Shown: in pieces, positions 1 to 64,000 of the stretch | Position numbering within the stretch: position 1 is the first letter of the stretch | Layout of the letters: each line of letters starts with the position of its first letter | DNA from: Rhytidiadelphus loreus | Lineage: Eukaryota > Streptophyta > Bryopsida > Hypnales > Hylocomiaceae | Reading direction: 5' to 3' | Length of the DNA: 64,000 nucleotides | Assembly: GCA_947034895.1 (NCBI GenBank) | Contig: OX344764.1 | Span: forward strand, 50,821,348-50,885,347 | Program-made: the position numbers and the translations under genes | Notes under the pieces: model-generated | What the model saw: only the letters and a program-made list of their open reading frames with translations | What the model was told of the DNA's origin: nothing | The model's database searches: none

Positions 1-1016
1 CCGGGTATCAAAGTTAGAAAACTAATTATAGTTTTATTTCAAAATAAAATTTGAAGCAATTCCCTTGTAGAAATTCATCAAATATTGAATGTCTATTGGT
101 AATATTTTGTAGTTTAAGATTGGTTTAAAATAGAATTTTGATTGATTTGTGGAAACTCAAAAAGATTTAACGGTGAAAACATCAATACTTTCCTTTGAAA
201 GTAAATTTTTTAATTTGTGCTACTTTAATTACTAACAACTTTTGACCACAATGATTTAAACATCAAACAAAACAACTCTAAGATTACCCAATCTAGTATA
301 CATTAAAATTGAAAAAAACAATATTTGAAATACAATTTTTTCCCACCAAAGAGAAGTTGCCCAAAATGAAACGGTAACTATAAAATGGTCAATTGATCAT
401 CAAGGGTTATGAATATTGTATATTATTATGAATTTTGACTAAATACAATCATCATTAAAGAGATCAAGATTCCTAAAGTGCCCAATTTTGTATTTTATTA
501 TTAAAAACCTATCAAAAGTAAAAGTCCTATTCTAAGAAGATGTTTGTATTTGATATTCATAGAATTTGTATCTAAAATTGAATCAAATCAACCAGTTCTT
601 TGTAAATTAATTTCATTTTGTATTTGCTAACTTTTATACTTAGAAATCTAAAAACTAGAGTAAATATTAAATACAACATCATTTTAGGAAATAAAAAAAT
701 CTTCTAATATGGGAACATTCACATTAAAGAATAAACTCATCTCATATTCTTTTGGATTTTATTTGATACTCTAATTGTTTTTTTTCCTTTGTTTTTTCCC
801 TTCTTCTTTAGCCAGTAGAGAGAAAATTGGGGCCTTTACATGTCTAAAGTCTATACGCTTTTTAGGTCTCTAGACTGAAAAACAAAAATTTATAAATTAT
901 AAGAAAAATTGGCACACAAGGATTCATTATAGGAAGATTGAAAGTATTTCTTCTAAAATTGAAGTTGTATGTTAAGTAGTTATATTATGAACCTTAGAAA
1001 TTACATTTCATTTATA

Positions 1017-1113
1017 CTTGGGGGGGTCACTTAGAGTGTCAATTAAAAACCACGTGCGAACAAAACTTTTGACCCCCTATTTACTTTTTGAATTTTGAAT
1101 TTAAAATAAATAA

Positions 1114-1168
<55 letters not shown>

Positions 1169-1686
1169 TTTTGAAAAATTAAAATTAAAATTAAAAATTA
1201 ATAAAAATTAAAAAATTAAATTATATATATATGAATAGATTTTCCTACTTTGAAAGTTTATATTTTGAATTATTGATATTTTTATTTGTTAATAATAATT
1301 AGTTACAAATTTTTGAAGTAAAAAGATACACTATAGAACTGAAAAATAACTTTCACATCCCTATATTGTATAAGAAATAATTGTCTAAAAAATGAAGAAA
1401 AAAATTCATGAAAATAACTCTCTATTGAAAGCTCATTTTTAATATTGATTCAATGGTCATCTAAATGTGTTCTTAATAATTATTTGAGTTGAAAAACATG
1501 CCATTTTAGTTCATTTTCAACTTCTTCTAGAAATCATTTCATATTTTATTTGAGTTGGGAATTTTGGCAATAGAAACCTATAGTCATTATTAACAATGCT
1601 CAAAATTTTAGGTTGAAATTATAGTTTATTAGAAACCACTTGTTTGCACGTGGTTTGTTGTAGTAGAACTAAGTGCACCCCCCGAG
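1017..1686. mobile_element. hAT-like MITE with 8-bp TSD (family 1, copy a)
   Basis: A 670-bp non-coding element. It starts CTTGGGGGGGTCACTTAG and ends CTAAGTGCACCCCCCGAG, forming terminal inverted repeats, and is flanked by the perfect 8-bp duplication CATTTATA (1009-1016 and 1687-1694). An 8-bp duplication is the hAT signature. Related copies sit at 17153-17736 and 47677-48303. The interior has a (TA)n run near 1117-1150 followed by a T run. No transposase is encoded, so it would need a partner in trans. Confidence 0.85.
1117..1172. repeat. (TA)n and poly-T microsatellite
   Basis: An uninterrupted TA dinucleotide run followed by about 22 T residues, inside the 1017-1686 element. The homologous element at 47677-48303 has a CT-rich run here instead, so this part evolves quickly. 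Confidence 0.85.
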
Positions 1687-3206
1687 CATTTATAGTACGC
1701 AAGTTGTTTAAAGAGAATTACCAATTGAAATGTTCTTTATTTTGTTCTTCGTTTTTTACTACAAATAATTTTTGAAATAATGTCTAAATAGTTTTAGTAC
1801 CTAATTTTATAAAAATATTTTGACCCCAAACCAATTTTGATGCAAATTATACAATCAACCCCTAAAGGCCCTTGACTTAGCACATCTAGAGTATTTATTG
1901 ATTTTTTTTCAAGAGATTGATTATATAAATGAAACTTTGGATGACCTTCAATCAATCTAAATTGTAACTTACTTAGTAATACATAATTTGGGTATGTGAT
2001 TTAAACTAAGAAAATGATGCCTAATAAGCTTGTTTTTTTTCCAATTTTCTTTTGTCTTAAAAGTCCAAGAACTCATTGCACTATTTCAATTACAAGTTGA
2101 AAGTTTTAGATCCCAAATAACATCAATAATATTTAATGAGTGTTTTTCATTAACATATTTTAACTTCAATATATTTTAACTTTAAAGGTTCATTTTTTTC
2201 TTTTTAAATTCCAAACTTCATTTGTGATAAAAACCAAAAGATTTTTCTAATATACATTATTAACAATTCATTAAATTCCATACCACTTTATACTTTGAAG
2301 AATTATAATAATTAATTTATGATTTATCCAACAAAACTTCTAAACATCAACATGCACAACAACAAGGACTTTTATGTATCAACAATATCAATATTCATCA
2401 CTCAATTATATATAGACTATATTTAGCTTAATGACAACAATTTGACTTTAGGATCATAGCTACTTGTGTTTTATGAAGAAAAAATAAAGAAATTCTTGAT
2501 AAATTTTTCCACTATTATACATTTTGAATTTGCTAATTGTGCTTTAAAAAGGAATCTCAAATGATCAAATTGCTATTTCTATATTTATAAGTTTATTTTT
2601 ACATTTTTATATACATTTATATCAATGACAAATTTTCACAAGACTAAATGGAGAGTATCCACATAGATTAATGTAATAAAAATATAAGATTGAAAGTAAC
2701 TTGAGTGAACAACTAAATTGAGTTTTGAAATGATGTTTGAGTGTTTGGCCATTTGGCCATAGAGTAGGTCCTTATTCCTTAACATGTATTGATCCAAGGG
2801 GTGGGATGATACTTTCAAAATGGGCTAAATTTGCCAAGATCTTGAGCATTTTTTTTTCTCATTTCTTCTTGAGATCACGTAGAATTTAATTGTATAATCT
2901 TGAAGTTCACATTGAGAGTGAGCACCTCAAATAAAATAAAATTATTTGACCGCACAATTTAGTAGACATTTAAGTTTGAAGTTTTATTTGGGTCAATGGA
3001 AAAACAGGGAGCACACTTTGAAGGAGCATATGTTAGTGAGAATATTTTGAAATGAAATGATGACCTTTTTGTGCCTAAGTGAAAGACAAAACAATTGAGA
3101 ATGCTCATCTAAAATTTCACAACATTCCAAGCATTTTTCAATTCATGGTGGTCAGGAGCTTTCATTGCACTGTAGTTACTGAAACGAGAGTAGTGTTTGT
3201 AAGAAA

Positions 3207-3762
3207 AACAAGAATGAGACACTTGTCTTCTCTTTGAGCTCCTTGGATCTGTTCTTTTTGAGGTGGGCAACAAACACATTCGTTGCCTGACTTTTTAGTC
3301 TATGCCCAAACCAAATCCCAAAGAATGCATGAGCTATGGATTAAAATTCCCCCCACCTATCAGCATGTGGGTTTCATGGATCAAAAGAATGCTCGACTCA
3401 TTTCGACTCACATGGAGGCAGGCGGGATGACGAAAACTTGAACTCCAAGAATTACGGAGACGTGGCGTGGCGATCGGGAAGTGGCTTCCCAATCTCTCTC
3501 CATTTCATAGTCAACTGCGCTGCCTCGATCGCTTTGGATGCTCATCACACGTCTCTAGGACTTCCAGTGGACCCGGTCTTTGCTTTTTCACAAATCCGAG
3601 AGCGCGGCCCTCCGGGACCCTGCCTGCCTGCAGCCTGCCTCGTGTCCTAAATCGTCTCCGAGTAACATGGAGTAAATTAATTCCGAATTTTCTTCCGAGT
3701 TATCCTTTCAGCCACCCCCGCGTTTTAGATAACGCGCTTCATCAGTCACGCCTTGAGATGGA
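3207..3762 (+). promoter_or_regulatory. Upstream region of germin-like gene A
   Basis: From about 3430 the DNA becomes GC-rich and matches, in reverse complement, the region upstream of germin-like gene C (about 42300-42860), where it is interrupted by a 228-bp MITE. The conserved block at 3731-3780, just before the TATA box, occurs upstream of all three germin-like genes. ORFs in this stretch (3438-3650, 3467-3934) are not conserved as proteins between copies and are not genes. Confidence 0.6.
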
Positions 3763-3768
3763 TATAAA
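3763..3768 (+). promoter_or_regulatory. TATA box of germin-like gene A
   Basis: TATAAA inside the block GGATATAAACCCTCACAACC, conserved upstream of all three germin-like genes (8427-8432 and 42297-42302 on the minus strand). It lies 183 bp before the ATG, which predicts a leader of about 150 nt. Confidence 0.75.
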
Positions 3769-3950
3769 CCCTCACAACCCAAACAATTGTAACAACAACA
3801 ATATTCCACATATTCCAGCTTCAACAGCCATCTATCTCCCGGGACACTGTGACATCATTCTCTTGCAACTGGCACTGCTCAACTCCCGAACTCACCGATC
3901 AGGATTTCAAATTCCAGCAGCTCGAAGCGTCTGATATCGATCTACTCGAC

Positions 3951-4616
3951 ATGGCCATCATGACTCGCAGAATCTTGTGGGTGACCGTGGCCGTCTTGAT
4001 GAGCGTGGCGATGGTGCCCATGCTCGCCATGGCAGCGGACGAGGATCCGCTCCAGGACTTCTGCGTAGCTGACTTGAAGAGCGAACTCACCGTCAATGGA
4101 CTCACCTGCAAGCCGGCCGACCAGGTCTCCGTGGACGACTTCACGTTCGCCGGTTTGAAGAACCCAGGAAACACCAACAACCCCAACAACGCCGCAGTCA
4201 CTCCCGCCTTCGTCCAACAGTTCCCCGGATTGAACACTTTGGGCATCGCCGCGGCTCGCATCGACTTCGCCAAGGGAGGCATCAACGCCCCGCACACGCA
4301 CCCCAGAGCCACCGAGATTCTGATCCTGGCCAAGGGCGAGCTGTACGTGGGCTTTGTCAGCACCAGCAACACTTTGTTTGCCACCGTCCTCAAGGAAGGC
4401 GAGCTGTTCGTGTTCCCCAAGGCCCTGGTGCACTTCCAGCTGAACGTGGGCAAGGGTCCTGCGTTGGCGTTCGCCGCTTTGAGCAGCCAGAACCCCGGCG
4501 TGCAGCAAATTGCTCCGGCTTTGTTCACTCCGGACATCAAGGACGAGGTGTTGGAGAAGGCATTCCGCACCGACGAGCAGACGGTGGACATGATCCAGAA
4601 GCAGTTCCGCATGTAA
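3951..4616 (+). CDS. Germin-like protein A (secreted Mn-cupin)
   Basis: A 221-residue germin-like protein, the usual family length. Residues 1-28 form a hydrophobic signal peptide, so export to the cell wall is expected. Cys38 and Cys53 match the family disulfide. Germin box 1 runs from about 109 to 129 with metal ligands His115, His117 and Glu122; box 2 at 150-165 has the fourth ligand His161, with Ala where the consensus has Gly after the Pro-x. Family members bind Mn and act as oxalate oxidase or superoxide dismutase; which applies here cannot be told. It has Ala114 where B and C have Pro. The frame is open further upstream (to 3849), but the start MAIMTRR is shared with copy C and lies in the right place after the TATA box. 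Intronless, strongly GC-biased third positions. It converges on copy B. Confidence 0.95.
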   Translation: MAIMTRRILWVTVAVLMSVAMVPMLAMAADEDPLQDFCVADLKSELTVNGLTCKPADQVSVDDFTFAGLKNPGNTNNPNNAAVTPAFVQQFPGLNTLGIAAARIDFAKGGINAPHTHPRATEILILAKGELYVGFVSTSNTLFATVLKEGELFVFPKALVHFQLNVGKGPALAFAALSSQNPGVQQIAPALFTPDIKDEVLEKAFRTDEQTVDMIQKQFRM

Positions 4617-7567
4617 ATTGATGAATAGCTCCTCAGAATTTATCGGAGTCTGTGGATACATCATGTACAGCCACAGTTACTACCAACATTCTTTTGCAAC
4701 TAATTGCAAGACGGAGGTCCAACGACTTCTAATTCCTTAGATTGATAGGATATTGCTCTCAAGATCGCTGGTCTAGGACCCAAGCTGGTGTGAAGTGTTG
4801 ATTTTGTTTTCGCTTCAACCGCCAAATTTTTGCACAACATATAATGAAATTCCAGGTTCATGGTACAGTTCGCATTTCATACAACGGTGTCCAGTGCATG
4901 TGTTGAAATCTGAGTTGTGTGTGTCCGTTTGTGCAATGTTCATGTTTCGGAGTTTTTGCAACCCATAAGGACTGGTGAAGTGAATTGTGTATGTATTTTT
5001 CAAAAGAGTTTTTTGTATACAGAAGGCCTGTAGAAGATGATCGGGAAGCTGTTGTGCTAGTTTTCTGCCTCATTCATTTCCATGAAATTAATTCCTGGTT
5101 ACGATTTTGTATTCATTTGGTCATGTCAAATATCATGCAATGAAGTTGCATTCAATGTGTTTCATCTTCTGAGTTGAGAGTACCTGATTTCGCATTACCT
5201 TTGTGGAGGAAAATATGACATTCATAGGAAGTAAGTTGCTAGTATAAATGGATATGAAAACTTGAGTTCCATGAACCCTTAGTTAATCCCTAGAACATTC
5301 AAGGGTTACATGGCAAAATTAAATTAAGATTTGTTATTAAATATGGCTTCTTCAACCTTCTACACGTTTGCACCAAAAGACAAGGTCTTCATTAGAAATT
5401 ACCCACACAATTAAATATTGAAAAATATTTATAGACTTATTTTAAAAGCAATTTTGAAGCAATTTTATTTCAAAATTCATCAAATAATCAATATCAATTT
5501 GTGACATCTATTTCTTTTTTTTAAATTGCTAAAAGTGAAGTTTCAATTGATTTGTAGAATTTGGGATATGACTCAATATGAAAACATCAATTCTTTTTTC
5601 CCTTATAGTAAATTTTATAACACTATTAAATAAATAACTTTTTGATCATAGTGATGTGAATTTGAAACCAAATTTATTTTATGATTACCTAATCTAGTAT
5701 GCCATAAAAAATACAACATGTGCAAAAAATGACTTTTTCCACTTGAAAAAGGTGGTTAGAATTGAATAGGAACCAAAAATTAAATGGTTAATTGGTTATT
5801 TTGGAGTTAAGACATTTGTACGTTATTATGAGATAGTTTGTGACTAAGTACATTATTATTATTATTATTAAGGGTATATATGTATCTATAGTAGAAGAAT
5901 AAAGCTTGCCAATTTTACTTGATTTCTTGACTTTGAGCAAAGTCTGTCAATTTCACTTGATTTGAGATCTAAAAAATTGCATTTAATCATTTGTTTTGAA
6001 AATGGTTCGATGGAAAGAGTAAAGTATATTCATGATTTTCACTGTTGAAAATTTGAACATGCAACTGTATTGATTTGGACTTATTTGAAATTTTTATTTA
6101 TAAAAAAATTGCATTTCAACTAGTGCAAGGTGGATTGTATAACGAGTTTGATAGTTCTTCATTTGAACTTAAGGTTTTTGGAAGGACATTATCAGATATT
6201 AGCAATTGGTTATTTAGGTCAATTTCGTACAAATTGTACTTCTATTAGATACAAAAACAATTTATCATAGAAATGATCTTACTTTTTTACAGGTTTTGGA
6301 TGATGAAAAGTAGAAATCGGAAGCTATTGGAACATTGTCTCTTTAACAATAATCATTATCTACTCTTTAATAGTCAAAAATTCATAACAATGTTCTTAGT
6401 CCTAAACATATAATATTTTGCAAATGTTGTGTTTTTTAATGCATATTAAATTAGGTACTTTGAGAATTATTTTCTTTCAATTTGGTCAAAGTCGTTTGTA
6501 AGTAAAATAACACAAATTGTCCATTATTGAATATTGACTAGTATTAAGTTCCAAGAATTAAGAAATTTACTTTTAGGGAAAAGTATTGATGCTTTCACCC
6601 TTAAATCTTTTTTGAGTTTTCACAAATTAGGTGAAACTCAAATTTTAGACAATCTTATAAAAATGAAATACTACCATTAAATATTTCATATTTGATGATT
6701 TCCAAAGGAAATTGCTTCAAAATTTCTTTGAAATAAATTGTTAAATTATTTTCTAAGTTTGGCCGTGTGGAAAATTTCTAATCTTCATGCTTAAAATTTT
6801 GTCTTATGATGCAAACATAAAAAAAAGGTTGAAGAAGTCATAATTTAAAGCACATCTTCATTATGTCCCCTACCTCTTGTACATTTAGGGTTATCCAAGT
6901 GTTCTTTGATCTCAAATTGCAAATACGGCACACCTATATTAGCTATGTCGTATGAACATCGTATTTTCTTAGACAACTGAGGTACTGCACATAAAATCAG
7001 GTCAGTACTCTAAACTATGCAGAAGATGAACACAGAGAATGCAACTATAGTGCAGGATACTTTACAGTAGAGATTTTACAGTCACGACCAGTTGGATGCA
7101 AAGTCATAACCCGGTGCAATTCAAGTGACTGAAAATTAAGAAATGAGGAAGAAAACTCTTCTGATGGACTTCTGTATGCCAACCCGCTTTGAAAAATGCA
7201 AACACAATTCACTTCACCTTCTCATGGACTCCAGGAAATTTGAACACTGCTCAAACGCGAACACACATAGAACTCAGACTTCAACACATGCACTGGACAC
7301 ACCGTTTTGTGAAATGAGATGGACTGTGAACCTGGTATTTCATTAAATGTTGTGCAACTATGCATGGCGGGTGAAGCCCAAATGAAGGGACACCTCGATC
7401 TCACTAGCTTGGCCGAATGTTAGACCAGCGCTTCTGAGAACAATTAATTTACTCTCATGCTAACGAATCAGAAGTCGTATATAAAGTAGTCTTGTAAAGA
7501 ATGTTGATACTGCCAACTGAAGGTACATGATGTTTCCAGACTCTCGTCCATGTTATGATCCATTAAT
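4617..7567. repeat. Convergent palindrome between germin-like genes A and B
   Basis: The 3' flank of gene A (4617 to about 6090) and that of gene B (7567 back to about 6100) are inverted copies, giving a palindrome centred near 6090. The same flank recurs downstream of gene C (41431 back to about 38530) and, without a gene, at 49925-50170. Its distal part resembles the first 300 bp of the window. ORFs such as 4815-5003 and 7143-7346 are mirror images of this duplicated non-coding DNA. No gene seen. Confidence 0.8.
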
Positions 7568-8233
7568 TTACATGCGGAACTGCTTCTGGATCATGTCCAC
7601 CGTCTGCTCGTCGGTGCGGAACGCCTTCTCCAACACCTCGTGATTGATGTCCGGAGTGAACAAAGCCGGAGCAATTTGCTGCACGCCGGGGTTCTGGCTG
7701 CTCAAAGCGGCGAACGCCAACGCAGGACCCTTGCCCACGTTCAGCTGGAAGTGCACCAGGGCCTTGGGGAACAAGAATAGCTCGCCTTCCTTGAGGACGG
7801 TGGCAAACAAAGTGTTGTTGGTGCTGACAAAGCCCACGTACAGCTCGCCCTTGGCCAGGATCAGAATCTCGGTGGCTCTGGGGTGCGTGTGCGGGGGGTT
7901 GATGCCTCCCTTGGCGAAGTCGATGCGAGCCGCGGCGATGCCCAAAGTGTTCAATCCGGGGAACTGTTGAACGAAGGCGGGAGTGACTGCGGCCTTGTTG
8001 GGGTTGTTGGTGTTTCCTGGGTTCTTCAAGCCGGCGAACGTGAAGTCGTTCCCGGAGACCTTATCGGCAGGCTTGCAGGTGAGTCCATTGATGGTGAGTT
8101 CGCTCTTCAAGTCTGCGACGCAGAAGTCCTGGAGCGGATCCTCGTCCGCTGCCATGGCGAGCATGGGCACCATCGCCACGCTCATCAACACGGCCACGGT
8201 CACCCACAAGCTGCGTCGCGTCATGATTCCCAT
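7568..8233 (-). CDS. Germin-like protein B (secreted Mn-cupin)
   Basis: A 221-residue paralogue of A and C with signal peptide, Cys38/Cys53, metal ligands His115, His117, Glu122 and His161, and box 1 in the canonical form with Pro114. It differs from A and C at few positions: the start is MGIM rather than MAIM, a Gly lies near residue 62, and Phe-Leu-Phe stands in box 2 where A and C have Phe-Val-Phe. Apparently full-length and functional. It faces gene A tail to tail, and its 2.4-kb unit (about 6200-8640) is a direct repeat of 40060-42430 around gene C. Antisense ORFs of over 100 residues here are GC-bias shadows. Confidence 0.95.
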   Translation of the reverse strand: MGIMTRRSLWVTVAVLMSVAMVPMLAMAADEDPLQDFCVADLKSELTINGLTCKPADKVSGNDFTFAGLKNPGNTNNPNKAAVTPAFVQQFPGLNTLGIAAARIDFAKGGINPPHTHPRATEILILAKGELYVGFVSTNNTLFATVLKEGELFLFPKALVHFQLNVGKGPALAFAALSSQNPGVQQIAPALFTPDINHEVLEKAFRTDEQTVDMIQKQFRM

Positions 8234-8426
8234 GTCGATGGCTTACTGCAACAATCGGTGCTGCTAGATCGAAACTGATGGAGGAGTTCTGCAGTTGAGT
8301 TGTAAGTCGAGCTCTGTGAGTCGCAAGAGAGTAGTGTCCCCTGAGACGGTTGTGGAAGCTGGATCGGAGATCGATTGCTGGATACTGGAATGGTTGCTGT
8401 TATTACAATTGCTTGGGTTGTGGGGG

Positions 8427-8432
8427 TTTATA
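8427..8432 (-). promoter_or_regulatory. TATA box of germin-like gene B
   Basis: TATAAA on the minus strand within the block conserved among the three germin-like promoters, about 195 bp upstream of the start codon. Confidence 0.75.
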
Positions 8433-8639
8433 TCCATCTCGCATCTCGGGGTATGACTGGTGAAGCGCGTTCGTCAGGACGCGGGGTGGTTGGAAGGAAA
8501 GTTCCGGAGAAAGGACACAAGGCAGGCAGCAGGGCCCAGTCCTTTGGAATTCTTGAGAGTAAAAGATCCGGTTCAATGCAAGTCCTACAGAGGTCTTCCG
8601 ACGAGTGAGCTTCAAATGCGAGGTGCAGGTGTGAATGGG

Positions 8640-9054
8640 AACTAACTGGACCACTTCACATTACGTCCCAAGTCTCACACTCTCACTAAATGGTCGAGAG
8701 CTGAAAATTGGGATTATTTTGGACTTCATACAACATCTCTTGAAATTTCAAAGTCCCCCATCATTCCAAATGTGTACATAGCATCATACCAAGAATGTGG
8801 GACTTGGAGGTCAAATTGGATCTAAAAAAAATAGAAATTCAACTCATTGTCTAAAGGCCTCCTACTATATGAGCCAAGCAGGTCAAGTTCGCAAGGGAGA
8901 TACAGGGACCAAGTTTGGAATTGTCTTGCCATGTGGACCCAATGGATGGGGGAGAGATGGAATAAGAAAAATCCACATATTGATTCCCTCAAGATTGTCC
9001 AATTTCAATCAATGGGTTGTCTACCAATTTTAGTGAAACTTGAAATCTCCTTCT
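8640..9054. other. Non-coding spacer
   Basis: About 400 bp between the gene B promoter and the point where homology to the right arm resumes. Two short ORFs (8797-9033, 8847-9065) overlap here in different frames and show no family features. Nothing else recognised. Confidence 0.5.
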
Positions 9055-11145
9055 CCCCTCACTAAGGTTGGCAAGACAATCGGTGTTCACTTTTGAGCTT
9101 CTTTTGCCTGCCCTACTCACATGGCAAGATTCCCTAAGTCCCTCCAAATGTTTTAAATGTAAAATGAGGAGAAAATCACGATATGTAAAGCATCCTAGTG
9201 GGTTGAAATTTTGCCAAAATTTGTCTAATGTAGATTTGATGATGAAAGTCACCCAAAAATGAGATTTTGACTTTTTGACCTTTTGAGTGCACTTAATTGT
9301 AATAAAATATTATACTTGAAACAAGCTGAGATTTAGGATTGGAACTTTGGCCTTCACATTGTGAAATCCCAAGTCCCAAATGTGATATCCTTTATTCACC
9401 TTCTACACCCAAAGAAAGTTTGGATTTGGCCTTGAAGAAGAACTTGAAGAGTTGGGACTTGGGACATACTCAGTGTGAAGCGCCCCTTATTTTCATTTCT
9501 TTTCATTTCACATGAGTTGAACTAAGTAGGACATTCATTTGGAGAAATTGAATTCTATTGACCTAGCCAAATTCTCCACAATCTACCAGGTATGTGCATG
9601 AAGAAAAATGGGTGAAATAATGGATGGGATTGTCAAATTGTTTTTTTAAAAGTATTAGATTTGTCAATATTAAGATGAAAATTATAAATTATAAATAATT
9701 TTGTGAATGAATGCACATATAATTGATTTTATCTATTTTTATTTGTATACTTCTATATTGTATCTTTGTATTCATATTTGTAATTTACATTGTATTTATA
9801 TTATATTCATATTCATATAGGACAAAAGATGAAACATGGGACATTAGAGCATTTTGGAGTGATGGTACAAGACACACATTTGACATGATCAAATTTGGGA
9901 GATTCGTGTTCATTGGTAGATGCAAGAAACACCAAATGATTTAGGGAGCGTTCTGCCAAAATTGTGTTTTTTTCTGCACAGTCCTACGAGTACTAGGAGT
10001 ACTACAAAACAGACTAATCTCAACCGTTGATCCAAAAAATCAATGGCCAATAGTACTTTTGAGTACTTAATAATATTGAAACAATATTATTTGAAAAAAA
10101 TGACAGTTTATCACAAAAAGTAGATAAAATTAAATATAAATTAATAATAATTAGACAATCATGAATAAAGAAAACTAAAAATTGGCCATTTGTAAAGACT
10201 TGGTAATGATTAAATTTCACCAAAAACTAAAAGTTGAAACTATCATGAATGTTTGGAGTGCTATGGGCAAGGGACCCCTATTTGCATGCATGTTGAGGAC
10301 AAAGAATTGTGTTTTTTTGAATGCCCTTAGGTGGGCACATGCCCTTCTATTGTGGCAATAGCCCACAACAATTCTAGACATACATCATCATTTTTGGATA
10401 CTCCACAGTACTAAAAAACCCTAAAACGCAAAGTGTGACAAATTAGGTAAATTGCAATTTAATTAAAGGATTTTCTTTCAAAATTTCTCAAAAATAAGGA
10501 ATCTGAGGACTTCCAACTTAGCCATCTCCAGTAAAAATTTCAAGTATATGGACTTCATTTCCCAAAAGATATGGCTAATGGCAATTCCGTCATTCCAATT
10601 GTGACGCAAAATAGTTCTGGTGTTTCTTGCATTCACCCTCATGTATACTCAAAGACTTCTTCACATTTGTAGGGATGCAAAGTTCCAAGTGAGGTAAGAT
10701 TTAGGCTTAAAACCTTGGGTGAAACTAGACATTTTAACCTTTCCAATTTTGAAAAACACATTACAAATGTACATATTAATTACTCTGAAATTTGTGTTAA
10801 TTTTCAACATTGGAACGCATGTTTATTATGCTCTAGATATTCTAAGCATTAGAAAAAAAACGAGCTCTCTAAAGGCCCATCAAGGTTTGATTAAGGTTCT
10901 AGTCTATTGGTTTTAGGTAGGGAGTCTTAGCAAAAGTACACAATCTCTAACTTTTTCTTGTTGTCATCTAGTGTGAACATTCCAAGGTAACTAAGATAGA
11001 TTACCTTTTTTAATATTGTAATGTCTTTGTGTTAGGGAACCAACATAGCTTGCTATCCAACTCGACATCTAATATACCAAATTCTATCCTCCAGTAGTGA
11101 GCATTGTTTTCCTCTCACCAATTATGATTGTCTATGGTTTATTTT
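9055..11145. repeat. Left arm of inverted repeat, proximal segment
   Basis: The reverse complement is found at 37170-38528. The match is continuous in the right arm, but in the left arm it is split by a 725-bp transposon (9914-10638), so the right arm records the pre-insertion state. Short ORFs (9068-9262, 9723-9944, 10719-10916) are not supported as genes. Confidence 0.9.
9914..10638. mobile_element. 725-bp TIR element with 4-bp TSD (copy 1)
   Basis: The right terminus (reverse strand) reads GGGTGAATGCAAGAAACACC; the left terminus is a slightly mutated version sharing ATGCAAGAAACACC. A 4-bp duplication TCAT lies at 9910-9913 and 10639-10642. The right arm of the inverted repeat has the empty site at about 37665-37675. 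A second copy of exactly the same length is at 38706-39430. No protein-coding capacity. Among known superfamilies, 4-bp duplications of variable sequence are described for Sola, but the assignment is inference. Confidence 0.85.
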
Positions 11146-11663
11146 CTACCTAGCTATAGAAGATTACTTAAGTCTAACCAAGTATTATATCAAATTGTAG
11201 GTCCTTTATTATATCATGAGGGGCCCTGAAAAGAACTCGTTTTTTTTGTTAATGGCTTATTTATGCATTGAGAGAATAAATTCTAATAACAAATTAATGC
11301 ACTAAATCTTGCAATTTGGAAAGTCAACCGTTATAGCAAAATGTGCAAAATCTCTTGCATGTTATCAATATTGATATGCTATATGCTATTAATATATGCA
11401 ATAGTATATTAGTATATACTAGCATATCTACAAATATTGTGATAAATTAGTATACTATTAGCATATTTCTATTGTATATTGTGATATTTGGAGATCTTTG
11501 ACAATAGAAATGCAATATTGTTTTACCATTTGATGTTGCTCAGCATTTTCTAGCATTTGCCTTTTTGAGGCAAAATATTAGATCTTTATCAATTTCATGT
11601 TGCTCAAAATTATATGCTAAAAGTGATCTTCTATTTATTTTTTGGGGATTGAAAAAGTTAAGC
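11146..11663. other. AT-rich non-coding spacer
   Basis: Begins the original loop between the inverted-repeat arms. It holds short repeats of TATGCTAT/AGTATAT type around 11375-11470. No gene or clear element seen. Confidence 0.5.
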
Positions 11664-12023
11664 CATTAGAGAAAAAATGAGGCCTTCGGAGGGCTACTCT
11701 AACAACAACTGAACTACCCTCCCATCTTTTTTTTTGGCAAAAACTTTTCCCCCCCTAAAATCGCCCACCTCAAACCTACAGTTTCCAATTCTACCAATGG
11801 CACAAGAACCCTACTTTATTTTATTTTTTTCTCAAAAAAGAAATAAAAATTTAGTTGCAAAAAAAATAAAAATAAAAATTTGCCGGGGTTGATAGCTCTG
11901 ACGATATTTACTTAAGCTGACTTTCCTTTGCAGCTAGATTCTAGTCAGGAACTACTTTGAAAACAATCGCCTTATTTGGTCACTCCGAAGCAGCCCTCCG
12001 GAGGCCTCATTTTTTCTCTAATG
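11664..12023. mobile_element. 360-bp TIR element
   Basis: The first and last ~32 bp are near-perfect inverted repeats: CATTAGAGAAAAAATGAGGC at the left and its complement at the right, continuing into GGAGGGCT/AGCCCTCC. A convincing target duplication was not found, so the superfamily is unassigned. No coding capacity. Confidence 0.7.
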
Positions 12024-12221
12024 CCTTTAGCAAAAAGTAACCACAAAGGAAGTGCCTACATTTAGGATATAATTATGATTTATGAATCACTTAATTGCAT
12101 AAAACTACTTGTAACTTGGAATCTTGGAGATGATTTTTCTTTAAATGATCATTGGATGATTCATCTTGAATAATGTTTGTACACACATAATCAACATTGT
12201 CCAAAATGTGAAAACTACATA

Positions 12222-12402
12222 CACTAGAAGAAATTTGTGTTTTTCATGACACATTTTTTGTGACGTCCAATCACCTATTTTTATGTCAACAATGACATCA
12301 AACATAACATCAAGATGTTAGTAATTGTAACATCAAACATAACATAAAAACAAGTGGATGTCACAAAAAATGTGTCAAGAAAAACATGGATTGCTTCTAG
12401 TG
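12222..12402. mobile_element. CACTA-type MITE (181 bp)
   Basis: Termini read CACTAGAAG and CTTCTAGTG, with about 48 bp of imperfect inverted repeat on each side. The 3-bp duplication ATA flanks the element (12219-12221 and 12403-12405). CACTA ends plus a 3-bp duplication are diagnostic of the CACTA (En/Spm) superfamily; the small size makes it a non-autonomous hairpin-type derivative. Confidence 0.85.
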
Positions 12403-12545
12403 ATATGAACAAGAATGCATTACAAAAATGTAGATATTGATTGCACAAGATGTATACAATCAAAACATGAAAATCTATGAGAGTCTATGAGAGCCTTCTA
12501 TTGACTTTTCGTACATCTAGTAACAATGCTTTAAAAATTTGTAAC

Positions 12546-13224
12546 TTAACCCTTTAAAGACAAAGTGACTACTTTGTGACCCCTAGGGTTAGTTTTTAAG
12601 GTCTACCAAACTAGTCTTGCACCAATGCACCATTTGCCACTGTGTTTCTTACAACATAGATGCCTCAGGCCTTGTGGATTTGCAACAACAACACAATTTT
12701 GAATTGGGCATGAGATGCAATCACTAAAACCATTGAGATGGTGCATTTTTCAATATATATATATAGAGAGAGAGAAAGTTGTAGAAAAGAAATGGCCATG
12801 ATGCATCTAACACATAGCCAAGAAACTTATGATGTAGCTTCCTGCCAATGGGATTGTAGTGAGTTGAACATGGAAAGGTAGGAACACCTACACAATATTG
12901 CCAACAAAGCTCACAATTGAGAAGACAAATGATCCCACAAATGATGTATTTAGAAAAAGACAAAATGATGGGCTTTAGAAAAAAATGACTTTGCAAAGCT
13001 TCCAACACACTTCTCCATATATTCAAAATGTTTTGCATAAATTTCAAACTTTGAAAATATGGTAGCACAAATGCACAACTAATGCCTTTTCGTTGACAAT
13101 TGCCATTGAAAGACCCACCCTAATCTCTAATTGCACACCTATAAAAGCAAAGATTCATGTCTGTATGAACATACGTCTATGAAACCAAGGGTATACAAAA
13201 TTGTTCTTGTCCTTAAAGGGTTAA
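12546..13224. mobile_element. TTAACCC-ended TIR element (about 680 bp)
   Basis: Starts TTAACCCTTTAAAGACAAAG and ends with the near-complement CTTGTCCTTAAAGGGTTAA. A similar arrangement occurs at 56432-57085, which supports a family. Target duplication not resolved. A (TA)n(GA)n microsatellite lies at about 12755-12775. ORF 12724-13068 has no recognisable domain. Confidence 0.5.
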
Positions 13225-13365
13225 TGTATTCTAAATTTTGTTGGAATCCTATTTCAATTTTCAATAAAATCCAATAAAAATAATCTACGCTAAAATAGTA
13301 GTAAGTAAGTTCAATTGAAATTAGTGACAATTACAAGCTTACCTTACTATCTAACATTCTAAAAT

Positions 13366-13519
13366 CACTAGGACAAATACACACTAAAAACACATAGCCT
13401 GAAATGATTTTTTTGTTAAATCAATGTTAGTTTTAGAGCAATTGAATTAGTTCCAACGTAGATTTGACACAAATCAAAAACATTAGACTATGGATTTTTA
13501 GTGTGTATTTGTACTAGTG
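13366..13519. mobile_element. CACTA-type MITE (154 bp)
   Basis: Starts CACTAGGACAAATACACACT and ends AGTGTGTATTTGTACTAGTG, an inverted repeat of about 30 bp. The flanking trinucleotides are AAT and ATT, so the target duplication is imperfect or mutated. Terminal CACTAG matches the element at 12222-12402. Confidence 0.7.
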
Positions 13520-13920
13520 ATTAGCAATATATTAATGATGTGGTAAATAGTTACATAAAAGTATTTGACTTTTTTCATCCATTCTCTCAAGCATATGTAG
13601 AATTGACAATCAAGGAAAAAATTTTGGCTAAAGAAAAATTTGAATGTTTGGTCTTTTAGGGGTTAAACATTGAATTACTAAATACCATTCTTATTGACTA
13701 ATTTGTATCACGATTTTTTGGAGTTCAAAATTGATACCTAAAATTAGGATCTAAATTATAGGGATCCTAATTAAAACCCCAAAATTATTAAAATAAAATA
13801 AAAACTTCAAAGAGGTGAATTTCTTTTTCTTTTAAATCACTTAATATTTGTTGTACACAAATGAGATGTTGTTTTCATTCAACTACAAACTGTATTACAA
13901 AATGCCATATAATTTCTGTA
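13520..13920. other. AT-rich spacer left of giant hAT element
   Basis: Plain AT-rich sequence up to the 8-bp duplication TTAGAAAG (13921-13928). The track of short ORFs starting at 13848 and 13861 runs across the insertion junction into the element and is therefore not a host gene. Confidence 0.5.
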
Positions 13921-13928
13921 TTAGAAAG

Positions 13929-14087
13929 CAGGGTTGTTCGCTGCAACAACACGACACCGCGACAGACAGACGTCGCGCGACGTCTAATAGAGCCCGCGCG
14001 ACGTCACGAAAAGTCAAATTTACCTTTGACTTTACAGGAAATTACCCCCCTCCAGGTGGATGCCACATGGCATCCACTTGGCAAATT
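13929..14087 (+). repeat. Left terminus of giant hAT element
   Basis: After the terminal repeat come clustered GACGTC and CGCGCGACGTC motifs (about 13970-14005). The same motifs, inverted, occur within 100 bp of the right end (about 36845-36890). Such subterminal motifs are the expected transposase-binding region. A perfect short palindrome, GGATGCCACATGGCATCC, lies near 14058-14075. Confidence 0.75.
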
Positions 14088-14500
14088 GGAGGGCGCGTAC
14101 GGGTAGGAGAGTGCGGGTAGGGGCGACTGCGGGTGGAAGAGGGCAACTGTGGGTGGGCGACTGCGGGTGGACGAGGGCGACTGCGGGTGGGTGACTACGG
14201 GTGGGCAAGGGCGATTGCGGGTGGGCGACTGCGGATTTCTGAGGGAGACCGCGGGTGGGCGACTGCGGGTTTGGCAGGGAGACCGCGGGTTCAGGAAGTG
14301 TTCTTGGGTGGGAGACCGCGGGTGCGCAAAAGGTACCTAGACCCGGTGGTGGAACCAAAGTCGCCCTCTCGAGACCCGCTGTCACCCTACCCAAACCCGC
14401 AGTCGCCCTACCCTGACCCGTAGTCGCCCTATCCAGACCCGCAGTCGCTGGATACGCAGTTGCCCTATCCGTACTCGCCCCCCTAGACCGAAGTCACTCG
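14088..14500. repeat. ACCCGCAGTCGCC array 1 (left end, upstream of cargo gene 1)
   Basis: GC-rich degenerate tandem array. From 14088 to about 14330 it reads GGCGACTGCGGGT on the plus strand (outward towards the left terminus); after the switch near GGTACC at about 14332 it reads ACCCGCAGTCGCCC towards gene 1. Spacing is irregular, roughly 12-25 bp. ORFs of 60-120 residues run through the array in several frames because it lacks stops; they are not genes. Confidence 0.9.
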
Positions 14501-14564
14501 CCTTATATAGCTAGTAGCCCATCATCATGCTATCACCTTCATTTTCCATTGAGGCTTTCTGTCT

Positions 14565-14600
14565 TGCAACCTTTGTTGGCTGCATGCGTGACCCTTTTGG
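14565..14600 (+). promoter_or_regulatory. Shared cargo promoter module, gene 1
   Basis: Contains CTGTCTTGCAACCTTTGTTG followed by GGCTGCATGCGTGACCC. This matches the module between array and start codon of four other cargo genes (21111-21180, 24983-25058, 26735-26790, 29741-29812). It lies 65-100 bp before the ATG at 14665. Confidence 0.6.
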
Positions 14601-14664
14601 ATAATATATATACTATTTTTTGCTATCATTTGGTTCTTACAATTTTGCGACGTCCACAAATCTC

Positions 14665-17170
14665 ATGGCAACTGGAGGTAGCAGTGATGGGTCCCTTCCG
14701 GGTTTTTCCACTGTACGCACTCCTGGTGCAATTAGGAAGGCTGCCAAAGACAAGACTAGAAAAAGGAGGGGTAACATTCACAAGAAGCGATGGCATGTGT
14801 TGAACAATGATAACCACCTAGCTTTCAAAGGGTGGAACGAGGAGCCAGAGCCTTGGAGTATGCAGGTTTGCGAAGACTACATTGAATGGTGTCACATCGG
14901 GAAGTTCTTTCCGGCATGGCGCCATCATCACAACCGACACAATAACAAGGCAAATTTGAAGTATTGTGAAAATCCAGCTTTCATATGAAGGTGTTTAGAA
15001 TTGTGGCAGGTCCTCTACAAAACCCCTTTTGTAGATAGGAATGAGGCCCCTTTGTTCATTGCTAGAGGTGCCTATGCTGAGGTCGCCTTGAACAAACAGG
15101 TTGACTGGACCACAATCAAAGAAAGTACCTACGTGGAGCGTCCAGAAGTTGGAATAATTCCAAGAGGGGTTCTCAAATTTCTGGAGGGTGGACTTGGGCC
15201 TTTTCGAAGTGATCCACAAAACAAAGAAATTCAAGAGGTGGACACGGAAGAATCAGAAGAGGATAATGATTCAGATGGCACACGGATTCCTAAGCTTGTA
15301 CGAGTGAAGGAGCAGATTATCACCCCCGTCCAAGTTCCAGTTCCAGTTCCAGTTCCAGATCCAAATGTTCAAGCCGCTTCATCATCGCAGGGAAAGAAGA
15401 TGAAACATCCTGCCAAGGTGCGACAGTCCACCATGAAAATTAGATTGGCATCAGCCTCAACCACAATTGCGACTCCAATCTTGCCACCACAAGACGCCAG
15501 CAACGTCTTCGACTTTGCTTTAAGTGACGACTCGCCCGTATGTGCCACAAGTCACATTCCCATTCCACAATCTGAATCTGATGTTGTTCACAATGCGATG
15601 ACGTTGGCGAAGGCTCTCGACCTCTTGAAGACCAAGGATGCACAAATTGCAACCTTAGAAGGTGATGTGAAGAAATGGCGGTCTACATGTGAACAAAAAA
15701 ATGCTCTCATTTCTCAACAATCCAAAGAATTACAAGGCCTTCGAGAAAAAGAGCGTCAGACTTTCACATTGTCGGACATGGACGAAACCTTTGTTGAGCA
15801 GGATCCACATCACTTGGACAAGCTTGTTGGGGACCTCACCAGCGATGTCATTCACCTTTCTCCCCCTGCCAAGCGTACAAAGCGTTCTTCAATTTTTCCA
15901 ATGGCACCACTTCCGTTCGTCTCAAGAGATTCTAGCAATCCGCACGTTGATGGTTTGCAAGGGACTCAGGATTCACTTTCGTTTCCTGCCATTCCACATC
16001 TACAATCATCAAAGGAACTTGATTTGGCTGAGGAAAATAGAATGCTTTGAGAGAAGTTGGCAATGTTGGCAGCGACATACTATCATTGGAAGGTCACGTG
16101 CATTCTCTCCGTGGATCGATCTCAACAAGTTGCGAAAGAGCTAGACAAAGTTTCGAAGAACTTTGTAGAAAATGCCCCTAAACGAGAGAATGGATTGACA
16201 TCATGGGCATTGATGGAGGACATGTTTCCGGATAACATGTCCATGCTTGACGTGGCGGAAAAAAATGTCATAGACTGGGCACAAAATGGTTGGGACCATG
16301 GAAATCAGATGTCTAGTCACTTCAACGAAAAAGACCAAAGTCTATTGTGGCCAAAGCCAGCTCATTTTGTCTTGGATCATACCAAATGCCCCATATGTCT
16401 AGAACAATTTGGGCCAGAAGGAGGATGGGCACTTGGATCATGTACACATGTGTACCATCCTCAGTGTCTCATCACTCAATGTCTGATTAGACGACGATGT
16501 GTGATTTGTGCAGCACCATTCCATGATCGCTTGTATACCATGTTCAACTTGATGACTTACATGCCACCTTCTTGGGAACACAATAGAGACACGACGGCAG
16601 AGACACGATTTTGAGGACGAGACTTGCTTTGGAGTTGGCGAGAAGGCCTACACGATCAAGAAATGGGAGCTGCTGCCTCACAATTGAATTGGGAAACGGA
16701 CCCGCGTGAAATTCTAAGAGTGGCATTCAACCTTATGGGAAAAAGAGCTCACAATGCAGGGAAGAGGGCGTTTTTTTTTCAATGCCTTGGTGGATATTTT
16801 GATAAGACATCCCAAACCTTCAAGTGGGGTGCTCATCCGGAAGGACACCGTTGGAATTTTGAAGGTGAACAAGGGGCTAATCGTGATGAAAATGCCACTC
16901 CAGAAGACTTGAATAGTATGGCTTATCTCGACTCAACATACGGGCCTTATTATCAAAGCCAAGCACTCGATTATCTATTGGAGTTACACTCTCTGCAAAC
17001 TTGAAGCTCTCAAGAATTCTAATGTCTTGGAATCTATTTTAGAAGCAAATGGACCTGCTTCAAGGACTCGTGCTAAGAAGAAACTCGTTGTTGGAGAGTC
17101 CAATGATTACGAACAAGGTGCAACGAGTGCTTCTCAAAACAATCCAATGGACCCCGGGGAGATCACTTAG
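14665..17170 (+). pseudogene. Cargo gene 1: WCHI-family protein with RING-H2 finger, interrupted by three TGA
   Basis: One reading frame from ATG 14665 to about 17000 (some 780 codons), broken only by TGA at 14986, 16048 and 16612. At 14986 the paralogue at 19426-20916 has CGA (Arg) in the same context, so that stop is a C-to-T change. Residues about 50-165 match cargo genes 2 and 3 (WCHI-x-K-x-FP-x2-RH, then NKANL-x-YC and VDWTT). A variable linker and a coiled-coil-like stretch follow. A RING-H2 pattern has Cys575, Cys578, Cys593, His595, His598, Cys601, Cys612 and Cys615, suggesting an E3 ubiquitin ligase. A frameshift near 16950-16990 moves the coding frame by one, after which about 55 further residues run to a hAT-like MITE inserted at 17153, which replaced the last two codons. 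Overall a decayed gene unless TGA is read through; the RING call is firm, the rest of the function unknown. Confidence 0.7.
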
Positions 17171-17736
17171 TATATTTATAACATACTACGTGTGTTAACG
17201 TGATTTTTTGAACCCCTATATACTTTTTGATAAACTATAATTTCAACCTATAATTTTGAACTTAGTTTAACAATGACTATAGGTTTCCATTGCCGAAAAT
17301 CCCCAACTCAAATAACTTATGAAATGATTTGTAGAAGAGGTTGAAAAATGAACTGAAATGGCATGTTTTTCAACTCAAATATTTATAGAGAATACATTTA
17401 GATGACCATTGCATCAATATTCAAGGATAGTTAACTTTCAATAAAGAGTTATTTTTAGCAATTTTTTGTTCATTTTTTAGACAATTTTTTCTTATATAAA
17501 ATAGGGGTGTGAAAGTTATTTTCAGCTCTACAATGTATCTTTTTTCTTCAAAAATTTGTAACTAATTATAATTAACAAATAAAAATACCAATAATTCACA
17601 ACATAAATTTTCAAAGTAGAAGAATATGCTCATATTTTTTTCTTTTCTTTTTATTTAAATTTTAGGACATAAAATAGGGGGTCCAAAATCTTAACGCACG
17701 TAGTTTCCAATGGACACTCTAAGTGATCTCCCCGGG
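17153..17736. mobile_element. hAT-like MITE with 8-bp TSD (family 1, copy b)
   Basis: A 584-bp element starting CCCGGGGAGATCACTTAG and ending CTAAGTGATCTCCCCGGG, a perfect 18-bp terminal inverted repeat. Perfect 8-bp duplications CAATGGAC lie at 17145-17152 and 17737-17744. The interior matches 1017-1686 and 47677-48303. It landed in the last codons of cargo gene 1: joining the flanks gives a C-terminus Asn-Pro-Met-Asp-Leu-Asn and a TAA at 17751-17753. Confidence 0.9.
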
Positions 17737-17753
17737 CAATGGACTTGAACTAA

Positions 17754-19425
17754 ATATTTCTATGAGATACTTACTTCAACGGTGGTTCTAGTTAATTGTA
17801 GTAGTATACAAGATGTAAGGCCCATAGTATAAGGGCCGTAGTATATCCATACTCGCACATTGTAGTACTCTAGCAAAAGTTAGGGTTAAGATGTTGGCTT
17901 CTAAAACTCTACCGCCTTGGCTGTGTATTGTACTACTATGCTTATGGACAACAACCTTCTATTGCTTTGGTTTTGAAGGTTTGGGCATACTTATACATTT
18001 GTAGCCTAAAATGTAATTGGTGAAATGCAAATACATTTGTTGTAATGCCTCGCACAATGATTCCATACACGGTCCCCACAAAATTGCTATCTTCAAATCT
18101 TTTAATGAATTTTTTCCTTTTGGATTTTTTTCTCATACAACATGTTTTTGTTTACATGGAAAAATTTGATTCATTCCATTCAGATTTTTTATGAGAAAGT
18201 TATGGACCATTTTGTTTGGCGGGCAACTTGAGTCTACAGCTTCTTCTTTTAAAAGTTGCTTGTAGGATTTGTTTCTCCAGACAATTTCTACAATCTAAAA
18301 AAAAATTAGGTCCGGTCACATAGTTAACTTCACTTGATAGCACACTCTCACCATTTTCATTTCATTTTAGAGATATTCATTATTTAAATTTTACAACTAC
18401 ATCTTACCTACTTCTACTCAACAATTTCTTAAAGTATCCAAAATTGTTTTTGAAAATTATTTTTTTCCCACACATAACCATAGGATCTTACACCTTACTA
18501 GTATGAGAATGTGTGGAAAAAATTTCAGAATTTTTCATCTTACAGATTGCAAGATATCCGCATTTAGAGTGAAAAAAACAATTTTTTCAGCACATTGCTG
18601 GACTACATTATTTGACTTTTAACATTTTTCACTTTAATTTCTTGCACTACAGAGTTTTGAGCTTTAAACAAATATAGTGGAGAATTGAGTTGAGAGTCTA
18701 AATAAAAAAAAGGTTTTCAAAAAAACTTAATTTTCATTCTTAAAAAAATTGTAGAATAGAAGTACATATGAGATTGAATGAAAATCTATTTTCTTTCTAA
18801 GATAGAATTAAAATGCACTAATCCCCACAGTCAAATTGTTGTTGCAAGCAAACTAAACCATGTCAAACTTCTTTTCTTGAACAATTGCCAAAATTGCGTT
18901 CCTAAATTAATCTTACAAGGTATTTTTCCCACCAGAAGCTCTAATTGCCCAATAAACAAGATTGTCCATAACTTTCTCATAAAATATCCAAATGAAATGA
19001 AAAAAAGCTTTCCGGATAGACAAAATTATAATCTATGAGGGAAAAAAACTTAGAAAAATAAATTCAAATGCTTGTCACATTTTTTTGCTGCCCATTCTCC
19101 CCTGCTTTGGAGTTTGGACTATATGGGCATAACTTTTGTTCCCGGGCACCGATTGGAAAAAAAGTTATATTACCACAAAGGTAATCATTTTTTCTATCTT
19201 CAAATAAAGTTTCAAAAATTCAGTCCCAAATTTCAGCCCGTAGGTACCATCTCTGACATCCATTCTTGCAAAGACACCAAATTCATAGCCCTCGTATTCA
19301 AAATATAATAAAAACATATGTACATTTCAAAAACAAAGGTGTGAATTTCTTTATTCCACAAAACCTTTGGAAAATCAAAAATTGGAAGGCCAAATTGTTT
19401 TTTTCTACCACACTAGATCCAACCA
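17754..19425. repeat. Intergenic DNA with an inverted dispersed repeat
   Basis: AT-rich. The segment at about 18175-18270 is an inverted, diverged copy of about 18900-18985 (shared core CCATAACTTTCTCATAA), and the same repeat recurs at about 58190-58400, outside the hAT element. The segment at about 18440-18560 resembles about 51000-51110 in inverted orientation. These are old dispersed repeats of unknown class. ORFs 18778-19038 and 19072-19308 fall in them and have no recognisable domain. Confidence 0.5.
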
Positions 19426-20916
19426 CTAAGCATTTTTTTCACTATTCACAAAGTCACTTTCTTTGGGCTCCGGTCTCATTCTTTGAAGTTCCGCACGGGT
19501 GGCACCTATGCCTTCATAGGCCCACTTGCGCCATTCCTTAAAATAAAGGATGTGGCGCTCCAAGTCCAATATGCCCTCGTGCAACAACTCTTGTTTTTTC
19601 TCCAGTAGCTTCACCAAATAAAAAAGCGTTGCTCTTTCTTCTGTATTGCTACCATAATCCGGAGCTAAAGCCAAGATGCCCTCTTTTTTGGCTTCTTTTA
19701 AGGCATCATCATAATATTCCATCTCTAGCTCACGTATTTGAAGATTCAAGCTTCTCCTTTTGCTTTGATGGGACCATTTATCATGTTGCAAAAGATCAAG
19801 TTTATTTTGAAGCACCGCTAAATCATCGGAAATGTGTGCTCGCCCGTCTTCGATCTTCTTGAAATAATTTACTCTACTTTTGTTTAACTTAGAGTAAATC
19901 TTCTCATTTTCAGCAATGGCGTTTTCAGTTGCCTCTAACTCCTTCTTCAACCCATCCACAACAGTTGGATTCACTGGAAGATGTTGTACCTTCTCTTTCA
20001 AATTCATAAGATCCGCTACTGTTGAAGTCAAAGCTGCTCGTGCACTTTCGATCTTAGTGCCCAACATCTCCAAATTGTCTTCCGAATCATTGTCACTGCT
20101 TCCGCTAGACCCAATGTCTGCACCAGAACGGTCCACATTGATCGATACATGAACATCTTCGCTTTGTTTTTGAATCTTGGACAATGATTGCGGCTCCTCA
20201 AGCTTCCTCTTGCCCTTCTTGTCAACTTGAACGTCTTCAGCCGCCTCTTGTTTTTCTTTGCCAATGTCTTCGTCGTCACTCTCAAAAGAATATCCATCGT
20301 ATTCGTGAGTGTGCTCATCTGAGCTAGAAGTTGAAGACCATTGAACTTGGTCATCACCAACAGCCAATTTTCCAGGCTTTGCCTCTAAAAGCTTCTGATT
20401 TGCTTGAAGAAGTCCTTCTTCATCCAGCACTATCGGTCTGTCCGGGCGGTCACCGATAGGAAGCTCCTTCAAGGTTGTCCAATCTACCTTTTTCTTCAAT
20501 TGAACTTCAACGTACACCATTTGCACAAGATAGAAAGAGAAGTTGTCATTTCGATAAGGCTGGGACTCCAAATAGAGTTGCTGCCATACCTCCAAACACC
20601 TTCGCTGGAAGACAACACTCTTGCAGTAAGCCAAATTTGCCTTATTAGACTTCACGTGCAAAGGGTGTCGCCAAAACGGGAACAACTTGTTGATGTGGCA
20701 CCAATCCACATATTTGTTTACAGTTTCATATGTCCAAGGCTCTGGTTCTACTTCCCATTCCAAAAAGGCCTTCATCTTTGGATGCAACAAGATGGGTACA
20801 CGCTTCTTGCGAGGTTTGCCGCTCCTTTTACGATCCTTGTCACGAACCGCCTTTTTGTTGAGCCGAAGTCGGTATCTTGACATATCGTGTGGCGGTTGAG
20901 AGTCCTCACCCTCCAT
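19426..20916 (-). CDS. Cargo gene 2: WCHI-family coiled-coil protein
   Basis: An intact intronless ORF of 496 residues from ATG 20916 (the frame extends to a GTG at 20925, which is not needed). A basic N-terminus (K/R-rich to about residue 40) is followed by the conserved region at about 50-155: a PEPW motif, VDWCHI-x-K-LFPFWRH, NKANLAYC, an RRCLEVWQ helix and VDWTTLKE. An acidic, Ser-rich linker lies at about 190-225 and a long coiled coil at about 290-470. The Cys/His spacing in the conserved region could bind zinc, but I recognise no named domain. The basic N-terminus suggests a nuclear protein. It is the best-preserved member of the three and has no internal stop. Upstream lie the shared promoter module and array 2. 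Confidence 0.85.
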   Translation of the reverse strand: MEGEDSQPPHDMSRYRLRLNKKAVRDKDRKRSGKPRKKRVPILLHPKMKAFLEWEVEPEPWTYETVNKYVDWCHINKLFPFWRHPLHVKSNKANLAYCKSVVFQRRCLEVWQQLYLESQPYRNDNFSFYLVQMVYVEVQLKKKVDWTTLKELPIGDRPDRPIVLDEEGLLQANQKLLEAKPGKLAVGDDQVQWSSTSSSDEHTHEYDGYSFESDDEDIGKEKQEAAEDVQVDKKGKRKLEEPQSLSKIQKQSEDVHVSINVDRSGADIGSSGSSDNDSEDNLEMLGTKIESARAALTSTVADLMNLKEKVQHLPVNPTVVDGLKKELEATENAIAENEKIYSKLNKSRVNYFKKIEDGRAHISDDLAVLQNKLDLLQHDKWSHQSKRRSLNLQIRELEMEYYDDALKEAKKEGILALAPDYGSNTEERATLFYLVKLLEKKQELLHEGILDLERHILYFKEWRKWAYEGIGATRAELQRMRPEPKESDFVNSEKNA

Positions 20917-20940
20917 AACGATCACTTCGTCTCAAAAGTA

Positions 20941-20985
20941 GCCAACTAAGTACTATGCGGTTTAGGGTTGCAAGCCTAAACCGTA
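20941..20985. promoter_or_regulatory. Telo-box/CGGTTTAGG motif upstream of gene 2
   Basis: GCGGTTTAGGGTT followed by CCTAAACCG forms an imperfect palindrome containing the plant telo-box AAACCCTAA. The same GCGGTTTAGGGTTA motif is duplicated in the leader of cargo gene 3 (29861-29930). Confidence 0.45.
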
Positions 20986-21110
20986 GGTGTAAAAAATGCT
21001 AAACGTAATCCTATCACATTTAACATTTACAAAAATACAATGTTCTCGTGAAACACCCTATGTCATCCAAGCGTGAATAAAATGAGCCATGCAAAGGGAC
21101 AAAAATCCCC

Positions 21111-21180
21111 CCCCACAACTCAAACCCCTAGCTTCTGTGCACGCATTCAGCTACGTCAACAGGTGAAAGACAGTGCGCAG
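21111..21180 (-). promoter_or_regulatory. Shared cargo promoter module, gene 2
   Basis: On the minus strand it reads CACTGTCTTTCACCTGTTGA then TAGCTGAATGCGTGCAC and GGGGTTTGAGTT, followed by a G-run and ATTTTTGTCCCTTT. The kinase gene module (24983-25058) shares the whole order, including the G-run and an ATTTTTACCCTTT tail. Confidence 0.65.
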
Positions 21181-21197
21181 AATGTTAGGGAAAATTT

Positions 21198-21585
21198 AAT
21201 GGCGACTGCGGGTGGAGGAGAATGCTGATGTACCTGAGGTCGCCCCTGGGGCGCGTGCGGGTCCTGAAGTGGGGCGAGTGCGGGTCAGCCCAGTGCTCCA
21301 GGGCGACCGCGGGTCCGGAAGTGGGGCGACTGCGGGTCAGCGCAAGTGCTCGAGGGCAACCGCGAGTCCTAGAGTGGGGCGACTGCGGGTCTGGACAGGT
21401 GCTCCAACGCGACCACGGGTCGAAGGAGCCCGGGCGAGTGGGCGACTTCGGGTCCAGGGCGACTGCGGATCCTAAGCGACTGCGGGTCCAGGACGACCAC
21501 GGGTCCACTTTGCGAAGGCGACCGCGGGTCTTGGGCGACAGCGGGTCCTGGGCGACCTCGGGTCCCAGGCGACTGCGGGTCCATC
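21198..21585 (-). repeat. ACCCGCAGTCGCC array 2 (upstream of gene 2)
   Basis: GC-rich degenerate array reading GGCGACTGCGGGT on the plus strand, i.e. ACCCGCAGTCGCC towards gene 2. Variants include CGACCGCGGGT and CGACCACGGGT. ORFs through it on both strands are by-products of its composition. Confidence 0.9.
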
Positions 21586-23327
21586 TATTAATGCATGGAC
21601 TTTTCTTTTCTTTCTTAGTACATGTTTTTAGATTGTGATATTTTTTTCCATTTTTCCTTGCGCTGGGAAAGTGGCGATACTAAATGTTACGGAGGGGCTC
21701 CAAGCTTCAACATTCATCCACGTACTGGATAGAAAATGTGATACTAAGTATCTAAAATTCTATTTTCATTTACATTGTGGCGATTTCATCGAAGACTTTT
21801 CTAGAAGTTGAAGTTTTTCTAGCAATTTCATCCAAAATTTTCCTAAAAAATTCCTATAGCTTATAGCTAGCCTAAATTTTTTGTTGCTTTTGAGCACCAA
21901 ATCGCAAGGGAAAAAAAAAGGATTGTGAGCTCAATCCCATTTGTGTTGCAAAATTTATGGAATACTAGTTTATACTTTATACTATATTTGGGGAGCCATT
22001 AGGGTTGAGGTCGGTTGTGGTACAAATGGATTCCTTATTGATTATCTGAACAGAAGTTAAATCTTTGCAATTGTTTTAGAAGAAGTTCTTGTTAACTAAT
22101 TTTTTTCTTATTAATTAATTTCATTGTTAATTCTTAATTTTATTGTAAATGACTAATTTTATTGTTAATAACTAATTCAATTGTTAATAACCAATGTTAT
22201 GATTATTAACCATTGCAATTGTAACAATAATGTCTTTGTAATTGTTTTGACATGAGATATTCATTATGTATTTTTGGATGTAGACTCAAATTACATACTA
22301 TGTTACACACACTAATTTTGGTAAATTACATGCCTAATAACTAAATTTCTTGTACGGACACAAATCTATAAATGAAAGTCATTGTTGGACTTATATCATA
22401 CTCCAACCATCTATGAAAGAATGTGTGTTTTTATCAATTTGGATGACATATACCAAAAAAAAAAAATATGGTAGGAAAACATTATGCTACTAGGAATAAT
22501 ATATATGGTAAAACCAGATTTACATTTATTATTGAATTCATCCAAGTTTTCTCGAATTGCGTGTTTAATAAATGACAAAGATTATGGCTACATATCTTTT
22601 TTGCAATATCCACTCTTGTTTCATTGTCTCAAAAAAAAAAAGGGTCACAAGAAGTCAATGAACTTCCTTTTTCCAAATAAAATAAATAGGAAGAGAGCGA
22701 AAAAGGTTAAATAAATAAATAAAAACATCTCTCATCTATTTTGAAATAGGTAAAGCCGTAAAGTACGAATAAAAAGGAAAAGTCTAAAAAAGTCTAAAAT
22801 TTATGTTTCCTATATTTGAATTAGAATAAATAGGAAAAAAAAACCAACTTGCTTTTATTTTTGGAAATAGAAAAAATAATAAGAGAATGTAAATGATGTA
22901 TGACTTACATTTTTTTAGGGATTGAAAAAACAACTATTTGAATTCAATGACCATGAAAGTAAAACTCCTTTCAAGTGCATACTAGCACATTTTATTCAAG
23001 AAATAATACAAGTCTTCAACATCAATTACCAACTAATTTATTTTCATTTTCTTATTTTCCTTGCGTCCATTATATACTACGGAATCAAAAAGGACCAAGA
23101 ACATTTGAATTCAAAAGTTGTTATACTTTGCATAACAATGTGTAAAAGGCCATATTCAATATATACAATTTGACAAATAGCCCATTGAGTAATTGTTTTT
23201 CTAAAGACAAGGCACATAGCATAAAATTCCTTCATATATTATAGGAAAATATTACAAAGTAAGCAACACATAATTGGCCACCAAGCTCATTGCTTGCAGC
23301 ACTAAACTCTTGCTCTAGAATATTCTA
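21586..23327. other. Intergenic DNA inside hAT element
   Basis: AT-rich. A degenerate minisatellite with ATTGTTAATAACTAATT-like units lies at about 22085-22230. Short ORFs (22484-22714, 22922-23173) have no recognisable domain. The 3' end of the kinase gene follows. Confidence 0.5.
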
Positions 23328-24920
23328 TTACAAAGGTGAGTCTCGGAACACCAATTCGGGGGGCATCATGGACCATGGTGGAGACATAAGGGAATTTGTG
23401 ATCTCTATACACGTTGGTCTCTTCTTTGGGTCAGTGTTCACAAGTTCACGCAACTTCATTCCAAAGTACATTGATCCCTCGCGGTTCTTGAACAAATCCT
23501 TGTCCCAATCGTCCATATCACCAATTCTCATCCATTCGGTCAACTTCCCAATAGAATACGAGTTTGACTGTTGCGTATATTTATACCGTTGTTGCATGAT
23601 CGGTATGCTTGTATCGGAATTTGGAGGTCTATATGCATAAAACAACTCCGGGGCAACCCACCAACGACCTTCTCGGTATTGATCCCTCTCGGCCTCAGAT
23701 GACTTTCCAAAATGTGAAGGCGCGTTTTCGTCAAAACAACTTGATATTCCAAAATCACAAATTCCAATGTTGATTATGTCGTTTGAATAATCCGGAAAAT
23801 GCAACATGATGTTCATGGGAGACAAGTCATTGTGTAGCACGCGGCACTTGTGCATCAGATTTGTCACATATACTAAAGCCCATGCCAACTTTGCCTTGTG
23901 CCTTCGGAAGAGACCAAGTTCTTTTTGTTTCTCTTCAGGAAGTCTTGTGGCTTTTTGCATTTCATGCCAGTCAATGGTTGGTGATACAGAACGATCTAAA
24001 TGCCTCAACTCATTCAAATAGCCCCCATTCCACCACAAAGTGTATGCTTCATTCGTGCGAGAATGAATGGCAAAAAACTTAATGATGCCAGAGTGGTTCA
24101 AGGGGCATGCAAGGGCCTCCATGGATCGTTGCGCTCTCCCCTCGCGCAGGTTTATTGCCTTGGATACTTTCCCAGCAAAAGCGATGTAGCTTGGAATTGT
24201 ATCAATTCCTTCAATGCGTACCTTACGCACTTTTGCATACCCCCCTTCACGTTCAAAAGCACTAAGGGGCACCACTTTCGCCGTATCGGGGATCCACGTG
24301 ATACACAATCCACCATCTCGTGCAAATGCTGCCTGCACCGCTGCATTTTTCCACTTAAAACCCCTTGCCGAGCCTCTTGCCAATTTCTTCACTGCGTTGG
24401 ACCACCACTCCATTTTTTGGCGGAATGCCTTGATGTCTTCTGATTCCTCTACTATCGGAAGTAACGGTCGATGTTCCTCCATCAATTTCTTGGTATTGAA
24501 CATCACCGCTTTCAATGTGTTATCAAGCCATTCAAATAGTCTCGAAGAATATGTCAAGTCAATGTCTGCGAAATCATCGGATCCCTTTAGCTTGGTTAAA
24601 ATCCGTGCTTGTAAATCGTTTGGCAAGGCCACACTACCAGTTGTAGGACACCTCAAATAGCTTGCCTCCAAGAATTGTACACTTTTTCCTGCGTACCACT
24701 GGAGACACGCTTCGTATGCATATCGGGTATAACTCGGGGGAGGATAGTTGGAGTCCTTGTCATGTGCTGACTTCTGCTTCTTGCCCTTCCGTCGCTCTTG
24801 ACTCCCTCCTTCTTCGTTTTCATTTACAGCTATCGGAACCTCGAAAAAAATTGGATCATCGAGGTCCAGATCCCATAAAGACTTTCTCCTTGTAGTGTTG
24901 CCTTCATGTAGAAAAGCCAT
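23328..24920 (-). CDS. Cargo protein kinase (divergent Ser/Thr-like)
   Basis: An intact intronless ORF of 530 residues from ATG 24920. Residues 1-200 are not recognised, with a basic stretch at 42-50. A protein-kinase fold follows: candidate ATP-binding Lys251, helix-C Glu268, catalytic loop LHNDLSPMN (363-371) with HND in place of HRD but Asp365 and Asn370 kept, DFG at 389-391 and APE at 423-425, ending in a conserved-looking Arg/Pro motif near 501. The glycine loop is weak (EREGGYAKV at about 223-231). The catalytic residues suggest activity is possible; the substrate is unknown. It is read away from the spliced gene at 26890-28214, with arrays 3 and 4 between them. Upstream it has the shared promoter module and array 3. 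Kinases are unusual cargo for a DNA transposon. Confidence 0.85.
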   Translation of the reverse strand: MAFLHEGNTTRRKSLWDLDLDDPIFFEVPIAVNENEEGGSQERRKGKKQKSAHDKDSNYPPPSYTRYAYEACLQWYAGKSVQFLEASYLRCPTTGSVALPNDLQARILTKLKGSDDFADIDLTYSSRLFEWLDNTLKAVMFNTKKLMEEHRPLLPIVEESEDIKAFRQKMEWWSNAVKKLARGSARGFKWKNAAVQAAFARDGGLCITWIPDTAKVVPLSAFEREGGYAKVRKVRIEGIDTIPSYIAFAGKVSKAINLREGRAQRSMEALACPLNHSGIIKFFAIHSRTNEAYTLWWNGGYLNELRHLDRSVSPTIDWHEMQKATRLPEEKQKELGLFRRHKAKLAWALVYVTNLMHKCRVLHNDLSPMNIMLHFPDYSNDIINIGICDFGISSCFDENAPSHFGKSSEAERDQYREGRWWVAPELFYAYRPPNSDTSIPIMQQRYKYTQQSNSYSIGKLTEWMRIGDMDDWDKDLFKNREGSMYFGMKLRELVNTDPKKRPTCIEITNSLMSPPWSMMPPELVFRDSPL

Positions 24921-24982
24921 GTTGTACTTAAAAACAATTCAAAACCGTAGTTCAAAATTCGTAGATTGAAAGGGTAAAAATT

Positions 24983-25058
24983 CCCCCCCCAATTGAAACC
25001 CCAGCCCACGGGCACGCATCCAGCCACCTGAAGGTAGGTGAAAGACAATGTGCAAGGC
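24983..25058 (-). promoter_or_regulatory. Shared cargo promoter module, kinase gene
   Basis: On the minus strand: ATTGTCTTTCACCTACCTTC then GTGGCTGGATGCGTGCCC, GGGGTTTCAATT and a G-run. It lies 65-140 bp before the ATG and is the closest match to the gene 2 module. Confidence 0.65.
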
Positions 25059-25079
25059 TAAAGTAAGGTGAGAATCGGA

Positions 25080-25560
25080 AGTGGGGCTAACGCTTAAGTA
25101 CCCGAAGTCGCCTCAGGGCGCGTGCGTTTGGGTGACTGCGGGTCGGGAGGGGGCGACTGCGGATCTGAGGAGGGGCGACTGCGGGTCTGAAGACAACGGG
25201 AATGGGCGACTACGCGTTTTTGGAGCGCTGAAATGGGCGACTACGCATCAAGGGCGACTGCGGGTACCAACTAAACCATCCCGAAACTTGCACACGCGGT
25301 CGCCCACAAAGAAGTCTCTTCGACCCACAGTCGCCCCCTACGCGCAGTCGCCCCACTGGAGATTGAGTTTGCATTTTCCAAAAAATCAGTCTCCCTCCTT
25401 GACCCGCAGTCGCCCCCTACGCGCAGTCGCCCTACTAGAGATTGAGTTTGCATTTTCCAAAAAATTAGTCTCCCTCCTTGACCCGCAGTCGCCCCCTACG
25501 CGCAGTCGCCCTGATTCAAATGTGTTTTTTGCTTCGTCGATGACCCGCGGTCGCCCTAAA
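25080..25560. repeat. ACCCGCAGTCGCC array 3 (upstream of kinase gene)
   Basis: The gene-proximal half (25080-25265) reads GGCGACTGCGGGT on the plus strand, i.e. towards the kinase gene. The distal half (about 25290-25560) is inverted. The distal half has a higher-order repeat of roughly 110 bp in which GACCCGCAGTCGCCCCCTAC plus GCGCAGTCGCCCT alternates with an AT-rich segment (GAGTTTGCATTTTCCAAAAA). The same higher-order unit appears in array 4. Confidence 0.9.
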
Positions 25561-25718
25561 CCAACAACCAATCTGACCCAACACTAATTAGCATCTGCAG
25601 CATATTCTAATTGATTTTTCCGTATCTCACATCCAAAATTGGTAATAAATGTTAGGCGTCAGTTCATATCAAAGACATAGCAAGGCAATGGAAGAATTAT
25701 TCTCACAATGTGAAGGGT

Positions 25719-25750
25719 TTCCCAAACCCTAAACCCTAGACCCTAGACCT
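25719..25750. promoter_or_regulatory. Telo-box-like cluster
   Basis: AAACCCTAAACCCTAGACCC, a short run of the plant telomere-like motif, between the divergent kinase and spliced genes. Too short to be an interstitial telomere; plant telo-boxes act as promoter elements. Confidence 0.45.
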
Positions 25751-25863
25751 TGGAAAACAATAATACAACTTTTATCTAGAATCAAATCCTTAAACCTACA
25801 TAAAATACTTACACATCCTACACGAGATGTAGTGTTTTAGACCTAAAACAGAATCATGTCTTT

Positions 25864-26211
25864 TTTGTCTTGTTGAATTTGTAAACAAAATGGAGGAAGT
25901 AACATATGATTAAAGGGAATTAGAAACAATAAGGGAGAGGTCCCCAAAAAAACACCATCTCGTGAATCATGCCCAAATAAATCTATTCATGCCCAAATAA
26001 ATCTAATTACACCTCTCCACTATTAGAATGTACATAAAACTTTCATTTGGAACTTCTTGCCAAAGGAGTGTTGGAGAGCTAATGCAAAACCTAGGATTTG
26101 TTTGTCTTGTTGAATTTGTAAACAAAATGGAGGAAGTAACATATGATTAAAGGGAATTAGAAACAATAAGGGAGAGGTCTCCAAAAAAACACCATCTCGT
26201 GAATCATGCCC
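25864..26211. repeat. Pair of about 112-bp direct repeats
   Basis: 25864-25975 and 26100-26211 are almost identical (about one visible difference), from TTTGTCTTGTTGAATTTGTA to GTGAATCATGCCCA, separated by about 124 bp. The second copy abuts array 4. The near-identity marks this as one of the youngest rearrangements in the element. Confidence 0.85.
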
Positions 26212-26705
26212 ATACCCGCAGTCGCCCAAAGCGCAGTCGCCCTAGAACCCCAGGTCTGATTTTGGAAGTGATCTGGGGACCCGCAGTCGCCCCCTACGCG
26301 CAGTCGCCCTGATGGAAGGGGGGAGATTGCATTTTGAAATAGTTAGGTTGCTCCCACCTTGACCCGCAGTCGCCCCCTACGCGCAGTCGCCCTGATTGAG
26401 GGCGGAAAATTATTTGGTGTCTCCCTCCCCTTCCATATGGGCGACTGCGCGTAGGGGGCGACTGCGGATCAAGGAGTTTGCATTTTGTCCTTGACCTGCA
26501 GTCGCCCCCTATGCGCAGTCGCCCTGATGGAGGGGGGATTTTGAAATGTGTTTCCCCCTCGAGGACCCGAGGTCGCCCTTGAAAGACGCGAGGGATCCTT
26601 GGACCAGACCCGCAGTTGCCCCACGCGCAGTCGCCCCATTCGCAGTCGCCCTAGTATCCATGTTAGGGTTAGCGCATGCGCCCCTGGCGACCACGGGTAT
26701 TTCAT
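26212..26705 (+). repeat. ACCCGCAGTCGCC array 4 (upstream of spliced gene)
   Basis: Mostly ACCCGCAGTCGCCC on the plus strand, towards the spliced gene, with a short inverted patch at about 26438-26468 and a reversed unit at the right edge. Higher-order units with an AT-rich insert (GATTGCATTTTGAAA) as in array 3. ORF 26469-26849 on the minus strand crosses array and promoter and is not supported. Confidence 0.9.
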
Positions 26706-26734
26706 GGGCTGTTCCAACCTGTGGTCCATAATTT

Positions 26735-26790
26735 TCATAACTGCGCCTTGTAGTTCACCTACCTTGTAGTGGCTGAATGTGGGCCCAATG
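26735..26790 (+). promoter_or_regulatory. Shared cargo promoter module, spliced gene
   Basis: Reads AACTGCGCCTTGTAGTTCAC, CTACCTTGTAGTGGCTGAAT and GTGGGCCC in order, matching the CACCTAC-x-TT-x3-GTGGCTGAATGCGTGCCC core of the other modules. Confidence 0.55.
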
Positions 26791-26889
26791 TTGTGGAGGT
26801 CTCGTGGTTTTTTTGGTTTCTCACAAACAGCCAACAATACAGCAGACACTTCTTGTATACTTCAATGAACCCAAAATCTTTTCCATTAG

Positions 26890-28214
26890 TTTAGGATAGT
26901 GAGAATATCAAAGCCATTTGATGTAGAGGGCCTTGAAACGGCAATTGCATTCATTGTGGCAAAGTTGTTGAATAATAAGGATGCACACACAAATGGGTGT
27001 CAAGTCACCAAAAAAGGGTACACTAAATTCACATTTAAAACAATTAGCAATTCAAATGAAAATGATTCATTTGGTTCTTCATTGATTCTCTTTCATTTTT
27101 GGGTGTTATAGTAACGTAGGGGGGCCTCAATTGTTATGTAGACTATTCAAATTTAATCTTCTTGCATTGCTAATGATTAGTTATTTGGCTCCTTACAGGC
27201 TTAATGGCAGGTGTTCAATTTAGCAAGTGCTCAGAGGAAGTCATAATTATTCTCGACCATGAATATTTCCGGTAAAAATTTGTTTAGTTTGCCTTTGACT
27301 TCCTTATTGTCATCCACTTGTATTGTAGACAATGTCTTTTTAATAGGTGGGAGAATCACCATGACAATGACTATTCTATTGGAATTGATTTGTGATCTTT
27401 GAAATAGGATTAAGGACTTTTGGAAAGGCTACAAATTGTATTGCTTTGCTCATTATGGCCAGTGCAATGAGTCCAAAGGCCATTTCCAAGCCAGCAAAAT
27501 GGGTGAGTAAAATATTGCCCTTCATTTTGTATAGGTGATTTGAATCCTTGAATAATGAAATGAACATGTATTAATGAACATTTCTAGTTGGATAGTTGGT
27601 GGTGGACATTTCATCTCACTATTAGTGCTTATTTGCTGTAGGACGAGTGATGTGTTTGATACAAAACACATGCGATATTGTTTGGGGAGCCAAATTTGAT
27701 GAGGCCATTAGGGAGGGGTGGGCCATGATGGAAGAATATATGTGGGTTCGGCAAGGAAAAGATTGCACAAACCTCAGGTTCGGTTGTTCTAGTATAGAAC
27801 TTGTATTATAAGATTATATGCTAAAAATACCCATATGTAGTTGTTATGTTTTAATATTCATTGATATGGGGGGCCGGGAGATGCAGGGCTTTATTAGAAG
27901 AATTTGAGGATGTCGAGAAACTTTCCGAGTCTGAGAATGGATGCTTGTTGTTACAACTCATTAAGGTTAGTGCAATACCACAACACGAGTTAATATACTT
28001 GCTAGGTTAATATTGTTTGTACCCCATTCTGTGAATATCATATGTACTAATGACAATTCCACCTTAGGATGATGAGCACGGGACGGAACGCGCATTTACA
28101 CAATCTCTGAGCGTTCAAATCAACACCACGGATATCTTTGAGCAGACCAATAATAGGTTAAACCAAGCTCGCGCAAACTTGGACAACCTTGTGCCACGGG
28201 CAAATTATTCGTGA
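26890..28214 (+). CDS. Cargo spliced gene of unknown function
   Basis: Predicted from splice sites and phase-compatible reading frames: an upstream exon within about 26890-27111 (N-terminus unresolved), then 27199-27271, an optional 18-nt exon 27329-27346, 27408-27502, 27642-27777, 27887-27965 and 28068-28214 ending in TGA. Every junction has GT-AG ends and keeps one frame. The last exons encode about 175 residues, including a Trp/Cys/His-rich stretch in the 27408-27502 exon (DFWKGYKLYCFAHYGQC) and an exon with WGAKFDEAIREGWAMMEEY. I recognise no family. It is the only cargo gene with clear introns; the first exon and true ATG (perhaps near 26776-26790) need transcript data. Array 4 and the shared module lie directly upstream. 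Confidence 0.55.
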
Positions 28215-29465
28215 CTAAAGACATTGTTGTGGTGCATCAAACGGCAGCCTTGTACCATGGCATAAGACCCTATTTTGATTTTTGAGTTGGGATCATAAAA
28301 AGAAATAAATTATTTATGAAGATAATAGTACTAAAGTCATGCTAGACATGTGAAATAGCAATGTGCTTGACAAAGAACTTCATTTTACATTTCTATACTA
28401 TGATTTTGCTAAACAATGCATGGATTGTTTATTCCAGATGGATGATCATATTTTGCTAAACAGTCCATGGTATATGAATGTTTAATTGATTAGTGCCCAA
28501 TACTTTAATGGTTTACATATGTGACCCCTCCCAAAAAATATATACCCATAAATGTGACCCCCCCAATAAAATATATACCCATAAATGTTGTGGCTTGTTA
28601 TTCATGGTTCACAAGTTTGAAATCCCCAAATATTGAAAATGTACAAATGTATGCCCTTGATTTAATCCCTTTGTTTGTAAATATGATGGCTACGCTTTTA
28701 ATTAATATGAAACAAGTTTTATTGTTTGGATACCTATGAATGTACAGATAAATAAAATTTGAACAAAACCATGAAATCAGCTGGGAAATAGCTATGACAA
28801 TTAATTGTGACAATTAGTTCCCAGCTACACCTTCACGGTGCTTGATGAAGCACATGATGAAAGTTATATGGGAGCTCATGCTGTCACACCCAATCCTTAT
28901 GGGATATTTGAACAACCATCTTACTACACCTATCCTATGCATTGTATAATTGATTATATTGAGTTTTGTTCTCTCACGCAATTTATAATGTGTCAATCAC
29001 ACTTGACCATAAATGAATAAAAGGTATTTATCCCTCAATTCCCAAATCCCTTCTTTTGGAGCTCTCCGAAAGTGGTCTACATTGATCAAGAATCCCACAT
29101 TCTTCATAGTTTGATCTTGTTTTACAATGGATTCATCATACAAATTCAAACTAAACATAATAGAGATTGCATTGGAAAATAAAACGCAATTATGTGAATC
29201 ATGGATGGTAAATTTCTTATATTTGATTATTTTCTTATTGAAATTGCAGAAGTGATGTTAGGGTGGGAATCCTCTTTTTGCATGTCAAATCTAATAAGTT
29301 GCAACAATAATTAATAAAATGGCTAAAGATGCATAACCCAAATTTTTAAATAAAAGATGAAAAGGTGCAATACATTTTTATGAAGTGCATTGGTAACTAA
29401 AATTTATGTCCACAATTTTGTGTAAGAGAACTTCAAAGTGAAAGTCTTAGAGGTTCAGAAATTCA
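28215..29465. other. Intergenic DNA inside hAT element
   Basis: AT-rich. A 33-bp direct duplication (units starting GTGACCCC and ending ACCCATAAAT) lies at 28521-28586. Overlapping small ORFs at 28521-29020 on both strands show no domain. Nothing else recognised. Confidence 0.5.
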
Positions 29466-29705
29466 AAATCCCGCCCTGTACCCGCAGTCGCCCACCCGCG
29501 GTCGCCCCACTGTAGGGGTCTAGAAATTACTCTGTGGTGCCCCACACGCGGTTGCCCATCCCCAGTAGCCCCAGACCCGCAGTCGCCCTACCCGCAGTCG
29601 CCTTCGCAGTCGGCCCCTTAGACCCGCAGTCGCCCTACCCGCGGTCGCTCTCAGACCTGCACGCGCCCCTTCCCGCACTCGCCCCAGGGCGATTGCGGGT
29701 TAATT
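29466..29705 (+). repeat. ACCCGCAGTCGCC array 5 (upstream of gene 3)
   Basis: Units ACCCGCAGTCGCCC and ACCCGCGGTCGCCC reading towards gene 3, with one inverted unit (GGCGATTGCGGGT) at the gene-proximal edge. Confidence 0.9.
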
Positions 29706-29740
29706 AGCTATCTCCCCACCCGACTTCGCTACTTTCCCTT

Positions 29741-29812
29741 CTTGCTGCGTACTGCCTTTCACCTACTTTACAGTGGCTGATTGCGTGCCCGGGAGCTTGG
29801 GTTTTGAGTTTC
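29741..29812 (+). promoter_or_regulatory. Shared cargo promoter module, gene 3
   Basis: CGTACTGCCTTTCACCTACT then AGTGGCTGATTGCGTGCCC and GCTTGGGTTTTGAGTTTCA. Same order and spacing as the gene 2 and kinase modules, about 150 bp before the ATG. Confidence 0.65.
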
Positions 29813-29860
29813 ACTTACATGTAGCTCATGTTCTTGATTTTACTCCATCACTCACTAATC

Positions 29861-29930
29861 GCTAGATAATACTTTGCGGTTTAGGGTTAAGTTTAGCTAG
29901 ATAATACTTTGCGGTTTAGGGTTAAGTTTA
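29861..29930 (+). repeat. Perfect 35-bp tandem duplication with telo-box
   Basis: Two identical units in tandem (29861-29895, 29896-29930), each GCTAGATAATACTTTGCGGT plus TTAGGGTTAAGTTTA. They lie in the leader or promoter of gene 3; each holds a CGGTTTAGGGTTA motif also found upstream of gene 2. Confidence 0.9.
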
Positions 29931-29963
29931 GAATCCTTGCCCCAAATCTCAAGAGCATCTCCA

Positions 29964-31571
29964 ATGGCGGACCACAAGAAGAAGACCAAGGCAAAAGGAG
30001 CCATGCACCCTAGGCAATGACGCATCCTTTTGGACCCAGCGTGTGTGGCCTACCGAGGTTGGGATCGAATTACGGGCCACCGGACCGCCAAGACTTGTAA
30101 GTCCTTTGTGGGGTGGTGCCACATCGACAAGTTATTCCCCTATCATCGGCACTACACGAATCGGCGCAACAATACAGCCAATTTGCATCCATGCCGTAAT
30201 GATGCATTTGTGCAACGTTGTATCGAAATTTATCGATACTTGTATGGCACATATTCAGTGTCCAGGAGCGAAGTCCCGTATTTCATATGTGCAATGGTGT
30301 ATGCGGAACTCATTTTGTTTCGAAGCGTGGATTGGAGTTCAATCAAGGGAGTGAAGCATGCTCGCCTTCCACCGACAAAAGACATCCCAAGGGCGGCTCT
30401 ATCTGCCAATCCACGTGAAGGGCTAGGCCAGAAGAAAAACTTGAAGGAGGGAGTGCCCGATGAGCAGTTTCATTGGACGTCATCTGATTCATCTTTGGGA
30501 GAGGAAGACAACCTTGGTGAAGACCCTCCAATGCAGCCCCAAAACATGGCGATGGTAGCTTCTACTTCACAAAATTTACCTCCCCCGAGAATGGAAGAAG
30601 AGGGTGAACCAGCTAGGCAACCACAAAATCTTGATATTTTGCCTCTTGCTATGGTGAATCCGATTACAGTCCCTCGCACTGAAGAAGACGAAGTTTTGCA
30701 GTATGTGCTTGCATGCATGCAAGAAGCAGAAGATGATGTTTTTTGGACAGAGATGGAAACAGAAGAAGATGTGAAGCCTTCTTTGTTCCAATTGGATTGT
30801 GTTGATGACATGTACCGAAGTGAGGAATTTGTTGAAGATGGAACTGTCCCTGACACAGTAATGTTGGACACCAAAGTTGTTTACAAAGCTCAACTCAAGA
30901 AGCTTCTAAATGAGTTGGATGAAAAGCATCTAGAATGTGAGAAGCTTCGCAATCAAGAAACGCAAACTTTGAGTGGAGATATTGTGAATAGCTTACGTGC
31001 TGAACTTGAAAGTCGGCAAGTTCTTTTGTCAACGCAAATAACAAAGATTTTAGACTTGGAAGCATTTTACCTTAGATTCTCTTCTCGGCATGCTGGAGGA
31101 TCTAGTTCTTCTAGCAATGAGTTTGCGAAATCACGGCTTGCCAAAATTATGGAAGCATGCAAGCTGGAGGAAGATCAGATAGACTTGGAGAAGCGAGGGG
31201 TGGAAGAAGCACGATCAAGATTAAATTCCTTGAAAGCATTAAAGGACAAAGCCCCCCTTGACCGTGTTGCAGAAATGTGTGGTTGGAAAGACGTGGCTAC
31301 TAAACAAGCATTGTCTCTTACGGAAGTAGTTGACTTGAAAAAGAAGCTTGGGGTTTCTTTGTCATTGGATCCAAAATTGGAAGAACATCGGGATGCACTG
31401 AAGGCGGTTTTGAAGTTCCAAAAATTATACAAGCAATTTTGGTTGGAAAAGAAGTTGGGGAAGGATGACTGATACCTTAGGAATTTGCAGTTGGAAGGTA
31501 AGAAAGTCTTGTATGAGATGGAACGTGAGGCTCATGACCGCAAAGAAAAGGCCAAAATGGATGTTGAATGA
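29964..31571 (+). pseudogene. Cargo gene 3: WCHI-family coiled-coil protein with two in-frame TGA
   Basis: A single frame of 535 codons from ATG 29964 to TGA 31569, interrupted only by TGA at 30018 and 31470. The codons before 30018 give a Lys-rich start like gene 2; those after 31470 continue as a charged helix for 32 residues. The conserved region (WCHIDKLFPYHRH, then NNTANL-x2-C and VDWSSIKG) is followed by an acidic linker and coiled-coil-like segments. A second-best start would be downstream of 30018, with no obvious promoter. Either a recently inactivated gene or one expressed by read-through. Function unknown, as for gene 2. Confidence 0.75.
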
Positions 31572-31892
31572 TTTTCATTTTTAGCACATTTTTGAGGACT
31601 ATGTATATTCCATCTTATGTATATATAAAGGGATATTATCCATTTTGAACATTTTAATGCAAGCACATTGAATTCTATGTAGTTCCTTGACAAGAGTACA
31701 TAAATATAGATATGAATTTTTGGTTATTTATGTTTGCAATGTTGTGAATACTTGAATATTCTAGGAATTTTGGCAGGAAAATGACCTTGGGAGTTCGGAC
31801 TTTCGGAATTAAAAGAGAATTAAAAAAAAAAGGAAAATTAAAAACTTGCCGGATTGGAAAAGAACTTGTTATTGAAGTTCAGAGCAATTGTC
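31572..31892. other. 3' flank of gene 3
   Basis: AT-rich sequence, probably 3' UTR and spacer. Nothing recognised. Confidence 0.4.
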
Positions 31893-32046
31893 ACGGCTAG
31901 GGTGAATTGACCTACTCATTGCCACTCCAGGGCAAACACTAGAATTTTTTATTTTCAAGGCTTATTTTTTTAGTGGAAATTCTGAATTCATAGTTTCAAT
32001 TATAGGCCCCAAATTACCCCAGGGGATGCAAGAATTATCCAAACAA
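31893..32046. mobile_element. Truncated GAATTGACC-type MITE
   Basis: Starts AGGGTGAATTGACC and matches the first 150 bp of the elements at 42449-42676 and 43025-43250, including AATTTTTTATTT, GAAATTCTGAATTCAT and GGCCCCAAATTAC. It breaks off exactly where array 6 begins, so the second terminus was lost. Confidence 0.8.
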
Positions 32047-32320
32047 ATGGCAGTCGCCCGTTCCTGGACCCGCAGTCGCTTGTTTCTGGACCCGCAGTCG
32101 CCCATTACTGGACCCGCATTCGCCCGTTCCTGACCCGCAGTCGCTTGTTTCTGGACCCGCAGTCGCCCATTACTGGACCCGTGGCGCCCACTTCTGGACC
32201 CGCAGTCGCCCACTTCTGGACCCGCTGTCGCCCAATCTTGGACCCGCAGTCGCCCATCACCTAACTGATTTCAGGTTTTTGGACCCGCATTCTCTCATGG
32301 GGCGACCGCGGGTCCAAGGA
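32047..32320 (+). repeat. ACCCGCAGTCGCC array 6 (upstream of transposase)
   Basis: The most regular array: about ten units of roughly 22 bp, TGGACCCGCAGTCGCCCATT and variants (GTCGCTTGTTTC), reading towards the transposase; the last unit (GGCGACCGCGGGT) is inverted. This gene lacks the promoter module shared by the other five. Confidence 0.9.
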
Positions 32321-32598
32321 GTTTTCTTGTATAAAGTTCTAGGGGTACCCCTTGTTTTATCACCTTGGCTTCGTTGATAAAACTCTTGTCTTGGACCTTT
32401 GAAAGAGGCTTCATGCGAACGTTTAACTTCTTCGGAGGGCAACAACCGTGTTTAGAAGGGTTTACAAGACCACTCTAAGCGGGTTGCTTTGTCATTACAT
32501 CTTCCATAGTATTAGTGTGATTATTGTAGTCATTTTCTTTGAAGACCCAGTGTTGATCTACTACATGGCTGGGACAAGGTGTTGGGAGGGGGGGGACC

Positions 32599-32838
32599 AT
32601 GAATGATACGCGAAGGTCCACAAAGGATTGGGACCCTTGGCTAGTACCGTGTACCCCAATTGATAATTCCCCCCATGCTCGAAAATGCGTGTTTTGTGGG
32701 TGGAGCAAAGCATTTGTACGAAAGAGAGCATTGATTCACTTTGGCTATGGCGGCTCGACTACATCGGAGCGTTGTAAGGAGATCCCTAGAATTATATGAG
32801 AAAAGTTTCGGACTGGCGAGGGACAAGTTCCAAGGTCC
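32599..32838 (+). pseudogene. BED zinc-finger segment of the hAT transposase, cut by TGA
   Basis: ATG 32599 opens a frame encoding a BED-type finger (KCVFCGWSKAF, then IHF and ERCKEIP) that ends at TGA 32797-32799 and continues in the same frame through 32838 into the 1000-residue transposase ORF. BED fingers are the N-terminal DNA-binding domain of hAT transposases. The spacing to the TGA is too short for a plant intron, so this is one gene with a single nonsense codon; the full frame would be 1080 residues. Confidence 0.75.
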
Positions 32839-35800
32839 ATGAGTTACGAAGAGATGTATGATGCACCGGCTAGACATGATGCACCAGTTAATGTTACAGA
32901 GTCTATTGTCGCACCTGCGTTGGATGTCGAAGAAGAAGGGTCTCTCAATCCCTTTGAATCAAATGCAAGACCAAATCCTACGCCTGATTCAGTAGATTCT
33001 ACTGGAACAACGCTTGAGAGAAGGAGGAACATGCCATCTGTTTCTCGGCAAAGAAGCATGGATGAATCATTACAGACGGGCCGCAGACAAGAGTTGGATA
33101 GGTTGTGGGCTTCTTTCTTTTACGAGGCGAACATTTCATTTAATGTTGTGCGCCACCCGGCCTTCGTGAATGCTGTTAAACAAACTGCAGCAGCTGGATT
33201 CGTGTACCAACCGCCACCGTATAATGCGATTCGCACGAAAATGATAGATGTTAAGAAGGCATCGGTTGAAGCCATGGTCTCGGAGCGGACGAGGGTTTCA
33301 ATAAGTCAGTATGGAGCGACAATTTGTTCAGATGGTTGGTCCGATACTAATTCGCGGTCGTTACTAAATATGATGTTGGTGTGTCCCGCCGGGGATGTCT
33401 TTTGGGGATCAGTGGATAGTACTGGGGAGAAGAAGGATATATCTTACACGACTGAGACGATGGCACGATACATTGAGGAAGTTGGGCCTACCAACGTTGT
33501 GCAATTGTGTACGGACAATGCTGCAGTCATGACGGGGGCGATGGCAAGGTTGGAAGAAAGGTACCCTCACATTTATAGGCAGGGTTGTGCGGCACACATT
33601 TTGGACTTACTCTTAGAAGACTGGGGAAAGGATCAGAGAGTAAAGGAGTTGGTAAAAAAGGCTTCATCAATTGTGAAGTTCATCAAGAAATACCAACATA
33701 CTTTGGCGTTGTTTCGGAGATTTGCACCAAACAAAGTGTTGAGACTTCCAAGCAAAACACGTTTTGCCACAAATTTCTTGATGATTGATCGTTTGGTAGA
33801 CTGCAAGCAAGTAGTGCACAACGTGACATTGGATGAGACATACATGACGTTCGAGTTGAGTTTGCAAAACCGCAGAAATGGACATTTCATTATGGGCAAG
33901 GCCAAACTTGCAAGGCAAGATATCCGTTCAGAAGAGTTCTGGATTCAGTGCGACAATTTCCTCCATATGGTAGAACCCGTGCTGCTTTGTCTTCGTCATT
34001 TTGATGGAAAAGTCCCGGCAATGCCGAAAGCTTTAGTAATGATGACAGCCTTGAAGGAGCACATTTATTCTCTCAAGAATGCTCCATTTTTCCTTGATCC
34101 AGTGGTGGCAACACGATATGAGAAACAATTTGATGCTCGCTGGAAGTTGATGATTACTGACCTACACTATGCGGGGGCACTACTAAATCCATACTTGAGT
34201 GACGTGGAGGTTATTCATAACAATGGCTACGCGAAGGGAGCTTTGAATCGAGTCATACGAAAACTGAGCGTACCATTGAACGTGTCAGTGGTGGAAGCAA
34301 TGCAGGAGCTAACTCAATTTGAAGAGAAGACAGGTGCATTCGATCCTTTACATGAGGCTCCCGATATCATTGAATGTCAATTATTGCCTCATCAACGGTG
34401 GAATCGTGTGGGGGGCAATGCTCTTCTAAAAATTGCAAAGCGAATTCTTGGTTTGACGTGCTCTGCATCTTCGTGTGAAAGGAATTGGAGCATGTATTCC
34501 TTTGTGCACAATAAAGTGCGAAACCGCTTGGCCACGACAAAGGCGGAGACATTGGTGTATATCTACGCGAATAACAAACTTGAACGTCAAAAACGTGGAC
34601 ACAACCTAGCCATTTTTTACGACCAGATGCTTGCAGATGGAGACGATGAGGACGAGCGTGATGGGCCTTTGTCTTCAGGGGAAGAAGACGACGTTGTTCC
34701 AGATTTTATGAGAGAAAGCGAGAACCGCAGGGATGAAGAGGATCGGTTGCGCAACAATCCTTGGAATGCAATGGTTAGGCTGCCACATAGTCCTCCACGA
34801 CCAATATACGGGAATACATTTGATTTTAGTGACAATGGGTATGTTTCTCCTGGAAATTCATTTGTACGCAGTCCACCGCAGAACGTCGTGCACAATATGG
34901 ATGCAATTTCGCCGGCACATGTATCACTGAGGAGGGAAAGCACCCCCGACAACAACAACGAAGGCGTACCTATTTCCATGGCACCCGTAGAGGAAGAAGC
35001 TAGATCTCCAATATCAACTAGTTCGCCTCCAAATATGGCCCGCAATTTAAGAAGCAGTGCACAAGTTCCAATGAGAAGCGAACATGAAGAAGAGGCCATC
35101 GAAGTCAATGAAGTTGTACACGAGGGAATACCAAATCCCGTTGTATTGAACGCATCTACCCTCGGAACAACTGTTACTACAGATGATGATGATAATGTGC
35201 CATTGGCATATGTTATGAATCGAAGTCGGAATGTGCCGTTGAATCCAAAGACGACTACAAATGTGGCAACAGTGAGGAGGTCTACCCCAACCCTTCCAAC
35301 AAGGCCACCGGTGCGTGGAGGTGCTCTACGGACGATTGATGAAGAGGTTCACGGCTCAGCTCCACAACCCACTCAACCTTCATCCGTGTCTGGCCCTGGC
35401 AAATCATCATTAGGAATCCAGGGGCGCAACAGTAGAGGCCAGAAAAGGCGTATTAGGAGGGTTGACGAGAGGGGACCTCGAAATCCTAAACGACCCACTC
35501 AAATTGTCCAACGGTGTACCATTGGAGCGGGATGTTCCACCCAGAATGTTGGACAATCAAGTAGAGGAAGGCGACACCCTGCATCCAACATGGATGGAAC
35601 TACGGATGCGTTGAGGCTCACGAAACGACTTGTGCAAACTGAAGGGTTCAGTGGTGTAGATACAGAAGTTCGAAATCTGAACTCAGAGGTAGAGCGTGAG
35701 GTACAAATCGAAGTAGTAACAAGGGAAGATGATGAAATCGAAAGCTCGGGCGACAACAGGAGCAACGAAGAGTCTTACGAAGATACAGACCCTAATGCTG

Positions 35801-35841
35801 ATGAGGTGCCGAGCGATTCCACATTCACGCCTGGTGACTAG
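32839..35841 (+). CDS. hAT-family transposase (DUF659 and hAT dimerisation domains)
   Basis: A 1000-residue ORF. A DUF659-type core at about 125-275 includes CSDGWSD (catalytic Asp165) and CTDNAAV (Asp226), followed by the hAT CxxH motif (Cys250, His253). The C-terminal hAT dimerisation region has SCERNWS (catalytic Glu547) and VRNRLATTKAETLVYIYANN. All three DDE residues are present. Residues 600-1000 form a long acidic, Pro/Ser-rich tail not usual for the family. Without the BED segment the DNA-binding domain is missing, so activity depends on whether the TGA at 32797 is bypassed. It would mobilise the 13929-36921 element by excision and reinsertion with 8-bp duplications. Located near the right end, read towards it. 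Confidence 0.93.
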   Translation: MSYEEMYDAPARHDAPVNVTESIVAPALDVEEEGSLNPFESNARPNPTPDSVDSTGTTLERRRNMPSVSRQRSMDESLQTGRRQELDRLWASFFYEANISFNVVRHPAFVNAVKQTAAAGFVYQPPPYNAIRTKMIDVKKASVEAMVSERTRVSISQYGATICSDGWSDTNSRSLLNMMLVCPAGDVFWGSVDSTGEKKDISYTTETMARYIEEVGPTNVVQLCTDNAAVMTGAMARLEERYPHIYRQGCAAHILDLLLEDWGKDQRVKELVKKASSIVKFIKKYQHTLALFRRFAPNKVLRLPSKTRFATNFLMIDRLVDCKQVVHNVTLDETYMTFELSLQNRRNGHFIMGKAKLARQDIRSEEFWIQCDNFLHMVEPVLLCLRHFDGKVPAMPKALVMMTALKEHIYSLKNAPFFLDPVVATRYEKQFDARWKLMITDLHYAGALLNPYLSDVEVIHNNGYAKGALNRVIRKLSVPLNVSVVEAMQELTQFEEKTGAFDPLHEAPDIIECQLLPHQRWNRVGGNALLKIAKRILGLTCSASSCERNWSMYSFVHNKVRNRLATTKAETLVYIYANNKLERQKRGHNLAIFYDQMLADGDDEDERDGPLSSGEEDDVVPDFMRESENRRDEEDRLRNNPWNAMVRLPHSPPRPIYGNTFDFSDNGYVSPGNSFVRSPPQNVVHNMDAISPAHVSLRRESTPDNNNEGVPISMAPVEEEARSPISTSSPPNMARNLRSSAQVPMRSEHEEEAIEVNEVVHEGIPNPVVLNASTLGTTVTTDDDDNVPLAYVMNRSRNVPLNPKTTTNVATVRRSTPTLPTRPPVRGGALRTIDEEVHGSAPQPTQPSSVSGPGKSSLGIQGRNSRGQKRRIRRVDERGPRNPKRPTQIVQRCTIGAGCSTQNVGQSSRGRRHPASNMDGTTDALRLTKRLVQTEGFSGVDTEVRNLNSEVEREVQIEVVTREDDEIESSGDNRSNEESYEDTDPNADEVPSDSTFTPGD

Positions 35842-36360
35842 AGTACTAGAGAAGTAGACAATAATTATAGTTATAGTTATAGTTATAATTATAGTTATAA
35901 GGTTTTAGCTTATATGTTAGGTAGCAAATCTTTGTAGTTCAAGCTTTGAGCCTTCATCCTAATGTGTAAGGATTTTGTAATGCTTCATCAAGCATATGAG
36001 CATATTAGAGTGAAGGACAGATTACCGGTTTTAAAATATATGTTGAGTTCTAATTGGTAGGCAGTTAGGTGATGACTGCAACGAGGTTATAAAAGTGCAA
36101 TGCAAGTATGGCTACATTTGAAGTCCGCCTGAAAGCAATATCGATGACTTATTAATATAATCGTTGTTGACATTATTATTGTGGCCTTATACTGGGTGAA
36201 TTTTTGGGATTAGAGAAGTTTGTCCAATTTACATTTCATGGGCTCTATTATTTGCGCTTGTAAATTGTAAACCCCAATATAACGTAGCACCTAATTCTGC
36301 GCTTATAAAACATCTATGTGACGTGTTACTTCAAAGACTGAATATGCCAAACTCAAATCC
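35842..36360. other. 3' flank of transposase gene
   Basis: Starts with a (TATAGT)n-like microsatellite at about 35862-35900, then AT-rich sequence. Probably 3' UTR and spacer. No gene seen. Confidence 0.5.
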
Positions 36361-36365
36361 TAAAC

Positions 36366-36732
36366 TGAACCTACGGTCGCCCTGGAACATGCGGTCGCTG
36401 TCTGCTGCTCCGACCCGCAATCGCCTTGTAACCTGTAGTCGCCCCTACCTGTCGGACCCGCGGTCGCCCTCAGTACCCGAAGCCGCGGTCGCCCCTTCAC
36501 CCGAAGTCGCCCTAAAGCCCCTGACCCGCAGTCGCCCACTCACCCGCAGTCGCCTTCAAGCCTAAACTCGCAGTCGCCTCTATTTTTTCCACCCGAGGTC
36601 GCCCCTTCACCCAAAGTCGCCCTAGCGCCCCAGACCCGCAGTCGCCCCTTCACCCGTAGTCGCCTCAATTTTTCCACCCGAGGTCGCCCAAGGCAGACCT
36701 GCACACGCCCACACCTGCAGTCGCCCATGCTG
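36366..36732 (+). repeat. ACCCGCAGTCGCC array 7 (right subterminal)
   Basis: Units ACCCGCAGTCGCC, ACCCGAGGTCGCC and ACCTGTAGTCGCC reading outward towards the right terminus, the mirror of the outer half of array 1. No gene follows within the element, so here the array is purely subterminal. Confidence 0.9.
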
Positions 36733-36921
36733 GCTGTCCACGTCAGTTCCGAAGCCCTACCACGTAGGCAAAATCTATTTACCATGGGGTAAAATTTTTT
36801 ACCCCTCCGCGATGCGATGTCAAGTAAACTCGACACTTCATGACACGCGACACGCGACACGCGACGTCAGACGTCATACACGACGCCTAAACCCAAAAAT
36901 ATGTCAAACAAGACAACCCTG
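36733..36921 (-). repeat. Right terminus of giant hAT element
   Basis: Contains a GACACGC triple repeat (about 36843-36862), GACGTCAGACGTC (about 36864-36876) and the terminal CAACCCTG. It ends at 36921, with the TTAGAAAG duplication at 36922-36929. Mirrors the GACGTC-rich left terminus. Confidence 0.75.
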
Positions 36922-36929
36922 TTAGAAAG

Positions 36930-37169
36930 ATATGGCCATTAATAAATTGACTCAAAATATATCAGTATATCTTAAACTTATAATTTTATTATATTTTTAT
37001 TGTGAAAGCTATAAAACAAAAAAAATGGTGGGCTGGATGGGAATAAAAGATATCAATTTGATATCTATTATAAATAGTTTGATATCTTTTATAAATAATC
37101 ATATTATTTTTTATTGATGTACGTATTTATTTATAAAAAATTGCGATAGACATTAACTATCAATGTTAT
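36930..37169. other. AT-rich spacer right of giant hAT element
   Basis: Short remnant of the original loop between the inverted-repeat arms. Small repeats of GATATCTATTATAAATA type. No gene. Confidence 0.5.
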
Positions 37170-38528
37170 ATAAAATCCATAGATGATCATGATTGAGGAC
37201 AAGAAAACAGTACTCACTATTGGAGGATAGAACCTGGTATATTAGATGTCGAGTTGGAAAGCAAGCTATGTCGGTTCCCTAACACAAAGACATTACAATA
37301 TTAAAAAAGGTAATCTATCTTAGTTACCTTGGAATGTTCACACTAGATGACAACAAGAAAAAGTTAGAGATTGTGTACTTTTGCTAAGACTCCCTACCTA
37401 AAACCAATAGACTAGAACCTTAATCAAACCTTGATGGGCCTTAAGAGAGCTTGTTTTTTTCTAATGCTTAGTATACCTAGAGCATAATAAGCATGCATTC
37501 CAATGTTGAAAATCAACACAAATTTCAGAGTAATTAATATGTACATTTGTAATGTGTTTTTCAAAATTGGAAAGGTTAGAATGTCTAGTTTCACCCAAGG
37601 TTTTAAGCCTAAATCTTACCTCACTTGAAACTTTGCATCACTACAAATGTAAAGAAATCTTTGAGTACCCATGAACACAAATCTCCCAAATTTGATCATG
37701 TCAAATGTGTGTCTTGTACCATCACTCCAAAATGCTCTAATGTCCCATGTTTCATCTTTTGTCCCATATGGATATGAATATAATATAAATACAATGTGAA
37801 TTACAAATATGAATACAAAGATACAATATAGAAGTATACAAATAAAAATAGATAAAATCAATTATATGTGCATTCATTCACAAAATTATTTATAATTTAT
37901 AATTTTCATCTTAATATTGACAAATCTAATACTTTTAAAAAAACAATTTGACAATCCCATCCATTATTTCACCCATTTTTCTTCATGCACATACCTGGTA
38001 GATTGTGGAGAATTTGGCTAGGTCAATAGAATTCAATTTCTCCAAATGAATGTCCTACTTAGTTCAACTCATGTGAAATGAAAAGAAATGAAAATAAGGG
38101 GCGCTTCACACTGAGTATGTCCCAAGTCCCAACTCTTCAAGTTCTTCTTCAAGGCCAAATCCAAACTTTCTTTGGGTGTAGAAGGTGAATAAAGGATATC
38201 ACATTTGGGACTTGGGATTTCACAATGTGAAGGCCAAAGTTCCAATCCTAAATCTCAGCTTGTTTCAAGTATAATATTTTATTACAATTAAGTGCACTCA
38301 AAAGGTCAAAAAGTCAAAATCTCATTTTTGGGTGACTTTCATCATCAAATCTACATTAGACAAAATTTGGCAAAATTTCAACCCACTAGGATGCTTTACA
38401 TATCGTGATTTTCTCCTCATTTTACATTTAAAACATTTGGAGGGACTTAGGGCCTCTTGCCATGTGAGTAGGGCGGGCAAAAGAAGCTCAAAAGTGAAGA
38501 CCGATTGTCTTGTCAGCCTTGGTGAGAT
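37170..38528. repeat. Right arm of inverted repeat, proximal segment
   Basis: Reverse complement of 9055-11145 without the 725-bp element, whose empty site lies at about 37665-37675. Short ORFs (37616-37861, 38332-38613) mirror those of the left arm and are not supported as genes. Confidence 0.9.
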
Positions 38529-41431
38529 GCTTTTGGATGTGTTAAGTCAAAGACCTTTAGGGATCAATTGTACAATTGTTAATGAGTTCACTTGGTATCA
38601 CAATTTTTTTTAAAGTGAAAATATTTTCGTAAAATTAGGTGCTAGAACTATTTGGACATTTTGACATTGTTTTCAAAAATATTTTTACTAAAAAAATGAA
38701 AAGTAGGGTGGATGCAAGAAACACCAAACGATTTAGGGAGCGTTCTGCCAAAACTGTGTTTTTTCTGCCCAATACTACTAGTACTACTAGTACTGCAAAA
38801 CGGAGCAATCTCAGCCGTTGATCCGAAAAATCAACGGCCAATAGTACTTTTGAGTACTTTATAATACTGAAATTGTACTACTTAAAAAAAATGACAGTTT
38901 GTCACAGAAAGTAGATAAAATTAAGTATAAATTAATAATAATTAGAAAATCATGAATAAAAAAAAACTAAAAATTGGCCATTTGTAGGGACTTGATAGTG
39001 ATTACATTTCACCAAAATCTAAAAATTGAAACCATCATAAATGTTAGGAGCGCTATGGGCAAGGGACCCCTATTTGCATGCATGTTGAAGACAAAGAATT
39101 GTGTTTTTTTGAATGCCCTTTGGTGGGCACATGCCCTTCTATTGTGGCAATAGCCCACAACAATCCTAGATGTACATCATCATTTTTGGATGCTCCACAG
39201 TACTAAAACCCCCTAAAACGCAAAGTGTGACAAATTAGGTAAATTATAATTTAATTAAAGGAATTTTTTTCAAAATTTCTCAAAAGTAAGGAATCTAAGG
39301 ACTTCGAAGTTAGCCATCTCCAATAAAAATTTCAAGTACGTGGACTTCATTTCCCAAAAGATATGGCAAATTGCATCTCCGTCATTCCAATTGTGACGCC
39401 AAATAGTACCGGTGTTTCTTGCATTCACCCAGTAAAAGAAGAACATTTCAATGGTAATTCTTTAAATAATTTTTATATTACAGATGAAATTCAATTTCTA
39501 ATCAATAAATTTTTGTAATATATTAATAATATAATATATGATTTCAATTTTAGAAAAATACAATTCTAATGAAAGGAGTCCTCGTATTCCAATTTATATA
39601 CTTAAAATTTATAAAATTTTAGTCTTTAGTCTAGAGAGCAATCAAAAGGCATAAAAAAAATCTAAACTTGATTGAAATTTCTTTTATACTTTTAATGTGT
39701 AGATATTTATATTGAAATTTGAAAGCTTATTTATAATGATTCTAGTAGTCTATTCCTATAATCAAAAAGTGTTAATTTATATTTTTTCCTAATCAAGGAA
39801 GGTTAAAAAACAATATGTTATCTAAGGTAATGAATTCAATTTCTTGGCTAAAGAAGAAGGAAAAAATGTAAAATAAAGAATAAAAAATAGTACAAGTGTC
39901 ATATAGGATCCATATAAACATGAGGTGAGTTTTATCTTCTAATGTGAATATTTCTATTTTTTTTAAATTAAATTATTCAAACTATATCATATTTAATATT
40001 TCTTCTAATTTTTAGATTTCTAAATATAAAAAACATCATATACAAAATGTGTTTAATTTATTAGCAATTGGTTATTCAGTTCAATTTCATACAAATTGTA
40101 TTTCTATTAGGTACAAAAATAATTTATCATAGAAATCTTATTTTTTCACAGGTTTTGGATGATGAAAATTAAAAATCAGAAACTATTGGAACATTGTCTC
40201 TTTAACAATAATCACTATTAATACCTTAATAGTAAAAAATTCATAACAATGTACTTAGTCCTAAACATATAATATTTTGCAAATGTTGTGTTTTGTAATG
40301 CATATTAAATTAGGTACTCTGAGAATTATTTTCTTTCAATTTGGTCAAAGTTGTTTTTAAGTAGAATAATACAAATTGTTCATTATTGACTAGTATTGCC
40401 TAGAATTAAGAAATTTACTTTTAGATAAAAGTATTGATGTTTTCACCCTTAAATGTTTTTTGAGTTTTCACAAATCAAGTGAAACTCAAATTTTAGACAA
40501 TCTTACAAAAACAAAATATTACCAATAGATATTCTATATTTGATGAATTTCCAAGGAGAATTGCTTCAAAATTGATTTGAAATAAACATTTAAATTATTT
40601 TCTAAATTTGACCATGTGAAAAAATTATAATCTTGATGCTTAAGACCTTGTCTTTTGATGCAAACATAAAAAAAATAAAAAATAAAGAAAATCACATTTT
40701 AAAGCATATCTTCATTATGTCCCCTACCTCTTGTACATTTAGGGTTATCTCAGTGATCATCGAACTCAAATTGCAGATGCCGTACAACTATATTAGCTAT
40801 CATGTCTTATGAACATCGTATTTTCTTTGACAAAGGTGCTGCACATAAAAACATGTCAGTACTCTAAACTCAGAAGATGAACACACAGAATGCAACTATA
40901 GTGCACGAGATTTTACAGTCACGACCAGTTGCATGCAAAAGTCATAACCCGGCGATTCAAGCACTTGACTGAAAATAAATAAATAAATGAGGAAGAAAAC
41001 TCTTCTGATGGCCTTCTGAATGAAAACCCTCTTGGAAAAATGCAAACACAATTCACTTCACCTTCTCATGGGGTTACCAAAACTCCAGGAAATTTGAACA
41101 TTGCTCAAACGCGAACACACATCGAACTCAGACTTCAACACATGCACTGGACACACCGTTTTATGAAATATATGAGATGAACTGTGAACCTGATGTTTCA
41201 TTAAATGTTGTGCAACTAGGGTGGGTGAAACCCAAATGAAGGGACACCTCGATCACACTAGCTTGGCCGGATCTGAGACCAGCGCTTCTGAGAACAATTA
41301 ATTTACTCTTATGCTAAAGAATCAGAAGTCGTATATTAATTAGACCCCGTCTTGCAAAGAATGTTGATACTAACTGCCAAGGGACATGATGTTCCCAAAC
41401 TAGCTCTGATCAAATGTTATGATCTATTAAT
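38529..41431. repeat. Diverged copy of germin 3' flank unit
   Basis: 38529-40600 is a direct, diverged copy of about 47450-49350. About 40060-41431 is a direct copy of about 6200-7567 beyond gene B. The 725-bp element (38706-39430) is inserted in it; the paralogous empty site is at about 47595-47635. No gene recognised. Confidence 0.75.
38706..39430. mobile_element. 725-bp TIR element with 4-bp TSD (copy 2)
   Basis: Starts GGGTGGATGCAAGAAACACC and ends GGTGTTTCTTGCATTCACCC. The 4-bp duplication AGTA lies at 38702-38705 and 39431-39434. Same length and orientation as 9914-10638, with scattered differences. Non-coding. Confidence 0.9.
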
Positions 41432-42097
41432 TTACATGCGGAACTTCTTCTGGATCATGTCCACCGTCTGCTCGTCGGTGCGGAACGCCTTCTCCAACAC
41501 CTCGTGATTGATGTCAGGAGTGAACAAAGCGGGGGCAATCTGCTGCACGCCGGGGTTCTGGCTGCTCAAAGCGGCGAATGCCAACGCAGGACCCTTGCCC
41601 ACGTTCAGCTGGAAGTGCACCAGGGCCTTGGGGAACACGAACAGCTCGCCTTCCTTGAGGACGGTGGCAAACAAGGTGTTGTTGGTGTCCACGAAACCCA
41701 CGTACAACTCGCCCTTCACCACCAACAGAATCTCGGTGGCTCTGGGGTGCGTGTGCGGGGGGTTGATGCCGCCCTTGGCGAAGTCGATGCGAGCCGCGGC
41801 GATGCCCAAAGTGTTCAATCCAGGGAACTGTTGGACGAAGGCGGGGGTGACTGCGGCGTTGTTGGGGTTGTTGGTGTTTCCTGGGTTCTTCAATCCAGCG
41901 AACGTGAAGTCGTCCGCGGAGACCTGGTCAGCCGGCTTGCAGGTGAGTCCATTGATGGTGAGTCCGCTCTTCAAGTCTGCGACGCAGAAATCCTGGAGCG
42001 GATCCTCGTCCGCTGCCATGGCGAGCATGGGCACCATCGCCACACTCATCAAGACGGCCACGGTCACCCACAAGCTTCTGCGAGTCATGATGGCCAT
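41432..42097 (-). CDS. Germin-like protein C (secreted Mn-cupin)
   Basis: A 221-residue paralogue of A and B. Signal peptide 1-28, Cys38/Cys53, metal ligands His115, His117, Glu122 and His161; box 1 has Pro114. It differs by Val-Val in the LLVVKGE stretch and by a Lys near the C-terminus (QKKFRM). The frame is open upstream to 42484, but the start MAIMTRR is the one shared with A, and the TATA box at 42297-42302 puts the extra codons in the leader or upstream of it. It is the mirror partner of gene A across the inverted repeat, while its flanks form a direct repeat with gene B. Apparently functional. Confidence 0.95.
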   Translation of the reverse strand: MAIMTRRSLWVTVAVLMSVAMVPMLAMAADEDPLQDFCVADLKSGLTINGLTCKPADQVSADDFTFAGLKNPGNTNNPNNAAVTPAFVQQFPGLNTLGIAAARIDFAKGGINPPHTHPRATEILLVVKGELYVGFVDTNNTLFATVLKEGELFVFPKALVHFQLNVGKGPALAFAALSSQNPGVQQIAPALFTPDINHEVLEKAFRTDEQTVDMIQKKFRM

Positions 42098-42296
42098 GTC
42101 GAGTAGATCGATATCAGTCCCCTGAAGCTGCTGGAATTTAAATTGCAATCCTGATCGATGAGTTGTGGAGTTCAGCTTGGTGCTTGAGTGTCGGGCAGTG
42201 TCAGTTGTGAGAGATGTAACAGTGTCCAGGGAGATGGCTGCGGAAGCTGGAGGATGTGGAATATTGCTGTTGTTACAATTTCTTGGGTTGTGAGGG

Positions 42297-42302
42297 TTTA
42301 TA
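42297..42302 (-). promoter_or_regulatory. TATA box of germin-like gene C
   Basis: TATAAA on the minus strand within the conserved germin promoter block, about 200 bp upstream of the start codon. Confidence 0.75.
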
Positions 42303-42448
42303 ACCATCTCAAGGCGTGACTGGTGAAGCGCGTTATCCAAGACGCGGGGTGGCTGAAAGGATAACTCGGAGGAAGTTCGGAAAAATCCTATTACTCTAAT
42401 CAGACGACCAAGGAAACGAGGCAGGCTGCAGGCAGGGTCCACAGGGCC

Positions 42449-42676
42449 AAGGTGAATTGACCCTCTCATTGCTCCTCCAGGCAAACCCTGGAATTTTTTA
42501 TTTGCAAGGCTTAATTTTTTTTTGAAATTCTGAATTCATATTTGCAATCAGAGGCCCCAAATTACTCTGGGGTGAAGCAAGAATCACCAAAAAAATTGGC
42601 ACAACATAGGGGGCTTTTTTTTCAAACCAACGTTTTCAATTGACCGGGGCAATGAGGGGGTCAATTCTCCCTGCGC
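42449..42676. mobile_element. GAATTGACC-type MITE in gene C promoter
   Basis: About 228 bp with ends AAGGTGAATTGACCCTCTCA and GAGGGGGTCAATTCTCCCTG (inverted repeats). The octamer CCACAGGG occurs on both sides (about 42439-42446 and 42681-42688) and may be an 8-bp target duplication. Gene A's upstream region, otherwise homologous, lacks the element, so it inserted after the duplication. Confidence 0.8.
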
Positions 42677-42689
42677 GGACCCCACAGGG

Positions 42690-43011
42690 GGATTCGTGAG
42701 AGCCGAGAGTATCGACCGGGTCCACTGGATTTCCGAGAGAGGATTTCTGACGTGTGAGTCGCGAATGCGGTCGAGGCGCGGTTGTGAATGGAGGAAGATT
42801 CGGATGCCACTTCGAATTCCCGACCACCACGCCAGGGCTCCGTGATCCTTGGAGTTCAATTTTTCGTCTCTTTCCAAGTCCGTTGAAATCTTCGTCAAAC
42901 TCTTCGTGTCTTTAACGTACTCACGAATCCTGCGGGGCTGCTCTCCGCAGGAGCCGGTCTCCATTGAGGAGGAGGACGTCCACTGCAGGTCCGAGGGCGA
43001 CCAAGCTACAG
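42690..43011 (-). promoter_or_regulatory. Distal upstream region of germin-like gene C
   Basis: GC-rich. About 42690-42860 is the reverse complement of about 3430-3600 upstream of gene A. The ORF 42584-43066 reads through two MITEs and this region and is not conserved in gene A's copy, so it is not taken as a gene. Confidence 0.45.
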
Positions 43012-43024
43012 GCGCCTGGAGGGC

Positions 43025-43250
43025 CGGCCAGGGTGAAGTGACCCCCTCATTGCCCCTCCAGGGCAAACCCTGGAATTTTTTATTTGCAAGGCTTAATTTT
43101 TTTTGTGAAATTCTGAATTCATATTTGCAATCAGAGGCCCCAAATTACTCTAGGAAGATGCAAGAATTACCAAAAAATTGGCACAACATAGGTTTTTTTT
43201 TTTCAAACCAAAGTTGACCGGGGCAACGAGGGGGTCAGTTCTCCCTGCAC
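43025..43250. mobile_element. GAATTGACC-type MITE (second copy)
   Basis: Starts CAGGGTGAAGTGACCCCCTC and ends with its near-complement GGGGGTCAGTTCTCCCTG. The interior matches 42449-42676 closely. GGCC lies just outside both ends (in GGAGGGCC and GGAGGGCC), perhaps part of a longer inverted repeat or a duplication. Confidence 0.8.
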
Positions 43251-43261
43251 TTGGAGGGCCA

Positions 43262-46146
43262 GCCTAGAGCACCTGAAAATACATTTTGCCGTTGCGCTAT
43301 TTACTGAATCCTTTATCGAATTACCATCTTAGTACTGTAGGGCTCCTTGAATAAATAACTGACATCTACTCCTTGTCAATGTGTTACCATTTGCATAAAT
43401 ATTGTTTGCAAAATTTTTAGATGTTTGAAAAGAGAATTAATTTACAACATCTTCGAGAGAAAATAAAGGTTTTAGGATGTAATTATCTTTGGGGCAATAT
43501 GCTTCTTAGTTACACAATTTTGAAAATCCATTAAAGAATTGTATAGAAATACAAACACATTACAAAATTTGCCTCCAAAATTGTCAAAAGGAACTTCTAA
43601 ATTACTTTGAACACACATCTTTGTTCTCATAAATAATCAATATCAAATTTATAATATCAATTACATATGCTATTGTAGTCTCGTGCAAACAATTCTTCAT
43701 TGGTGTGGAGGACCTTGTGTAAGAGATTGCTTCAACAATGCCATTGCATTTACCATAGATTGAAGAGCCCCAACCAAAGCTTGAGAGGTTTCCCTACTAG
43801 CCTCTATTTTCTCTCGATCTATGTTTGTTCTCTCTAGTCTATGTTTGTTCTCTCTCTATGACTAATTTCTCTCTCTCCATCTCAACAAGTTCCTTGTGCT
43901 TGACATCCTCTCTATCTTAAGTTCTATGAAGAACTTCTACAAGTTAAGCAAAGACTAAAAGGGACTCAATTGTTCAACACTTAGATGTTGTTTAAGCTCG
44001 CACAAATAGACCCTACTATATGCCCCATAGACAAAATAGATGATGCTAAGTTTATTGAGGTATATAAGTAATTGAAATGTAATGTATTTGGAGTTCTATA
44101 AGATTTCAATGATTCTCTAAGTAGTTAATTTTTCTTGTCATTATATTGTCCCAACAATATGTCAATGCCCTAAATCCAAATTTCATTTCAATTATATTGT
44201 AATTTGATTGGCTTTTTGTCCATTTCTTTGCCTCATAAATGTATGCCACCACAAATGGATACATAATTGACTAAGAAAAAAAATCAATACTTTCATGTTG
44301 AATTTTTGAACTTCACAAAAGAAAACCCTTGACCTCTTTAATGCATACAACTTACTATGGGTGCCATTTTGTGGCATTAGAAGATATTTGAGGCTAAAGG
44401 AGGGCCGTTTCAGGTTTGTTCCCTTGGCCATTTCCTACGATTGCGGGATACCAACTATCGTTGTCAAGGTAGTAATGACCCAATATTTAAAATAATAAAT
44501 AAATAATATTTAAAATATTGGTCAAAAACATGTTTTGAACCCAAATTTTTGTTTTTGAATTTTTGAATTTTTTTCCTGAGGTGGCATAGTCACCACCACA
44601 TCAACAGAGAGTTCCATGCGCTCTTGCAATTCTAGCAGTGGTAGAGGGCATTGGAAACTTGCAGTCTCCCAATGCCCTCAAATCTCTTCTAATGTGTTTG
44701 GATCTACGGATTGGAAGTTATGGCTTATTTTTAAATTATAGAATTGAAGTAAATGATCATTTTTTATGAAAAGCAAAAACTTTCATATGGCATGTCCAAA
44801 TGCCACAATATATACAAAGTCCTTGCACTCTTTTGTGTTTGGAACTTTCTATTTACACCAAGAATGTAACTTCTCAAACTAAAGTGTGAAAGTTATTGAA
44901 TTTCAAAGTTTCAATAAATTAAAATATTAAAAAATTATTTTAATTTTAAAACACTAGTATAGTAATATAAACTTCATTCTTGTAAAGCACAAATTAACAA
45001 GGTAGTTGGTTGAAGAAATGAACAAGTGCCAACAAAAGAAAATAAAGCATGGTCAATAAAAAAATGAACAAAGCAACAACTCAAAAAACTTGAATCTACT
45101 CCAAAGACCCTAAACCACTTAACTTCTTTTGTTGTCCCGGTAATATATTGAGAACAATAATTCACTAGAGTAGCGCACATTATTTGCTTCCTACTTGAAA
45201 TAGAGCATCCATGGAAGGTTTGGGCCCCTCCAACTCTGTGCTTCCTTTATGTGCACACTAGAGCTACAGTTGGACTTCCTACATGCAACTTCTTTACAAT
45301 GGAGCCTCCATCCACCCGTCCAGAATCGGAGGTCTAGGCCCCAATGGAAACCGACTCCTAAAGCCAAGGCCATTTGAGGTTCAAGTATTAAAGATAGGTT
45401 CAACTCTCCATGTGCACATCAATTTGGATGGGTTCAAACAAGCGATTGGTCTCCATTAGCACTACTTCTGGAAATCAGAGGAATCAAAGCAACCAGAGCT
45501 CAATGAAGTGGCAACAATATGATTGGTGACTCTGTAGATATGCTGCAGTTTTGCTATAGTCATGTTTGCGATGTTCCAGAATTAACCTTTTGTAGGCTTG
45601 AGTCCAGGCCCTCCAACTCTACAAAGACGAATTGCAAGGGCTAGAGGCTAGAGGTCCAGTTAGAAGGGAGCCTGGAGCGCACAGTGGAATGGAGACTGCT
45701 TGGACGTTCGATTTTGTACTTCTAAGTGCCCTCTATTGCGTCTATGACTCTGGGCTTCCATTCCATCAGACCTCCAACCTCCAAGCCTTGTATTTTGAGC
45801 CGGTTGCCATTAGCCAATGTACTTCTACTTTAGTTATTGGAGGGGACTTGAAAGTTGGATGAGAGAAATGGATGTTTCTATTAGATGCTTTAGACAAACA
45901 AAGCTCTCTAAAAATGTGCAAAGTTCTCTGGCTCCAGTCGTTTCCATTGGCTGCTTTGGTTGCTCCTTCAAAAGCGCACAAACTATAGTTGGAGATTTTG
46001 GTATCCTAGCTAATAAAGCACGCCTCTAGCCAAGGGTCTAGGCCCTCCAGGCCTCCAATTCCTGATTACAACAATTAGAAGCTAGATGTCCAAGTAGAGG
46101 GTAGATCAGAGCTCTAGTTGCAATGGAACCTAATTGAAGCTCTAGA
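43262..46146. other. Non-coding segment unique to the right arm
   Basis: About 2.9 kb with no counterpart between 3206 and 3430 of the left arm, so inserted here or deleted there. It holds loosely repeated GGCCCTCCAACTCT-like blocks at about 45225, 45605 and 46045 and a CTCTCTCTATG-rich stretch at about 43810-43880. Small ORFs on both strands lack recognisable domains. No gene supported. Confidence 0.5.
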
Positions 46147-49100
46147 ATTCTTACAAACACTACTTTTGTTTCAGTAACCACAATGCATTGAAAGCTCCTA
46201 ACCACCATGAATTGAAAAATGCTTGGAATGTTGTGAAATTTTAGATGAGCATTCTCAACTGTTTTATCTTTCACTAAAGCACAAAAAGGTCATCATTTCA
46301 TTTCAAAATATTCTCACTAAGATATGCTCCTTCAAAGTGTGCTTCCTTGTTTTTCCATTGACACAAATAAAACTTGAAACTTAAATGTCTACTAAATTGT
46401 GTAGTCAAATAATTTTATTTTATTTGAAGTTCTCACTCTCAATGTGAACTTCAAGATTATATAATAAAATTCTATATGATCTCAAGAAAAAATGAGAAAA
46501 AAGAATGCTAAAGTTTTTGGCAAATTTAGCCCATTTTGGAAGTATTGTCTTACCCCTTGGATCAATACATGTTAAGGACCTACTCTATGGCCAAATGGTC
46601 AAACACTCAAACATCGTTTCCAAACTCAATTTAGTAGTTCACTCAAGTTACTTTCAATCTTATATTTTTATTACATTAACCTATGTGTATACTCTCCATT
46701 TAGTCTTGTAAAAATTTGTCATTGATATAAATGTATATAAAAATGTAAAAATAAACTTATAAATAGAAAAATAGAAATCTAATCATTTGAGATTCCTTTT
46801 CAAAGCACAATTAGCAAATTCAAAATGTATAATAGTGGAAAACTTTATCAAGTAATTTCTTTATTTCTTCTTCATAAAACACAAGTAGCTATGATCCTAA
46901 AGTCAAATTGTTGTCATTAAGCTAAATACAGTCTATATATAATTGAGTGATGAATATTGATGTTCATACATAAAAGTCCTTGTTGTTGTGCATGTTGATG
47001 TTTAGAAGTTTTGTTGGATAAATCATAAATTAATTATTATAATTCTTCAAAGTATAAAGTGGTATGGAATTTAATGAATTGTTAATAATGTATATTAGAA
47101 AAATCTTTTGGTTTTTATCACAAATGAAGTTTGGAATTTAAAAAGAAAAAAATGAACCTTTAAAGTTAAAATATATTGAAGTTAAAATATGTGAATGAAA
47201 AACACTCATTAAATATTATTGATGTTATTTGGGATCTAAAACTTTCAACTTGTAATTGAAATAGTGCAATGAGTTCTTGGACTTTTAAGACAAGAGAAAA
47301 TTGGAAAAAAAAAACAAGCTTACTGGGCATCATTTTCTTAGTTTAAATCACATACCCAAATTATGTATTACTAAGTAAGTTACAATTTAGATTGATTGAA
47401 GGTCATCCAAAGTTTTATTTATATAATCAATCTCTTGAAAAAAAATCAACAAATACTCTGGATGTGCTAAGTCAAGAGCCTTTAGGGGTTGATTGTATAA
47501 TTTTTAATGAGTTCACTTGCATCAAAATTGGTTTGGGGTCAAAATATTTTTATAAAATTAGGTACTAAAACTATTTAGACATTATTTCAAAAATTATTTG
47601 TAGTAAAAAAACGAAGAACAAAATAAAGAACATTTCAATTGGTAATTCTCTTTAAACAACTTGCGTACTATAAATACTTGGGGGGTGCACTTAGTTCTAC
47701 TATAACAAACCACATGCAAATAGGTGGTTTCTAATAAAGTATAATTTCAATCTAAAATTTTGACCATTGTTTAATGATGACTATAGGTTTCTATTGCCAA
47801 AATTTCCAACTCAAATAAAATATGAAATGATTTCTAAAAGAGGTTGAAAATGAACTAAAATGGCATGTTTTTCAACTCAAATAATTATTGAGAACACATT
47901 TAGATGACCATTGAATCAATATTCAACTCAAAATGAGCTTTCAATAGAGAGTTATTTTTATGAATTTTTTTTTTCATTTTTTAGACAATTTTTTCTTATA
48001 CAATATAGGGGTGTGAAAGTTATTTTTCAGTTCTATAGTGTGTCTTTTTACTTCAAAAATTTGTAACTAATTATTATTAACAAATAAAAATATCAATAAT
48101 TCAAAACATAAACTTTCAATGTAGGAAAATCTATTCATATAAATAAATATATATACTTCTTTCTTTCTTTTTCTTTTTCTTTCTTTTTTTCTTTTTTCTT
48201 TTTTATAAATTTAAAAAAAAAATTCAAAGTTCAAAAAGTAAATAGGGGGGCCAAAGTTTTGTTTGCACGTGATTTCTAATGGATACCTAAGTGCCCCCCC
48301 AAGTATAAATGAAATGTAATTTCTAAGGTGCATAATATAATTACATAACATACAACCTCAATTTTAGAAAAAATACTTTCAATCCTCCTATAATGAATCT
48401 TTGTGCGCCAATTTATAAATTTTTGTTTTTCAGTCTAGAGACCTAAAAAGCGTATAGACTTTAGACGCGTAAAGGCCCCAATTTTTTCTCTACTGGCTAA
48501 AGAAGAAGGAAAAAAACAAAGGAAAAAACCCAGTTAGAGTATCATATAAAATCCAAAAAAATATGAGATGAGTTTATCCTTTAATGTGAATGTTCCCATA
48601 TTAAAAGATTTTTTTATTTCTTGAAATGATGTTGTATTTAATATTTACTCTAATTTTTAAATTTCTAAGTATAAAAGTTAGTGAATAGGAAATGAAATTA
48701 ATTTACAAGAAACTGGTTGATTCAATTCAATTATAGATACAAATTGTATTAATATCAAATACAAACATCTTTTTAGAATAGGAATTTTATTTTTAATAGA
48801 TTTTTAATAATAAAATACAAAATTGGGTGCTTATTAATCTCGATCTCTTTAACGATGATTGTGTATTTAGTCAAAATTCATAATAATATACAATATTCAT
48901 GACCCCTGATGATCAATTGACCATTTTATAGTTACAGTTTCATTTTGGGCAACCTTTCTTTGGTGGGAAAAAATTGTTTTTCAAATATTGTATTTTTCAA
49001 TTTTAATGTATATTAGATTGGGTAATCTTAGAGTTGTTTTGTTTGATGTTTAAATCATTGTGGTCAAAAGTTGTTTGTAATTAAAATAGCACAAATTAAA

Positions 49101-49358
49101 AAATTTACTTTCAAAGAAAAGTATTGATAATTTCACCCTTAAATCCTCGCATGGATGGCCATGGATCTCCCATCCATGACACATAACCTGTTCCTTCTTG
49201 GAACATGCATTCCATGTGTTGCGCTATTAAACGCTAGAATCTTAAACTACAAAATATTACCAATAGATATTCAATATTTGATGAATTTCTACAAGGGAAT
49301 TGCTTCAAATTTTATTTTGAAATAAAACTATAATTAGTTTTCTAACTTTGATACCCGG
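46147..49358. repeat. Right arm of large inverted repeat, distal segment
   Basis: Reverse complement of 1-3206. It differs by a short block at about 49147-49232 (GGATGGCCATGGATCTCCCA) replacing AT-rich sequence of the left arm. No gene. Confidence 0.9.
47677..48303. mobile_element. hAT-like MITE with 8-bp TSD (family 1, copy c)
   Basis: Mirror of 1017-1686 in the right arm: starts CTTGGGGGGTGCACTTAG and ends CTAAGTGCCCCCCCAAG. It is flanked by TATAAATA and TATAAATG, the complement of the left-arm duplication CATTTATA with one change. Same insertion event as copy a. Confidence 0.85.
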
Positions 49359-49902
49359 GTATGCAAATCTTGTATTATACGCAAGGATCATCGGCATTAA
49401 TACGGCTTAAAGGATAGCTTTTGTAAAAATCATATCAAGTGAAAAGGACCCAAAAGTTAAGTGAAGACCAAATTAAATAAAATGAGATGTAAAAAATGTT
49501 GAGTTGTATATTTATTAAAAAGAATTCACAATATATATAAAGAATTAAAACACTTATTTGTAAATTTTTAAAAGTTCATACTAAAAAAAAATTCTAATTA
49601 AAATCAAAATTCATTCATAGTAATTTCTTTTTATTAAAAAATCTTAATTTCTTTATTACAAGACGAAAAATTTGGGTAGCTTGTTCCATGATACATGTAT
49701 ATAAAAAAACTCATATAATTAAGCTTTTAATGCTATTATGGTCCTCAAAATATATTCATTTCATATATATAATTACATTTTGGGGTTCCTTGTTAAAAAG
49801 GCTATAAGAATTTTCTACATTAAAACATATTAAATCCCTTGAGATTGGACTAAAATGCATTATAAGTGATTATAATAAGGCCATATAATACAAGACTTGC
49901 AT
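49352..49902. mobile_element. 551-bp TIR element at the inverted-repeat edge
   Basis: Inverted ends ATGCAAATCTTGTATTATA and TATAATACAAGACTTGCAT; flanked by ACTTTGA (49345-49351 and 49903-49909), 7-8 bp, compatible with hAT. Bases 1-7 of the window are the start of its mirror copy. No coding capacity. Confidence 0.65.
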
Positions 49903-49924
49903 ACTTTGACGGTGTGGATATTGG

Positions 49925-50170
49925 ATAATTTTTAATCATGATGCTTTCTTTACGAAGAATCAAAAAGGTTGAAGAAAGTTGTATTTTAAAGCATATCTTC
50001 ATTTGTTCTCCTACCTCTTGGACATTTAGAATTAACTAAGAGTTTGTCAAACTCAAATTTTAGATGCCATACAACTATACTAGCTATGTCATATGAATGT
50101 TATATTTTCTTTGACAAAGGTACCATAAAAGCAAGTGTAAAATCAGGTGCAAAATCTCTACATATCACAA
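49925..50170. repeat. Relic of a germin-like 3' flank without its gene
   Basis: Matches, in direct orientation, the flanks at about 6825-7090 and 40680-40930 downstream of genes B and C (shared AAAGCATATCTTCAT, CCTACCTCTTG, GACAAAGGT). No cupin sequence follows, so a fourth germin-like unit has lost its gene or was copied without it. Confidence 0.65.
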
Positions 50171-53100
50171 GGTTACTTTTGTTGATAATTGTAAATAAAT
50201 TGGATTTATGAAATAGTAAATTTAAAACATTGTTTAAAGTTTAGAAATCTAGTAATGCATCTTAGATGCATGTTTAAACCCTAAAGGAAAAAGAACAAAA
50301 AGAACAAATTGCTATATTGTTTGACAACATAGCAATTTTTATTTTTTTTATTTAAAATTTCCACATAGAATGTGCCCAAGGAGTAACTCTAAGGCCCAAC
50401 AATTTTCATAACTTTTGACTACATGGTTCAAAAGTTATTGTATGATATGTAATTTTCACTATTCAGTGAGCAGCCCGAGAAAAAAAAAACTTCTTTGAAA
50501 ATCACTTTTTAAAAAAATAAAAATTTGAAATTGATTTTTTTAATTTATAAATATGTGGTAAGCTTTGAATCATTCCATTTTGATTAATGAGATGAGGAAT
50601 TTTAGTTTGGGTTAGTTTGTGGATAGTTATGAAATCTCTCCTCTAAAATAAACTTTGAAGTGCTTTATTTAACTCAATTTTAAATATTTTGGAAAAAAAA
50701 GAAAAGGTGTCTATTGTTTATTGCAACATTACAAAAATTGGGATTGGCATTTTTCAATTCCATAAATAAATTGTTAACAATTTAGTGTTTTTAAACATTC
50801 TCTACTTCTTTCTACTTACTATTTTTTTCCAATATGTTGTACAATTTCAAATGATTTGAAAATATCCAAGCATGTAGCCAACTTGCCTTGAAGAAGGAAT
50901 CCAAAGAATAACCACCATTTTTGACATTTTTTCATACAAATGTGACCTTGTGAAGTACAGCTGCCCGTATTTACACAGGGCCCAAAAAAGGATTTTTGTC
51001 ACTTTAGATGTTAATATCTTGCAATCTCCCTGGTGGAAACTTCTGAAATTTTTTCCACATCTTTTCAAACCAGTGTACTACAAGATCCTACGGTTACATG
51101 TTTCTAAAAAAAAATTATTAAAATTTGGTACTTGTCCTAGAAATAATAGTTCTGGAGCAATTTTGGTGCAAATATAGTCTCTAATGGTTAGGGGTTAGAA
51201 ATCTTGAATTGCATAAAATATGACATAATCAATATGCTAATAAACCACATTGTAGCAAAGATCATATTAAGTATGCAATACAACCTTAGTTTACATGTTC
51301 TTTTCAACATGGAAAAGAACATCCACATCATTCAAAGCCTCCCAATCAAGGCATTAAATACACAAGAAATTCTTTCACTAGACATGCAAATAAAGGCAAA
51401 TACAAAATATAGTGAAGTTTTTAGCAAAATGAAAGAGATACTTGTGCTTGATCCAAAAATAAAAAAATCCACACACTAGATTGCACACATTGGGAATTAA
51501 TACTACATAACATCATCGCAAAACGGCAATATCATTAAAGAAAAAATAAAAGCAAGATCATTACTTACATTACATATCCATAATATGACCAAATGGAAAA
51601 ATACTTCAAAATCAAAGCAACTCATGATCAAACATAGTGTTGTAGTTAGACTTGGGAGATCTAATTAGAAAATCTAAATCCTAGTGAAGTTCGTTCAAGG
51701 AGACCATTTCAAATAGGTTTGCTACAAGACAATCAAATTAGGCAATCACAACATATGGAAAAGGCACACCTCAAAATTCGTATACATCCCAACAAATCTA
51801 ATTCATTAACCACTACACCACTTTATGTCCAATAACAATTACACAACTCCAAAGATTTCAATTTAGGCTCACACACACAATATCCAATTTGCATTACAAT
51901 GACATTCCAACTTGAATACATATAGTAACACATACACATAAAAGTAACACAATCTGATTTGATTAATCATTTCAAAGTTGCATAAATACAAATATTCCCA
52001 TCACTCACTCCAAAAACAAAACAAAACATAGCCAACTTGGGTTGGGACTCACATGCTCATTCTAGCACTGCGTGACTTCCAAATGAGAGCTCCAAAAGCT
52101 TCATAGGAACTGAGCACACAGTTGTCAAACCAAATCGGACTTGACCTTTCAATTCCCAACTAGCAACTACTCAACCAACCAATTGAGTTTCACACATTCA
52201 AATGCTTATTAATCATGTCTTTTTACACTATTTAGCATCCAATTAGCTAATTAACTAGCTTAGCTAGAAGAAAACAAGAACAAAGTTTGAAAACCTAGAT
52301 CTCAAGGTCAATTATTAATTCTACAAATACCAAAAGATGCATTTGAAAAGAAACCATGTTGCTTGAAGAGAACATTGTGAACTCGAACATTTCAAATGTC
52401 AAATCCTAATGAATTTCTTGGAAATTTTAGTATTGATGTATTGATTACAAACGCAATGCCCTTGAGCATGGACTGAGGTTCCAATGAAGTGGTGACATAG
52501 GGTTTATGGGTTCCTCTTACTCGAACATGATGATAGCAAAAACAAATTGTTGTTGTAGAACATTCTAAAACTCCAAAATGATTCTTTGTGTTTTTCTTTC
52601 CATGTACAATACCCTCAAAGTACCTTCAGTTGCTGACAAAACTAAAACTAGATCCCTAGTCAATATGAATTAGACAACACCAAAATACTTGTAGGAATAC
52701 ATTCATCAATTGAGTAATAGATGTTGACAAACTTCTAGATAAAAATAAAGAAATTGGTTTTAAAATGGATCATATATTGTGTAATACTAAATCATGAGCT
52801 TTGTCAAAAAGAAGTAAACCAAGTTACAAGAAAATAAAAATAAAAACTAGATTAAAGTAAAAGCATTGTGAAAAATAGTTCAAACTAAAAGGTACTTATA
52901 ATATCAATCAAATCAAAACAAACTTGAAAGAAGATCAAAGTAAAGACAATGAAAAAATTAAACCAAAGTCAATGAAGTTTCAAAATCAAGATAAAAGTAA
53001 AAGCTAGTTGAAAGCTACACAAAAGTGAAACCTACATACAAGTGAGATTTATTTTAAAACTAAAAACTAGATCAAAGTAAAGCTAAATGAAAACTAGGTC

Positions 53101-53204
53101 AAAGTAAAAGATAGATGGAAAATAGATCAATGTAAAAGATAGGTACCTACCTTAATAAAAACCAAGGCTTTGCATCTACTATATATTCTTATGTCTTTGT
53201 TTTC
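50171..53204. other. AT-rich intergenic DNA
   Basis: About 50940-51120 resembles, inverted, about 18440-18560 in the hAT element, an old dispersed repeat. 52850-53150 is rich in AAGTAAAA/ACTAGATCAAAG-like degenerate tandem units just upstream of the kinase gene. ORFs 50950-51177 and 51204-51479 are unsupported. Confidence 0.5.
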
Positions 53205-54068
53205 ATGACCTTGTCAATTGTAGATTTGTGGCTCTTCAAAACGAATACAATCAAAATGATGAACTTGTATACTATAGGCAAGCAATTGGGGGTGGGTAGC
53301 TTTGGTGCGACATATTTGTGCACCCAAATTGCAACCGGTAAACACTATGCATGTAAATGTTTACCAAAGCGTAACCTTGTCTCACCAAAAGAAAGTGAAA
53401 CAATAAAACGTGAAATTGACATCCTAAAGTTGATCAATCTTAGAGAGCACCCAAATATAGTGGCACTCAAAGATGTTTTTGAAGATGATGATCGTACATA
53501 CATAGTGATTGAGCTATGTGAAGGAGGGTCAATCTTTGATCGTTTGGTTCAAAATGGTCCTTTTGATGAGGCAAGTGCTGCTCAAATGATCAAGGAAGTT
53601 GCTAGTGCTATTGAGGCTTGCCATGACATTGGCATTGTCCATAGGGACTTGACGCTTAAAAACTTGTTGTTCCAGACTAAAGACAAAGGTTCGGCACTCA
53701 AAGTGATTGATTTTGGGTTGACCCAATTCTTTAAGCATGGTGAGGTATTGACCAATGTCGTTGGGACTCCACTATACATGGCCCCTGAAGTCATGGCACA
53801 TGCCCATGGACCCAAAGTGGACATTTGGAGCCTTGGGGTGGTACTATATGGTCTCTTATCAGGGTTTCCTCCTTTCAATGGCTACACATTCATAGATGTA
53901 AACAAAGAAATTATGAAGCACCTTGACTTGTTTGCTAAGCATCCATGGCCACACATCTCAAAGGGTGCAAAAGATCTCATTCAAAAAATGTTGATGTATA
54001 ATGTCAATGAGCGTTTGACTGCATCGGAGGTTTTGAAGCATCCATGGGTTCTAGAAAATGTCAAGTAG
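53205..54068 (+). CDS. CDPK-like protein kinase, catalytic domain only
   Basis: 287 residues, intronless. The domain matches plant calcium-dependent protein kinases: glycine loop GVGSFG (29-34), Lys51, Glu70, HRD 146-148, Asn153, DFG 169-171 and APE 193-195, ending RLTASEVLKHPWVLENVK. The catalytic-loop Lys two residues after Asp148 is Thr150 (HRDLTLKN instead of HRDLKPEN), which may impair catalysis. CDPKs continue with an autoinhibitory junction and four EF hands; here a stop follows the domain directly, so there is no calcium control. Loss of introns and C-terminus suggests a retrocopy or truncated paralogue. The start may be ATG 53256 (MMNLYTIGKQLG) rather than 53205, which adds 17 residues with no homology. 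Confidence 0.85.
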   Translation: MTLSIVDLWLFKTNTIKMMNLYTIGKQLGVGSFGATYLCTQIATGKHYACKCLPKRNLVSPKESETIKREIDILKLINLREHPNIVALKDVFEDDDRTYIVIELCEGGSIFDRLVQNGPFDEASAAQMIKEVASAIEACHDIGIVHRDLTLKNLLFQTKDKGSALKVIDFGLTQFFKHGEVLTNVVGTPLYMAPEVMAHAHGPKVDIWSLGVVLYGLLSGFPPFNGYTFIDVNKEIMKHLDLFAKHPWPHISKGAKDLIQKMLMYNVNERLTASEVLKHPWVLENVK

Positions 54069-56000
54069 GTTAGAAGAAAGTAGTTGCAATTATACTCATT
54101 TTGAGTAGATAAAAGTATATTTTATAAATGTTTATATTGATTTGTAAATGTTTATATTTGAATAGTTTGTGTACTTAGGTGGTCTCTTTCTACCATTATT
54201 GATGTACCCACATGTCAATTAGTTCAACATTTTTATGTACGTAAAACCAAGGAAAAATTATTTTTGCATATTAAATTCAACAATGACTTGTCGTCATGTT
54301 TGATGAGTGTAAAGCTAGAGATATTGTAGTGAGATTGAATGTGCCATGCTTCTAACAACATGTTAATTTGAATATGAATTTTACATTTGTAAGTTTAGCA
54401 ATTTGTACAATTTGCAAATGAATACTATGAAAAGGCCATGAACTTTGTTTGCTCATAAATGAACCATTCCTATCATCTCTTGACATGGTTGAAGGTCTAA
54501 TTAACCTTACCAATTATTATCATTGCAAACGTCTAAAACCAGAACATGAGAATTTTCTACACCAAACATCAATGTTGCCTTGAATTGGGCAGTATTGAAA
54601 TTGTAAATGCAATTTCAAGGCCCCTAGATCCAAACTTATTCACGTCCTTGGATGTTCACAATTTGATTTTTGTGTCTTTGAAATGGCTTTTCGCATTCAT
54701 TCAATTGATAAACTCATTTTCAAAACATACTCTTGTAAGAAAACATTAATTAACCATTAAATGACGTTGCGGATATTTTTTGGCCAATGAATGACAAAGA
54801 ATCTTTCTATGTAAGACGAAAGTGCAATTGTTCATCTTCAAAATTTTGTGCAAAAAAGGGAGATCATGAACAATAGTTTGACCTCCAATGAGCACTATTA
54901 TTTTCTTGAAATACATGGTGTCATATAAAACCAAACCGGATGATTTCCATAGTCACCAGACAGGTATTTAAGACTGAAGCATTTACTTCTGACCTAAGCA
55001 TCCTTCTGAAAGTTGCAAATCCACCATGAAATTAAATGATTTGCTCATTTAATGCGTGCTCTCTTTCTTACAAATGAACATCTGGCAACAATAGAACCAG
55101 ATTTCTCAAAACCTTCATATCTTTGGCTTTACAAACAACAACCGATCAATAACAATTGTAGCTGTGAAACATTTTAAGGTAGTATGTTCTAAAAGCAACC
55201 ATTTAAGGTCCGGTCTGCCTTTTTCATAGGCTTCCATGGACAAAATTATTTTTAGATCATTTTTTAGAGAAAGAAAAATAGATGTGAAACTTAACACACA
55301 AGTGTTTTTGTATTTTTTCAAGCATTTTTGAATTACTTATAAATTTTCAAAGATTTGGGGGCATAGGCACCTATTTGTGACCATAGGTCTCCCAAAATCT
55401 GTCCACTTGCAACATGTAAAGAGACGTGAGGAAATCAAAGACAATGATTGACTCTTGCAATAAAAAAAACATTTTTTTTCTTGATGCATTCATTGGCAAG
55501 AGTGGTCCATTTAAAGATCACTTCATACCCATTCTCCAACTAATAATAGGGTCCATTTGAAGAAGATGGGTGTTTTTAGAGCATACTTCTATATAGATAC
55601 ATATTGATGTCTTTTAATAAAAAGGTTGGTGGAAATTGAAATGTTTTTGTTCATGCCCATTAATTCCAGTCACCTTCAAAGGGCCAACCTATCCTATTAC
55701 TTAGTATAATGTATACAATTTGTACATTGAAGACTCACTCGTCCTGATCAACTGTACTAGTTCGACCTTGCAAGCAAATCACAAGTACATGTAGAACTTC
55801 TCTAAAGCTATAACTTAGGTCTAGGACCAAATTGACGCATTACATTAGAGAGGTTATTACATTAGGGAGGGGCACTGCCAAGATCGATAATCAATATTTC
55901 TTGACAAATGTTTATTGGCTTATAAAGTATTGACTTAAAGAGCTTTTACATGTATTGTCACCTAGAAGTTTGAAATGTTGGATGTGAATTGTTGATGATA
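54069..56000. other. AT-rich intergenic DNA
   Basis: Downstream of the kinase gene. The phrase ACATTAGAGAGG/ACATTAGGGAGG is tandemly repeated at about 55842-55872. Short ORFs only. No element or gene recognised. Confidence 0.5.
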
Positions 56001-56363
56001 ATTAAGGTAGAACTACCCATTACCACACCAATTTGCTGGAGGAGCTATTTGTTAGTTCCCATATTTTTCAGAGATTGAAATGTTTTAGAGAAGTCAATTG
56101 CAAAAAGAATGAAGACGTTCCAACAAGAAGTGAATTTTCTATGATTTTTCAAAGCTAAAATATTAAACTATGAATAGACCCTTGTTGAAGCATGAGCAAA
56201 CCTTTGTTAAAGCATGGGTTGATGTGTCCACTCTCCAAGTGCATTGCCATCATGATAATGAGTTGTAAAGCTTGTGGTAATGGATGGGCCATTGACATAA
56301 TTGGGAGGATGTTGTAGGTGAGGGAATTGGGTGGATAGTGGTATTAGGTAGTTCTACCTTAAT
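56001..56363. mobile_element. 363-bp TIR element
   Basis: Starts ATTAAGGTAGAACTACCCAT and ends GGTAGTTCTACCTTAAT, with matching GTGGTAATG/TATTACCAC continuation: inverted repeats of about 25 bp. Target duplication not resolved. Non-coding. Confidence 0.7.
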
Positions 56364-56431
56364 CAATGGATTGTTGTTTGCAAAATAAACAATCAAGGTG
56401 GAGCATCCCAACACTGGTCAACTCCACATTA

Positions 56432-57085
56432 TTAACCCCTAAATGCCCAAGGCACCAAATTTTGGTGTCAACAATACTTTGAAGTTAAATAAAACCTAAC
56501 CAAGTTGCTATTTTTAGAAGTTTATATTTTTGAAAAATTCTTTTTGAAGTCTAGTTTTAGCCTCAAAAATCTGATTTTGAAAATCGTTGATTATGTTTTT
56601 TCTATTCAAGATTTTGTGTAAAGGGTATCCATTGCAATCTTGACTTTCCGTAGTGTTGAGGGCTCTTGGAAATGAACCTCAAATACACTACATTTTGGAG
56701 GAAAAATCACATTAAAAATTAATTTAAGAAATTATAGAGTAGATTTTGAGAAGCCGTAAATTGATTGGGGTTACACATATTAGGCCCTTTATACTTGTAT
56801 TTTTTTGGTGAACAACTTTTTAGATTTGACATGTGAAAAGAGGATTGAAAGACTTCAAATCACTTTCACAATTTTCACATCCTCATGATCAAACATTATA
56901 ATCTTTCAATCCATAAGTGATATTTTGTGTTTTCTTTTCCTATTTAATCTCTAACATGTATACTTGAAATTTGTAGGTTTACAATTCAAAAAAATTTGAT
57001 ACAACTTATCAAAGTATGGGCTTTTTGTTCAATTTTGAGTAAATTCCTAGAAGCTCAAAAAAGGCCCTGGGTAGTTAGGGGTTAA
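56432..57085. mobile_element. TTAACCCC-ended TIR element (about 654 bp)
   Basis: Starts TTAACCCCTAAATGCCCAAG and ends CCTGGGTAGTTAGGGGTTAA. Same type of termini as 12546-13224; isolated ends of this kind also occur at about 58188-58198 and 60948-60960. Target duplication unresolved, so the limits are provisional. Confidence 0.5.
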
Positions 57086-60000
57086 TGTATGGCTGGTGGA
57101 ACTTAAATTGAGAGTAGAAGGGGAATTGTGAATCTACTTGTGAGCTCTACAAATGGAGCCGCCTTCAGCAAGGATTGTATTGATAGATCGATAGGAATCT
57201 TTGTTGTATTGTTTTTTTAGTAGATGGCCCATTTTTTATCCCCCCATTTTGGCTATGTAGCCTACTCTCTTTCCATGCAAGAATAGTGATCAATTATGGT
57301 GCAATTCCTGGTGCAATTGTGGCGTATTATGATTGGTTACAAGATTCTCAATACTACAACCAACCCTTGGTGGATTTTGCAACCAGACCTTAGTTGGAAA
57401 TAGGAAAGTCTATATGACCAATATGGATCAAATAGAATCTTTAGCTAAAAAAAATCATAGTAATTACATTTTGAAAAATAAATTTATGAAAAATTATGGA
57501 ATCCTTCCAAATACTATTTTTGTACATGGAAGAATTTCTGCACTCAAGAAACCCGTCCTCCAGGTAAATGTAATTGCTTAGGCGGTTTGAAATGGCTCGG
57601 CTACCTTACACATTCATCAATAATGTCATCACAAGTATAATTAAATTTGAACTTCTTTGAGATGCTTGGTCCTTGGTTAAGTTATATAGGGTCACAGAAT
57701 TGTAACAACTTGCCAGCAAATAAAATCGAGTGATCAATCCGTGATCAAGCCAAAATCAGCATTTGAGAGGAGTTCGTATGTCATGACTTCAAAGTTGGTT
57801 TTGATTGCTATTGCATTGAGGATCAACATCCTTTTGAAGCACAAATTATATTATCCATTAGGGAAGACTAAGTTATTTGTGATTTATACTTATAAATTTC
57901 AAAAATTCACCATGTTAAGAAAACCTCTTTCCAAATCCATTCAAACAAGTTTTACTCAAAAAATGATAATATTTTGATTGTAATCGAATTTAGAAAGAAC
58001 TTTAAAATTTCCCTTTCAAAATTCATAAAAAAATATTGGTGATAGTATTGGTAAATCTAACCATACAGATGGAATCTAAAACTCAAAATCTAAAACTTTT
58101 ATTCATAAATCAATTCCAAAATATTCTTCCAAATAGTACTTTGTAATGATTTTTCCAAAATTGTCAATTTTGGAGAAGACTCTGGACGTTTAGGGGTTAA
58201 TATCTCTAAATTGGAATTAAAATGCACTAATCTCAAGGGTGAGATTGCTTTAAGAAGATAAATAAACAATGTGGAACTTCTTTTTTTGAAAAATTGGAAA
58301 AATTGCATTAAGAAATGAATCCTACAAGTTTGTTTTTTTCCTCATATTTTTCAAGAAGATGCTCTAATTGTTGAAAAACAAGACTCTCCATAACTTTCTC
58401 ATAACAAATCCAAATGGAATAAATCAAAGATTTTCATGTAGCATACTAAAAATAGGATAATTACATTTTATAATCTTGTTATAATCTTCCAACTCTTATG
58501 CAATTTCAAACTCAAAATTGGTATGCACACTAATAAGAAAGTTCTTTAAACATCTATATGGTTAGATGTTGAAAAAAAAACAATTTGTTTCATTGGGGAT
58601 AACTATAAACCCATGCTATTTTTTCTTTGTTAGGAAAAGTATACTTGGAAAGGCTTGGGCACTTAGGATTAATGTGGCTAAAAATGGCATTTATTTTTAC
58701 AAAATGATTCTAAAGACAACCTTTAGTTTTCACCTAAAACTAGTTTAGCTAGTGATATATATATTTTTGTATTCTTGAATATGGATTGTTGTGGTTGCAC
58801 TATGTGTGAAGAGATAAATAGATCCAACTTTGTCATGGAATTTTGAGACCACACGAGTGAAGGCATGAAATGAAGCCATGCCATGGGCATGGAATCAATA
58901 GAATCATGATGTCACAAAACTAAAGCTATGAACTAAAGGCAATTAAGTATAATTGCTTCAAATAATTGGAGTGTCCCTTCATCCACAATAGCATTTTTTA
59001 ATAATAATACATGAATTAAAATAAATTAGATCTACTTTGAGAGTTTAAGAGCATTTTTTGGTGCAAATTTATTTGTAATTTTGTTTTTGTATTCAAATAA
59101 TTTGTAAGTCCCTTATCCCCTTCATTGACAAATGCAATTTTTAAATTATTTTAATAAATTAGATTTGACCTTTGAGAGTTCAAGAGTTTGTATTCTTAAT
59201 TAATATAAAACTATTTAAGTCTAATGACTACCCAAATCCTCATTCTTAAAGACTTATAAGGATCTCACTATGGTTGTGTAATCTATCACCTCAATAGGAA
59301 ACAATACTACTTCAAGGTTTAGGAAGAATTAAGTTATTGAGTTTTGGTATCACCTAGCAACCACTTTAATTAGGATTAAGGAATACAAAATCCAAAATCA
59401 CCCCAGTTCATATATAGCAAATCCTATTTTTGAGACCCAAGTGCCATGTTGCATGTAATGTAGTAAAAAAAATAAAGGGTTGGCATTATAATACTAGAGT
59501 GTGATATTGGGGTTGAAAGGGTTAGAATCAATCATTTTTTTAGCTGTATAGGCCCAGATTGTATCATTTCAAAATAAATCTCTCATTTTTGCCACATAAA
59601 AGTAGTCTTTTTTTGTGAGGAACTTTTCCATTTCTATTTTAAATGTGGATGAAGTTGCCAAAATTCAATGAAAAAGTACATGAACATAATTGAAAAGTAT
59701 TTTTTGGTCCTAAAGATGGATAAATGTAGAAGTATAGTATTTCATCAAATTTCAAATGGTGGCCATCTCGTCAATTTCTAAAAGAATAAATAATCAAAAT
59801 CAAAATAAATCTTGGTTAGAATTGGGTTGAAAAGTCACTACTTTACGACTTCAATGAATACTATTGTGTAGGTTCTATACATATTAAAAGGTCAATCTTT
59901 ATTCCAGAATCTTAAAGGATACATTTGGATTACCATTGCAACTATGTAAAGAACTTAAAAGAAAACCACATTCAAATTCATTGAACCTTATAGGGTCACT

Positions 60001-60152
60001 TAGATATTTTACCAAACAATGTGTGGCATAATATAGCAAGGTATTAATTCACGGTGTTAAAAATTAGAAAAAACATTGAGGTAATATACATAGTACAAAT
60101 TTAATGTACATTAAATTATAAGTAAGATACATATATAAATAATATGTCATAT
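57086..60152. other. AT-rich intergenic DNA with dispersed repeats
   Basis: About 58190-58400 is a diverged copy of the dispersed repeat at about 18790-18985 in the hAT element (CCATAACTTTCTCATAA). Short ORFs 57333-57581, 57741-57977 and 58566-58748 have no recognisable domain. Confidence 0.5.
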
Positions 60153-60639
60153 GGATAACGGTTTGCTTTGTGTACCCAAAAATGTTGTCTCAACTTCAAT
60201 GTCAGTCCTTTGCACTATGTCAAACAACTTCAACTTTTAAACATAATAAAGTATGGTTTCACAAAACAAGCATTTGGAATATCAAAAAACTTTATTTTTA
60301 TATCATTTTTGGATGTGACTTACATTAAGTGGTCCAATACATAAAATAATTAATTTTATTAATAAAAATTTAATAAATTGTGCACTATGATGCCTTCAAA
60401 TCCCAAAATTCAGCGATTTTTCTCACCTCTAAGAAAAGATCTAAAAAAAATCAATATTATTAATAATATTCATTAGAAATATACATCTTCATCTAGTTGA
60501 GGTGCAAGAATTTTTTAATTTAATTTCAGAGTCTTCTTACTTCATTAAAATGAACAAAATAGACAAATTTTGGAGGTTTAAAACAAAAATAACCTAATTA
60601 GTGTGTCCAAAAAGTGATACCCAAAGCAAACCATTACCC
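60153..60639. mobile_element. 487-bp TIR element with ATAT duplication
   Basis: Starts GGATAACGGTTTGCTTTG and ends CAAAGCAAACCATTACCC. ATAT lies on both sides (60149-60152 and 60640-60643), though in such AT-rich DNA a 4-bp match is weak. Non-coding. Confidence 0.6.
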
Positions 60640-61884
<1,245 letters not shown>

Positions 61885-62270
61885 AGCAAAAGAGAACATA
61901 AGGCTTCTAAAATAAATAAATAAATAAAATGTAAGAAGGAAAAGAGAACAGAAGGCTTCTAAAAAAAATAAAATATAGAAGATATAAAAAGAAAAAGAGA
62001 ATACAAGGCTTCTATAAAAATAAAATAAAAAAGATGTAAGAAGAAAAAGAGAATACAAGGCTTCTATAAAAATAAAATGAAAAAGATGTAAGAAGAAAAA
62101 GAGAATACAAGGCTTCTATAAAAATAAAATGAAAAAGATGTAAGAAGAAAAAGAGAACATAAGGTTTCTATAAAAATAAAATAAAAAAGATGTAAGAAGA
62201 AAAAGAGAACATAAGGTTTAGGAGGACAAAAATATATAGAAGATGTAAGATGCAAAAGAGAACATAGAAG
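61885..62270. repeat. About 52-bp minisatellite next to piggyBac transposase
   Basis: Roughly seven tandem units of the type AAGGCTTCTATAAAAATAAA, then ATGAAAAAGATGTAAGAAGA and AAAAGAGAATAC. Units in the middle are nearly identical; the outer ones are degenerate. Purine-rich on the plus strand. ORFs across it are artefacts. Confidence 0.9.
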
Positions 62271-62305
62271 GGGGCATAGAAAAAAAAATGTAGGGGATTT
62301 GTACC

Positions 62306-64000
62306 TCATCCAGGTCGGTGAGCATTTAGTCCATTCCGATGGCGAGGCCCATAGTGAAACTCCTCAAAACACCCTCGATTTAGGCACAAGAACATCCTAT
62401 TGTGTGCCCTACAATAGAATCTACATGTAGGATTTCCACATGCTACACATGGACGTGTCAATCGACTCCATGTGGGCATATGGGGGCGTGGGTCTTCCTC
62501 CTCCTCATCCACATGGTTGCCTAGACCATGCCAATCTTGTGTAAGGGCATCACATAGTTCGGATTTGAATTGGAGGTGTGTAATTGGAGTCTTCCCTTGC
62601 CTATGGCGTTGCATGAGCGCTAGGTACATGATGTACATGTTTACCACCGTGGTGTCCAATAAAAAATAAAAGACACGATGCCACCACTTGTGAGATCTAG
62701 TTTGGCTCGAGTAAGAAGCCCTCAATTGATCGGCCACATCCACCCCTCTCATGTGCGTGGTGTACTCTAAATGCACGGGGGAGGTTGGGATGGGGTCCCT
62801 CATAGCACCATTTCTACGAGGGACGGTGGGCACGGGCACACAAGGAAATACAATAGGCAATGCATGAGTGGAAATAAGTAAAACGGGACGTCTATCCTTC
62901 CACATTACACAAGTAATTCCACGAGTGTCATGCATTTTCCATTGCAATGTACCTTGAGGAGAGTTATTCCAATTACGTACCGCTTTCAAGTCGGTAGGCA
63001 AGCCGACCCGATTTGCCCGCATTGTACCCGTGGCATATATACCAATTGTTGCCAACTCCGTAAACAATCCAATGCTTGAAAAGTAATTGTCGGTGACAAC
63101 TACATGGCCCTTGCTCTCAAGGCCATGCAATAATGTCATCACCACATTTTGCGCTCCACTTCCCGTTCCATGAACAATTGGTTGTACTTCTCCTCCCTCA
63201 TTGTGAACCGCTCCACAATAGATGTCAAAATTGTAAACATACTTTGTAGAAGAATCCGCTAAGCACCACACTTTGATGCCCCATTTTGGGGGCTTCTTGG
63301 GCATGTATTGCCTGGCTAGGCAATATGAACCTTTATACCGGATCATCATTTCATCCACCGTGAGATATTTTCCCAAATTCCATTGCCGCTTGAAACTATC
63401 TCTAATGTCATTCACCAACCACCGTACTTGTCCCATTTTGTCATAGCCCGGCAAATCTCTCTCCCTAACATATGAAGCCGGATTGGTGACATGAAGACAT
63501 CTAGTTATACTTGTAAACCTATTACGTGAGAAAATTCTTGAAATTCTAGGGCAATAGAAGAAGTTGCCTTTGCTACTCCAATAGGTCCTCATGTTGGGTT
63601 GTTTTTTCAAACCCATGTAAATGTGTGCGGCAAGATAGGCTTTCAATCCGGGTACTGTCAATGGCAACCACGCTCTCCCCCCCTTAGTGTTTCCGTTCTC
63701 ATCCGGAGCTATTGCATAACGGTTTGTTTCTACCACTATTTTACGCAATAAGGTGTATGGCCAAAATAAAGAGAATAATTGCATAAAAGTGGGCATGGTG
63801 CGAAAATCACGCGTTGGCCCCATGCCACTCACAAACTCTTTTGGAGTTGGGAAAAATGTGAAATTCTCCCGGGTCCAAGTAGAGTCCCGGTACAAATGTT
63901 TTATACCATTTGGATTTCCCGGGTCCCCATCATCCCCACTATCCCCACTATCTCCCTCATCATTTGGAACCTCATTTTCGTAAAACTCTACAGGCAACTC
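62306..64000 (-). CDS. piggyBac transposase (5' end outside window)
   Basis: An open frame of at least 564 codons, still open at the window edge, so the N-terminus is missing. It is a DDE_Tnp_1_7-type piggyBac transposase. Counted from Pro-Val-Glu near 63990 as residues 2-4, the catalytic Asp residues are Asp215 (YLTVDEMM), Asp303 (VVVTDNYFSS) and Asp420 with Asp423 (MRGVDVADQ). The C-terminus has the expected cysteine-rich finger (CVAC, CRFYCRAH, CLNRGCF) at about 517-548. No stop or frameshift is visible. Such enzymes cut at TTAA and leave no scar. No TTAA-bounded terminus was found on the 3' side, where a minisatellite starts within 40 bp of the stop codon, so whether it is a mobile element or a domesticated gene is open. 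Confidence 0.93.
   Translation of the reverse strand, partial: ELPVEFYENEVPNDEGDSGDSGDDGDPGNPNGIKHLYRDSTWTRENFTFFPTPKEFVSGMGPTRDFRTMPTFMQLFSLFWPYTLLRKIVVETNRYAIAPDENGNTKGGRAWLPLTVPGLKAYLAAHIYMGLKKQPNMRTYWSSKGNFFYCPRISRIFSRNRFTSITRCLHVTNPASYVRERDLPGYDKMGQVRWLVNDIRDSFKRQWNLGKYLTVDEMMIRYKGSYCLARQYMPKKPPKWGIKVWCLADSSTKYVYNFDIYCGAVHNEGGEVQPIVHGTGSGAQNVVMTLLHGLESKGHVVVTDNYFSSIGLFTELATIGIYATGTMRANRVGLPTDLKAVRNWNNSPQGTLQWKMHDTRGITCVMWKDRRPVLLISTHALPIVFPCVPVPTVPRRNGAMRDPIPTSPVHLEYTTHMRGVDVADQLRASYSSQTRSHKWWHRVFYFLLDTTVVNMYIMYLALMQRHRQGKTPITHLQFKSELCDALTQDWHGLGNHVDEEEEDPRPHMPTWSRLTRPCVACGNPTCRFYCRAHNRMFLCLNRGCFEEFHYGPRHRNGLNAHRPG

Follow-up and report, generated by a model that had tools for sequence, protein, structure and literature searches.

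A probable 23-kb hAT transposon with its own cargo genes and common motif arrays in Rhytidiadelphus loreus

Transposons of the hAT superfamily are described as having terminal inverted repeats (TIRs) of 5-27 bp and as being typically less than 5 kb in length (PMC10741241). DNA transposons that hold extra gene sequence inside their TIRs and target-site duplication (TSD) have been grouped as Pack-TYPE elements, which comprise Pack-hAT, Pack-CACTA and Pack-MULE (PMC8903248), and the Pack-MULEs contain captured pieces of host genes without a transposase (PMC6446971). In the VANDAL/Hiun elements the non-coding DNA contains tandem repeats of a short motif, among other places upstream of the transposase gene; the target motifs vary between related elements, and the protein VANC counters host silencing and DNA methylation of VANDAL elements (PMC5735166). 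Kaonashi MULEs are reported to maintain a conserved ULP1 accessory gene, of the ubiquitin-like-modifier type, in a plant transposon (PMC13317346).

The element described here is of the hAT type, measures 22,993 bp (13929-36921) and is present in a plant genome. It lies within a stretch of 64,000 nucleotides from Rhytidiadelphus loreus (GCA_947034895.1, contig OX344764.1, 50,821,348 to 50,885,347, forward strand), the whole of which is referred to as the window. No hAT of this kind was named among the best matches listed in our literature searches (for example the best 12 of 19,268, 20 of 120 and 20 of 35).

Element boundaries and transposase

The left terminus, CAGGGTTGTTCG, begins at 13929 and the right terminus, ACAACCCTG, finishes at 36921 (Table 1). 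The TIR is perfect over 9 bp, with CAGGGTTGT on the left and its inverse on the right, and an exact 8-bp TSD, TTAGAAAG, abuts both ends, which bears out the inverted ends and perfect 8-bp duplications recorded in the initial annotation of this DNA. Because TTAGAAAG is not rare by itself (4 copies in the window against a mean of 4.04 in shuffles), we searched the whole window exhaustively for inverted pairs of 9 bp, spaced 200-45,000 bp apart and bordered on both sides by an exact 8-bp duplication. This search returned 15 cases, 12 of them with self-palindromic duplications that we attribute to inverted duplications in the flanking DNA; the three non-palindromic cases were the 22,993-bp element, a 584-bp MITE and one AT-rich pair. 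Dinucleotide shuffles (n=60) gave 0-2 cases each and none starting with CAGGG, and a chance origin of the element ends was ruled out by the search and the shuffles together.

Table 1. Features of the element and its flanking duplications, with positions in the window.
Feature	Position	Strand	Basis
Target-site duplication, left copy TTAGAAAG, 8 bp	13921..13928	.	Sequence match, TIR/TSD search
Left end: CAGGGTTGT terminus, CG-rich subterminal repeats, GCGACTGCGGGT array (12 matches, all +)	13929..14340	+	
g1 promoter-like cassette: array, 4/4 matches ACCCGCAGTCGC in gene sense; weak leader at 14576 (3 mismatches)	14341..14640	+	
g1: N-terminal domain of the three-paralogue family and RING-H2 finger (16387-16509); TGA at 14986, 16048, 16612	14665..17004	+	
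Nested MITE, 584 bp, inverted ends CCCGGGGAG, 8-bp duplication CAATGGAC, at 3' end of g1; separate insertion, non-cargo	17153..17736	.	TIR/TSD search
g2: intact paralogue, ~496 aa	19426..20916	-	
g2 promoter-like cassette: leader 21137-21154 and array, 14/14 matches in gene sense	21137..21620	-	
Intact protein kinase of 530 aa with HND..N and DFG motifs	23328..24920	-	
Kinase promoter-like cassette: leader 25010-25027 and array, 4/5 matches in gene sense	25010..25230	-	
Duplicated array region and leader (26769-26786) facing the 26.8-29.4-kb unit; 20/24 matches in sense	25231..26786	+	
26.8-29.4-kb unit (formerly 'spliced gene'): stretches of both strands with a weak coding-like signal (+: 26911-26997, 27635-27763, 28068-28262)	26800..29450	+	
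g3 promoter-like cassette: array, 7/8 matches in sense, and leader 29773-29790	29440..29790	+	
g3: third member of the paralogue family, 502 codons with a single in-frame TGA at codon 19	29964..31472	+	
Array 5' of transposase, 9/10 matches in sense	32030..32330	+	
DUF659-type hAT transposase of 1080 codons with a single in-frame TGA at codon 67 (32797)	32599..35841	+	Pfam, motifs
Right end: GCGACTGCGGGT array (15 matches, all -), CG-rich subterminal repeats, inverted CAGGGTTGT terminus	36380..36921	-	
Target-site duplication, right copy TTAGAAAG, 8 bp	36922..36929	.	Sequence match, TIR/TSD search

The transposase matches DUF659 in Pfam at E 9.8e-36 and contains the motifs CSDGW, CTDNA and CERNW (at 33325, 33508 and 34474), which we take to bear the catalytic D/D/E, in agreement with the hAT transposase with three catalytic residues that had been noted before. 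The 8-bp TSD, the 9-bp TIR and a DUF659 core with three catalytic motifs place the element in the hAT superfamily. The dimerisation domain Dimer_Tnp_hAT (PF05699) reached E 0.0011 and 19.2 bits against a Pfam cut-off of 21.4 in the window's transposase, and is above the cut-off in the relatives P0012, P0030, P0044 and L001. A C-x2-C motif is found in the N-terminal region (32686-32709); the Pfam family zf-BED had no match over the N-terminal 66 aa, nor in the relatives P0012 and P0030. The transposase has at least 57 relatives, the best three at 65%, 53% and 58% identity, and g2 at least 10; both searches scored the approximately 8000 candidates sharing most words. Alignment of the transposase against PDB sequences gave no match at E 0.1.

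Cargo genes, their relatives and decay

The protein kinase and the three paralogues named in the initial annotation are present, one paralogue (g1) having a RING finger in addition. Of the five cargo genes that it counted these four stand, and for the fifth, a 'spliced gene', a promoter-like cassette alone was found; it was not confirmed as coding, with no recognisable protein in the 8 of its 36 pieces tested. A codon-bias scan of this 26.8-29.4-kb unit gave four stretches on the plus strand (two overlapping) and three on the minus strand, which is weak evidence because the scan tracks GC content, marks arrays as coding and calls both strands. The kinase is a divergent one. Its residues K251, D365, N370 and D389, presumably the catalytic positions, are the same in all 11 of its 58 relatives that were aligned with it. 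Neither g2 nor g3 matched a Pfam family above the cut-off, and the best match of the g1/g2/g3 family to PDB sequences was at E 0.38, so no known fold was assigned; comparison of the kinase profile with the g2 profile found no relationship. A tree of the N-terminal domains showed no resolved branching and was set aside.

A kinase, a RING finger and several further genes beside a transposase are reminiscent of the gene sets of large DNA viruses, and could be the remnant of an endogenised virus or virophage which had acquired a hAT. Scans of viral contigs with g2, the transposase, the array pattern and the kinase, transposase and g2 alignments found no relative, however, and no viral hallmark family was seen in the element frames scanned with Pfam, so that we regard such an origin as extremely improbable. 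Rfam returned nothing above its gathering scores at 13900-37000.

The low CpG of the 26.8-29.4-kb unit (0.35), taken with the absence of a recognisable protein in the tested pieces, means that this unit could be captured host DNA. This would agree with passive capture, in which an ordinary hAT took up neighbouring host genes in a Pack-hAT-like manner and the cargo contributes nothing to the element, and maize and rice Pack-hATs that capture pieces of host genes are known (PMC8903248). Against it, all four identified cargo genes have an element array 5' of them, three of the four with a clear leader, and g1, g2, g3 and the kinase are long frames in which introns are not apparent. Relatives elsewhere also argue for linkage. 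On L001, a contig in a cyanobacterium-labelled MAG, part of a related hAT transposase (47% over 244 aa, with a frame change near nt 110 judged by eye) is followed by an intact g1 relative, which matches the g1 RING segment at 34% over 184 aa (E 1e-29). Contigs of identical size (P0003/P0068 at 6460 bp and P0044/P0098 at 6480 bp, where 0.086 such pairs were expected) indirectly suggest kinase-g2 and kinase-transposase linkage; at least two coincidences arose in 14 of 5000 jittered trials, the size-matched protein pairs being taken from partly different sources. A further exact match, P0005/P0075 at 2045 bp, was discarded as that contig is too small for both proteins, and chance size matches therefore do occur. 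In our judgement passive capture is unlikely.

The window's copy has partly decayed since insertion, with premature stops in its genes and a MITE nested in it. All five premature in-frame stops are TGA (three in g1, one each in g3 and the transposase), with no TAA or TAG, while g2 and the kinase are free of them; g1 also has a frame change near its end, seen by eye. The possibility that TGA is recoded and read as sense was considered and rejected, since relatives show no single residue at these positions (by eye) and g2 and the kinase lack the stops. For the same reasons, CGA-to-TGA decay at methylated CpG would be the simpler reading, and to judge from its frames the copy is probably non-autonomous. 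The earlier description of the transposon as complete thus holds for its ends and fails for its genes. The proposal that everything between the ends moved as one unit is likewise retained for a single large insertion with cargo, in view of the ends, the TSD, the transposase, the L001 linkage and arrays confined within the window to the interior of the ends; it does not extend to the MITE, nested with a duplication of its own, or to a repeat of approximately 160 bp at 31892-32052 that is also present in the right flank.

Motif arrays and leaders

A 12-bp motif, GCGACTGCGGGT, has 92 matches in the window (<=2 mismatches), every one inside the element, where they form nine blocks. The motif forms arrays at either end of the element and 5' of each of the six units, and 58 of the 65 gene-proximal matches point the same way with respect to their unit. 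The terminal arrays are mutually inverted (12/12 matches on the left and 15/15 on the right). A leader is common by BLAST to g2, the kinase, the 26.8-29.4-kb unit and g3; at <=3 mismatches its 18-mer has 5 matches in all, in these four units and g1, and 0 in 40 shuffles. BLAST did not match the g1 leader to any of the others, and the transposase unit had no leader match. Both motif and leader were derived from the element itself, and 4 of the 5 leader matches were used in choosing the 18-mer, so these counts are partly circular; the position and orientation of the arrays relative to the genes are more independent evidence than the counts. The same tag 5' of the genes and at both ends suggests that the genes belong to the element and may be controlled together.

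The presence at every unit of a separate array similar to those at the ends, and the duplication of an array region at 25.4 and 26.3 kb, could also be explained by a composite, in which smaller one-gene hATs with their own arrays landed adjacent to or within one another and the outermost ends mimic a single unit. The TIR/TSD search, from which degraded ends would escape, found no internal element except the MITE, and the sole internal CAGGGTTGT (the third in the window, at 33580) is coding sequence for a conserved Q-G-C of the transposase. Array orientation tracks the genes and not paired ends. In L001, moreover, the transposase part and the g1 relative are adjacent with no CAGGG or CCCTG between them, and 7-bp inverted ends with an 8-bp duplication are found nowhere in the contig. 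We consider a composite very unlikely. L001 has no GCGACTGCGGGT match at <=2 mismatches and one at 3; its g1 relative has an array of different sequence 750 bp downstream, and no array was found in front of it.

The arrays might alternatively be mere transposase-binding sites or CpG-rich structural repeats, spread by slippage and gene conversion and free of any regulatory role, with the cargo expressed independently. It is in keeping with this that hAT transposases bind subterminal repeats, as was reportedly seen in a study of Tgf2, that the transposase unit has an array but no leader, and that the g1 leader is weak. Slippage alone does not predict orientation and a leader, whereas the arrays stand 5' of six out of six units, are oriented in 58 of 65 matches and are then followed by a clear leader in four; this reading seems to us rather doubtful.

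Proposed explanation and comparison with known systems

Taken together, the ends, TSD, transposase, arrays and L001 linkage look like those of an element with its own conserved cargo. That the locus is a transposon with its own cargo is very likely, and the full explanation, a giant hAT with conserved cargo and common arrays that moved as a unit and has partly decayed, is probable. Under this explanation the whole 22,993-bp element would have inserted as one unit and the cargo would belong to the element lineage, with the transposase, from what is known of hATs, cutting at the ends and moving the intervening DNA. The GCGACTGCGGGT arrays are putative binding sites for a protein that the element itself encodes, whether its transposase or a member of the g1/g2/g3 family, and a single factor recognising ends and promoters would cause the cargo to be co-expressed; we lean towards such common regulation through the arrays. 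The RING protein and the kinase may modify host or element proteins. The most likely purpose of the arrays would be to shield the activity of CG-rich promoters and ends from DNA methylation by the host in a VANC-like manner, although a specific anti-silencing role is advanced only tentatively, by analogy. It is conceivable, at somewhat less than even chance, that the element represents a new lineage of giant multi-gene plant hATs with a core of transposase, kinase and RING/N-domain family, in which a CpG-containing motif at the ends and every promoter is read by an element protein against host silencing, as a convergent counterpart of VANDAL/VANC. A 23-kb hAT with conserved cargo of its own and a motif common to promoters and ends would mean that multi-gene, self-regulated transposons arose in another superfamily as well, and offers a direct test of arrays as targets of element-encoded anti-silencing proteins. 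Some kinase and RING genes that are assigned to the host in annotations of such genomes may likewise be cargo of transposons.

With DUF659-type members of the hAT superfamily the element has in common CAG-type short inverted ends, an 8-bp duplication, a DUF659 transposase and, in relatives, a dimerisation domain above the cut-off; it differs in its 23 kb, against a typical size of <5 kb, and in at least four extra genes with common 5' arrays. Pack-hAT and Pack-CACTA elements contain captured host pieces and are not known to have a transposase. The Pack-TYPE arrangement of extra genes within TIR and TSD is seen here too, but this element has a transposase gene (with one TGA), and its cargo genes are preceded by arrays of the element's own type. 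The Starships of fungi are very large DNA elements with cargo genes and a tyrosine recombinase; large size and cargo are again alike, whereas the present element has a hAT transposase, an 8-bp duplication and a plant host, and no tyrosine-recombinase captain gene was found among the element frames scanned with Pfam. Where Kaonashi has a ULP1 domain in a MULE, a RING-H2 protein and a kinase are found here in a hAT. The VANDAL/Hiun MULEs (VANA, VANB, VANC) have a Mutator-type (MULE) transposase, VANA, and other accessory proteins as against the hAT/DUF659 type of this element; by analogy and not by membership, they likewise combine a transposase and extra genes with arrays of a short motif in their non-coding parts.

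Ends and surroundings of the element

The element opens at 13929 with CAGGGTTGTTCG, the inverse of which closes it at 36921, the perfect inverted repeat being 9 bp long, and TTAGAAAG directly adjoins both ends, exact on both sides. Because TTAGAAAG alone is common by chance (4 occurrences in the window against a shuffle mean of 4.04), the whole window was searched for the combination: all 9-bp inverted pairs, 200 to 45,000 bp apart, that are flanked by a perfect 8-bp duplication. Of the 15 cases found, 12 have self-palindromic duplications, which we attribute to the inverted duplications of the flanks, and the other three are the element, a nested 584-bp MITE and one AT-rich pair. The same search in 60 dinucleotide shuffles gave 0 to 2 cases each, none of them beginning with CAGGG. 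The inverted ends and perfect 8-bp duplications reported in the initial annotation are therefore borne out by the end search and the shuffles. The third CAGGGTTGT of the window, at 33580, falls in the coding part of the transposase, where it encodes the conserved Q-G-C. The germin/oxalate-oxidase-like genes of the flanks (three frames match Cupin_1, E 9.5e-49 to 3.1e-47; matches to oxalate oxidase structures, E 1.1e-54) sit in large inverted and direct duplications of up to 98% identity; from these genes the host is judged to be a plant.

Features of the element and its flanks (window positions)
Feature	Position	Strand	Remarks
Repeated germin/oxalate-oxidase-like genes	164-11140; 37174-49145		either side of the element
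Partial MITE relatives	1202-1635; 47728-48140		in both flanks; 85-87%
g1	14665-17004	+	N-terminal domain common with g2; RING-H2 finger
Nested MITE, 584 bp	17153-17736		at g1 3' end; ends CCCGGGGAG, 8-bp duplication CAATGGAC
g2	19426-20916	-	intact frame
Protein kinase	23328-24920	-	intact frame
Duplicate array regions	25401-25516; 26278-26397		about 880 bp apart, 85% identity
g3	29964-31472	+	N-terminal domain common with g2
DUF659-type hAT transposase	32599-35841		DUF659 E 9.8e-36 (Pfam)
Protein-kinase frame, right flank	53136-54065	+	Pkinase E 4.7e-73; of a more ordinary type than the kinase inside the element
Perfect AT-dinucleotide microsatellite	61749-61879		65.5 copies; adjoins the 52-bp repeat
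52-bp tandem repeat	61881-62266
Long frame, DDE_Tnp_1_7 transposase domain	62309-64000	-	E 3.5e-75; piggyBac-type; runs off window end

Motif arrays and leader

The 12-bp motif GCGACTGCGGGT (up to 2 mismatches) has 92 matches in the 64-kb window, all 92 of them inside the element and in nine blocks, which lie at the left end (12 matches, all +), at the right end (15, all -) and 5' of g1, g2, the kinase, the 26.8-29.4 kb unit (two blocks), g3 and the transposase. The gene-proximal matches read ACCCGCAGTCGC on the sense strand of their unit in 58 of 65 instances. Between array and coding part, BLAST finds a leader common to g2, the kinase, the 26.8-29.4 kb unit and g3; the transposase unit has the array without the leader. 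With up to 1 mismatch there are 67 motif matches in the element against 0 or 1 in each of 30 element shuffles, and the leader's core 18-mer GTGGCTGAATGCGTGCCC, at up to 3 mismatches, has only five matches in the window (those four units and, with 3 mismatches, g1) and none in 40 shuffles; because motif and 18-mer were both chosen from these same sequences, the counts are descriptive and not a test, and the informative part is placement and orientation. The pair of duplicate array regions suggests that arrays may grow by local duplication.

From hAT biology, a transposase acting at the two ends would move the element. Arrays mark both ends as well as the 5' side of every unit, which suggests that one recognition factor may serve ends and promoters alike, the candidates being the transposase or the g1/g2/g3 family.

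Genes carried and state of this copy

Of 7998 candidates scored for the transposase, 57 are relatives (E up to 1e-10), the best three at 65%, 53% and 58% identity. The initial annotation had described a hAT transposase with three catalytic residues, and this agrees with the DUF659 match and with the catalytic D/D/E motifs at 33325, 33508 and 34474. Its Dimer_Tnp_hAT score is below the Pfam cut-off (4 of 4 tested relatives are above it), Pfam finds no zf-BED match in its first 66 aa, and codon 67 is TGA.

As for the cargo, the three paralogues are confirmed by their common N-terminal domain and the kinase was found intact. No Pfam family matches g2 above the cut-off; of the 8000 candidates scored for it, 10 are relatives, and the alignments of five of these span 95-99% of g2 at 47-50% identity. 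The kinase is a member of a divergent group (58 relatives, identity at most 68%), and its putative catalytic K251, D365, N370 and D389 are invariant in it and in the 11 relatives selected from the 58 for alignment. The supposed spliced gene at 26.8-29.4 kb is not confirmed as coding: the unit carries the 5' cassette of array and leader, but the 8 of 36 translated pieces (at least 38 aa) searched gave two sub-threshold Pfam matches only, and a scan for codon bias picked out four weak stretches on the + strand and three on the - strand.

Premature in-frame stops number three in g1 (14986, 16048, 16612), one in g3 (codon 19) and one in the transposase (32797), with zero in g2 and the kinase. All five are TGA, none TAA or TAG, a pattern that would fit CGA-to-TGA change at methylated CpG; that TGA is recoded is a reading of these stops that is not supported. 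Directly ahead of the transposase array lies a repeat, about 160 bp long, that also occurs in the right flank (82-86% identity). Given the stops, the nested MITE and this flank-type repeat, the copy is unlikely to be either recent or autonomous.

Relatives elsewhere and comparison with known elements

One scan of genome contigs with the transposase alignment gave 42 pattern matches and, among them, one relative, contig L001 (CADCWO010000266.1, 6291 bp), labeled as a Synechococcales MAG (cyanobacterial, species-genome collection) and probably mis-binned eukaryotic DNA contaminating a prokaryote MAG. The transposase relative P0013, named as a Bacilli MAG protein, is likewise probable eukaryotic contamination. 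In L001 a hAT transposase is represented by its C-terminal part (47% identity over 244 aa), which adjoins an intact 855-aa g1 relative that has both the N-terminal domain and a RING finger (32% over 121 aa with g2 as query; 34% over 184 aa with the g1 RING segment); neither CAGGG nor CCCTG occurs between the two. Several points argue against a design common to the element and L001: the window's motif has 0 matches there at up to 2 mismatches and 1 at 3, the transposase part, read by eye, changes frame near nt 110, and L001's own array (21-bp, CG-rich, of other sequence) follows the g1 relative about 750 bp further downstream.

For the relatives that the protein searches gave, contigs of identical size were counted only across families, with exact sizes and a contig large enough for both proteins. 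Two pairs emerged: g2-like P0003 and kinase P0068 have a contig size of 6460 bp in common, transposase P0044 and kinase P0098 one of 6480 bp. Jittered sizes under the same rule averaged 0.086 pairs, and 14 of 5000 trials reached two or more; because the paired proteins come from partly different sources, these pairs do no more than suggest kinase-g2 and kinase-transposase linkage. The pair P0005 and P0075 (both 2045 bp) was dropped, the contig being too short for both proteins.

In the literature, hATs are typically under 5 kb with TIRs of 5-27 bp and TSDs of 8 bp (PMC10741241), Pack-hATs contain captured gene pieces (PMC8903248), and Mutator-like elements with extra ORFs, e.g. vanB and vanC, are known (PMC6446971). 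A word search of a 2026 review of plant gene capture found no word beginning 'hat' (PMC13317346), and none of the best-ranked literature matches describes a comparable hAT with several genes. A precedent for the arrays of the element is VANDAL, whose VANC induces methylation loss and binds a short motif that recurs in tandem in VANDAL non-coding parts, one such place being upstream of VANA, the transposase gene (PMC5735166). The target motifs vary among related VANDALs, a divergence that by analogy would match the differing array of L001.
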